From Thunnus maccoyii (Eukaryota > Chordata > Actinopteri > Scombriformes > Scombridae): a DNA stretch of 64,000 nt. Below are positions 1-64,000 of the stretch, piece by piece. The DNA is taken from contig NC_056551.1 of NCBI RefSeq assembly GCF_910596095.1, positions 10,284,501-10,348,500 of the forward strand, given 5' to 3'. The notes beneath the pieces are model-generated. The model was given only the letters and a program-made list of their open reading frames with translations, did no database searches and had not been told where the DNA came from. A program made the position numbers and the translations under genes. Each line of letters opens with the position of its first letter. Position 1 is the first letter of the stretch.

Positions 1-300
1 CTTTCAGGTGGAGTGGTGGCTCTTCCTGCTGTTTACCAGGAACAGAGGATCCACCTGGTAAATACAAGTTGTTGTTTCTGAATATCTTTTTTTTTTTTTT
101 ACAGGAAGGTGAAGGGAAAAGCGTTTTCCCAAATGTAATTCGATCTGTTCTCTCATTCGTATGTAATGGTGCCCTACTACGTTACCAGTATTCTCTTGTT
201 CTTATCCCAACAATAATACATACAGTACAGTTTCTTTCAAATTATGTTGCTGTTTCATCACAAGTTCCTGCTAACATTAAAAAAGAAAAAATGCAATTGT

Positions 301-337
301 ACCACTTATTGCCTGCAGGTGGCAGGCAATAAGTGGT
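301..337. repeat. Perfect 16-bp inverted repeat, 5-base loop
   Basis: Bases 301-316 and 322-337 are exact reverse complements separated by five bases (317-321), so the transcript of either strand could form a tight hairpin. It lies in an snx30 intron. It is too short and too perfect to resemble a typical microRNA precursor, and is probably a foldback remnant. Confidence 0.8.
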
Positions 338-753
338 CTGAAGGTGGCGACACTGGTGCGTCTACGCCATGGATACAGTTACTAAATGTGAGCGAATGAG
401 TACCATACCATCAGGTGCTTCACATCTACTAATGTAGAAATTTAGGATAGCCATATTTTATATCAGATATATTACATTTTATAGAACCATACTGGTAGTG
501 TGGCATGTTTTAGCCCATTAAACACTAAATGCATGTAATAACATTGCAGGACACCATTTTCCAAGACAGGAGGGCTCAACCTTCCTTGATTTAAGAGTAA
601 GCTACTAAAATTTAGTAGCTTTAGCAAGCAAACATGGATGTTGTGGAAAGTATCATATAGCACCTGAAGAAGTTTCTCACGTTGAAAACATTACTGCACA
701 TCTGTCAGCTTTAACTGTCACTGTTGCATATCAAATTTTCCTTGTACACACTA

Positions 754-1325
754 ATAAAAGGTCTGTCTTATAACAATAGTCAGGTGTCCATATGAACACT
801 GAATCAGGTATTTCTTGCTGTAATCATTCCTCCTGTTCATACTGACCATTAAGAGATCTCTTCATAATGCACTTTCAATGTAAGTGATGGGGGACAAAAT
901 CCACAGTACTTGTTTTTTTGCATTCAAAAGTTTATCTGAGGACAATATGAGGCTTCAGCTGTCTGAATTAGTCATACTGAATTGATTTATTCCACAGTTA
1001 CAGTCTTTTTAGTCAAAAATTCCCTCTTTGCGTCTCAATGGACAGTGTTTTCCTGTTCAGCTGCAGTGGAATGACTGTAACAAAAAGAGGGACTAAAAAG
1101 GCAGTAACTTTGAAAGATATTGCCTTGATTTGAATAATTTGGAAGGCTGAAGCCTCATAGTAGCTTCAAATAAACTTGAAATAATTTTTTGCGCAGAGGG
1201 AGGGCTGTGGATTTTGTCCTCCATCACTTACATTGTAAGTGCGTTATGAAGGGATCTTCTAATGGTCAGTATGATCTAGAGGAATGAAGACACACTTAAA
1301 AAATTGTAACCTATCCTTTAAGGAG
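754..1325. repeat. Foldback (MITE-like) repeat, copy 1
   Basis: Two long inverted arms, 844-906 and 1205-1267, are near-perfect reverse complements, and weaker pairing extends out to about 822 and 1290. A second copy lies at about 23205-23776 with the same arms and the same internal segment (AAAAGTTTAT, GCTTCA, CCCTCTTTTTG-type words). Shared sequence and internal symmetry show a dispersed non-coding element. The outer edges are approximate because target duplications were not found. Confidence 0.75.
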
Positions 1326-1449
1326 ACTTTGTAAAATACAAACAATGACAAATAATAAAAAGGACCATGTATGATAACGTATGATGGATTTCCAACTTCC
1401 ATAGTAACCCATTTAGACAGTGTTACCATGACACCAGCCAATAGCAGAC

Positions 1450-4400
1450 CTTGGTGGAGACTCTGTAGGTGATATAGGTCTCCATGGTGGATACGTGCTT
1501 CTTTGGGTCGTCGACTGTGACAAAAAGGTCGCGGGTCTCCATGGAGGCGTAGGGGTCCCGGGCGTCTGCTTCCAGGTCGTCGTCCAGCTGCAGCCTGTTG
1601 AACAGCGAGGACGCGGAGGCGGGACTCGACGTCTCGACCGGCGTGCCGTTGGTCAGCCCCGCTTCCTGCGTGGACAAACATATATGACACCATGGTGACA
1701 CCAAATTCAGATGGGGGAAAAAAAATGCAAACAAAGAGCTGATAGATTTTGATGCTGATGGTGATGCAGTTGTTTCTCTCTGTCAATGGGGCTCTTGTTG
1801 AGGCTGCTGCTTGCATGCACACCCCGCATCATCTGACACAACATCTCTATTCTTGTCTGTCTAATTGAATGATGGACGAGAGGAGAGAAATGGGGCATTT
1901 GCGGGATGAGGATACATTTCTACAGTTTTCATATGAAAGATACCAACTCTTGGAAAACAGCAGCTAGTTACACCAGAAGTAGGTTTACTTAAGAACACAT
2001 TTGTGTTTCATTTTACTACAACTGTTAGTGGATGTTTGTTTTTGCCATCAACAGATGATAAATATTTATTTTCTTAAGAAAGATTTTCAGTTTACTGTCA
2101 TTTTTTAACCAAAAAAAGCATTGAATCATCACATCTGAGAAGCTGAAACCAACAAATGTTTTGGCATTTTTGCTGAAATAATGACTAAACCGATTAATTG
2201 ATTAGCAAAATAGTCGCAGATTAATTTTCTGTCAATCGATTTATTGACTAATCATTGCAGCTCTACAGTGCATTTAACTTCAGTACCCGGATCAACAAAA
2301 ACAAATCTGATCAGTATTAATATCGAACTGATGCTAAACTATTTATAGACTATTCTAGGATGATCCTCTTCCACAGATATGCTGGTGTAAAGTATGTGCT
2401 GTCAGACTCGTTCTAGCACTTTCCATTTTTCTGTTTTCTATAGCAACAAGTAGACAGCAAACAACAAATATTGCCTGCAGGCTCCATCCAAACACAGCAA
2501 GAGTGCTCAAAAAAGCTATAAAAAAAAAAGGCAAATAACTGGACAGAAGTGGAAGCTGTGGATTGTGTCTCCTTGAATGAAGAACCACCTGTGGATTTGG
2601 ACATGTTATTATTAGAGAAAGGAGAATTATTTCCTACTTCTATGTCCCATTTCATCTCATTTAGCTTCAAAAGGATATAAAAACACATTTCTAAAACGGA
2701 TCAAAGACATTTCACACATTTAAATGGATCAAACACACTTTTCTAAAAAGGTGTAAAAACATAATGAGTGGAGAAACGTGCATGCTAAATTTTAATCTCG
2801 CACATTCAGAAGAAACTCTGCAGGTCTCAGTAGACAAACAGCAGGGACAGCGAGCGACAGAATGTTAAATACAAACACTGACCAAAGTGTAAACACTGCA
2901 ACGGGAACGAAGGTAAAGCAGCGAGGCAGCACGGCTTCATCCTCAAAACTGGTTCTGAAAATAAAACTACCGACCAAACCTCCAACTACAATCTGATCCT
3001 GCCACATTTGATTTTTATCTGAACTCTTCAGGACATATCTTACCTCACATGAGGAAGGAACTACTTTCTTTCTGACACAGGTTAAGGTCCGTGTCATACT
3101 AATGTTCAACCGCAATCACTTTTCTGCTGAACACACTTTTTTTTCTTCTTAAATTGTCTGGAGTGGGCATGTGTGCAACTTCTCAATTCAATTAGTGTCA
3201 AGAGAAGTGCTACCCTCTGTGCCCCCTCTCTCACTCCATCACACTGCGACTCCACACACACACACATTTACTTCACAACACTCTCGCCATCTTTGTGCGA
3301 TACACACAGAGACACACAGACAGGCTGCTGACATTGAAAGTGTTCTTTTTACACCGTGGTGCTAACCTGCACTGGTAATCACAGTTCAGATAATTGCATT
3401 GCGTTGCATCATTACATCACTGTGAATGAACAACCAGGCCACCGCAACACAGTCACGCGCAGACAGTCAGCGAGAAAAGAATCTGAAAATGTTATACTGG
3501 GAGAACTTGATCTGTTTTTTAATACACAGTAGAGCTGGAAGATGCGTGAATGTAATATTAATATTGTGGAATTGGATGTGTGGAATTCTGGTTTTTTGTA
3601 ATACTTATATGTTGCATTTATTTTTAATTTTCTAAACATATATAAGACAGTTTTAACTGAGAGAGATGAAGGGTGAAAAACTTGCACCCAGTTGATAATC
3701 ATATACACATGACTGTTTTTCACAGCAGGCATTTTTGACTTGTCATGGAAGGAAAAGCACAGGTGTTACTAATGACATTAATGATATGACATGTGACGAT
3801 GAGCTAGCATGCACAATACCAGCACCCTGAATCTGAAGCAGCTGAATTAAGGGCTGTGACTAACTAATTATTTTCATTATTGATTGAAGAGTTATTTAGT
3901 CTATAAAATGTCAGAAAAAGGTGAAAAATGGCGATCAATGTTTCTCGAAGCCCAAGCTGACGTCCTCAAATGTCTTTTTTCCCCCGACCAACAGTCCACA
4001 ACCCAAAGATATTCAGTTTAATATCACAGAAGACTAAATAAACCAGAAAATATTCACATTTAAGAAGCTGGAACCAGAGAATTTGACTCAAAATTATCAA
4101 AATAGTTAACGATTAATTTAACTGCTGGCAGCCAATTGCTTAATGGACTGTTGCAGCTCTATGCTCAATGGAATTCATCTATCATCAATCTTATTAGTTA
4201 CATCTGTGCTTTTTCCTACTGTGACATATCAAAATGCTCGATCTATGAAAATAGCCAAACTTCTACTCTACTATTATTGATGAAAAATGAGTCCAAACAC
4301 ACACAAAAAGGAAAAAACAGCTAGAGTACACAAAGTGAGGTCAGTTCATTATACTTCCTTATTCCTGAGAAGGACCATATAAAAAGTATTGTGTATGTAA

Positions 4401-6197
4401 ATATTTAAAATATGCAAAAACAGCAGAGTACACTTGGGGAGCACGTACATTCCCAAAGGTGGCACAATACTCTAAATGTATCACTTTAATAATGAGAAGT
4501 GTTTATAAATGCTAAATCTGCAACTGAATCTGGATTTGCATAAAAATACAGTTTATACAGCAGTTTTTTTTCGTTATAGTAGCCTGAGAGGCACAGTAGG
4601 TCAACAATTATCTACACATGGATCCGGATCCATGACTGAAACTAATCTAAGATGTTCCCTGACCCATGATCTAGCTTTCCACCAGATTTTATTGAAATGT
4701 GTTGACAAGTTGTTTAAATATGCTGCTATCAGACTGGGACCAGAACCATTAACTTCTCGGTGGAGGAGGTAGTAAACGAGGAAACTATTGCCGAGTTCTC
4801 ATTTTTAATTTTGCCTCTGATTGGCTCTGTGTTTTCATGCATTTAAAAAAAAAAACACTAAAAAAGGAAAGTACCTTTACCTTGAAAAGTAGCTTTGTTG
4901 GACAGACATATCATAGCGTCTCCTATTGGTAAAAATGAATTGCAACAACAAGTGGTTAACAATGTTTGATTCCTACAGTGAAGAGAAGGAGGAATAAAAG
5001 CTTTGTGGTTTGTTTGCATGACCCATGTTGGTTTACACGGCACATCTGGGCTGATAATGATGTCAGGTCCTGTTTTTTTTGGAATGTGGAATGAGAGAAA
5101 TCTGTTTTTCTGATAAAACCCATAGCTATTGCAACACATGTACACACATAAAGCTATTTATATGCTGTGACCACATTACAAACACTGAGTGCTTTTTGCT
5201 TAGCTTTAGTGAGATCCTTTCCCCTTCTTTGGACTGCAATAAGACTTAACTGAGGGAGTGTTTTTGGTTGGGGGGGGGGTATCTTTCTTCCAACAGTAAA
5301 TTGACTTGCAAATCTCAAACGGTTAAAGATCCCCTCCAGACATGTTTTAAAATGTATATAAAATAATCTACTTTGAATCATAATTTGTGCTGATATAGTT
5401 TTTCAATAAAAAAAACTTTGATTATCTTGTTAATATCCCTGAAATTACATCTACTCCTTATTCAGGAGTTTAACTGCGGGACACAAGATGTCTTTTAATT
5501 CACTGTAACCTCCATTTTCAGTGTTTGTGCACCGGAGGCTTCAAGTTTCCACATCACACTTGTGTCAGTTGAATACTGGACCAGAATTGGCATCCAAATT
5601 ATTTGTGATGTCATGAATCCTGCTTGTAGGCCCACCCCTTAAAATCTGATTTTCAATGAGCACAGAGAAACTTTCCACTTCTCAGCAGATAAATATGAAA
5701 ACAGTCTTCTGGTGTCAAACTCTGCACATACATCATTCTGCACAGTGAAGCTCAAACATTCAACTGTATGAACAAGAAGGTAAACATATTTTTGAGTGGA
5801 GGGGGACTTTAAGCTTCACCTCTGACCTCATGTCCTGGGCAGCAAATCACGAACACAAATCATGCACATAACATTCATGCTTTTCTCAGTTAAACTTCCA
5901 TCAGTGTCCGACACTTATTTGATGAATAATTAAGCCTATGAACACTGGTACCAGCCTGAAACAGGTTACTTAATAGATTTTAGTTTGGTTAACCGTCCTC
6001 TCTCTCCCTCTGATTGTTTCAAACCGCCGAACCGGTGTCGGTGAAGCCCGGGCAGACCCTACCTTGTCCACTCCGACGGTGACGGTGACATCTGGCCCCG
6101 GGGAGAGCGGCTCGTCGGCGGCGGACAGCGGGTGGAGGATCTCCGCGATGGGCTTCTGCCCCGAGCTGGCCAGGCCTCTCGGAGCGCCGACACTCAT
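1450..6197 (-). CDS. snx30: Sorting nexin-30, first two coding exons (partial)
   Basis: This is the 5' part of a PX-BAR sorting nexin that binds phosphoinositides on endosomes and acts with SNX4/SNX7-type partners in recycling and autophagy. Coding exon 1 is 6063-6197 (45 codons, ATG at 6195-6197, donor AAG|GTAGGG). Coding exon 2 is 1450-1665 (72 codons, acceptor CACGCAG|GAAGCG, donor AAG|GTCTGC). Both junctions are phase 0. Exon 2 has the SNX30 hallmarks [18 protein letters not shown] and then the start of the PX domain ([25 protein letters not shown]). SNX7 is the closest relative, but the serine-rich stretch followed by NRLQLDDD and the [11 protein letters not shown] core fit SNX30 better. 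The rest of the PX domain and the BAR domain must lie left of base 1; I saw no further exon in 1-1449. The gene is head to head with inip. Identity is strong, and the ATG choice is supported by the CpG-rich context and by the similar MxxG start of the family. Confidence 0.88.
2090..2265. repeat. Dispersed repeat family B, partial copy
   Basis: The segment shares the phrases of the 3852-4165 and 52545-52865 copies: an A/T-rich run, GAAGCTG-AACC, then GATTAAT-type words and a closing CATTGCAGCTCTA. It is a partial copy of a non-coding dispersed repeat. Boundaries are approximate. Confidence 0.55.
3852..4165. repeat. Dispersed repeat family B, near full copy
   Basis: It begins with GGCTGTGACTAACTAATTA and closes with GTTGCAGCTCTATG. 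The centre (TAAAATGTCAGAAAAAGGTG; CAGTCCACAACCCAAAGATA; GAAAATATTCACATTTAAGA) recurs in reverse complement at 52545-52865. The ends are themselves weakly inverted, as in a MITE. No coding capacity. Confidence 0.7.
5325..5815. repeat. Dispersed repeat family A, copy 1
   Basis: It shares a long common body with 16365-16740 and with 21645-22790: CCACATCACACTTGTGT near the middle, then ATATGAAAACAGTCTTCT, CAAACTCTGCACATACATCA, and a closing TTTTGAGTGGAGGGGGACTT. Three copies in one window mark it as an abundant dispersed element. No protein is encoded. Confidence 0.75.
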
Positions 6198-6440
6198 GCT
6201 GCGGGAGGCGGGGAGACGTTGCCAGGTGTCGGGGGAGGTAACGGCTGTCCGGTTCTCCGCGGCAGATAGAGTGAAAACAGACGACAGGCTTCTTTTTTCT
6301 CCGCTCAGGTTCTGCTCAGTTGAGATGTTACACCCGCTGGTTGGTCACAACTGTCAGCTGACTCCTACTGCGCAGCTGCGGAGGTTGAAATCACACGAAC
6401 CCGGAGGTAAACATATGTGTCACGTGACAAAGAGCAACGA
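6000..6440. promoter_or_regulatory. CpG-rich promoter region of snx30
   Basis: The sequence around snx30 coding exon 1 and just upstream is visibly richer in CG dinucleotides than its A/T-rich surroundings (for example CGGCGGCGGACAGCGGG near 6117-6133 and CTGCGCAGCTGCGG near 6368). No clear TATA box is seen at a fitting distance. I infer a CpG-type promoter; its exact transcription start is unknown. Confidence 0.5.
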
Positions 6441-7755
6441 ATGACACGCGCAAGATCGTCTATTGAGAAGATCAGTGAACTGTTGAGAAAACCGCAAACC
6501 CTGTTCATTTTATCAAGTTTATTAGCCAAGTATGCAAGCAACTAAGATCAAATGAAAACATTTGAAATTTAAAATATATTTATACAACGGAATAATGATA
6601 GTTTTGAAATGGAATGTAAAACTTGAAATGAACTATTGACTGTACAAAAGAAATATGGACAAAGAAATGAAGTGTATGAAATATATGAAGGTGACAAGAG
6701 CAACAATGAAATGTGACATGTGCATAAATAATTAAATTATGTAACATAGGAGGTTGAATTCAATGCATAATGTTAAGTCTAGTTGGATGAAATACATGAA
6801 AGTGACCAGTGCAAGGGTAAAAAGAGGGATGTGAAATGTAAAGTCCAGTTTGGTAACAGTACAGTTCAGCTATTTAGCAGGACAACAACTTCTGCTGATG
6901 GAGGTCTTTATGGATATATATAAATATAAATATAAATTTAAATTACTTATTGATTTTACAAAAAAAACAAACAACTCAAGGTCTAGCTTTTTTCCAGAGA
7001 TTTTTAACTGCATCTCATGACTGAAACATTGAGTCCGGTCACTTGTTTCAACTCTCAGTTCTTTTAAATCAAGGCTAAAGACTTTTCTGTTCACTGCTGC
7101 CTTTGATGAAATCTTATTTGAGGCTTTCTACTCATTTCTTACACTGCACTGTAACTTTCATTCTCCTTCCTGTTCTATTTGTCAAAGTACTATTTCCAAG
7201 GTCAAGAGTGAACATCTATGCTTATTGATCACTTAGGCCAGCTATTGAATATAACTAATATAATTAGTATTTGATGGCATGAATTCCTATATGTAAACAT
7301 ATTTTCACTTAATGTCTGGACTCTTAGTTTTTTCTTTGTATTATTAATACTAATGTCATCTTGCTCTGCTGCCGTTCACGATGATGTTTTTTGGTCACCG
7401 GAACTAGGAGCAGAGTGAGCGCCCCTCTTTTTTCCTGCTGCCTCAACTCTCTAACTGAAAAACCGGCCAACAAGCAGCCAAAATGTGACTCGCCAACCGC
7501 ACACAATCAAGAGTTATATCGTTATTTTAAACCTTCAGTTTCTGTTACAGTGGTGTACAACAGCACGTATTTAGTCATTTATCCAGTTCAAGTTTAACTT
7601 TATAATCCAGGAGGACTTTTATCGTTGTCTGTTATCATCCGCCATTGTTGCAACATTAGCTTGGCAGACGGAAACCCAAACAAAAAACTTAAATCATTAA
7701 CAGAATCGTTTCTGTAGTTTACTACCCTCACCTTCCTCTTGCTGCTTTCACCGAC
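6441..7755. other. Spacer between head-to-head snx30 and inip
   Basis: This A/T-rich spacer separates the divergent starts of snx30 and inip and should include the inip promoter near 7380-7755. It holds a LINE-like fragment at about 7030-7175. No gene is visible. Confidence 0.5.
7030..7175. mobile_element. Fragment resembling the 3' end of a fish L2/Rex-type LINE
   Basis: The words AACTCTCAGTTCTTTTAAAT and CAAGGCTAAAGACTTTTCTG, followed by CACTGCACTGTAACTTT-like sequence, resemble the 3' tail shared by fish L2-like retroelements and their SINE derivatives. This rests on memory of the family, and only a short tail is present. No reverse transcriptase remains. Confidence 0.45.
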
Positions 7756-10001
7756 ATGGCTACTAATCCTCCAGGACAAGGTAAATATATTGTTTGGGCC
7801 AAACGATATTAACCATCTGCTTCTTACTGCAGGGGCGTAGCTACGATTTCTGCTTCCCCTGAACGCTTTTGGCTCTGGGGCCCCCCTGAAAAATGTCATT
7901 TTAAAGCCTCTCCAACACTGATCCTCTGTACAGATTTTACAACCTCTCATCTCATCTCAGTGCTAAAACCTTCAGGACTAATACATCAAAGCTGAATGAA
8001 AATCTATATCTACTATAACAACTGAGGATATAGCTGAGAGTCTTTTTAAAATTAAATGCTCATATTTTGGTATTTACTTAGCAGCCATGTAACTGTCACT
8101 GTATTATTACTGAAAATACAAATTGATATGTGATTGTTATCAGCTGAAGTCCCGTATGACTGTCGTTCTCAAACTGAAGGACCCCTAAACTGACCCCATT
8201 TGATAAGATTTTGTCCCAGGGTCCTCCATCTGATGCTTTTAGATGTTTTATTACAGAAAGTGTATGAAAGCAAAATAGTCATACATTCTGTCATTGGATG
8301 CAGCAGGAAGCTGTTTTCAGTGAATAGCATAACATCTAAAGAGCCAGATGTTTCCCTCAGGAGTTGCTGTAAACACACTTAAAGTCATCAGGGGCTAGAA
8401 ACATGACTTAAAATGAACATTAACTTTGCTCCATGTCTGCTGGGTGTTCTCCTTATCAACTTAAAAGATGATAATATAACAGTGTTGTTTCTGCTGCCCC
8501 CCCGTGGCTAAAAAGTCAGTTAAGTGAACTCTCCTTATTTAGGCTTTTCTATCTGATTTATCATTTGTCATAACAACTGTCTTGTAGTTCACCCAGTCAA
8601 TTGCATTTAGTCATAATGTTGCACAATATTAATTGATTTAAGTGATATTAGGTGATGTCGTTTGTGCTCTTACATATTGTTCTGTCCCTTTCTCTTTCCC
8701 TGTTGTCATTCTGTCTCTTCCTCTTCTTTTTTTTCTCCATCCAGCCTTCCAGAATAAGGCACGGGTGGCAATCCTGGCCGAGCTGGAGAAGGAGAGGAGA
8801 CGGCTAATGCAGAACCAGTCCATGAACACTCCAGGGGCCAGGTAGAGATCGTATTCAAGTGTTTCCTCTTAGTCAAAACCTTCTTATATCTGCTCATTCA
8901 TTGTCCATAGCCTAAAAAGTTAAAAACGGCCATTACTTGGTGTAAGAACTGTCAACATGAAGGGAATGTCAGTGTCCAGTTACACATTATAAACCAGTCT
9001 TTTCCCCTCACTCTCTCCTCCCTCTCATCCTGCAGCATCTCACTGTCCAGACCGAGTATGAAGGACTTCAGAGACAACGCAGAGCAGCAGCACATCGCTG
9101 CCCAGCAGAAAGCCGCCCTGCAGGTGAGCCACACACAAAACACAAAGACATTACTTCAAATTCCTAGTGCTGTCATTAATTTGAAAATAAATCGGTGCTT
9201 CCCTAATTTCTTTATTAAAAAGTATTATTTTGTGTTGATTTGTATGAGGTTTGGATTCTTACAATGTGTTTATTTAACTAGGTCTTCATTTCTGAGGCAA
9301 CAGTTTGTAATGTTGTTTTGTTGGTTGATGCATCAGCAATTCAGGCAGAAGTTATTGCCAATCGGAATCACAAAGGCATCTGCTCTGAGTCATGTTTGAA
9401 CACCAGCCGAGGACCCGTCGTCAGCTTGAATAGAGGCCTGAAAATCATTATGAGTTATAAGTGAGATTTCAAGGCAACATGAGACATCTTACAAAAGAAG
9501 AGGCTTGATAGTTACTGTCTGGTTGTTGGTGCGTCACTTTCAAACACTTTAGTGTGATGTAACGTGTCGAGGGCAGAAGTCTCAAAAATATTTGTGCCAA
9601 ACACAAAAACTTCATCGAGTTGAACCTTCTACATTCTCTACAGAAACTCTAACAGACATGTTTTTTTTGTCATGGCTACTAAACTAAAAGGTGTTTATGT
9701 ATTTTAATGCGATGACAAAAACAACAATTTAGAGGTTTTATGTGCCAGACTGTTTCTTGGCTCTGAGTAGTAACTTCCTGGAGACACTGTGAGGTTGCCA
9801 GGCAACCAGCAGATAGTAAAGAGTTCCTTTTAAGATTATGTTAAATGATCCTCATTCAGCTATGTAGCACCAACCTTTGCTTAACTGTGTCTTCTCTTGC
9901 AGCATGCGCATGCACACTCAACAGGCTTCTTCATCACTCAGGACTCCTCGTTCGGGAACCTCATCCTCCCTGTCCTCCCACGCCTGGAGCCCGAGTCGTG
10001 A
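7756..10001 (+). CDS. inip: INIP / SOSS complex subunit C (102 aa, complete)
   Basis: INIP is the small subunit of the SOSS complex, with INTS3 and a single-strand DNA-binding protein (NABP1 or NABP2). It works in the nucleus in the response to double-strand breaks. Four coding exons: 7756-7780, 8745-8841, 9036-9123 and 9903-10001, all with GT/AG borders and phases 1, 2 and 0, giving 102 residues (human about 104). The protein starts MATNPPGQAFQNKARVAILA, continues with SLSRPSMKDFRDNAEQQHIA and AAQQKAALQHAHAHS, and ends GNLILPVLPRLEPES, matching the family along its whole length. The start ATG has a good context (GACATGG) and gives the expected short leader. Head-to-head pairing with snx30 is also the human arrangement. 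Identity is very secure. Confidence 0.95.
7781..8744. other. inip intron 1
   Basis: A 964-base intron ending in a polypyrimidine tract and CCATCCAG. I see no exon or recognisable repeat in it. Confidence 0.7.
9124..9902. other. inip intron 3
   Basis: A 779-base intron between the third and last coding exons, ending TCTTCTCTTGCAG. Nothing else is recognised in it. Confidence 0.7.
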
Positions 10002-10386
10002 CCTTTTACCTCTGCCCTGATGTAGAACAATGCTTTGAAGCAACACAGACCCGCATCTTTCTCAGTTTCTTCTTTTAAATCTGAGATTAATGGACAGTTG
10101 TTTGTCATGTTGTAAACAATTTCAGGTGAAAAAGTGTGGATCTATCATTTCTACATTTTCCAGACTAACATGGTGGCTGCTGATTTGAGGAAAGCTTTAA
10201 AAACACCCTGATTAAAGATCCAAGATGGCTATGAAGCATCCTTTTAAGTGGTCCAGGGGCTTAAAGCAAACTACAGAATGCTCTCCTGCTCTGTTGCCTA
10301 TCACGGCACTAATCACACGGCTTTCCATAAAGTGCACATTTTGTCAGGTTTTTACATTTGTAATTGATTTGTATTGATACTTGGAT

Positions 10387-10392
10387 AATAAA
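10387..10392 (+). other. Polyadenylation signal of inip
   Basis: AATAAA stands 386 bases after the inip stop codon, preceded by A/T-rich 3' UTR. It is the first canonical signal downstream on the coding strand. Confidence 0.65.
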
Positions 10393-10637
10393 ATTGTGAC
10401 CTTAAAAGTTGTACATGTAGTGAATTTCAGTTTTTATGAAGGTCTTAATAGCAGTAAGAACCTCTGTGCTACGTTCACATTATCTTATAAAATCAAAAAG
10501 ACCTGCAGCTGAACTTTGCCTTTAATACCAATGGCTGGATTTCACTTGGACTCAAATCTTTTGACTAAGAATGACTTAATATACCGTGCAAACCCCCAAA
10601 ATAAAAAATTTACAATACAATTCTTTCCTGAAAGCAT

Positions 10638-10718
10638 ACAGTACCAAAAGTTTGGACATTGGACAAACTCTCTCATTCAAGTGAATGGGAAAGTGCGTCC
10701 AAACTTTTGACTGGTACT
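10638..10718. repeat. Short foldback repeat
   Basis: The left end ACAGTACCAAAAGTTTGGAC and the right end GTCCAAACTTTTGACTGGTA are imperfect reverse complements. The middle (CATTCAAGTGAATG) is itself palindromic. This pattern matches a small, very common fish MITE. Confidence 0.7.
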
Positions 10719-11329
10719 AAACTTTAGAAGGCTTTAAAATGATTTTAAATTATAATATCATTTTGCAATAATCCCCCATTATTCCTTCACTAATATTAAA
10801 ATATTGTAACTGATTTTTGGATCAATTTATTCTCCATAACTTAGTTTAATAGGTTTTATTTTAGTTCAGTGGTTTAGTTTTATTTAATTTATCGTCTTTG
10901 TGATAAACGTGAAGCACACAGCGACACACGGTGGAAATATCTAGAAATATCTGACAAAGATAAGTAATCCAATAGCTGTAACCCTTTCATTAGTCATTAA
11001 CGCGCTGGATTTAAAGTCTGAAGACCTGCTTTAGTGAACAAAACTGAATTGAAATATTTACTTCTCTGACATGTAGCTATTCTTCCCAGAAAGTTTGGAA
11101 ATAGACAGAAATCCCAGGAGCTTTCTGTTCAGCAGCAGATTAACTTGCAGTTGAATGTGTTGTTATAATATAAATAAAAAATATGATGTCATATTGTCAA
11201 ATGTTTTTTGATGTGACTTCTGACCTCCCAGCCATGCAAAAATGTAATTTAAGCTAATATGTTAATAATATAAGAATAATCATATTAACTTTTTTTTTTA
11301 CATTTAAATGAATATTATTTTTAGCGGTG

Positions 11330-11615
11330 CAGTGGCTCTAGCAATGGAAATGATGACCTGTCAGTCAGTCTATCTATTGGTTCATCACTTTAGTCCAGTG
11401 ACTTTACCTCTAGCTCCACCATGAGGTTGAAATTTGCGGCTTTGAGTGAAATATCTTGACAACTATTAGACAGCCTGCCATTAAATTTGATACAAGACAT
11501 GAGGATAAATTGTAATGATGTTGATGATCTCCTGACTTTTCATCTAGCACCATCATTATGTCAAAAGTTCATTTTGTCCAATATTGGTTATGGACAAATT
11601 ATTGCAAAACTAACT
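11330..11615. repeat. Dispersed repeat family C, copy 1
   Basis: It shares word order with 61015-61440: CCATGAGGTTGAAATTTG, TGAGTGAAATATCTTGACAA, TGATGATCTCCTGACTTTTC, CATCTAGCACCATCAT. It is a diverged copy of a non-coding repeat common in fish. Edges are approximate. Confidence 0.55.
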
Positions 11616-12337
11616 CTTAGTCTTATTAAAATAAAAAAGACTTGACACAATTCACTCAGATTTTAGTAATGTATTGTTTAAACACAGGTTAGCAGCACAC
11701 AAAACAACACACACAACAAAATGAATACAGTATATTACCATGCATAATCTTTTTTTCTCAGTCTGAACTTTGAATCCTTAAAAAGTCCCTTACTAATCAG
11801 ACAACTGGAATTATAAAGTGGTGTGAGTAACCACCACCAGTTGCTTCATAATGCTGATGTTTAACTTTGTTATTGCTTTTCAAAGATTGGAACTTGATTA
11901 TAATGTGCTCTCTTGACAGCAGTTTAAAACAATGGTAAACACTTTTGCGGACACTCCCGTAAAATTTAAAAACAAATAGCTTTTTCTTTCCGGAGTTGCA
12001 ATTTTGCATGAGTGTTTCACAATCACAGAAGAAATCCACTGGACAGGAAAATAACACCTTATTTGTACACCAACAAATGTGGCCAGAATGCAGTGCAGAT
12101 GCCTTACATGATCAAAAGTACATGAGATTGTGGAAAAGTTGGTGTAACAAAAAAGACCAACTTGCAGCCTGTAATGTGTTCAGATGGTACAGGACATAAC
12201 TGTAGAAGAAGAGAATCCAAGAGTTAACTTTTCCTTTGTTTGGATTTCTTTTTATATGTACAAGAAGTATGCAGTAGTTTGTGCATCACAGGCCTCTTAT
12301 TATGGGAAAGAGTCAGTCGGCACAATATCTGTAGCTG

Positions 12338-14694
12338 TCACTTTGACACAATGGGCAGCAGTTCTCCTTTTGCCTTCATCGTTTTGATCTTGGCCTTAAT
12401 GTTGTCATCCATGGCCTGTCGGCAGCGGTGGGCGTAATGTGCCAACGTCTCCTCCTTCTCATCCCACGGTGCCAGTGCGTGAAACACTTCTGGAGCGGCC
12501 AGGCTGAGCTCGGCTATGGCTGCCGTGCGGGAGATGGTGTTGCGGTCCACGCCGACCCGGTCGAAGGCCACCTTCATGGAAACGCTCCGTCGAAATTCCT
12601 GGAGGGCAGCCATGTAGCGAGCAATCACACCCACCACGTTTTTCACTGGAGAGGAGAGACACATCAGCACATAGAAAAAGCAATATTTAGTAACAACCAT
12701 GCATTCTTCTCTACAGGTGCTGATATTGGTGTTATACTGTTATGTCCTTACTCCTGACTCGGGTGTTTTCTCCATCCCGGGTCCCCTTGCTCTTAAGGGT
12801 CCGGTGGCGCTCCAGAGGGTGAAGCTCTATTTCGTCGAATGAGTCGAATAGTGTTGGCGAATCAAACCCTGTCACATCATCAGAGGAAGTCATGTGTGAA
12901 CTTCCTGGTTCCATCTGATTAGAGCAGCGAGGCCACCTCTTCTCTAGAAGTAAAAAGGACAAAGGGCGACTCTGAATTTCATCCTAAGATACCAACAAAA
13001 AGTAATGTATTGCAGCAAAATGGGTCTGTTAGCTTATAACTATGTCAAATGACTTCTTTTACTCCTTCTGTTGTTACCGATATTATTTACGTAATCAATG
13101 TTTTTTCTTACTGTTTGTATCTCTTTTATGGATATTCTTTCACTATTATGTAAGACACTGTGAGACAATTTTGCATAAAAGATACTAGCGAATAGATAGC
13201 AGCGCCGTTTTTCAGTTGGTTTATTCAACTACTTCCTCTCTCGATGGATTTTCAAGACAAACTCTACCTGGTCGGAGTTTGTCCTGCAGGAAGTCACAGA
13301 TGAGTTTGGCTTTCTTGGTGAGTTCATGCTGCAGCAGCTCTTTGTCCTGCTTCAGACTGCAGATCATCTCTGTCATCTGCTGGTTTCGGTTATGTTCAGC
13401 ACAAAGTAATGCTCGCAGCTTCTCCAGCTCACTCTGGGCCCCTACAGATTTTACACACACACATGCACACAAAGAAACCCACAAATAATAAGTGGAAGTA
13501 AGCCAGACAGTTGGATTCACACGTACATGCACAAAAGATAAGAAACTAGCAAACAAATAAGTGTTTTAATAATCGTATCACTCTTGTGTTTTCACTTCTT
13601 TTCAATTAGAGAAAACCTGCATCAGACTTTCTTGAGTTCCGACTTATAATCAAACACAGCAGTTTAAATTTTGCCTTCATTGTTGTCATATAGAAATGTT
13701 CCCATGAAACAACAACATATCCTATCATTGCGTGCAAGTTCTGCATGTTTTTGTAAGCCTGATAACACATCTGTACCTGCAGTCCTCTCTGTAGTCTCTT
13801 TGGCGGAGCAGCATCTCTCCGCCTGCTCTGTGGTCCTCGTGGTGCAGCTGCCTCCGACCAGTAGCTCCATCTCTGGCTCCACTAGCCCCTCACACACCAG
13901 ATCCTGGACACGCTCCCCAGAAGGGTCGTTGAGCCGTTGGGGCTGAGGGCAGGGTGGTTGGGCCTTGTTGGGCAACAGTGTGTGTGCGATTGGTGCTTGA
14001 CAAGCCTGTGAAAGATTGACAGCGTCTGTCTCTGCCATCTCCGGGCAAACGATGTCAGCAACAGCATCATAATCCTCTGCTAAGGTTGCCTCCTGTTTGA
14101 CCTTCTTCCCTGCGACTACCCCCGAGCTCGCCGACCCTCCTGGTGTCGCACCTCTCTTCCTGGAAGGGCGGGGCTTGTAGTCCCCATCCTCGTCTGTGGC
14201 TGACGAATCACATCCAGCGATATCGAACAGCCGGCTGCTGAACTCCTCTCCCTCTGATGCTGCTTCGCTGCAGAATAGGTCACATGATGCCCTCGCTGCC
14301 ACCTGGAAGGTAAGAGAGTTACAAGCTGAATCTCCATATCCACTTAATTCCCCTATTTCAATACAATTCAATTCACCTCACATCTCAGCTTTACCTTTTT
14401 GGACAAACGCCCTCCAATAAACCTCTCCTGGCCCTGGCTGGTATTTGCTGAGCCTGTGCAGCTGTTGCTATGGTCACTGAGAGGCCAGTGGTAGGCATGT
14501 CCAGCGGCACAGCCCCACACAGCAACAGGGACGCTGCTGCCATGGGGATGGGGTTCTGGTGTCAGCACGTTACCGTAGGAAGCACGGGTGAGGTGCTGCA
14601 GGCTGGGGATGAGGTTGCAGATGGTGCCGTGGCTGTGAGCCCAGCGGACAAGTTTACACAGGCTGTCAGAGGTTGTATGAACCAGGTCGGACAT
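12338..14694 (-). CDS. CCDC106-type nuclear coiled-coil protein (499 aa)
   Basis: Five coding exons: 14395-14694, 13777-14302, 13268-13441, 12752-12943 and 12338-12645. Phases (0,1,1,1) close without a stop, giving 499 residues. Residues 1-100 begin MSDLVHTTSDSLCKLVRWAH and match nothing I know. Residues 101-275 are acidic and Ser-rich, with a bipartite basic signal (KPRPSRKRG at about 143-151, GKKVK at about 165-169), suggesting a nuclear protein. Residues 276-332 form a coiled coil (ELEKLRALL, KQDKELLQHELTKKAK). The last 100 residues carry the CCDC106 signature: RVRMKNVVGVIARY, GVDRNTI, IAELSLAAPE, and a terminal KGELLPIVSK. Human CCDC106 is about 280 aa, nuclear and reported to bind p53, so this longer protein may be a paralogue rather than the orthologue. 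A CTGCTGTAG acceptor just before the ATG suggests a 5' UTR exon boundary at 14703. Confidence 0.78.
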
Positions 14695-14703
14695 GATGGA
14701 AAA

Positions 14704-17229
14704 CTACAGCAGGGAGAGAGAGGAGAAAGTGTCAGCAGCTGCTTCATTGCTGTGCTGATCAGTTTGATGAAATGCTTGTAGCACGTACTGTATGTTCAGC
14801 CTCAAGAAAACACAGGGCCAGTTTTATGTAGATTGCAGGCAATTAGGCCATGTGGCCTGACCACTGGGAGTTTAACAGTTGTGAAAGCTGCCAAAAAACA
14901 TCAATCACTTCATTAAGGTTTACTGTTTTAATGAGTTTTTTTTATAAATATATTTCTTGCCAAGTTAGCATACATTTAGATGATGTTACTTGTGCAGCCA
15001 ATTTTCCAGTACATGCCATGATGATGTTAAGATCTGTGATTCAACTGACCTTTTGTTATTTTCATTTGACCATTAATTTTTTAAAATCAATTTATCTTTC
15101 ATCTTTATATTAGATATATTTTTTTATGTTTATCACTCTTGTCCATAAAAAGAGAGAGTTAAATTGTGGCCCAAAGGAATTAAGAAATAAAAAATAATTC
15201 TAGTAATTATCTCAATTGCTCTTTACTGAGTTGGACCATTAAAGGGTGACATTTTTATGGAAGTTAACTTTTTGCAATTCCTTTCCTAAAATACTTTTAT
15301 ATCAGAACCTGCATATTGTCAATACTGAAACCTTCAGTTCAATTGAGAATATTAAGAGGTAGATTATATCATTGTGATTAATGCAAACAGTGGCCCTATA
15401 TAATAGTGCAATTTGTACATCTACTAAATATGTATATATATATATACAGATAGTAATGCATATAGAGAATGATAAAATGGACAGGCCTTACATTTCATAA
15501 AGAAATTAGTTTTTTTGTTTTTGTTTGACAAATTGACAACATCTAAAGAAAAAAAAAATCTCACGCACATACACATAAACAGGCACGCACAGCTGGATAA
15601 GTGCACTATACATGCAGTAACTCTGACTTTAAACTACAATCAAACCAAATCTTGTTGATCATCAGACTGTACATGTCTGTCATATGTGTCTGCAGGCAAA
15701 CCACAGTTCATCAGGTACAGGAACAAAGCCCCATCACATTATCCTTATTAACCTTTTTTAATCACAAATTAAAACCTCTCAGCAGTGAGTCCAGGCAGGT
15801 TTCACATCATCGTCCTCAATTATTCCGCATGTGTCGGCCGCTTCAGACAAAAGAGACTATTAACCTTGTTATGACTCAAATACTGTTTGATAAAACAATA
15901 ATATCATATCATACGTCCAGCATTTGTTTAATTATTACATTCTTTGTCTGGAAGGATTAACATCACCACAATCCAAGTTGAAAGTCGCTTTACTGCCAGC
16001 AGCTGGACAGGAGGAGGAACTGTTGTCTTCTCTCACTGTGTGATGTAACACTGTCCTCTACTGGCTGGACTGATTATATTAAATTATATTATTTCCCTGT
16101 AAACAGAGGAAACAATTCATACAGTTAGAAAGGATCTGGCATCTACACTGTGCGTTTTTGGCAGTGGATTAATTTGAATTTGAACTCATTTGTAGCTGCA
16201 TTATAGATGGCAGCCACTTAACATATATCACAAAATACAAAAATAAATAAATAAAAGAAACAAATACAATTAAAGGCTAAATTATATACAATAACTAAGT
16301 AGACTAACTCAAATACATATAGATATAACCATAACTATCCCAGAGAGGATGTCGTTTGTCCTTTGCATAGAATAATAATTTCTGTCTGACATGGTTTTTC
16401 CTCAAAAAAGTTCAATTACTTCGTTAGAAATGTTCAGAGTTTAATTGCGAGACATGCTTATAAGTTTATTCTTATTCTTTGTATGCTGAAGGTCTCCTGT
16501 TGCCACATCACACTTGTGTAAATTGCTTACCGGACATGATTGGCTTCCAACATAGCTGTGATGTCATACCTGTTGGGACGCTCAAGTTTAAGGTGAGCAG
16601 GGAGACTAACTTTCTCTCTTCAGCGGTTGAATGTGAAAACAGTCTTCAAGTGTTAAACTCTGCACGTGCATCATTGTGCACAGTGAAGTGGAACAACAAG
16701 AAAAACATATTTTTGAGAGGAGGACTTTATAGTTCAGTGATACTGAAGATCAGTCTGTAATTAACTCTTGTCACGTGGTGCAGGTAAATAAATTTGTCTA
16801 ACCTGTAGCCCTACTTTAAGCTTCATCCTTGCAATACAATATGTGCGTTGAATCAGGTAATGTAGCCCATTCAGAGGAATCCCTATAATTATGTTTTAGT
16901 AAACCAGTAATGAACTTCTATGGGACGAAATGCGGAAACACAAAAATGAATTGTATTTTTCTAAAAGTAATTAAAGCTGCATAATTAAAACACAAACAAA
17001 ACAAAGCGTTCATTTTCAGTTTAATTCCAGTCATATGTTATACTCGTAAACCTATGACATCATTCGGTTGTTATGTTTTATAGCATAAATCGAATATAAT
17101 GAATAACTATTCTTCTACTTATTTTAAGTCATGTTGAAAGATATCTATGTGCGTCCAGTCGACAGTCTATAGAGGAACATGCAGGACGATACATTTATAC
17201 GAGTATGTCTTTTAAAACGAGTTCATGTG
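14704..17229. other. Divergent intergenic region between the CCDC106-type gene and snx18
   Basis: This spacer should contain the upstream 5' UTR exon and promoter of the minus-strand gene and distal promoter sequence of snx18. Apart from a (TA)n run near 15431-15446 and a family A repeat at 16365-16740, I see no exon. Confidence 0.5.
16365..16740. repeat. Dispersed repeat family A, copy 2
   Basis: It shares TAATAATTT-TGTCTGA-ATGGTTTTTCC, GCCACATCACACTTGTGTAA, GAATGTGAAAACAGTCTTC and AAACATATTTTTGAGAGGAG with the other two copies. It is shorter, missing part of the 5' section. Confidence 0.7.
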
Positions 17230-17834
17230 GGTTTTTTCCATGTATGAATCCAGTGACTTGACTGAACTTGCTCCTGGCTCCACCCTCCGTTAGTCAGCCA
17301 GTCTACTACGTGTTCGGACTGGTGCCTTTAACTTACAAGCATCTCGGGGGAGAGAGGAGGAAGAAAAGAAAAAGGACTTTACCCTGGCTCTTATGTGGAG
17401 AAATAAGTCAGCCACGCACCCATCGCAAGTCTGACAACTTTAATCTTCAACCGGCATCTTCTCTTGGATTAGAAAATATCATGTAAAGACAGGTTTCCTC
17501 TGCGTTTTCCGACTTGGATTAAGTTCTGCATGGAAACAAATGATATTTGAACCCGCAGAGAGGAGCGGAGAGAGAGGAGGTGTCGGGTACAAGCCTGTGT
17601 GTTTCTGTTCTTGTTCTTTTATGCATGGATCTCGGATCAGTTTGATTGTGACAAAAGTGTGGAGAAGTAGCGCTGTTTTTGTTGCTGCTGCTGCGTGAAA
17701 TAAATCTCATTCAAGTTTCAGAGATTTTAAAGGGTTAATCCGGAAATAAAAGCAAGTATTTGAGGTAACATTGCAGTGAAAAGTAGACACAGAAACAGAA
17801 AAAGACACTAAATAAGATTATTATAAGTGAAGTT
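17230..17834 (+). promoter_or_regulatory. snx18 proximal promoter and 5' UTR
   Basis: The 600 bases before the snx18 ATG are less repetitive and of mixed composition, as expected of a 5' UTR and proximal promoter. No TATA box is decisive. A short upstream open frame beginning at 17268 could lie in the leader if transcription starts upstream of it. This region is assigned by position rather than by a motif. Confidence 0.35.
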
Positions 17835-20800
17835 ATGGCGTTGAAGGCCAAAGTGTTGTACGACTTCCACTCTGAGAACCCAGGGGAGATCTCCATAACA
17901 GAGAATGAGCTGGTGACTCTGTTCAGTGAGGAGGAGCTGGAGGGCTGGCTGGAGGGGGAGAACAGCAAGGGGGAGGCTGGCCTCTTCCCCGCCTCCTATG
18001 TGGAGATCATCAGGGACCACATCACCTCCAACACCAACAACGGTTTCTCTTCGCCCAAAACCAAAGTGACCCCCACCCACACCTCCTACGCTCCCCCTGA
18101 CCCCCAGTCTGCGAGAGGGCTCGGGGCAGGTAGTGGTGGCAGTGGTGGAGGCAGCTTCCACACCAGCCAGGGCAGCGATGACGACTGGGATGACGACTGG
18201 GATGACAGCTCCCCGGCGACCATTGCGCCCCAGGGTCTGGGCAGCTCGCCCCCCTTGTACCCGGTGACCACCTCCTTGCCGGGGCGGCGCAGCGGCGCCC
18301 AGCAGCATCAGCAGCAGGCCAAGAGCTCAGCCACGGTGGGGAGGAACCTCAACAGGTTCTCCACCTTTGTCAAGTCCGGAGGGGAGGCCTTCTTGCTTGG
18401 GGAGGCCTCTGCCTTTGTGAAGGATGGGGACAGGATCTGTGTGGTGATGGGGAAGCATGGGCCCGAGTGGCAGGAAGACCCATACCCGTTCACATGCACC
18501 ATTGATGATCCCACCAAGCAGACCAAGTTCAAAGGCATGAAGAGCTACATGTCCTACGGCCTGACCCCAACGCACACCAATGTACAAGTCAACCGCAGGT
18601 AGAGGCTCTCCTTCTTCTTCTCTTGTTCTCACTCTTGGGTTTCCATTTCTTTACCATATCAGGCCCAAATATTCCTGTGATCACAATTGTTCCTACGAAA
18701 TGGCCAAAACAGAGCTGACCGTGGCCTTTTGCCCGCTATATCCCCAGGAATGTCCCTTTTCCTTTCTGAGATTCCCCCTGTACCTTTCGCATTGTTTCCT
18801 TGTCAGTAGGTCTGACGTTTACATTTCCCAAAACATCCCCAGAATTACTCACACCTCTTTCTTTTCTTCTTCTCTGTAGGTACAAACACTTTGACTGGCT
18901 CTACGCCCGACTCGTGGAGCGTTTCCCTGTCATCTCGGTGCCACATCTGCCTGAGAAGCAGGCCACCGGCCGCTTCGAGGAGGACTTCATCTCCAAGCGG
19001 CGGAAGGGCCTGATCTGGTGGATGAACCATATGACCAGCCACCCTGTGCTGGCACGCTGCGATGTTTTCCAGCATTTCCTAACATGTGGGGCAGATGAGA
19101 AGGCCTGGAAACAGGGCAAGAGGAAAGCAGAGAGGGATGAGCTGGTCGGGGCCAATTTCTTCCTCACTATCAGGTACAGTTGGAGGCTGTGTTAATTACT
19201 GCTTTAATACTGAATTTGACATTTTTTATTACAAGCCTATAAAGTAAGCAGACACAGAAAAGCCTTTGACTTGTTTTATGTTGTAATAAACTGTATTTTA
19301 CAGATGTATGAAGCTATACAAGGAGTTTTTTTCTTTCGTCCTTCGACAATCTATAATCTAACAAGTAGTTGTTGTAGATGGTCGTGGGATGCTGCTGTTG
19401 ATATGTTTGTTATGCAGATGATATGACATCACATCCTGATATTTCCAGCAGTTAAACTGATCTAAAACACCAAGTTTGTCGCTAATTTTCATCAACATTA
19501 AAGAGTCATACAAGAAGAAAAGCATTGAAGAAGAAGCTTGTAGTGTAGCCTGTAGTGGCCTACATCAACACCAAGAAGCAGGAATCAGATCAGAATGCAG
19601 TGTTGCTGTAACAGGGGTCAGGTTTTCAATAACTTGGAAAACTATGTCTTCACTTTTGTGTCACTATGTGTCTTCACTTTTACACAATCTACATCTATAA
19701 CTGAAGGAAGCAAATTTGCCCCTATTCCTGGAGATTGTAAAAGGTAATCTGGGAAATGTAGGCAATCACTAGCTGAAGTAGATATGAAAGATGTGGCAAG
19801 TGGAGAGAAAGAGGGGACACTTAAAAAATAAACACTTCATAGTGTGTCAAAGAGGTCAAAATCAAGTTTGTGGTGTTGGATTACATAGTTTTATTTTCAG
19901 GTGTTCAGGTCAGTTGAGGATATTTGCCCTTTAGCAAGCCACTGTTATCAGTTTTCCTTGTTTCATTGTGATGAAATAAAGCTTTCGTCACTGGGAGTGG
20001 CTGATATGAGGGTGAGATAAGCAGATGACTGGAATAAGCTGCTCTACCAAGTTTGTGTAATAAAGACATAAAAACATAAAGAAACATAAAAAAAACATAC
20101 AGGACTTTCAGCATGAAGCCACATGATCTTAATATGTAAAATACATTCTCATTTCTCCGTCAGCACGCCCGATGTCCCACTGGACCTTCAGGAAGTTGAG
20201 AGCAAAATCGAAGGCTTCAAGACCTTCACCAAGAGGATGGACGAGAACAGCGTGGTCGTGAACGCCACCATCAATGAGTTCGCACGCAAACAGATTTCAG
20301 GATTCAAGAAGGAGTACCAGAAAGTCGGACAGTCCTTCAAACTCCTGGGGCAGGCGTTCGAGCTGGACCAGCAGGCCTACTCAGCCGGTCTGAACAAGGC
20401 CATCGCCTACACTGGTGAGGCCTACGAGATGATAGGAGAGTATTTTGCTGAGCAGCCGCGCCAGGACCTGGATCCCATTTCTGATCTGCTGGACCTGTAC
20501 AGAGGACACCTGGCCAATTTTCCTGACATCATCCATGTGCAGAAAGGTGAGGATATGTGTGTCTTTATGTAAATGTTTGTAAATGTAGAGGAACTTGTCC
20601 TGTATCTTAATGTGATTAATCAGAGTTTGAGCACCTACATTTCCACTTAGTTTGTAGTACAGTAAATGTCAAAGATGTCTCATCCCTGAAAAGGAAAGAA
20701 ATAGTGCTGTGTCGAGGCAAGCGATAAGGGAAGTACATGGAAAATGTGACATTTTGACAAATAAAAGCATGATTTCAAGAAGTGAAACAGATGCAGGACC

Positions 20801-23800
20801 TCGCCTATGTCTATGTCTGGCCACAGGGAGTTCAGAGGTCAAAGGGTTGTCTTCAAGTAGAGCTGGTAGGGACTCAGCAGTCAGGAGTCTTGCTCATTGA
20901 AACTTCTGCTGGGTGGAGGGTTGCAGACATAACCCAGGGATGAGTAATAGTAGGAGGCCTCACGCTCTCTGTTCCCTTGCCACAGACTTTAATATCATGT
21001 GAAACAAGAGACTCACAGATTTGTTTATTTTAACTTGCCTTAAAAAATAATTAATGATGTATCTAACAGCCATCCAGCCTGTAGCTTCCATTAATCACAT
21101 CAATGTAAAGGCGAACACTATACAAAGACCCAGATTCTGACTGTTTCCTAACCAAGCCGACATCTGTTTTCATTTACTGACTTGAAATGTCAATGTGGGT
21201 CGAAAACTGAAACCCGTGGCCAGTCCATTGTAATGCTGGGAGCCTGTACTTGATCACTTGAGAACACACAGAAAAAAACACACACACACATACACGCACA
21301 CATGTACAAAGGACTTGCAGAGGAGTTAGCTTGTTACTTCCCTGCAGGTTGGGAGGAGGGAGTTGCTCCTGGCACGAAAAGTCCTGACGTTTGCCAATCC
21401 TAGAGGCACTGTTTCTATAGTCCGCTGAGCTCTGTTCTCTTGATACAATCACAGCTCCGAACTATGGAAACACTGCCTGAATCCCAATAGACTCTGACTG
21501 ACAGGACTTCACCTACTTCCTGATTGACAAATGAACACATTGTTTTATGTCCCACATAGAGCTTAAACCTCTAACAACTTTGAACATTTCTCTCGAGTCT
21601 GTTACACTGGCACCCACTGTTTCTCTAAACTGTTAAGTAACAAGTTTAAAATCCCCTTCAGAAATGTTTTAAGATGTATATAAAATACTAACTTTGAATC
21701 AGTGTTGCCAGATGTACAATAATTATCATATTTGTACAATAAATTTACCTGCTGTACAATGCACTATCAATAATACCAAAAGTCCTACAATATCTGATCA
21801 TTTTGTGACCCTTAGTATTAGTACAGGGGAACCTGTATGTGCTACGTCCCACAAGTTAAGTCAATTGCCGCCTTCCAGTGCTGTGGGAAATTAAAAACTC
21901 ACATCTACAGAACAGAAGAAATACGCAACAAATTGGACAGTAGCCTGGATGTCTAGAGCAACATCAAAACATCACACTGTTAAGTAGCTTCTAACATGCA
22001 TGTTTTTTCTCTGATATGCTTCCTTTGATAAGATGTTTTACATTAGTCATTTAGAAATGTTTTTTTAGTCATATTTGTGACTGCGCATCTTCAAAGTGGG
22101 ACTTTATGGTGCGTCCATGAACACAGCATGTGTTATAGCCAGCACAGGCAGCGCACCAGACCATGTTTTCTGAAATTACACATTTACGCCTATTTGTGCT
22201 CTTGGTTATGATTCGCGTATAATCATTTTCCCCAAAATATGATAATTTTAAGCCTCTGGTACAATACTTTAACATTTCCCATCTGGCAACGCTGCATTGA
22301 ATAATAATTTGTGTCTGATATGGTTTTTCCACAAGAAAAGTTAAATTATCTTGTTAAAATCCATAAAATGGCATCTCCTCTGTCTCCCTCATTAAAAATT
22401 CAATATATGAATATGCAAATATTTTTCATTTCTAAAGTTTTCCTGCTAAACACAAGATATCTCCTACTTCACTCAAAAGTCCATTCCCAGTGTATGTGCA
22501 ATGGAGCGTTTCCAGTTTCCACATCACACTTGTGTAAGTTGTTTACTGGACCACGATTGGCTCCAAACTTGTTGTGGTGTCAGAAGTCCTGCTCGTAGGC
22601 CCGTTCCTTAAAATCAGATCAGTAAGCTCAAGAGAAACTTTCCACTTTTCAGCATATGAATGTGAAAACAGCCTTCTAGTGTCAAACTCTGCACGTACAT
22701 CATTCTACATAATGAAGCTCAAACATTCAACTGTAGGAACAAGAAGAAAAACACATTTTGAGTGGAGGGGGACTTTAAGTTTAGATCAGGCTAAATTTAG
22801 CATTTGGAATTTGGTCTCTGTAAAGTATGACCTCATGGGAAATTTGTGTTGATGAGGACTCAAACAAGAAGGGGTTTCTTGCTCTCAACTAAATGAAAAT
22901 GTACAAAAGCTGTACCCTTACCTTAAAGTGGCAGCTTAGACATTTAGTATTGCAATTCCTTTATGTTGTCGGACATGTAAGAGGCAGTTTAAAAATCAGA
23001 ATCAGAACCTGGGGCTGAGAGCGCCTGACATTTAGTCTCTAGTAACAATTTAAAGTCTTAACTCCAATTCGAGATAAGCCTGATGACATTATCCAGGTTA
23101 GTTTTTCATACTTTGCAAGACTCCTTTAAGAGCCGCAGTAGACCTCCAACAGTGCATGTGTATAATTAAGTAAATTAACTGACTGTAACCTTAGCTTAAA
23201 CAAGACAGACTCATAGTCTTAAAACAATTGTCGGTCTTAAAACAATAGTCAGGTCTCCACATGAACATTTAAAGAGGTTTTGCTTGCTGTAATTAGTCCT
23301 GCTAATTATGACCATTAAAAGATGCCTTGTAAAGGTGCTTACAATATAACTGATGTGGGACAAAATCCACAGTCTTCATTTTCTGCAAAAATAGATTTAA
23401 AAGTTTATTTGAAGCTAATATGAACTTACTAAAAAGCTTCTTTAGTATAAATTCCCTTTTTGTGTTTCCCTCTTGAGCCTTGCTGGAAGGATAGTAACAA
23501 AAAGAGAGAATTTGGCACTAGCAAACTGTAACTTCCAAGATATCCATTTGATTTGACTAATTTGGATGGCTGAAGCTTCATATTAGCTTAGAATAAACTT
23601 TGAAATACATTCCCCAATCACTTACATTGAAAGTGCATTATAGGGGATCTCTTAATGGTCACTGAATAGAAGGAATAATTATGGCAAGAAAAACATGTGT
23701 CAATGTTATGTGTTATGTGTTGTTATGTGACTTTTGTTTTAAGACAGAATTAAAAAATGGTGAACCTATCCTTTAACCACCAAGCCTTTAGATTTAACAG

Positions 23801-26800
23801 ATATTATTGTAATTTGGTAGTGAAAGCAGAAGTTTTAAGTGATGTCATTTTTTCATAGAATGTTTCATAATTTCTGCTTTCACAGAAAATCACATAAAGC
23901 ACTGTCATCATTGTTGGTTATCAGCACGGTTATCATTTCAGGAAAGCAAGTGAGCAATGCTTTGTGAAACAAACGTTGCTGACTGTTTTTACAGTAGGTT
24001 GATTTGTGGAAGGAAGGGTGTTAATTGTAGTCTGTCAGTCTTCTAACTTTCCATTTAATTTCAATGAAATCAGTTAAAAAGTAGTTTGTGAGATCTTCTA
24101 GCTATTAGACTAGCAATTGTATGAAATACACATTAGTCTAAACTGAGATATATGAAAGCCCAGACTATGTCTGCATAATCCTTTGCTGCCGTCATAGGAA
24201 ACTTCTTGTTTTTTGCGAGTGTCTGCTGAGTAACACCAATGAATCCGTCCCCACAATGCAAAGTCTGCACTACTGTCATAGACTTGAAATAACTACCTTT
24301 AAGAAATGGCCGGTTTAGTCACAGTTTCCATGACATCTGATTTAGTGAAGGGCCCTCATTGAGAGAAATGTTTGCGTTGGTGCAAAGATACAAACTTTTT
24401 CTCTAACCAAATAAACCATTTGATGACGCTCTTTTGATGTAACACCCCAGAGAAAACCAGACTGCAGAGGTTTCACATTTTCAAAGACATCAGTCTTCAT
24501 TTCTCTCTCAGCAGATCTACATTACATTCCACAAATATCTGTCTGTCTCATGTACTGCTGAACATTTCTCCAGTAACAACCAAATTACGGAAACATGGCA
24601 ACATTGCAACGCATATTAGCTGGAAAAACTGCTGCTGGGCAATTAAGGCAGACAGCTTTGTTGACCAAAATGTCCCTGTACAGTATTGTCCGACTTTGCT
24701 GGTTCAGTCTGTGAGGTCCAAAGGCTACATCTGATTTGAATGAGCATAGATTCCTGGGCCTCTTGTCCTGTGTTGCCCTGGGACTGCAGGAATGCAAAAT
24801 GGAGCGGTCTCAGGATTAGTTTCCCCTCCTCCTCTTTTCTTCTCCCTCTTTTCCTCCTTCCTTCCCGGTGATACAGCGAGTTGAAGAGAAAAGGGAAGAA
24901 GAAGAAGAAGAAGAAGAAGGGAGGGGTGTGTGTGTGTGTGTGTGAGGGGGTGCAGATAGTTACAGAGCTCAACAAGTTTCCCACCAGCCAACAGTACAAG
25001 AGTTCAGATTACAGCCCCATAATCGGCTTGGCTGAGAGCAAAGTCCAAGTTCATTTCAGTTTGTAACAGTGTACTGGTGCAGGTATGGTGTGTGTTTTAA
25101 GTGTGTGCATGTGTAGATAGACAACACTTTGCTTCTCCTTGTTAAAAATTAGGTCAAAAAAGTCAGGAAGGAAAGCAGTGTCAGACTACCAGCTAGCTCA
25201 TCATTTCCTCCTCTTGCTACCATCTTAGCACTTTTTTCAAGTTCCTCTTGATCTGTTTTTCAAGGGTCATGTCTATCCAAACTGTTCTACTTCCCCCCCC
25301 TGAAAATTTAGTCACACTTATGTGAAAATTTGTGATTCACGGCTGGGTGTCGGGTGCCTTCTAGAAAACCTGGAAAAAGTATGCAGCAACCAGCACATTC
25401 CTGCTGTATGAAAAAAATGTCATGATCAGACTCGAGGTCAGCTCAGAGAATTTGGGTGAAAGACAAAAGCTGGTTCTTTTTTTTTTTTAACTGTACTAGC
25501 AATTTTTTAAAGGTAGAAAAACACAAAAATCCTCTGACTTTTTGCCCCGCTTTGATTTCCTTTTGACTGTTGAGAGCAGAAGGCCTGATGTCACTTCTAG
25601 GCTAGACACTGTTCCCCTAGCTTCAGCTCTCTTATTGAGGGTTTCTTTCAATAGTCTTTCTGAAAAAGTGGAACTTGTGGTTCATTATTCTAAGATATAT
25701 GAAGTAGTGAAGTAGTTGCACCCTTATGATTTTAATAAGGTTAAAGAATGATTCATTTAGCATTTAAAAAGCTGTAGCTTCCGGCCCAGCAGTGTGCTTA
25801 TAATATATTGTACAGTAGGCCTTTTTCTATTTTCCATTAAATTTAGATGCTATTAATGTTAATGGTAACACATGTTTTTTCTATGACAAGTCAAAATGGC
25901 TGCTGTGAAAAGGCCTATTCTTTCTCCCATGTCCTCTTCTGATGTCATCTTTCCAATTTTCCAACTACAGCTGTAATCTCTGCTGTCTAAAAAGAATATA
26001 TATGCTCGTTTCCATTCTTGTAGCTTAATTGTCTGTTTATTAATTGAGCTACAGCAATGAGATGGTTAGCTTAGCTTAGCATAAAGACTTGAAGCAGGGC
26101 AAACAAGCTAACCTGGCTCTGACCAAAGACAAAAAATATCTTTCTACCAGCACCCTTAAGGCTCACTAATTAACTAACTAATTTTATCAGTAAAAGCTAA
26201 ACTAAGCTAACATATCCTGGCTTTAGCTTCATATTTACTGTACCGACATGAGGGTGGTATCAGTCTTCTCATCTAACTCTGGACAAGAAAGTGAAGGAGC
26301 ATATTGAAGGCTATTTAAAGGCTGCTAAAACACAAATAATGTATAAACAATATTGTATATATTTTTATAATCCTTGCCTTGACAAATGTGTTACTGTTTA
26401 GCACCACACATTATCTTTAGCAAGGTTATGGTGTGGTTGTTTTCCTAGTTACATGTCAATGTGATTTTGAATTAAATCTCGGAACGTAGAAGTTCCAGTT
26501 TTACTTTGGCTCTCTATACTTTGTGTACCCGCCACCTTCTCTCAGTCTTCTCTATGTCTTTCCCTCCCTCCCTCTCCCCTCCGCTTTTCTCCAGGTGCGC
26601 TGACCAAGGTGAAAGACTGTCCGAAGCAGGAAGGTGAGCTACACGTCCGCTGCAACATAATCTCATGCGCCACACTGGCGGAGATCCAGCACTTCCACCG
26701 CACACGCGTACGAGACTTCCGCTCGCAGATGCAACACCACCTCCGTCAGCAGATCGGTTTCTTCCAGAAGATCACCGCCAAGCTGGAGGACGCACTCCAG

Positions 26801-26821
26801 AGATACGACAATGACCAGTAG
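17835..26821 (+). CDS. snx18: Sorting nexin-18 (SH3-PX-BAR, 555 aa)
   Basis: SNX18 bends membranes and recruits dynamin and N-WASP in endocytosis, and helps autophagosome formation. Coding exons: 17835-18598, 18880-19173, 20164-20546 and 26595-26821, phases 2, 2 and 1, 555 residues. Residues 1-58 are the SH3 domain ([20 protein letters not shown]). Residues 59-175 are a low-complexity linker with an acidic [12 protein letters not shown] motif for clathrin/AP-1 type adaptors. Residues about 217-327 are the PX domain ([45 protein letters not shown]). Residues 350-555 are the BAR domain ([50 protein letters not shown]). Words such as [20 protein letters not shown] and GLIWWMNHM fit SNX18 better than SNX33 or SNX9. 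Near residue 488 it is about 10 residues shorter than remembered human SNX18. Which of the two teleost snx18 copies this is cannot be told. Confidence 0.93.
21645..22790. repeat. Dispersed repeat family A, copy 3, split by an insertion
   Basis: The left part (21645-21699) ends in ACTTTGAAT and the right part resumes at 22295 with TTGAATAATAATTTGTGTCT. In copy 1 (5325-5815) these two parts are contiguous. The right part continues through CCACATCACACTTGTGTAAG to TTTTGAGTGGAGGGGGACTT. Confidence 0.75.
21700..22294. mobile_element. Non-autonomous hAT-like DNA transposon (595 bp)
   Basis: Terminal inverted repeats are CAGTGTTGCCAGATG at 21700 and CATCTGGCAACGCTG ending at 22294 (14 of 15 paired). 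They are flanked by an 8-bp target duplication, CTTTGAAT (21692-21699) and CATTGAAT (22295-22302), with one mismatch. Length 8 and CAG..CTG ends are typical of the hAT superfamily. There is no full transposase. A minus-strand open frame in the right half (87 codons, 22069-22332) is unrelated to anything I recognise. Confidence 0.8.
23205..23776. repeat. Foldback (MITE-like) repeat, copy 2
   Basis: Same family as 754-1325. Its arms lie at about 23310-23372 and 23609-23660, and the outer words CAATAGTCAGGTCTCCA and GAACCTATCCTTTAA are typical of the family. Confidence 0.72.
24826..24946. repeat. Polypyrimidine/polypurine tract with (GAA)n and (GT)n microsatellites
   Basis: A C/T-only-like run (about 24826-24867) is followed after a short gap by a G/A run with about nine GAA units and then a (GT)n run. 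The two purine/pyrimidine halves can pair with each other. It lies inside snx18 intron 3 and is probably length-variable. Confidence 0.75.
26040..26300. repeat. Foldback repeat family D, long form
   Basis: The left part has GGTTAGCTTAGCTTAGCATA and CTAACCTGGCTCTGACCAAA. The right part has CTTTAGCTTCATATTTACTG and GTGGTATCAGTCTTCTCATC. The AGCTTAG-type words recur in reverse complement within the element. The right end matches 37592-37640, so both belong to one fish repeat family. Confidence 0.65.
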
Positions 26822-28040
26822 GAAGGGAGGGAGAGAAGAGAGAAGTCGAGACTACAAAGGCTTTGAGGAAATGGGGAGAAGCCTGAAGAGGGGAGAGGAC
26901 AGGATGATTGATGGGTTCATCCTCCAGTAATGGAGAACATTGTATCATCCTTAAGAGAGAAAACCATGAGACTTGTGATGTGATGGATCCTGGGGCCGCT
27001 ACAAGTGTTAGATGAAATATTCCAGTCTGTAAAACAAAAAAATATATAGGCCACTGGACTGTGGAATGACAACTTCTGGGATTGTGTGGACAGCTCTGAT
27101 GAATGTAGCAGTAACATGGATTTCCTGACACTCCAGGCACATCTTGTAAGTCAGCGGGACTGCGACAGATATTAAAAACAGCTGCACTCAATATGACAGG
27201 GCTGCCTCTCAATTCCTGTTTTCAGGATCATGTGACATCTCCATGCCTCCACTGCCTCACCACTTCAATCGGGAACACATTTATCCTGACAGAAATGTAG
27301 AGATTAAACTACCCAAATCACCTAAACTGGATGTTTTCATGATTGAAAGACTGGACTAAATGAATTTAATGATTTTTGTTATCTCAGTTTGTGTTTGCTT
27401 TTACTTGAATGACCTGCTCAGTATTGTTTTGATGGGATGTAACAGTATTCAAGTGATTGTGAATTTCAGGCAAAGTGGGTGTAATCTACTCCGTGTGATA
27501 TTCATTACATTTTGAAATTTGACCTATTTCTGATGTTTAACATCTCTTAAACAACTCAGACGCTGTCACATCTTTAAACCCGTTATTGTTTTGGATTTTA
27601 GTTTGTGTCGCCTGACTTAACGCAAAAGTGGATTCAGCTCAGAGTGATTTTATGTTTTGACCGAGTGGCTGCTTATTTTAAGAAGCAGCTCCACAGTTCT
27701 GTTTTCTTTGGGATGTTTTATGGAAACCTGAGGTTGACATTTGTCTCTCTGCTTTCCCTCAGTCCGGCAAGGTCAGAGGTCAGGCTCCAGGGTACAGACA
27801 CTTTGATATAGTGGATGTTTTCTGGCATGAAGGTTTTGAACCCACATCTTCCAGTGTAAAGCCATTGAGATGTATGACTTTTTATATGATGATAAGATAT
27901 TTCAAATTCTTCTGAGGGCATAGTTTGTTTGTTTTTTTTGTTAAAAAAGCAGACAATCCTGGGGAAAACTGGCATAGTCTATGCGCTGCTTTCTGCCCAT
28001 TCATCTCCGTGAAATCAGGTCAGATCAGTGGTGTATATTG

Positions 28041-28126
28041 CTGTCAACCACAGTGTTTGCTTTTTTATACTACCACTTGGAGGGGCGCCAAAGTTGGAAA
28101 CGTTCAAATTCTACACATAGTGGCTG
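28041..28126. repeat. Short dispersed repeat E, copy 1
   Basis: It shares CTGTC-CCACAGTGT, TTTTTTATACTACCACT-GG, GCCAAAGT, CAAATTC-ACACATA and AGTGGCT with 51269-51354. About 86 bases, non-coding, located in the snx18 3' UTR region. Confidence 0.6.
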
Positions 28127-28289
28127 AAAGGATGGTTGCCCTACTTTTTATGCCAACCTGCTACTCCAAAACATTCCTGTTAAACCAACCAGTAACCAGA
28201 ATAAGATCACAGACGTTGTTGCGAGTTTGATTTCAGTATTTTGTTGCTATTGAAGGATCCACCACCAGGTGGGTTATAAAAACATTTTC

Positions 28290-28295
28290 AATAAA
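28290..28295 (+). other. Candidate polyadenylation signal of snx18
   Basis: AATAAA about 1.47 kb after the snx18 stop is the first canonical signal I see on the coding strand. A shorter 3' UTR using a variant signal is possible. Confidence 0.5.
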
Positions 28296-30276
28296 AGTTG
28301 ACATTCTTGAGAAACTTTCAACATACGACATTCTGTACTGATTAATGAGCCTGACTCAGAGCAGTCACTGCATTCAATTAGAGGGGGGTTGCTGGATGAA
28401 TACCCAGAGGAGGGTTTGGATCTGGTAAATATAGCCAATACGCTCCCAAAAAAAGGAGAATAATAGATCATAACTGAGATAGTCAATTGAATGCGTTACA
28501 ATGGTTTACAGTATTTTGTGCTGTCAGTTTTACTTTCAGAAACTGTTTCTGGTGAATGTTGTAATTTTAGGTGTGACTTCACATTCCTTTACTGGGATTT
28601 TACTCAGTGTGGTTTATAGTGGAGCAAACCAACAGTGTAGTTGTTGTTCTCAACACTGTTCACTTGGATGAGACCGTTTTTTAACACTTTTAATATAACA
28701 CAGCTGGACAGCATTTCAGTGCCTAAATGAAAGTAGAATGTATTTCAATGATGTATCTCTACAAAGGCTTTTATTGTCAGCTGTTTTCCCTAAATATAAC
28801 TTATAACTTCACTTGACCTGTTTTGTGTCTTTTGATGAATATTAACATTTTGTTATATTCAGAATATTGAAATATTTTGCTTTTGAGTTGTCACTTGTGC
28901 CAGCACCATTTACTAAAATCAGGGAAAGCCCATATCCTCAATATGAAACACACTAATCTGTTGCTTTGGGTTTGATGATATATAACAAAATACCACCACC
29001 ACCAACTACTGACATTTCACTTTTGCTAACAGTAGCACTCTGCATAGTACGCATGAAAAGAAATATACAAATACAGTGCAGTATTAAAATGATTATTTTT
29101 ACCTTGAACCATGAAAAAAACGTTGGTAATGAAATGTCAAATGTTCATGTTGTAGTAACATTCTGATGTTTTTAAGAGCAGAAAATGTATGTGAAAGCTG
29201 ATAAGATCACTTGTTTCATATCAGTCTGCAACACAGAGCAGCATAACATACACTTATCTATATCATAATGTCAGATTGTCTCACTCTTTTCAATTAAGTG
29301 AAGTTAGTATAAAAAAAGCTGTATTCAGTGTGTTTCTAGTGCAAAGTTTTTCTGACGAAAAGCCTGTTATTGCTTGTTTTTTGCAGCAGTCCAGTCCCTG
29401 ATATCTGACACCACAGTTCACAGACTGCAGGTCAGGTTTCTGCAGCCGCAGGCCCTTCATTATTTAGACCTGCCTCTTTCCCCTCTCCTCTTCGTTTTCA
29501 TTTTCTTCTTTAATGTGTTTGAATAACCATTTTAGTTAATTATTACTGATTATTCAGAATCTGCTTATTCCTTTCCTCCATAAAGATGTTCTAAAGATCA
29601 GGGTGTTTTGCTCACTATATGTGGCACATAATCCATGAAGATTTACAACTCAGAGCAGGAGTGCCTGCCAGCTGTTCATGGGGTAATCTGAAACATTTAC
29701 ATACACATGAATCTTTTGAATGAATCTAGATCTTATATACAGTACAGGGAAAGGTTGAGAAACCACCAGAGCGCAACACAGCTAATAGTTTATTCCAGCT
29801 CATTTACTCATGCTGCTGCAACATGTTTTATGTACTAACTTAAAATAACTTTTGAGCTTGAATGGCTCTATTGATCTTGAAAACAGCAATTATGACAAAA
29901 ATCCACATACTGGAAATTTTCTCACTTTCTGGAATTTATCAGGTTGCCTTGATAATCTGGATTAGGTGGCAGGCTAAAGTCTGTGAAAACATTCTGTTTT
30001 TGTTATTGATTGGCTCTGCTGGCTGAGACCTACTTCTGTAAGTCACGTAACACCTAGAGGGGGCTTATGTAATTGTCACACACTGAGCTTTTAAGTACTC
30101 AGCTATTAAACTGTTCATCCCGATTGTCAACAGATGGAAAGCTTGCTGCTGTTGTTCATTAACAAACCAAGAACATTTCCCAAAAAAATCAACTGTGACT
30201 CAAAAAAACATGAATTTAGATCCTCTTTGTCAGTGCTGATTGCATATATCTATTCAAAAGTCTTTAAGAAATATTG
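28296..30276. other. Intergenic region between convergent snx18 and the CSPG4-type gene
   Basis: A/T-rich sequence between the 3' ends of two converging genes. No exon, RNA gene or strong repeat is recognised. Confidence 0.5.
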
Positions 30277-30282
30277 TTTATT
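30277..30282 (-). other. Candidate polyadenylation signal of the CSPG4-type gene
   Basis: TTTATT on the plus strand (AATAAA on the coding strand) lies about 980 bases past the stop codon. It is the nearest canonical signal I found. Another such signal lies near 29789. Confidence 0.4.
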
Positions 30283-31262
30283 AAAAATAAACCTTTCACA
30301 GTGCATGGCAAACAGATGCAGGCATAAAAGGGTTCAAAAGATGAGAACTGAGGAAAGCTACAGTATGTCTTTACATTTCACTATCATTGTTAATAGTGTG
30401 GACTATCAGAAGCAGTCACATGACAGCTCACAGCCTTGAGCTGTAACAGTATCAGACAAAGGAAAAAAAATGTTAACATGTATGGTTTTGGAAGCTTACA
30501 GTACTTTGAGTCACATGAACAAATCAAAACTATAACACTATAATCTACCATCTGAAATACAATGTTTTGATGAAGTAACTATAAAGTCTGTGCAGTTACT
30601 ATAGGCGAGAGGTGTCAGTTGCCAGCTATATTTGAGCTAATTCAAAAATACATCAAATTTACGGTTAATGCAATACAGTCTATGTTTCACTTCCTTGTTC
30701 TGCAACAGTTCCAAAAATACAATTCTATATTGATTGCTGCTAGAGAAGTTAAAACCAACTGTTTGAAGAATCAAAGACTGTGGGATACAAAAGTGATATT
30801 TTTGCATGAAGGAACCAATGGTGGTCGTGCCCATGTCACACCATTGCAATTAAATGTTTGCAAAAACTGAAAATACCTTGAAAAGACAATGAAAAACAGC
30901 TTCTTAAGCAGTAATAACTGATTGTTTACTTTGAATAGTTCCTCACACCTACATAGCTGGGTAATGCCTTATACATGTCTAATAACAGATAGTGATTACA
31001 TTGTTAATACAACAAAGATGGTGTTTGGTTCAAGTTGGTTCAGTAATTTGACTTAAATATGATTGGCCATCATTCATTTTCTTCAAAAAAAAGAACTTCT
31101 TCGACAAATGTGCATAATTTTGTCCTCTTCTTAAAAAGTACATAACAGGTCAGATGTGCCCTAGATGACATGTATGTGCCCTGGAGAGTACACATAATAT
31201 CATTTATATCCTTCACACCAAAATACACCTCTAAGGCACAGTTTTTCTTTAAATTACTTTCT

Positions 31263-31649
31263 TTAGACCCAGTACTGGTCATCTTTAAGAGTCGGAGTAG
31301 GGGACCTCGGTCTCACAGAGGTCTTGAATCCTGCAGTGACAGCTGGGAGCACATTACAGCCAGTTACATTATCTCGTTCACTACTGTTCACACCTCTAAT
31401 ATTCTCATCACCATCAGCTTCAAATGGACCCCAGAAGGTCATCCCAGGGGCCAGACTCCTCCTTCTGGGACTTATGGGTACCCTGGGTGAAGTAGGGCAA
31501 CTTGCAGTGCCAAGCGGGGTGACTACCACAGAGGGTATAGCCACGCTCCGCTCTGGCCGGCCCAGGTAAGGGCTGCCCTCAGTAGGTGGCGACAGTGCAG
31601 CAAGCTCCTGGAAGAGCTGCAAGCGGGCCTGTTTCTCCTTTCGATGACG
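31263..31649 (-). other. Cytoplasmic tail of the CSPG4-type protein with PDZ ligand
   Basis: The tail starts RHRKEKQARLQLF directly after the membrane span and is rich in Ser-Pro and Thr-Pro sites (TSPRVPISPRRRS, RPRSPTPTLKD). It closes with QYWV, identical to the C-terminus of CSPG4, whose known PDZ partners include MUPP1, GRIP1 and syntenin. The rest of the tail differs strongly from human CSPG4. Confidence 0.85.
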
Positions 31650-34600
31650 GAACACCAGAATCAAAACTATGAGGATTATGATGAGAAGCAAACAGGCCAG
31701 CAGCGGCAGGATGATGAGGAGAGGGTCGGAGGCAGGGCGAGGGAGGACCTCCACATGAAGCGGGTGGATGTTGTCAGGAGGGTTTGATGGACCGTGTTTC
31801 ACCAGGTCAGGAGGAATGAGAGGATGTGGGATATAACTGTGACCCCCTCCAGCTCCCTCTACACTGCTCCCCGATCTTCCCCCATGACTTCCATTGCGAG
31901 TGTGGTTCGCCCAGCGGTTGTGAGGCCTCAGCTTGTGCTGAGTCCTGTTGTGGTGCTTATGTGACACAATGTCACTGTGTGTCGTGGAGCCACCTCGTCC
32001 CCCTCCTCTTCCTCCTCCTGTAGTAGTCCTGTTGTGTTGCGGCAGACGGGTCGTTGTGTGTTCACGACTTGCACCATTTGCTTTATTTAAACCAGTCGAA
32101 CCATGATGCATCTGGTGGTGGGGTAAGATGGTGAAGTGAAGCTCACCCTTCGCTGGTTGGACGTTTCCAGCCTTCAGCAGGAAGATGAACGAATCGTTGA
32201 GAGGTAAGGCAGGGGTGTGGCCTCGAGCGGTTGTGAGCGCTGATTTGTTTTTGAGAAGCTGGTTGTCGCTGTCGCTGAGAGTTTCCTCAATGGCGACCCG
32301 GCCTTGCACCACATCGCGGAACGTAAACGACTTCAGGATTTCTGATGCTCGGTTAGGATCATAGGTCATCTGCAAATGCATACACGCACAGACAATTATG
32401 TTATCAGTGACACAAGTCACCAAGGTTATATTCATCTTTCTAATCTTTTATTGACTGCATACTGTTCTGAATTTACCCTTGAAGTTGGATTTCTCACAAG
32501 CGCTTGAATTTGGTTTTTCAACAAACTCTTCACAGTATTATCATGTGGTGATAATTTTAGTTAGCTTAACAAAAAATGAATTAATTTTGTACAGAAGTTA
32601 ATGTAAAACTGTAAAGGAGGAAAACAACCTAAAAACTTGGCATGCCATGAAAAATGGTCCTTTAAACTGTATCAAAAGATGACAATAAACAGCTTTACCT
32701 TGACTAGTTTGCCATGTTTTGGTGGAGAAAGAACCTGAAAGACTGGGTCGACCCTGCTGATTCTTGCCAGCTCAGAAGCATCCATCATGGCTTTACCCAG
32801 TTTCACAGCGATACCACTGGGCACTCGTACTGGCTCCCTCAGGTAGATCAGAGGCCGCACAGTTACATTCACTGTCTGTGCAGTTACATTTCCGTATTCA
32901 ACACTGGGCGACGAGGCCGACACTGAAATTTGGAAGCTGTCCTCTGATTCGCTTAGATCAGTCATGTGGTAGACAACACGGCCAAGCTGGAGGTCCTCAT
33001 GACAGAAGGTCGTGACCTCCTGGTCGTTGATAGCAATGCGTCCGTGTCGAGGGTGTGTGGTGACTGTGTATGTGATGTTGGCTTGGCTGCGGCCATTTGT
33101 TTGAGCTGCGAACTGGTTGGTTGTCAGGACCACAGCGGTCCTGCCTTGAACAAATGACAGGCCTGTGTTGTTCACCATGGAGACAGAGGGCTTAATCACC
33201 TCCAAACTAAATAGTTTGTAGAGTGGACGGTGATGGCCATCAGTTACATTGAAGTAGAAAACTCCTGTTGAAGGCTCACCCTGACGGAGGGAACACAGGA
33301 AGGAAGTTGGAAAGAACAGAAAAACATTTTAAACAGCCCCTCCCTGTCAATTGTATTATTAAATAACAACAACCTAACTTTGCTGAAAAGAAAGAGCCCT
33401 ACTAATGGGTTACACATTTTGAGCAAGTTTTAAATCTCTGCAAGTTGTTTTCCACATCACACTGAAATGAATGGAAATCAACAGATATCTGGAAATCAGG
33501 GGAAGTACATCAAAATTACCTAAAGCCTATGTTTTGCAGAGGCTGTCTTTAAGAAGCTCTGAGTGGAAGTGCACTTTCCCTGGCATGTAAGACTATAATT
33601 TTGCAGCTTAAACGTCTGTGGTGAATGACACACAGCACAACACAGTGGGGAATAAAAAACTGAATTTAAAGCCCCCATGTGTGGGATTTTATAAGGCCCC
33701 AATGGCTTCAATGCATGCTCATTTGTCAACAAGCAAAACCTTTCACCATCAGATGCTGATCACATAAAAAATTACACACATAGGGGCTTCAGATGGACAT
33801 CCCTAATGCACACACACACAAACAAAAAGAATTAGAGCTGGTTCTTCACCTGCTGTGTAAAATGCAGCCTGCCGTGGTTGACGTCGTACTGGGTGAAAGA
33901 AGTCACCGGCTCTGGCCTTTCGCCCAACGTCAGGTAGCCATTATTGGGCTTACTAATCACAAGGTAATGCAGCTCCTCTGGAGGGGTGTCATGATCCTCA
34001 ACCTATACATGTAGATTGTGTTTATGATTATGCAAGACTTTAAAGGGAATAAGATTCAAAGACAACATATCTTATCGATAGATCAAGCACTGTGTTTTAG
34101 GATTAATGTCAATAACAGAAATGTTTGTTGGTATAATGGTGACATCTTAGTGATAACAGTCCAGGGGGAATGATCACAATCATGAATTCTATAACATGGT
34201 ATCTATGTATGTAACATGGTATGGTCTGGTATGATATTGATGTTCTGCATAAACTGTAGAGAAAAAAAACATCTGTATAAAGGATAAACAAACATTATGA
34301 AAATTATGATCTCAAACTAAGAAAAGATAAAGTAAAAATATATATTTTGACCATAACTGTGCAGTCCTACTAGAAGATACACCTGTTCACTTTGCACTGG
34401 CCCACCTGCAGATTGTCTGGTCCAAGTACAACTCTCTCTCCGACTACGACCTTCATACTTGGGGCTCTGTTCCTGATTAGTGGTGGCTGGTCGTTGACTG
34501 GTGTCACTGTGATGTTAAACATCTCCGTCACTGTCAGCCTGTCCTTGGCGCGCCGGTGAGAAACCATGTCGAATGATGAGACTGAGTAGAGAGGAGAAAA

Positions 34601-37600
34601 GGAGGAGGAGGAAGAGGAGGAGGATGATGATGAGGAGGAGGAGGAGGAGGAGGAGGAGGAGGAATCAGAGGAAAAAGCAGACAAAGAAGACGAAGAGGAA
34701 GAGGAGGAGAGATCCAAAGGAGCCACCCAGGCCCGGAAAGTGAAGCTGTCACTCCTGGTCTCAGAGTCATCATGGATGTATGTGATGCCAAACTTGTTCA
34801 GGGTGACCTGGGAGAAATCTGGTTGATCCCTGAGGAAAGATGAGAACATAAAATTAAAAGGTTTTGATTTCAATGTTTGTTTCTACAACATTTATTGAGA
34901 CATCAAGAAAGGAGCCTGGCACCTGGTGAGGTTGTGCCCTTGTATAGACAGAGCCCCGTGGCGCGGCAGAGAAATCACACGGTAAAGGATGTGGTGGCCT
35001 TTCCGGTGGGGCTCAGGGACTCTCCTCAGGAGATTGGAGGCATCAAGTTTAGACCTGTCAATCGTCACCCTGCCTCCCTCTGCCACCACGGCACCTGAAA
35101 GACGGATACAAACAGCATGTGTGGCCCTCTCAAACTCGTATTCTTCCTGGTAAAAAGAGCATTTATCCTCCTGAAAGTATATAGCCTGATTTTATATCTA
35201 GCGGAAGTTGTGCTGCTATTTTCAAATGTTTGAATAATTAGGTAAATGCAGAACATTTGAAATAAAGAATAAAATAATAATTCAAAAGACATGGTTTTGA
35301 ATGGGAGGGAGTTAAATATGAAAAACAAAACCAACTTTAATCAAAATGGAAGGAAATCATAATTTAGACATCATAAATTCACATTGACACATGTCTCAGG
35401 CAAGCAATAATATCAAGACTGGATTTAGGGTAGTATTTTAGATTTGCACAGTACCTGCGTTGTTCAGGAGTCTAGTCTTGTGTTGAGGGTTGTCGTGATG
35501 TTCGTTGGCCTGGTAGGAGATTAAGATGGTGAAGACGTGTGGATGAAGGAAAGCAGGAGGAGAGGACACGGTGAAAGAGAAAGAGTCTGAAGCCGACCAT
35601 CCCACTGACTCTGGCTTGTTCTGATCGTACAGGATAACTCCATCATTCACCTGAGAGAGAGATGAAGAGGTAAACAGGAAGGAAAAGCAATCACTTTATT
35701 AGAGAAGTAAACAAAAGACACAAAATATATAAGCACCTGTAATCGATTACACAATCTACTGTAACACACAAACAGACACACATATCCTTACCATGCTCTG
35801 TGTGAATGTAGAAATGTTTCGTGTAGAGTTGTCGGGCATACGTTGGACCAGACGGCCGAGTTTAGGAGGAGCAGTCACTGCAAACACCACAGAGTGGTTT
35901 CTTCTGATGTCGTGGATGTCGTTGGTTGACACCTTGAGCTCCTGCTCAGAGATTGGTGTCACAGAGCCTTTAAAGGGAACAACGACACAGTGAGAGAGAG
36001 GAGAAGCTCACAAGAGCAGAGAGGAGGCAGCGAGGGATCCTGGTTAACTGCGGTGTTTGTGGACTTTGTCAAATTTACAAACAGCAACAAAAGGCCTGAT
36101 GGACTAACAGTGAGGGATAAAATAAATGAATAAATTGATTAATTGGAAAATGACTGACTTATTTCAAACAAACTTGTCATCCTCCAAACTTGGCCGACAA
36201 GAAGCAAATATTTTATGTGTTTTTGAGCTGTAACTGCAGTATCTGCTTGGGACAATTCAATTTAAGAAAATTTAACTAGTGTGCAGAAATGGCTGAAACC
36301 AACACAAATTTTATTCATAATAAGGTAAATCCCAAGTAATGCCAGGACCCACTAAATATTAAATATTATTCAACTACAAGACAGCCAGTAAAATATCTTA
36401 AGATGTTCGGGAGGACGTCAGGAGAGTGTAATTGAACTACAGATTTTGAAAACCTGGTTTTCATCAATAAAAAATATATAATAATGTAAGACCTTTGTTG
36501 TTCTCAAAATGCATTAGAGAATTCTGAATTATCTGAACACATATTATATTAAATGTGATCATGTAGAGTTGTACAGTAGGTTAATTTTACAGGTTAACAT
36601 CTTTATCACCACAAGCAAGCCAAAAAAACAGTTGAATGTTATCAGTAAAAAATCTGAATAACGGCTTCACTTATGTAACCTTGACCAGTAGGACTACTGA
36701 TAAGTATGTTTACAGGTTAAAACCACTTAACTCTCATACAGTGGCACTATCAGCCTGGCACTGATTGGGCACAAAGGCACTGTAATCTGTTTATGTAGGC
36801 TGTAACATAATGCACCAGTCTAAGGCTTAGAGTTGCGATGCCACCCAGTGGCAACTGCACTATATTTAAATAGCTTTCCTTTTCATGTTAGAAGAGAAGC
36901 AGATACAGAGATTTTAATGAGGGTGCTTTGGTGAAGCTGAGTGAGCTGTTATACCTGGGTAAACCTCCATGGGATGGTTTCTCTGCAGGGTAAGAACCAG
37001 AGAATGGGCAGTTGTGCTGAAGATCTGGCGAGGGGCAAAGTTGACGCCGTCATTCACCTGGAAGTGAAAGCCACCAGACGATGCACCTACACAAGAAGAG
37101 AGACAACAAGAATTCATTCATCCATTCTTACATTTATTCTAGACTGATCTGCTACTCTAGGGCTGCATAAACATATAACAATTAAGAGAATATAATAATA
37201 TGCTCTACTTAAAAACTAACTCTAATCTGCCCTTTTTGCTATTCTCACCACTGTGCACAAACACCAGTTGTCCAGTTTCTATGTGATTCTGGGTGAAGTT
37301 AAGGATGTGTCTGGAGGGGGCGCTCTTCAGGGCTAGGTGGCCGTTGCTGGGTGGTGTGACGATGAACTCCAGCTCGTCAGATGGAGTGTCCAAGTCCTCT
37401 GCGCTGAGATCATCTACAGAGATTTCTGTAACCGATGCCATCCACACCTGAAGAAACAAGAGGAAAGATTAAAGGAAAGGACAGAAAGCTATTAAATTTA
37501 GCTATAAAATACTAGTTTGACATTGTGGGAAATACGTTTATCCACTTTGTTGCCAAGAGTTAGAGGAGAAGATCGATACCACTCTGTTGTGAGAGTGGTA

Positions 37601-40600
37601 TCAATCTTCTCATCTAACTCTTGGTAAGAAAGCAAATAAACAGATTTCCCAAATTGTCAAAGCATTGCTTTAACTGTTGTGTTGCATTAGCATACTTGGC
37701 AATAATAAAGAGTCACGACAATGGCATTTCTGTACTGAAATTTATAGTATAAGCCAATATATATGTTGATACTGATATATCCAAAATAAACTAATATAAA
37801 CTAATATTGCCTAATTTCAAACAGCATCAGTACATAGTATGCAATGTGTGCATAATTCCCAGAGACTGCCTTTTCAAAGAAGCTGGTTAGGATGTTTCAG
37901 AGCATAGATTAAGACCTCTTAAGTGGTTTTGTCATTTCAAAACTTTCAGATTGTGTACACTTCCACTTTTTCTAAAACAAAAATTAATCAGAAGTATGCC
38001 TATTTACTCAGAAGAGATGAGGGAACCAGGGGATGAGGGAATCATTTGGGCTAAAAATAACCATCATGTCTACTTCCTACGAACGTGTCCTACGACTGTA
38101 TATCCTCACTTCCCACCTTCAGACCTCGGTTAGTTGTAACAACAGGAGTCTCATCATTGACAGGTGTGACGTTGATGTGAACAGTGCAGGGCAGACTATG
38201 CTTCCTGATTTCCGTCTGATTGGCCACTATGGTGAAGTTGTCGCTCAATGTCTCGCTGCCGTCGTGGATATAGGAGATGTACTCGCGCTCCACCTGGAAA
38301 CAGAGAAGATTCATGAGGTGATTGAAAAGCAGTCAGATATTATGTGTGATTTCCAAATAATTAAGCATCACTTTCCTTAAGATGCACTCAAGGAAAAAGG
38401 TTTATTAAGCTGAGTTTTTAATTCAATATCACAAACCTAACACTGTTGCTCTCCCACTGTAAGTATTGCTTTGAGTAATATGCATAACTAATGGCTAAAC
38501 CCTTCATCGGATCGCACCTAAACACTTCCTACATCTTCTCAATTACCCCTTTAAAAAGAAAAAGAGTTCAAACCAAAATATCTAACATTTCCCTCTGTGT
38601 GAATGTGGTGGTTTACATGTGCACATTTGATTGCTCAGTCAAACCTCAGTGTGTGTGAAAGCAGTGATGGGCATCCCTGGGATCCGGCTATGCTCCAGGT
38701 GTCCGTGTCGTGGTGGAACAATGATCTGGTACAGGAAGTTCATCCCTGAGAAGTGATGATTGGTGACCTTGATGATGTTAGGGGTCAGTGGCAGGGACGA
38801 CCCCTCATCGAGGATCAAGTCAGACACCTACAGAATCAACCAGCAGAAGAAAGCACTGATTGACTAGATTGACGGTTGTTCACTCGGATCGCCTTTGTGT
38901 AATCCTTTCATGAATTTCTGTTTATTTTCATGCAATTCTCTCCTTTTTAAGACATTATGCTCATTTACAACTCAGTAGACCAGGCTCATCTTACATACAT
39001 ACATCATCACACTCTGTACCTTTAGAGGAAGCAGGATAGGGATGATATCAATCTCCAGCCTGACAGGTCCAACCTTTGTGACTCCATTGGTTGCCTCCAA
39101 CAAAACAGAGTCGTTGGTGTTTCCTTTAGCCTGTTGATGGTAGACTATAAATCCCTGGTTGATGTCCTCCTGAGTGAAGGAGGTTGTTGGCTTCTTTCTG
39201 AAGCCCTGAAGGGTGGGACGGTGCAGACAGACAATTAAGTGCTGTTTTACTTTGAATCCTTTGACACAGTAAAGCTACAGTGTGAGGGGGTGACAAAGGT
39301 CTCAGGCATAAATACCAACTGTCTTTTTTCCCCTTGATGAGTATCAAGTCAAGCATTTTTAAAGTCATTGTTCATGTCATTATAAAACCTTAGGAGCAAA
39401 TGTATCTCTACTCTCTGATAAACGTACTGTAAGCTACCTGCTCAGCACCAGACTACAGCCAGATAAAGATAGCAGGTAGCTGGTGAACATAGTGGAGGAT
39501 TCTGCTCCACTTAGTTAACTTGACACCTAACAAAAGTTGGGTTAAAAGCTGGTTGTAAAGTTGGTTGTACCTGATAGAGGTGCTGCTGTTCTCCATTGTT
39601 GTTTCGCTGCTTGTCCTCAGAGGATAACTTCTGAATGAAGCCCAGGGTGGGAGGACTTTGGACAGTAAAAACTATCTCTGAGGGCTGGCTGTCATCATGA
39701 ACCACCTGTATAGAAAGTAAGCACATATTGCAAATATTTCAGTTTTGTAAATTCAGGCCCCATTATTACACAATCCTTGAAGATGATACAGGATGTACTG
39801 TAGAGAATGCAAAAGATGACATACGTCACCCGACTCCATACAAGGAAGTGAAACATTTTCAGTTCTCAAGTATTTCATTCAGGGAAAAAAAAACTATAAA
39901 ACTTTGACAGCAATCTGTTACATAATATTCCACAATATGATCACAGTCACAGATATTAACAATAAACCCTGATATACTGCCAAGTCCTAGATGCCAGTGA
40001 CTTATTTGCAATTTCAGAACCTTACCTCTAAATGTTCCCTGCTTATGGAGACATTGTGTCCCTCTGCCACCACCACTGGATTGTTACTTATGACTGTTGG
40101 CGGCCTCTGGTGACTCTCCAGGAAGATTTTTACAGATACTCCGATGTCCAGATGTACCTCCCTCCTCCCCTTGTCCGATTGCCTCTCTGTGTTCCTCTCC
40201 CTTGCTCTTGCTGTAACATTGAACACATCCGACAACTCATGGCTGCTGTCGTGGTGATATGCCAGGCGCCCTGCCACCAAATCTCGCTGGGTGAATATCG
40301 AAATTGCATCTGCTTCCGTCACAGTGTCAGGAGATCCATCATTAAAGCAAAGAACACCGTGTTTAGGTGGAAGGAAGACCTCAAATGTCACTTCCTGTGG
40401 GTCTCGGAGGTCGAGGTTGCTGAAGACGCTGAGGTTAGCAGAGGTAAGGGTCGTGATCCCACCTCGCTGGACCATGAGGCCTGTGTTGTTCTCCACCTGC
40501 AGGTAAGGATCCTGGGCCATCACCTGCAGCAGCCAGTTACACAACAGAGGAAGAGATGAATTATTTACAACAGCAGTAAGCGGACTCATTACTTTTTAAA

Positions 40601-43600
40601 ATTTTTGGATCACACAAAGCAGACACTGAATCTATTTTGCTGTGTCAGGGAAAATTCCTAATGATATTTAATTACAAGCAAATCATTTGTAGAAGAAGCT
40701 GTATTACTAATAATTAACATGAAAACATTATATGAAACAAACAATCACAACTTGATGAATTAATGTTGACTGCTTGCTATTTCCTACTATGCGTAATGCT
40801 ACTTTTCTATCTATTAATTTGTTTTGCCACTTTTGTGTCTTTCCCGCTTTCTCTTGTTTTTCACATGTTGTCTGTATTATTGTTATTTTAATGAGTAATT
40901 TATCATGGCTAAGGGACTACAGTTGAAAATGAGCTACTTGGCTAACACTGACACATTTACAGTAATGTACCTAGAAAAAAGAAATTTAAAATAAAATACA
41001 TAAAGCTTTGAGATATTATCACCTCCAGTAGTGTGGAAACATAATGTTTTCCATCTGATACAAAAAGCACAAAACGCCCAAAACTGACTCCTCTGTGGAC
41101 AAACAACACCTTTTTCTGAGAGGAAAGAAGAGAAGAGAATGACAGGTGAGGAGAAAACATCAGCATGTGTAATTTTAATACATTTACAAATTGGAAAAAA
41201 AACACACTGATATTACTCTTTAAATAAGAATCTAACAGAGTACCCAGAGGTCAAAGAGAGTTGGATTTGCTGTTTTAAGGTGTGAGCGTGCTTCAAATGA
41301 AGTAGTGCTTGTCTGGGGGGTGGGGGAGGGGTACAATTTTTGTAGCTTGCTGAAACCAGCAATTTTACAAGCAGACCCACTTTGCACTGCAATTGGTCAG
41401 GTGTGCAAAGGTGAGAAATTATGAAGGATTTGAACTTTTCTGTAAAGCTCTCTTACTTCATCACTTTTTGACTATACAACCAAGTGCAAAATATCAATGC
41501 CTTTAAGGACAGACTATAGACTGGATAAAGATAAACATAGTGAGGACGTAGCAAGGTGTGATGTTGTGACAACAGTCAAACTCAATTTGAGCCAGGAGAG
41601 CAGCAGGTGAGCAAACTCATAATCACAGCTGTCAGTCAACACCCACACAACAGAAATCCTGTTTTAAGTTTTCAACTCTTATTATCAGAGCAATAATTTC
41701 CAAAATGACCACCAGCACACTTATTAGAAGGCCCAGATTTAGCAATTGAGACCATAATGACTTATTTTAAAAACACGAGTGACTGAGTATTTCCAGAGAG
41801 AAGTTGAAACTTTTTGAATGGGAGTCAATGGGAGCCAGGGACTTTTTGAAGCCAGCATCTAGCAGTTGTTGGTAGCATTGCACTTGAGGGTACTTGGGCA
41901 TTTGCTTCAGCCTCAAGCTGTTGTAGCTGCTGCTTGGAACAGACTGTGGGAGAGTGTGCACCCTTATCCCCATTTGTACAATTCATCATGTCCCATCCCT
42001 CTTTGCCCAGAATTCAAGTGTAGTCATTCGTAACAATTTGTGTAAGCACATTTGCCTTTAGTCATGGTCAGACAACTCATTCAAGAGGCTTCTTGAGTTC
42101 TACCGGGAAGTTGCCAGGCCTTTAAACCTATTTTTGGATTATTCAAACACTGAGAGACACATGTGGGTTGTTGACATTATGACACACAAACATCTGAGAA
42201 CTAAAACAGAAAATCCATATAACTTTGACTCAGTGGTTTTTAATATTCTACCACCTGGATGACCAAGAATCTTCACAGATAAGTTACGCTAACCTGCTCG
42301 AGGTCCCGCTGTGTGAACTCGTACAGTTTGTGTCCAGTATCACTGGCCAACACCAGCTCTCCCATTGGAATCCCTCTCCGTGTGTACACCAACCAGTCGT
42401 CCTCAAAGTCAGAGTCGTTGTCCTGGAAACAGAGGTCATTCAATGTCACTAACCTCTGCCCATCACGGGCCACATGGAAAACTTTATTGACAACCCTGAC
42501 AGGTCTCTGATCATTGATGAGCTGGACAGAGATATTGAAGGTGTGTTCGGCTTCCTCCTTCTTGCTGGTGAGTTTGTGCGGTTTGTAAACTGCGATTTGA
42601 AAAGTGAAGGAATCCTGCTTGGTCTCGCTGTCATCGTGAACGTACATGATCCTTTCCTCAATGATATCCTGGTTTGTGAATGTCACAATGTTGTCATTTA
42701 TGGCAGATGAGTTGGAGAGGTTGATCCTCCTTATGTGCCCGTGCCTTGGGCTCACAGTAATGCTGTACTGGACCTCCCGGTTACTTGCTGTGTGAGTGAA
42801 CAGGATATCTTTGGTGATGACTTTACTCCCTCCTTCCAGGACTGAAAGGCCTTTGTTTACAACGGTGATGGCATTCGACTCGGCTTTGATGTTGAGTCTG
42901 AAGTCATAAGTTGTCGAGTTGGCGTGTGTCGAAAACACCTGGAAGCTGAATGTGTCTCTTGTGTCATCATGCAGCCTGTTGAGAAGTTCATACTTCACCA
43001 AGTTATCTGTGATGTTTTTCTGGCTGAAGGTTGAGTTCTTTTGAAGAACTTTGTTGTTGAGGAAAAGCTGACCTTTCTTTGGCACTGTTAGGAGCCTGAA
43101 GAAGAGGTCACTCTCATTGAGTTTGATGCCCTTAGAAATCACATGGAGGTCCTCTGGAGTGACAATAGCCTTCTGAACACCGTTGACCTCCATCTTGCTT
43201 CGCGTGACCTTGAAGTGGATCCAGCGTACCACAATGGGGAAAACAACCTCTTCAGTTGCTAGGGAATCAATAGTGATTTTACATTTGAACTGATCAGTGA
43301 TGTTGTTCTGAGTCTGAAGGCCGTGGTACGTGCTAAGGTATCGGATCCGCTCTTTTTCTAGAAGTTTCTGAGAGAAGAAAGTTGTCGGCTTCCATTCGCC
43401 ACTTGAGTGCAACCGCTGGAGTTCACCGTATTGTGGCAACTCTGTAACATCATAGCGGATTTCCACTGCCTGATCGGCCACATTAACTTGTACTGCAAGA
43501 TGACTGGTGGTGATGAACGAAGCCCCACCTTGGTTCACCTCTAGTCCAGTATTATTCACCAGTTTGTGTTCTAGCACTACCGCCATAATCCTCAAAACTA

Positions 43601-46600
43601 CTGTGTTGCTCAGCTGCAGAAAAGAAAGAAACAAACTTGTTGCAGTAAAACAATTAAACCAACAATATAACTCACATACTCTGTGTTCCATTTTATGTGT
43701 TTATAGTGTCTTAGGCAGGCTACTACATTACCTTATGCCCATCGCTGACTCTGAGTGCCAGCCTAGAGGTGGGGACCCCAGTGTGGACAAAGCTGATCTT
43801 ACCCTCCTCCAGATCATGCAGGGAGAACAAGTTAACGGCCCTGGAAAATAGATGCAACACTGTTAACTTCAATGCTGTTTTTTGTCTCTTACTCTACTTT
43901 GTTTGTCTGATGCTGCAAAAGGAGATTGGAGATCAGGATTAGCAACAGAGCAGTGAAGATGATAATGTGGCCAGTGTGTCACCACACACTAGTCACACTT
44001 GAGGTTCAATTGAGCTCATGAGCAACAATAGGAAGGACTGCTTTCAGAAAGAGAAATCAGACATTTAGTTGCCAGAATATAATGATGAATAAATGAGCAG
44101 TATCACCTTGATTAGTATATATCTACATAACCTGCGACAACAGTTGTGTTCTGTGCATATAAAGAACTGTTGTGCATGTTTAGAGGTAATCTATAACTTC
44201 AACAGAAGGTCCTGGTCCACCCAGAGACAATAGTGAACAGAAGTGATAATCAAATGTGAATTTAAACTGCTGTAATAGCAGCAACCATTTTGGCTACGTA
44301 GCCAGGTGCAACAAGTTAATAATAGTGGCTTTGACTGTATGTGAAATGTGACAAGCTCATATCAGATGTCTGACATAATTGTATTGATCCTTTTGATAAA
44401 GTTGTCAGGTCCAGTATTTATAGATGAAGAAGATATTCTTTCTTGATATGAAGAATATCACTTTCTAGCTAGGTAACAATGGATTCAACACAACACACAG
44501 CTAGCTTCTGTTCCACTAACCTTCATTTCATAATGCAATTTTGCATGGAACATTTTGTTTAATCCAGATATAGATTGCATTATTTTTAAAACTGCAGCAA
44601 CCTCTCCACTAGCCCTCACTGACTGGTTGTAAGAAGATTTGCGAGGCACTGTAAAGCCTCACGAGCCATAGCACCAACCTGCCGGGGTAATCCTGGTGCT
44701 CAAGGTGTCCGGCCTCAGTGTTGAGGTTTCCCAGGGAGCTGAACACCAGGTCTGCAGGACTGCTGTCAGGGTCCGACACTCTCAACACATCTGTTGTAAG
44801 CTGGGAACATTGTGGTTGTATTAACTTTCAACTTCTTATTCTTCTTCTTGTGCATCAAAAACATGTACATACCATCCGGGCAATCTGCTGTACCTACCGG
44901 TCGTTTGGAGTTCTCCACCAGAGTGAAAAGGTTTCCCTCTGGCAGGCTGAGCACAGGTGCATCATTAACAGGACTGATGCTGATATCAAAACGGTGCAGA
45001 TGGTTGCCCTTCAGCAACACAGGAAGCTCCTTCTTATTGCTGGAGAAGACTGAAAACATGAAGAAGTCTTGCTGGTCCTCTGACCCACTGTGAACATACA
45101 TCACTCGGCCCTGCCACAGGTCGAGCATACTGAAAGTCCGGTCCTTCTCTTCTGATCCCATTGTGATAGTCCTCTCCTGCCCTTCTTCCAGCATCCCATC
45201 TGGGTCTGGACTCAGGTCCAGGCGGAGCTGGCCATGGACAGGCTGCTCCTCAATACGGAACTTAAACTGGGATGGATGGATGCCCAACTTCCGGAAATCA
45301 AGATTCACCTGGAAGGAAGTGCAAACAGAGACTTATATATATCAATGGTGACATATGAAAACTACACACCTCCACCTTATTGTTATTGGCATTAATGTGT
45401 AAGAACCGTTTGCCAAATGACTAAAAGTGACAGCCAGTGACAACCAGTCCTACCTTTATGTGTTTGGGCTCCAAGGGTGCCCGGCTTCCCTCCGCTACCT
45501 CTAACTTCCTCAACAACAGAAAGTTGGAGTTCTTCTTTCTATCACTGTTGTTGCTCAGTGGTTGTGTGGTTGTAATATCAAACTCAGGACCATCTGTTGG
45601 GCTAGTGGTGGTCATTGCATCTGGAGCTTGTCCTGTCTTGCAGCCCAAAGTGATGTCCTTAGTGACAACAGCATGAGGGAGGCCTGTTCTCTGAGTGTTC
45701 ACCCTAATGTTTCGGAGGCAGCCTTTAAACGAGCCTCCTCCTCCAGTCATTTGCCCCCCAGCTGCAGTGGACATCAACCCAGCTTGCCTCACTTCTCCAC
45801 GCACTTGTTCATCTAGCCCTCCCAGGAAGAGAGGCCCTTTGAGCTGGATGACTTGGAGCTCCAGACTCAGTTTGGCCTTGACCAATTCCTCGCCCACCTT
45901 CAGCTGGATGCTGTGGGGTAGCAGGTGCAGCTGGATGGGATACCAGGTGAAGTTGCCATGGACATGTGTTAAGGAATGCAGCTCAGTTTTACTCCCATCT
46001 CCATTTCCAACCGTTGCCACCAGGTGACCATCTCTGATCTCTATAGCAACAAAACCTCCCTGGTTGCCGGAGCTGTACAGGACTATACCATCTTCTTCTC
46101 TCGCAGAGGGGTGCAGCTCACATTCAAATAACCCCTCTTGAGGTACTTCCCATGGTGGTAGAGTGATGAAGGCTTTGGAGCTGAAAAAACTGACAGAATC
46201 CTCTTCTGTCGCAGAAAACTGCGCACTACAGCCCAGAGATACCTCATGGATGCTCTTGTACCCAGAATACGGCCTCAGGCTGGACAGCAGATTATGTTCA
46301 TTGAACACAGCTTCATCTATGCAACCTCTAAACCCAGTGGAGATGTTGAGAAGATACGGATTGTTCAGCTCGACTGTCCCGCCAACAAAAAGGCCGTCCT
46401 CGACCCTGAGCTCCAAATCTGGTCCTGGCATACGGAGGCTGGTGTGAGAGTTTCGGTCCACAGTCATAGTGACATTATGGCGGTCATGAGTTAGCTCCAT
46501 GGAGTGCCACCCCAGGTCACTAAGATGGATGCCCTTTTCTGAGCGCAGCGAACGTTCACCTGAGCCCAGGTCCAGGCGTACCTGTGCGGGGACAGTGGAG

Positions 46601-48262
46601 ACAAGAAGGGGTGGATAACCAAGACACATGAAAGTTTGACAAATTTCTGTTTTTATGGCCAAATTCAAACTTTAATTTGTAAAAGAAAGAGTGGCAAGAA
46701 AAAGGAACAAAACACATAAAAGCATGTATTACATTGTGATGAGATTGGTTGACTGTAGATCAGATTATTCCCCAAACACAAATATAACCAAACTCTTTCA
46801 TGAGCAGCTCCCTCGCCTTATACTTGAAGCTTCCATTAAACTGTTGTGGTCTTCCCTCTTAACCTTAGTCATGAAGAAACTTGTTCTGAAATGAAGTCAG
46901 TGCCAGGGGGGTTTATTTTTTTTTCACTCTGCAAGCAATCTGACACCAAGCTGTGTGCATGCAGTCTTCTCTCTGGCTCTCCTCAGGATAGTAAATGCCA
47001 ACATATACAAGCTAAAACAGCCCAAGGGACAAATATTTTCTCGTTTTAAAGGTGTGAGGCATCTTTATGAGAGAGCCTCTAGAAAGATTTGACTTTGTCT
47101 CATCTGTAGCCATATTACTAAAATTTAAATCGTCTTTCCCTTGCCAAAGTACAAATTGATACACTTCCTCTCATAATGTTTGGGTCCATTAAAATGAACA
47201 TTTAATGCATTTGTGTTGTTTGTTTGCTTGTTGTGCTAATGTGTGTTATCCTAATGGCCTACCTGCAGGCGCCCAGAGATCAGCTCCAGCAGCAAAAAGT
47301 CTCTGCGTCCTGCTGCCAAAAATAGCAGCCCTGCCTGACTGGAGGTTCGAAATCGTACATGGAGCAACGTCTGAATGGACGACTCCATTGTCCGCAGGTG
47401 GATGTAGCCATCACCGTAGAATGACACTGTGACAATGTAAAAGGAAACAGAGAAGCTGAGTTGAATTAGTAGTTTGGCATAAAGTAATAATAATTTAAAA
47501 AAGTGTGTGTCTGTGGGGGGTATACCGGATTTATCAATACCAACGAGAGAATTTCACACAAATATGTAGTTGCAGTATTGCGAAACAATGTCATTAATAT
47601 GCTGACATGCAGTGGGTGGACACCATACCATGAACCATACCACCATACCATTTATAATTCAAACTTCATCATCTGGTATTATCTGTTTTTCTTTGGTTAT
47701 CTGTATATAACAGTAACTCCTAACACACAAAAAATGAATGAACATTTGGTGAGCAAAGGCCCAGTACAGACAATTTGCTGTATTGACTGGCTTGCCAATG
47801 TGGTGTCTACTCTGCCTTTTACACCTGCTATCCGAATTCAATTAATGACGACTAATGCATCCTGGAAATGTTCTGATGCTAATTAGACTTCACTGTTGAC
47901 CCAAATGACACAGATTGGACTTTTAGTTTTACAAACATCACTCAATGGGGCAGAGCAGCTCTGGAAGCACAAATAATGTCATTAGTTGGTTTAAAGTTTA
48001 GGGGGCAGAGCTTGAACTTGGTATTAAATACATACCATTAAAAAAACTTACCCTTTATTGCGTGGTATAAACACCTTTTAATATGTAATTGAAATGTATC
48101 ATTCAGTCGTGAGGCCAGTGTACCCACCACATCATCTGTGAACAGTAAAGCAGTCTTGATTTCAATCGATTTGACCTACAAAGCATCGGTACTGAAGCAC
48201 TCTGGCAAAATGACCGTCCATTTGTGGAAACCGTAACACACAGAAAATAGAGGTCAGGGAAA

Positions 48263-48294
<32 letters not shown>

Positions 48295-50181
48295 GTTGGT
48301 TGGGGATGGGTGGACACTCTAAAAACCCTATAAATCAAACAGTACAGCAGTATGTAATGGCAGTACAACTGAACACACAAAAAGAAAATATCTAAATGAT
48401 TCAAATTAAAAAACAGATCCACAAAACATGAGAAAAATGAGAAAAACTGAAGTCAAGACATTTTTATGAATATGAATAAATTAATCAAAACAAGGTAGAC
48501 TTTTACCTTTTACCTGTAGGAAAATCCAACCATTTAACAAAGTATTCAGTCTCTAAATACTGTTTTTCTTGCAGCAGGTTAAAGCATCTGCCCAAGTCTG
48601 CCAACATTGGAAATTAACTTCTAACTTTGATTGTTTTGTTACGTTATGGATCAAATTCTGCTGTTGAATTTAGGTATCATTTATTTTTGGTTAATTTGGT
48701 TGAATTGCAGTTGAGTAATAATAATAACAATAATAATAAAGTTTATTTATATAGCACTTATCAAAATGAGCAATTACAAAGTGCTTTACAAGGCAGACAT
48801 AAAGTAAACATGGTTCTTATTTGAGCAGCACATAAAATATAAATAACAGACTTTCCTTTTTGTACAAATTTGCCAAATTGATAGAAAACATTAGAAAAAT
48901 ATATTGTTTCTATTCTTTTATATCTGTTCTTCTGCGTTCCATCTTTCATCATTATTTTTTTTAAATTTATCATTTGCAATCGATCTCATTTGTCATAAAT
49001 ACTTTACTGTAATATCTTATTATTATGTTGTCTTTGAATCCATTTGCGGCATGGTTTTGAAATGGGCAGCTTGCCAAAAAAATATTTGTTATAAGACAGA
49101 TCCCAGTGAGAAGCACTCAGTCAGCAGACCGGCCCAGCATGCCGCTCTGCATAAAGCCTATAAGCCCACTGTCAGTGTAACTCATGTCTGTCCATCTATA
49201 TCTAATCTGCTTCTATGATGCCACTGAACATTGGATTATTAGTAATCTTCCTACAGTCACAGACACACTTCGAATGAATTAGCAGGTATAAGAATAGTAT
49301 AGAAATGTGGGGAACTTTCTGCTGATGGCCAATTCAGGTTTTTTTCCTGCAACCTTTAAATTCTTAGTGAGTGTTGATATTTTAGCGGCAGTTATTTAGA
49401 GTTAATAAGAGGTGTTGTACTGCAACATCTCTGTAAAAAGTTCATTAAGGCTGCTGCTGAATTCACCAAAATGTTTTCAAGGGAAGAGCAAGGAGCAACT
49501 TTTTAATGATAATCCTGACTTGTCTGAGTTGTTCTCAATTGTTTTATGTGAGGATTATCAGAAGAGTGAACATATTATATAAATCAAACTTTAAATTATA
49601 TAGGAGGGCATTTGGCAAGCGGTGTGGCATCAGATCAGGTACATACATCCTTGTAAATGAGATAAGTAAGAGCAAGCATTCAACTAAAATATAATCCAAC
49701 AGCGTATTGCCATATGTCTACTCATAATATTAAATGGATTAAACAATAAGCTGCCAACTGTCACAGACACATTTAAACTTAATCAAAGGTGGTGCTAACA
49801 AGGATATTGCTATTGCGTCAACGTTATCATTATCTCCTGTGTCTAATCACTATAAAGAGCTGGAATTTATAGAACCACAACCACAGTTTCAGTGTGAATG
49901 TTAAAAGTGAAGTTAAATAAATTTACACTAACAACCCTTAAAACTATACAGTATTTTTTACATGCTTTTTAAGGAAAAACCTTTTTTTTTTTTTTTTTTT
50001 TTTACAGTTGTACCAGTTCTATTGTAGTGGTGCAAGAAATGATTAAAAAGTAATGTTGTAGCATAATTGTTCACAGTTAGGAGAAGAAGTGATTTTCTCT
50101 CCTCTGCAGCACCTTACCTCCATAAACTTGTCCTGTGGAAAGCAGCAGGAGCAGAAACAGATCAGCCACAAAACTCCCCAT
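31263..50181 (-). CDS. cspg4-like: CSPG4/NG2-family transmembrane chondroitin sulfate proteoglycan (about 2576 aa)
   Basis: Cell-surface proteoglycan that links extracellular matrix and growth factors to the cytoskeleton, best known from pericytes and glial precursors. I assemble 22 coding exons: 50118-50181, 47263-47426, 45454-46581, 44898-45308, 44679-44800, 43732-43840, 42294-43613, 41023-41115, 40026-40523, 39571-39705, 39020-39205, 38645-38827, 38117-38293, 37249-37447, 36955-37086, 35792-35967, 35455-35650, 34923-35094, 34406-34829, 33850-34002, 32699-33280 and 31263-32369. All have GT/AG borders and phases that fit; 7731 bases in total. Order: signal peptide (1-21), two laminin-G domains (about 25-400), about 15 CSPG repeats recognisable by cores such as QPVHGQL, SPRHGHI, PPKHGVL, PPRHGHL, LPRHGAL and HPRHGRI with HDDSET motifs, a low-complexity stalk, a membrane span (about 2425-2448) and a 128-residue tail ending QYWV. 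Human CSPG4 has 2322 aa. Because it neighbours snx18 rather than snx33, it may be a CSPG4 paralogue lost in mammals. Confidence 0.9.
31650..31721 (-). other. Transmembrane segment of the CSPG4-type protein
   Basis: About 24 hydrophobic residues (LLIILPLLACLLLIIILIV and on to LILVF), followed at once by basic RHRKEK as a stop-transfer signal. It sets a type I topology together with the N-terminal signal peptide. Confidence 0.9.
31770..32120 (-). other. Gly/Arg/His/Asn-rich juxtamembrane stalk
   Basis: About 117 residues between the last CSPG-like repeat and the membrane are low-complexity: GGGRGGGRGGS, many His residues, and N-glycosylation sequons NRT (twice), NHT and NGS. It is open and in frame within the last exon, so it should be translated. 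Human CSPG4 has a shorter, differently composed stalk. Confidence 0.75.
34601..34715 (-). repeat. Coding (TCC/TCA)n microsatellite giving a poly-serine tract
   Basis: A GGA/TGA-type trinucleotide repeat on the plus strand reads as runs of Ser on the coding strand: about 8 Ser, LSAF, Ser-Ser-Asp, then about 21 Ser. It sits in the 34406-34829 exon, between FTFRAWVAPLD and FDMVSHRRAKDRL, inside a CSPG repeat. The frame stays open on both sides and both splice borders fit. Confidence 0.85.
37516..37661. repeat. Near-perfect 146-bp palindrome, foldback family D short form
   Basis: Arms 37516-37585 and 37592-37661 (70 bases each) are reverse complements with few mismatches around a six-base centre. 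The right arm (GTGGTATCAATCTTCTCATC) is shared with the long element at 26040-26300. It lies in an intron of the CSPG4-type gene. Confidence 0.85.
41116..42293. other. Intron of the CSPG4-type gene
   Basis: A 1.2-kb intron between the 42294-43613 and 41023-41115 exons. No exon is recognised in it. Confidence 0.6.
43841..44678. other. Intron of the CSPG4-type gene
   Basis: An 838-base intron without recognisable content. It ends in ATCTATTTTCCAG on the coding strand. Confidence 0.6.
45454..47426 (-). other. Laminin-G domain exons of the CSPG4-type protein
   Basis: Exons 47263-47426 and 45454-46581 encode residues 22-452. The first LamG starts VSFYGDGYIHLRTMESSIQT and includes LLLELISGRLQVRLDLGSGE. 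The second includes GLFECELHPSAREEDGIVLY and ends with a GSFKGCLRNIRVN motif. Conserved Cys residues and the FxGCI/GCL motifs (FRGCIDEAVFN, FKGCLRNI) are present, as expected for matrix-binding LamG folds. Confidence 0.88.
48266..48294. repeat. (GT)n microsatellite
   Basis: About 14 uninterrupted GT units followed by GGTTGGTTGGGG. Simple repeat in an intron. Confidence 0.9.
48715..48810. mobile_element. Retroelement tail (AATAATAA, TTTATTTATATAGCACTT)
   Basis: The AAT-type run, then GTTTATTTATATAGCACTTA, then TTACAAAGTGCTTTACAAG is a typical end of fish SINE/LINE families in reverse orientation. Only the tail is recognisable. Confidence 0.5.
50118..50181 (-). other. Signal-peptide exon of the CSPG4-type gene
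   Basis: Reading from ATG at 50179-50181 gives MGSFVADLFLLLLLSTGQVY, then G: a short N-region, a run of Leu and a small-residue cleavage site, i.e. a classical secretory signal. The exon ends GGAG|GTAAGG with one base left over, which pairs in phase with the next exon to give GVSFYGDG. It lies 2.7 kb from the next exon and is too short to stand out as an open frame. Confidence 0.85.
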
Positions 50182-51268
50182 CGTTAGTTTAAAATCAAAC
50201 TTGCACTCAGTTAAGAGCAACATCTGGTTGCCTGACTGTACCGTCCATTGTCTTTAATGTACAGCAGTGGCTCTGCATGTCATTTCTACCGCTGACTACT
50301 TCCAGACGGTCTCTACTTGCTTTGCTGGATTTGGATTACAGCCTTTTAAAAAAATGTACCTGTACTAGTGAGCAGAGCACAGCGAGGTGAAACTCCACCC
50401 ACAGATCCTCCCCTCAAACACAGAAGACCTGGATGGTGTAGTGCTCAGTACCAAACATGAACACATGGGGGAGGTGTCATAACACATCCTGAGACAGAGA
50501 GGGAGAGAAGAAGGCACAGCAGATTGTGTGTTATTTGTGTTCATGGAGACTGAGGCTGGATCTCACTCTTACTGTCAAAGGTTAAAGGGCCAATATAGTA
50601 TCCTGGCTGCAAAAGTACAACTACATCCTGCACACCAACTGCTCTGTATTTTACTCATGTTTCAAAATGATAAATATGTTTTCTTATAAGAAAGGTTTCT
50701 CACAGATTGTTCTTCATGAGGAAAAAAAATGTTCAAAGCAATAAATAGAAAATCCCTCCTGATTCGGCCATAGCAAAAGAACTGCTGGCAGTACTGTAAG
50801 TTCAACTTAAGTATTTAACAGTAAACTCACTTACTTGAGTTAATTAATTATGAATACAGTTACTTTATTATGATTTTTGTCACACTCTATAGCATCCATT
50901 GCCACAGCAGTTCTTTGCCCTTTTTCAGACAAAACTGAGTGCTACTGCTCTCTGAGATATGGGATTGACTCCATCCCCCCACAACCCTGCAAAAGTAAAA
51001 TAGGTATAAATAATGAATGGATGGAAATCTGTGACGTTGCATTGTATTCCACACCCTCAACATTACAAGGCAACATCACGTTAACTCTGATCTGGGCAAC
51101 GCCGCACTATCAGAGTATTTAATTAAATAAAAAGAGATCAAAAGTATGTGAAGATCAATAGTAATTATAGTAATATTAATGTTTAACGTTCAAGTGTTTG
51201 GGTCAAATCTACATCCTCCCTCCCACTCTGACATGTCACCCTCCAATGGGCAATGCAACGTGCATTAC

Positions 51269-51354
51269 TGTCTGCCACAGTGTCATTTTTTATACTACCA
51301 CTGGGGGATGCCAAAGTCTGATATTGTCAAATTCAACACATACAGTAGTGGCTT
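51269..51354. repeat. Short dispersed repeat E, copy 2
   Basis: About 86 bases similar to 28041-28126, with the common core TTTTTTATACTACCACTGGG and GCCAAAGTCTG. Edges are approximate. Confidence 0.6.
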
Positions 51355-52544
51355 TAATCAAAAATCCATATACTTAAGTGAAAGTACATATTAAGGATTT
51401 TAAAGTGTTTTCAAAAACATAAAAAAGCTATTAATTTACAGTAACAATGGTACCTGTAATTGGTTACTTTCCACTTTTCCATCACTGATGGCAATAAAGC
51501 ACCCACTGAACTGAAATGAATGGACCCGCAGAGAGAGATAGAAACACAGAAGTAAAACATTGATGTGAAGAGTAGGAAGGAAAAGTGAGTTTGCAAAATT
51601 GCTAAAACCAAGGAGAGAGACGAAGTAAAAAGGAACAAGAGGTTAAAGGAAGGGAAATAGCCGGTGGCTCATTGAGGTAAAGTGGAAGTTTGGGTGTGAT
51701 TGTTCAAACTGCAGGACACACTCCCCTGTCTGTATCCTGAACCCCTCCACCCTCTAACCTACCACCACTACACACACACAAACACACACAATTACACACA
51801 CACATACTCAAATGTGCTGTTAAGCTGCAGCTCGAGAGAGTTTGGTCCATTAAAATGTTGAAAGAAAACATAAGGGCCTTTCTTCGCCTGCTGATTCAAA
51901 GTTGGCTTGGCACATGAGAGGAGTGCTGTGTTTAGTTTTAGTTCCCAGGATGTTGAATAATAGACTCTGCAGCCTGGTTTCTTAAATGCAGGGGTCACAC
52001 CCAAAATAGGTCACAGTTCAGCCGGTGACGGGTCCTCTCATGACGAGAGTGCTGGTGTGTTTTAATGAGCCTGGATCCCACGCTGAGAGGATTAGCGTCT
52101 TGTCTTTTAGGCTGGAAAAGTCTTTAAAGCTAAACTAGCAGACAAGAGAGTAAAACAATGTTTATACTGAGCATCCACACTCATTCATCTTTTCTCTGCA
52201 TAGGAGAAGTAGGAGAAGTTCATGAATGGAAATTAGTTTTCTTTTCTACTTAAAACTACTTAGTCTTATCTAAAACGTTGTGCATAAAGTGTTATTGCCT
52301 ATAAACTCCTGCAGATATTTTATAATCATTTGGAACCATATGGAAATAAACAGATGAAAAAAACCATAGTCTCTTACTTGAATGCATAATCAGTTTTTGC
52401 TTATCTTATACAGACAACAGAGAGGTGACAGGAAATACAGGGTGAGAGGAAGAAATGACATGCAACAAAGGTGTCCGGCCAGACTCAAATTGGAGACGCT
52501 GCGATTTTTTTGTCATTGTGTTGGATGATTAGGCCACCAGGACA

Positions 52545-52865
52545 CCAGCTGCAACGATTAGTCACTCAACAGGAACTGAATTGCCAACTACTTTTTTAAG
52601 AAAAAATACCCAAATTCTCTGCTTCCAGCTTCTTTAATGTGAATATTTTCTGGTTTCTTTAGTCCTCTGTGAGAGTTAACTGAGTATTTTTGGGTTGTGG
52701 ACTGTTTTAAGATCATTTTTAGGACATTTTAGGTTGCACCTTGGGTAACATTTTTCACCATTTTCTGACATTTTATAGAACAATTGACTCATGACGTCAT
52801 TGATGACAAATGAATCAATGAATCGTGAAAATAATCAACAGATTTATTGATAATGCAGCCCTAAA
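52545..52865. repeat. Dispersed repeat family B, reverse copy
   Basis: Reverse complement of the 3852-4165 copy. It begins AGCTGCAACGATTAGTCACT and includes CTTTAATGTGAATATTTTCT, GGGTTGTGGACTGTTTTAAG and TTTTCTGACATTTTATAGAA, closing in AATGCAGCCCTA. Confidence 0.7.
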
Positions 52866-53744
52866 AAAGGTGTAATATTTGTTCAATCAAGCAATCAATT
52901 TATTTTGGATTTTACAGAGCTATTTCCTGGTTCAACTTTGAACCACCATATTTGTTTGTGTGCGTGCAGTTCTACATTATGATGGCTAATTATAAAGCAC
53001 AAAAAGTTTGTAAGAAAAATGTTATAATAACTGACAAAATCACCCTAATTGTCAGATAAAAGGAAATTTCTCTATCAAATAACATTTCAGCCTGCAAACC
53101 TTTTCAGGTGAATATCGGTGTGCAAATATGGTCTTAAGTTGCAGTATGAGACAAGGTCAAAGATGTTTTCCATCCTTTTCTAAAAAAAACAAGTGGTATA
53201 GTATTCAAATATTTAGCAGACAACAGTTCACAGATGTGTTGGTGACTCTCTCAGAGCAGTGCCCAGTGCTATGAAAGTGGTATAATACAAGGTAGAGAAC
53301 AGGAACCACCTGGCTGAGGATAACAGCAAACAGAGCAGACCAGGAAGAGATGGAGGATTGGGACCGATTTAACTCCAGCAGCAGCTAAAAAAACAAAAAA
53401 CAAATCTCACAGCTGGGTGGACAAGCCTCACAGGTCCCTGCTTCTTAGCGTGTCACCAACACTTTGCTGCGTGCAACTGAACATGTTAAATCACTTCTCA
53501 AAACCAATTTTCATAGACTTGATGTTATGTGATGTCATCTTTTTACTGTCTTTTTTAAAAAATCTTTCTTACTGTCTTTTTATCTTTCAATGTCTTTTGT
53601 CTTCTCTACTGTGTTTTTGCAACTTTTGTCTTCTTGTCTTAACTTTATCTTAACTTTGTCTTGTTTTTGTTTTGTTTTGGCCTTGCTGTTTGACTTTCTG
53701 TTGTTTTATTGCTTTTTTGAGTATCCTGCTTTTGTTTTGTCTGT

Positions 53745-53810
53745 CGAAGCACTTTGTAAACTCTGTTTTTAAAGGTGCTATGTAAATAAAGTTATTATTA
53801 TCATTATTAA
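53745..53810 (+). mobile_element. L2/SINE-type 3' tail
   Basis: GAAGCACTTTGTAAACTCTG, then AAAGGTGCTATGTAAATAAA and a run of TTATTATTA units is the standard 3' end of many fish L2-related retroelements. The preceding 300 bases, T-rich and repetitive, may belong to the same insertion but encode no recognisable enzyme. Confidence 0.6.
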
Positions 53811-54330
53811 GAAAGAAAAGACAACAGAGAGACACATCTGCTTCCCTCAACCTTCGTTTCCTCTCCATGCTTCCCATCCTTCCTTCCTCACCTTTGTATC
53901 CTGTGCCAACATGCGCCGAAACATGTGCCAACACATGAGTCAACACATGACACATGTTGGTACATTTCAGCAGTTTGATACAGATCTACTGATATTTGAG
54001 TTGCTATTAAAAAAAGAGCAGAAATCCCACCACATTATCCACCTGTATGGCTGAGATAAGTGAGTCACTCTGTTTTTTTATACTAGAGGAAAAATAAAGT
54101 TAATGGAAGAAGGACTAAAACACTGTGTGGGCTCTGGTATAAACCTTGGCCCGAGCTTTTAGTCCCATTTCCAATATAAATACAGTAATTGAGTGACACA
54201 TCCATTTTCTATTTATGAGCCAGTTACATAAGAACAGAAAGAGAGCAAAGGGCTGTAGAAGAAGGCCAGAGTTTCAGACAGAGAGAGGCTCAGAAAGAGA
54301 CTGTCAGATAGACAGTGCACTTTGTTTTCT

Positions 54331-54682
54331 GTGTGTGTCTGTGTGTGTGTGTGTGTGTGTGTGTTTGTGTGTGTGTATGGTCCAGGTATTCCTAATGTTG
54401 TGGGGACACGCCTCCCTTATGGAGAAAAAAAGTCCTCTTAACATAAATCATTCATTTTAGGGTGAAGACTTGGTTTAAATTTAAGGTTAGTTTAAGGTTA
54501 TGTTAAGGTTAGGGTAAGGGTTAGGGTTAGGCATGTGGTGGTTATGGTTAAGGTTAGGATAAGTCTACAGGAAATTAATGTAAGGGTTAGAGTTAGAGTC
54601 AGTGTATGTAAGTTAGGGTTAGAGCCCTAAATGTAAGTCAATGTAATGTCCTCTGAAGTGATGGAAACATGACTGTGTGTTT

Positions 54683-54738
<56 letters not shown>

Positions 54739-54740
54739 CC
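54331..54740. repeat. (GT)n tracts flanking a TTAGGG-like repeat, block 1
   Basis: A (GT)n run (54331-54376) is followed by GTGGGGACACGCC and then by imperfect TTAGGG/TTAAGG units (about 54481-54620), and a second long (GT)n run (54684-54737). The arrangement, with GGTTAAGGTTAG units and a GTCCTC word, repeats in block 2. Confidence 0.75.
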
Positions 54741-54849
54741 CATCACACTTCCCAGAGGCACCTCTTCAGATATTTGATATTTCTCTCTTAAAATGTGCAA
54801 TGTGATGCTGGGACCAGCTGCTACCTTTGTTTGGGGACACCTTAGACTC

Positions 54850-55125
54850 TTTGTTTGAGTGTGTGCATGAGTGTGTGTATTTGTGTGCGTGGGTGGGGTT
54901 GTATTGCTATCTCTGTGAGGACTGATTTTAGTTTGAAACCATTGGTGGTGAGGATGTTTCTGCATTGTGAGGATGTTTTGGCTGGTCTTTCAAAGACTTG
55001 GCTTTCAGTCAGTATAAGGGTTAGGCATTTAGTTGTGATGGTTAAGGTTAGGGGCTGGGGAATGCATTATGTCAATGAGGGTCCTCATAAGTATAGAAAG
55101 ACATGTATGTGTATGAGTGTGTGTG
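54850..55125. repeat. (GT)n and GGTTAAGGTTAGG repeat, block 2
   Basis: A diverged copy of block 1: GTGTGTGCATGAGTGTGTGT, TGTGAGGACTGATTTTAGTT, ATAAGGGTTAGGCATTTAGT, GGTTAAGGTTAGGGGCTGGG and GGTCCTCATAAGTATAGAAA. The unit is a dispersed vertebrate-type repeat rather than a telomere. Confidence 0.65.
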
Positions 55126-58100
55126 TGCCGAAATGCGGAGGAAAGTGATTTAGATGTGAGTCACTTTGAGTCATAGCTACTTTATTTAGCACACTTGTTG
55201 AAAGAGAAGAAAAGACATAATAAGAAACAGCAAGAGATGAGAAGAAGCAATTTTATTCACAATTACAGGATAAGATAATAAAAGATAAGATACGATAAGG
55301 AGTGATTATGGTGAAAAAAGTAGGAAACAATGGACAAGCAGTGCCATTGCTACACTATCTTTAGCTGAGCGGCACTTATCTGAGAAAAAAAGAACAGGAA
55401 ACAGACACACTCTCTTCATCCTATCAGTCTGTTATTTTGGATCTAGCCTTGTCTGTTTGCAGGAATTGTAGACTCTCTCTCACACACACTTAAGAACAGG
55501 ACTCCAACAGGCCAATAAGTAAAAGAGAGAACAAAAATCTAAGATACTTTGGGGAATCTTCAGTGGTGATTCCTTCAGACATTTTGACTTGTAATTGCAG
55601 GAAAAGCACGGGTGGAACTAATAACACCAACGATGGATGGCTCAGCTCGAAGTGTCCCAGTGAGCCTTCATGTGCGATACTAGAACCCTTGAACAGGCAG
55701 ATCATTAATGTTATTAATTACACCCGAGCTTTCCCTTCCAAAATGTCAAGGTCCAAATGTCTTCAGTGAAAAAGGATACCTTTAAGATGATAAAATGAAT
55801 TCAACTTTACAATCACATCCACTGGCTCACATCCCAACTGTTGTCTTACAATTACATTCATCTTCCTCTCCTCCTTACCCACCTATAAAACGTGGACGCT
55901 TCTGAAAAAACAAAGACAGGCAACATCTGCAGATCAGAACTCACAGTGAGGACTGATGGGAAGGGAAAGTGTAGGGCAGGGAAGGATGGGAAGGGATGAG
56001 AGGAAACGACCTTTGGTTGTCTTCCAATGTTTTCTTCTTTTTTTTTTTCCAAAGTGGAAAGTTGAAAAAATGGAAGAAAGCCTGGAAGAAAGCCTCTTTT
56101 TCCATGTACAGCTCTATGAAGACACAAGTAGGAGATGTGACTGTCTTCCGAAATCTCTTCAATAGAAGTACATGAGGAAATTGCATCTTGCTCTTTGTCT
56201 GATCTCAATTTTCGAGTACTTAACACTTAGAGCACACACACTTAAACAAGCATAAAAGCATGTGTGCACATTTTCAAATCACAAATACATTTTATTACAC
56301 ATTTTGCTCTCTCCCTCGCTCACACACTGTTCCCTCCTGACACAATATCACACAATCAGCTGTGTACTGTTGTGTTCTCATTTAAACACTGTGACAAAGG
56401 TCAGTCCCTAAACACAATGGCTGCCAGCAGCTGCTGGTCTGACTCACCGCCAGGCCATTTGACCCCGCAGCTCATCGCACGATTTAACATCATTAAACAC
56501 TTCTAAGCAAAACATCGTCTGAGTCACTGCCTCTGTCCTAGTCACAACAACATGCGCTCAAACTAAAAGATGACAGACACGGTTCATTGTTTCACGCACT
56601 AAGCTTGTCTTTCAAGCACATATTCACAACACACATTTCATGTTATCAATGTCATGCACAGGACGGGCTGTCACAACTTTGCGGTTGGGTAGTTTTCAAA
56701 CATTTCAAACCTTCGAGACCAGTGTTCTTGCTGGTGGGTCTTAAAAACAGATGAGATTTGTTTGTGAGTTTAAAAACAGGAAATGCGTTACATATCATGT
56801 GCTGCACCCAAAGCTAATATCTGGTCTCTCTCGATGAAGCTTTTGTGTGATCTTTCCCCATGCAACGTCTAACTGGATTATCTATGGTGATACTATTTCT
56901 CAGTGTACGATTCACTCACCAAAAGCTATTTTTGTAGGAGGGGTTGCCCTTTTGTATTCCTGGAATAAAAAGACAGCGTGCTGCTTAAACATGATCATAA
57001 AATTTAATGTGCTGAGACAGAATTTGAATAGATGCTGAGATTGCCTGGAAAACACACAAAGTAGAGAAATATCTCCAGGCTAAACCTAAATTAAACATTC
57101 AACTTTTTTTCTTTTATCACTAATTCACTCTTTACAATCAATTTATCATCACACCAGAATGCAAAGATGAAATGTAGAAAATTTATCTTGATTTAAGTAA
57201 ATAAATACACCAAAATTGCTAAACACAGCTAAATTATTAAAATGTATTTTCTGCAGCACACCAACAGGTTTAACAGATCTTTCGACATGCAGATAAAGTT
57301 ACTATTTATGCCCTTTAACACCTCACAACTGGATAGACAAAGATCTTAACTATGCATTAAGTAAGGCTCCACCCTGCCACAGTTTTTAAACCTGGACGTC
57401 AGAGATTCCTCCATTCCCAGCTAAACTAGCACAACTAGTACAACAACAACTCCCTACCGTCTTGTCTTTTTTTAAAAAAACAACAGTAAGCCTGGGAAGA
57501 CATGCAGGGTCTGGGGGATATGAAAGAGCCAATTGTAAAGTTTAACTAATTAGGAGTCCACGATTGAGAGTCATGGACAAAAACTGGGGTCAGAGGCAAC
57601 CTGGTCATTAAGTGAGTTAGATATGAATCAGCCATTGTTGTCATCCAAACTGTCTAATTCATGGGGGCTTATAATTGAGTTCTGCTCCAATACAAAAATA
57701 AGCCACTATATGAACTCATTCACTGGAATTTTCCTCCTTCACATTACTTCTCCTCCACAGTTTACTGAAACTTGCCTCCCAACATGCTTCAATGTGATTA
57801 TAGTTACTGTTGTGAAGCCAGTGACCCATGGAGGCCTTAAAGGCATCGCTCCTTGTTTATCGACACAGTCAAAATTTTGCAAGATAAACTCTGATCATGT
57901 GTTGCGCATAAGAATAGCGTGAAGAGTTCTTCCAAAATAAAAGGAGTATGGAACAAAAACATGGCTTGAGCACAATATTTTCACACATGTTTGTCATATA
58001 AAAGCAAAATGTTAGTTGTGTTAAGGAATTTTTACCCATAAGGAGGCAGAAAGTCTCTCAATACATACAGCAGCTTTTACCTTTTGTTTGGACAACCTAA

Positions 58101-61014
58101 CTCTGAGAAAAACTGTTGCTGTTTCTTTGATTTGCTAGATCAACTTCTGGATGCCACTTTGTTTGTTCCTACTGGGAGGTGTACGTTAGGCATGGAGCAG
58201 CTATAGCTGCCTACAGCTCTATATTAGTGAATTAGTGAGAGCTAGAGGCACTCAACCACACAGAGTGACTTACCAAATCTATGAGCTAAAATCGTCTTAA
58301 ACCTAAACAGCGCCTCAGTATGAGTTGATTCTCAGTGAGATCAGTAGTACCAGCAACTTTTTCACATCATAGTCATTTAATTCATTCAGTCATTTGATTT
58401 GGTGTTTCTGGTCCTGAGTCTGCCATCCCTGCTGGGGATTCTCATGCATTTCTTGCATTTTAAAACCTAAAAAATTTCAATAAATCAGGCTCAACTACAG
58501 GTGGTTTTAGTAACCTAACTTTTGTATTATGTTGTTCCTATCATAAATGTACTGACAATACTTATTATGTAACTGTTTTTCCAGTGATCACAAATTTTGC
58601 TCTTATGTAATATGAGTTTGCTTCAATTCGGAAATACCTAGTAGAAACTGTTTATCCAGCTATTACTTGGTTTCCCTGTTCTCTCTCTCCACTCTTTCTG
58701 TTCCTCTGCTGTCTCTCTTTCTTGCTACAGGAATGAATCACTCCCACGAGAGAAGCTGGAGTGGCACTTCGTTCTAAAAACAAGCAAACTCTTCCCTCCC
58801 TTTTTGCACTAGTGTTTACAGAAGAGCCATTTGTGGCCCAGATTCAGGTCACAAGTCGCTGTTGTTACTGTTATATGAAAACCTTATGTTCAATTATGCT
58901 GATGTTCGTGTGAAAATTACTCTTCTATGCTCATCTAAGAACTGAAAACATCTTCAAACTTATGAAACAAATTTGAATTGAGTTGGATAAACTCTAAAGG
59001 CTGGAATTAACCATTAACAACCACTTCTACTGTTTGTTACAATCAAACTGCTTTGCGGTTTAGCCCACAAATTGTCTCAAAATTCTTGTAATATCAGTTA
59101 CTACAAAGGATCACACAATCATCTGCAAAACAACATTTTTCAGGTCAAGCTGAGACAAAAAAAACCCAACACAATCACAACAAAATCAATTGTTCCAGAG
59201 TCAGACAGTAAACCCTCGAAAATGTGTGGAGAAAAAAAAATAGAACTAAACACACAGAGGACCCCTCCCATAACAAACTGTCTGTCCCAAAACACATTTG
59301 AAGTCCGGGGAGAAGCGGCGGGAATAATTGGACAACACGCAAACGCAGACAGGCAGGAATGTTTGCCGTGACTCGTTAGTGACGCACTATTTGTTGTTGT
59401 GCTATGCTGCAGTGCACTTATTGTTGAGGAGGGACACTTTGCACTTGTTGGGAGAGGAGGAGGAGGAGAGTGGGGAAGGGGCAGAGGGAGGGGTTTTGTT
59501 GTGAGAATGAAAAGTTGAGGGTGTTCTCTTTTGGTTTCCTCCTTTCCCTGAAAGCCCCCCTCTCCTCGGCCTGTCTCCCTCTCCCCCAACACGCTTGCTG
59601 TTCCTAATGTCTTTCCTGTTCAGGGGTGTGACCTGTTCCCACACCGTGTAGGACATCCCTTGGACACACAAGAAAAACACACCCTGTTCCCTGGACATAC
59701 AGACCTATATAGTTAGTCTGAACATTAATGCATTCACAGCATAAACTTTAAGGTTTGATGGATGGATGATATTGTAAGTTCTCTTAAGTAAAGGAGATAA
59801 ATAACTTGTCCCTAAAAAAATAACTGAATTTTGCAGATTATGTATGAATGCAGATTATGTTTTGGTAGAAATTGGTATCAGGTTTTCGAGTCGTCAGTCC
59901 GGCATTCAAGTGTCCATCCCTCTGACAAGTTTTATTCTTATTTTGCTACCATACTGGCTGTTTTATTTAATGTTATCCAGTTGTTTACACTGGCTAGCAT
60001 TTTCGTACTACTGCTGGCAACATTATGTGGTGCTTACAGTTTTACTGCTTCAGGCGGTGTATTTGCTTGTTTCTGACCCAGAACACACAAGCAAGATCTG
60101 TTTGGGCCGAGGAGCCATATTTGACGAGAAACAGAACGTGAACGTGCTTAAAAAAAAGGCCTTACTTTGCATTGCTTTTTTGAATTCAAGAGGCACGTCC
60201 TGAACCTCCATTGGCATTTTGCCCAGTGCTCCCATTAAACTCATGTCTGGATTCACGTACCATAAAAGTCTTGCTGAAGATAAAAATTTGATCAATGACA
60301 GATTCAAAAAGGATTGAATTTAGTAGGTTAATATGTTTCACCAGTGCCTGTTATGCAAGCTCCTGGCAAAGGATATTGTGTTAGATAAGCCTACAAAGTA
60401 GCTTGCAAAAGTGCAGAGTTATAAACCTTTCTCGTGCACTGCTGAACAAGAGGGAACACAAAGCTTGTTTCCTGTTTGTGTCACATTCAAACCCCTCCCC
60501 TCCATTTCCTTCCCTGGGGCTCAATTGTGCACCTGCACCTAAAGGGCCAGCATAAACACTTTCAGCTGCTCTGTTCTCAACTGGGCGCTGAATTCATCAG
60601 CCGCACAACAACACGTGCAGAAACAATACAGCTCCTGGGTGAAAACAAGTTTGTTTTTCGCAAATCCTTGACAGTATGAATAGAAAGTCCAGGATGCCTT
60701 CAGATTCCTTTGCATTCTTCTCATTCAATGTTTACGGTTTGCATGCAGTCACTGGGATGAATTTAGATGTTATATCCATCTTATTATGTAGAGGAATGAA
60801 AAGAGCGTGAGCAACAATGTCCAGCTGCTCTACTGATTGTTATAATATAATGATGCTAGGAGACAGTGATGAAAAATAAGTACACTCTAGTGATTGGACA
60901 AGGTTTTTTAAAAAATACATGTGTACAACATCACAACAAGCCATGATATTGTCTAAAAATTATGCAAAAACAATTAGGCAAACAGTGACAAACAGAGATG
61001 GAAGTAAAATGCCA

Positions 61015-61440
61015 TTAACATTCATGGTCCCTAGAGGATGAATCATCCTGATTATGGTGATCCCCTGAATTTTCATCTCGCAACTTTTTATCTAGCAGCT
61101 GTCGATCAGGAGATAGCTTCCACAGATGGCAGGGTTGGCGGTTCGATTGACTGACTTTGGTAATCTCCTGACTTTTCCTCTGGTGCCAGCATGAGGTTAA
61201 CATTTGTGGTGTTGAGTGAAATGTCTACAGTTGTTGGATGGATTTCAATGACATATGGTGCAGATATCAATGTTCTCCTCAGAATAAATGGTAATTTGTG
61301 ATTTTTGTTTAGCTTGTCCTCAGTTGTACTTTGTGTTCAGTGCTAATCAGCATGCTATCGATGTCATTGTGAGCATGTTTGAATGCTAAAGTTAGCATTT
61401 AGCTCAAAGCGCTACTGTGCTGCAATAACAGATTTTCTTG
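61015..61440. repeat. Dispersed repeat family C, copy 2
   Basis: It contains CAGCATGAGGTTAACATTTG, TTGAGTGAAATGTCTACAGT, GGATGGATTTCAATGACATA, then GCTAATCAGCATGCTATCG and AATGCTAAAGTTAGCATTTA. It is related to 11330-11615. Confidence 0.6.
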
Positions 61441-62511
61441 GCCACAACACAACTTTGACACACTGTGTCATCACCTTTTAGTTAATATCGCGAACTAGTT
61501 AGCAAACAGTAGCATATTTACACATCCAGCAGTTATGGAGCAACAGTATCATTCATTTGGAGTAATGATTCTGGCCATCTGCTGAATCTGAGTCACTCTT
61601 TAGCTCTGTTTTTGATCTCTACCAACTCCTGAGGGAAATATCTGGCTCTTTAGATGCTAAATGCTTCACTATTTTCACCAGCTAGGTGCTAACTGTAGCT
61701 GTTTGCCATTTGATGCTGAGAAGGTAGTGTACAGTCGGGCTTTTAGACCTTTACTCTGAAAACAGCTGACTGATACGACCAAAAACAATTCTATAAGAGC
61801 GGCGAGAGTGAACTGAAATGGTAAAGTTGCAGCCAGAAAGCTTAACGATTAACTAAAACTCGCTATGAAGCTCCTTATAGCCAAAGGGAGCTGGTGATAA
61901 TTCTCTGTAGGTTCATCACTATGAGCGAAGCCTCTCACATTATACAATGTTATTTCATATGTTGAGATTATAGAAAATATCGATTATAGCCGATTTAAGT
62001 ACAGCCTCACAGAGTCGCTAGCAAAGCTGTAGATTAAGTGTTGCTATCTAATCATCAGACAAAAATATTTTGTGTCATTTATGAAAATTCTGTAGGTTAC
62101 ATATGTTTTACATGCTTCTTTCGTGGTGGAGGAATGTAATTGTCATATTTCTGTCTACAATATGTAATTGCCATTTTGACTGGACATGTTTCAAAAATAC
62201 CATGAGGTTTCCCTCTTGGATGTGAAATAAGAATCCTGTGCACTAGTTTCTCAATCAAATAGGCTATAGAAAAACCAGACCTTGTTGCACTCTGAATTTT
62301 CCTTCAACTGACAGAACAATGATCAATTAGGAGCATGCAGAGACAGAGTCATTGTGAAGACGTGAAAGGTAGCAAGTTTTTCTGCAATTGTCCTGGAAAA
62401 GGGAGAGTGATTGGTCAACAATTGTGAAAAGTGAAGTCAGTTTCCTTTGAAAACACCAACAGAATTCCTGATAAAGTTTAGACATGTAGTAGAGCACGCA
62501 GGCACACTCAC

Positions 62512-62538
62512 TCACACACACACACACACACACACACA
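62512..62538. repeat. (CA)n microsatellite
   Basis: About 13 CA units. Simple repeat, no gene association. Confidence 0.9.
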
Positions 62539-63356
62539 TTACAAATACATTCCCTCCCACTACATCTAGTGCCACATCTGCAGACAGTGTAGGAGTGGTT
62601 TACAGTAAAACCACCGGAGCTACAGTGAAATTACAGAAGTAAATCAAAACACTTGCAGACTGCGCTTGCTCCCAGATGTATCTTTACTTTTGTTTTTAGT
62701 AAGAGCGTGGGCCGCTCACATCCCACCTCAGACTTCTACCGGGTTTAACGCTTTATTGGGAGGACTGGGAGGCAGCAGAGTGGGCATTTCATACAGATAC
62801 AGAACTGAAAGAAATCCAAGAGTGCCTACGCTCTGCCTTTGCTTTTAAAAACAGCTACACTAATATAGGTTTCACCGGCTCCTTTTAAATATTTACTTTT
62901 CATGGGATGTCAGCTTTAATTAGATGGTAAATAGAGTCATAAGAGGGACAATTGAGACCAGGAGGAACAAGGAGAAAGAGTGAGAGGAGAGATGTGAACT
63001 GCTTGTGAGCCACAATCAGGCCTTTACATTGCACATATGCACGATAAGGCAACATCCTACATATATTTTTAAAAATAAAACTCGGTTTCTCATTTACTCC
63101 CAGGAAAGTGTGCAAGTTTCTTTTACTGTATGAGCACAAAATAGTGCAAGTCATGACTGATGGTAGCATTTTCATTGTCCACTACTGGTCTATATTTCCC
63201 TTACAAAAGAAAACAAGAAAGAAAAACACAATAAGTTACATCATCAAAACTGAGCAAATTGTCTTCCCTCAGGAGAAACAAAACATACTCTAAGAGCTCA
63301 ATGCTTAAGTTGGCCTTCACTACGCTACAGCATGACTGAGGTTTGGTCTCTGTTGG

Positions 63357-63391
63357 AATTTTCTCTGCTGTGATTCACAGCAGAGAAAATT
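63357..63391. repeat. Perfect 17-bp inverted repeat, one-base centre
   Basis: Bases 63357-63373 and 63375-63391 are exact reverse complements around one base (63374), giving a 35-base perfect palindrome. No family membership is seen. Confidence 0.85.
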
Positions 63392-64000
63392 TTCATGGAG
63401 TAGTTGGAAGTCAGTTTATAGCATTTGGCAGATACCCACTTGACGTCTTTTCACAGGTACTTATCGTATTTCATATGCTCACATTACTGTAATGTGATTT
63501 TGCATACTTTAACTGCATATTCGCACAGGTGGAGCCACTTAAAAAGCCTCCAACATCAAAAAATTATTAGAAAAATAAGTTTAAATTAAGTGACATTTCA
63601 CCTTTAGATATAAAAATATTTTTACTTTTGGTTTAGTCTCTTACTGGTTGTGGAATAATAATGAAAAGCAGATGTAGGTCAACGTAAGGAATGTGCGGTT
63701 TTTCTATCCAAAGAGGAAGTAAGGTATAGTCTGTGCGTCTATGTCAGTGTAGGTCATGTATGTGTATGTGTGTGTGTGTGTACCTCCCATCCTCAAAGGA
63801 TATCTGTGTGTGTGACATGGAAGCTAGGTTCACATCCAGGAAACAGGCCCTCTGTCCGACTATCATCAATCACCAGCAACCATCACAGGACTCCCACATG
63901 GAGAGTCGGGCGGGTAAAAGCTACAAGAGGAAGAGGAGGAAGGAGAAGGTGAGGAAGACTAGGACTTTGTGTCTTTTTGGCATATAGTCAGAGGACAGGA

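Follow-up and report, generated by a model that had tools for sequence, protein, structure and literature searches.

The C19 locus and its genes

The window analysed here is a 64,000-nucleotide stretch of the Thunnus maccoyii genome (C19:10284501-10348500). It holds two adjoining genes, snx18 on the + strand (17835..26812) and a gene of the CSPG4 type on the - strand (50181-31263), which are convergent and lie tail to tail. The initial annotation had placed a CSPG4-family gene next to snx18, and Pfam domains together with one intact spliced frame bear this out. The snx18 gene has exons at 17835-18598, 18880-19173 and 20164-20546, and a last exon from 26595 to about 26812. It encodes an SH3 domain (Pfam SH3_9, E = 1.2e-12) and a BAR_3_WASP domain, matched at 20156-20548 and over a short stretch at 19094-19174. 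The product is an SH3-PX-BAR protein of the SNX9 family, set apart from SNX33 and SNX9, and is 56.9% identical to human SNX33 (381.3 bits). Its assignment to SNX18 itself is by exclusion, since no human SNX18 PX-BAR chain was among the best 60 of 99 solved structures.

The model of the second gene, here called cspg4b (31263..50181), was made by spliced alignment of its homolog from C9 to the window, with exon 1 added. The aligner's first-exon guess (49646-47427) was replaced by 50117-47427. Three small introns that the aligner proposed (34682-34539, 32275-32222, and 31393-31331) were discarded before counting because the frame stays open there. The resulting frame, with 22 coding exons and 2576 codons, is open throughout and has a single terminal stop. 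The predicted protein has two N-terminal laminin G stretches (Laminin_G_2, E = 2.9e-34), Cadherin_3/CSPG repeats, a hydrophobic membrane-span stretch recognised by eye, and the C-terminal residues QYWV. For the laminin G exon (45421-46671), the match to human CSPG4 (PDB 7ml7 chain B) has E = 3.5e-35. Fifteen CSPG repeats are found in the window protein and in the C9 protein, and the C5 protein has 15 plus one short fragment match. The last four residues are identical across the three fish genes (window, C9, and C5), and human CSPG4 presumably also ends in QYWV, as a PDZ ligand. Human CSPG4/NG2, which we take to have two laminin G domains, CSPG repeats and a membrane span and to lie tail to tail with SNX33, resembles the window gene in both its domain set and its SNX9-family neighbour, at 31.5% identity. 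By its laminin G stretches, repeats, span, and QYWV terminus, the predicted protein is assigned to the CSPG4 family, with putative chondroitin sulphate. Judged from the sequence, it would be a single-pass membrane protein, namely a proteoglycan that faces the matrix and whose signalling runs via PDZ proteins.

The protein carries low-complexity inserts, e.g., a poly-Ser run. A run of serine codons lies within a CSPG repeat at about 34600-34710 (- strand); both the C9 and the C5 protein lack it.

Further genes lie upstream of snx18 in the window. The gene for SOSS complex subunit C, inip (8642-9998, + strand), was recognised by its exon 9885-9998, which matches SOSSC (PF15925) and is the single SOSSC match returned by the genome search. 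Its upstream exons (8642-8842 and 8911-9396) have no Pfam match and were recognised by eye only. A ccdc106-like gene (12341-14703, - strand) is located between inip and snx18; its frame 12341-12739 matches PF15794 (E = 4.3e-32), and its other frames were assigned by eye. A PX-type exon at 1426-1782 (- strand) is, by eye, what we take to be the start of the PX domain of snx30 or snx7, and Pfam gave no match to it. Of the snx30-inip pair that the initial annotation had placed close by, inip is supported by its domain match, and snx30 is a tentative name. Rfam returned 0 families within the window.

Three snx-cspg4 pairs and the age of the block

In the genome searched (782 Mb in 54 contigs), three pairs were found, each convergent: snx33-cspg4 on C5, snx18-cspg4b on C9, and the snx18-cspg4b pair of the window on C19. 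A whole-genome search with the laminin G exon returned three places, namely the window, C9 (54% identical), and C5 (29%). The repeat-rich exon gave the same three strong matches (C9, 526 bits; C5, 207 bits), and all other matches to it, among those listed and with only the best candidates scored, were at or below 53 bits, so that additional weak copies may exist. SNX9-family BAR domains are present near all three CSPG4-type loci, and two further SNX9-type genes are located on C17 and C24. The C9 cspg4b gene has 9 modelled coding exons and an unmodelled first exon, and encodes 2382 amino acids without the latter; one of its coding exons has 1191 codons and the last has about 683. On C5, frames of cspg4 reach 1193 and 635 codons. 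The window and C9 cspg4b proteins share about 53% identity over 2363 aligned residues. Among the weaker matches, those at C2:14.40 Mb, C6:25.99 Mb, and C13:17.30 Mb fall in giant CSPG-repeat frames that run uninterrupted for 1687 to 1894 codons, in genes that are presumably of the FREM type.

A tree of six snx sequences (277 columns) grouped the C9 and window genes with a support of 99.9/100 and split C5 plus human SNX33 from the other four (96.1/92). The C5 protein is 83.6% identical to human SNX33 (549.6 bits). For the CSPG4 family, the three arrangements of an unrooted quartet (637 columns) were scored singly, with residues 82-755 of PDB 7ml7 chain B as human CSPG4 and with no mammalian CSPG4B included. 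The arrangement of human + C5 versus window + C9 had an lnL of -5748.9 and both alternatives had -5828.2, a difference of 79. The window gene thus falls outside the pair of human CSPG4 and the fish snx33-linked cspg4 in this unrooted quartet. Identities to human CSPG4 are close together, at 31.5% for the window (651 residues), 32.3% for C9, and 34.1% for C5 (656 residues). The tree itself being unrooted, it is the position of the C5 gene beside snx33 that identifies it as the CSPG4 orthologue; the window gene adjoins snx18, not snx33. The initial annotation had suggested that the window gene and human CSPG4 are not orthologous and had expected another CSPG4-type gene beside snx33 in the same genome, and both points agree with these results. 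That the window gene is the human CSPG4 orthologue relocated next to snx18 is scarcely credible: domain order and C terminus are alike and its identity to human CSPG4 is just under that of the C5 gene, but a CSPG4-type gene is in place beside snx33 on C5 and the quartet gap is large.

The three pairs, the snx tree, and the CSPG4 quartet support the duplication of a block of one SNX9-family and one CSPG4-family gene before the human-teleost split, an early duplication that the initial annotation had also proposed. The block was probably duplicated by the 1R/2R genome duplications, with 2R as the simplest cause. An Isl1-type homeodomain, which we would expect near SNX18 from human synteny, was searched for as a check on 2R; it was found on C1, C25, and C5 (17.1 Mb), and its absence from C9 and C19 lends the 2R reading no support for these two. 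From their pairing and the protein identity of about 53%, we infer that the C9 and C19 pairs are copies from the teleost duplication.

By synteny and in-genome paralogy, the predicted window gene belongs to CSPG4B, which has already been named as a sister of CSPG4, and the paralogue is not new. Human SNX18, which we take to be at about chr5:54.5 Mb, would lie near the human pseudogene of this CSPG4-type paralogue, CSPG4BP. A table of PMC13192780 gives its position as chr5:54800401-54849824 (54.8 Mb), and an excerpt of the same paper describes variants lifted to hg38. In excerpts of the respective papers, CSPG4B is named in a bovine-related fetal testis study (PMC12863962), Cspg4b in a study of the Djungarian hamster hypothalamus (PMC8804604) and in rat tables (PMC8911431; PMC11083694), and cspg4bb in zebrafish (PMC12250029). 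As the gene is named in rat, hamster, and cattle, there was no loss across mammals as a whole, and humans have a listed pseudogene.

The synteny outline of the initial annotation therefore holds, as a confirmation, since this paralogue was already known. Its suggestion of a possible loss in mammals is contradicted by the CSPG4B names above. Its appeal to a longer protein with a diverged tail is weak, given the length of the C9 protein even without exon 1, the low-complexity inserts of the window protein, and the QYWV terminus of all three. Among the literature matches listed, no title concerned the snx-cspg4 block or its introns, which is no proof of absence, and the literature search found no papers on the exon count of CSPG4. 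Human CSPG4 presumably has about 10 exons, one of them giant.

Introns specific to the C19 copies

The window copies contain 14 introns (12 in cspg4b and 2 in snx18), of which 0/14 are present on C9 and 0/14 on C5. Among the 21 introns of window cspg4b, 8 are common to C9 and C5 and 12 are in neither, and the exon 1/2 intron lies outside the comparison. On C9, each of the 12 extra sites of cspg4b falls within an unbroken exon, and the C5 model has an intron at none of them. The C9 gene models have no introns beyond those shared. The 12 extra introns of cspg4b, all on the - strand and numbered in the direction of transcription, are located at 45309..45453 (intron 1, 145 nt), 44801..44897 (intron 2, 97 nt), 43841..44678 (intron 3, 838 nt), 43614..43731 (intron 4, 118 nt), 41116..42293 (intron 5, 1178 nt), 40524..41022 (intron 6, 499 nt), 39206..39570 (intron 7, 365 nt), 38828..39019 (intron 8, 192 nt), 34830..34922 (intron 9, 93 nt), 34003..34405 (intron 10, 403 nt), 33281..33849 (intron 11, 569 nt), and 32370..32698 (intron 12, 329 nt). 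The two extra introns of snx18, on the + strand and both in phase 2, are located at 18599..18879 (281 nt) and 19174..20163 (990 nt), within a stretch that is one exon in C9 and C5.

The lengths of the extra introns range from 93 to 1178 bases, and 14/14 have GT-AG boundaries. Each of the 14 holds an in-frame stop or shifts the frame, and production of the protein would therefore require their removal by splicing. The initial annotation had missed both these introns and the second cspg4b-snx18 pair on C9. The cspg4 gene on C5 has an extra intron of its own in exon 4 (C5:9307718-9307881, corresponding to 77881-77718 of the joined stretch), which neither cspg4b copy has.

Gain of the introns and its possible causes

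On the predicted exons, the best reading of the 14 introns is that one of the two copies from the teleost duplication gained them, by parsimony over three copies within one genome. If C9 and C19 were equally likely to gain introns and gains were independent, a split of 14 versus 0 would, by hand calculation, have a two-sided p of 0.00012, a figure that overstates the contrast if gains occur in bursts. We propose that an early vertebrate had one SNX9-family and one CSPG4-family gene arranged tail to tail, and that this block would have been duplicated before the human-teleost split to give SNX33-CSPG4 and SNX18-CSPG4B. The teleost duplication would then have doubled the SNX18-CSPG4B pair, giving rise to the C9 and C19 pairs. 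The C19 pair would have kept an intact cspg4b of 2576 codons while gaining 12 spliceosomal introns in it and 2 in snx18, and the C9 pair would have gained none of these. The insertions were probably independent events that a less constrained copy could tolerate. We regard this account as a whole as highly likely. Vertebrate genes seldom gain introns, and twin pairs in one genome with 14 versus 0 introns offer a clean natural contrast for when and why fish genes acquire introns. This contrast between the twin blocks is of more interest than the confirmation of synteny.

Weak constraint together with independent insertions is the likeliest route to the introns. We infer this cause from two observations, namely the copy-specific introns and the faster change of cspg4b. 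In a relative rate comparison of the window and C9 over 2258 columns, cspg4b had 188 versus 142 unique changes (p = 0.011), the window copy being the faster. The same comparison for snx18 gave 29 versus 21 changes, which is not significant (p = 0.26), and the branch lengths of the window and C9 copies in the PX-BAR part were 0.162 and 0.019, respectively. Silent sites between the copies are saturated, and dN/dS gave no value. The 14 introns lie in two oppositely oriented genes, and it may tentatively be considered that some local feature of the region, and not a feature of one gene or the other, drove a locus-wide burst, although we think this unlikely. If true, it would point to a property of the locus behind intron birth in vertebrates.

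Introns might also be gained at this rate in every such locus of this fish, in which case the C19 copy would not be special. Excerpts of published work describe teleost intron gains in slc26a1/a2, serpin, mAChR, and melatonin receptor genes, and C5 cspg4 has its one extra intron. The C9 pair, however, had as much time and as long a coding sequence and shows only the shared introns, and the giant frames of the other CSPG-repeat genes (C2, C6, and C13) remain open. We therefore consider a general rate rather improbable. According to excerpts of PMC6298421, the mAChR ohnologs CHRM2b, CHRM3b, and CHRM4a/b gained introns in teleosts and, as stated by the authors, change more rapidly than their orthologues. 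As in the window, the new introns are in formerly uninterrupted exons of some teleost-duplication copies, whereas the window block has 12 in one gene and 2 in its neighbour. Excerpts of PMC12357937 report intron gain in slc26a1 and slc26a2 in Eurypterygii, including five introns in slc26a1; there, too, a fish gene whose exons are elsewhere long and unbroken acquired several introns. That case is not a contrast between duplicate copies in one genome, since no paralogs of slc26a1 or slc26a2 were found in ray-finned fishes according to the same excerpts. Intron gain in a duplicate copy is a known kind of event, and the number here is unusually high, making the C19 pair a large new case.

The gained introns could instead represent one family of mobile elements (introners) that inserted in a burst at this locus. 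Such a burst would account for 14 extra introns in two adjoining genes with 0 of these in the twin pair, and two of the introns hold stretches that recur elsewhere in the retrieved DNA: 184 bases of cspg4b intron 5 (41754-41937) are 83% identical to a stretch on C5, and 76 bases of intron 7 are 76% identical to window 61660-61735. When the introns were compared with each other and with the retrieved stretches, however, no common sequence was found among the 14 extra and 9 other introns, and the best match between two extra introns was an 18-base stretch (E = 0.014). When 22 introns were examined for direct repeats at their ends, only snx18 intron 1 was singled out, and its repeat is a pyrimidine tract of 12 bases. 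Insertions of great age may no longer be recognisable, and we regard one introner family as improbable.

With respect to target sites, excerpts of a study on serpins of ray-finned fishes describe several gains in one gene, possibly acquired together, with flanks that fit MAG|N (PMC2746811). The upstream flanks of the window introns are similarly MAG at 12/14 sites, whereas the uninterrupted C9 sequence has MAG at 3/12 of the cspg4b sites. Proto-splice motifs in C9 gave a weak signal, with AG|G at 2/12 sites (0.33 expected, p = 0.043) and AG| at 3/12 (1.0 expected, p = 0.07). Because MAG is present at only 3/12 C9 sites, a proto-splice target is not established, and the flanks may have adapted after insertion.

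Finally, the 14 introns might be ancestral and kept in the window copy only, having been lost from C9 and C5, e.g., via reverse-transcribed messages. This would be consistent with 3/10 repeat-mapped extra introns lying at most two positions from a shared intron of another repeat, and with three phase-0 introns (two extra and one shared) at repeat position 19. Clustering of the extra introns at fixed CSPG-repeat positions was nevertheless not found among the 10/12 that could be placed, the position match being no better than chance (p = 0.18 to 0.40). Retention also needs the same 12 losses on both the C9 and the CSPG4 (C5) lines with neighbouring introns staying, all eight tested shared introns having been kept, so that gain is simpler. 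In snx18, the extra introns are at codons 255 and 353, and 0/10 introns in the aligned part of snx9 (C17) match them, the nearest being at aligned codons 246 and 364. Retention at snx9-like positions was therefore rejected for snx18, and an ancestral origin of the 14 introns is very improbable. Annotation of the C19 cspg4b gene needs 22 exons, compared with about 10 in its twin (9 modelled and one unmodelled).
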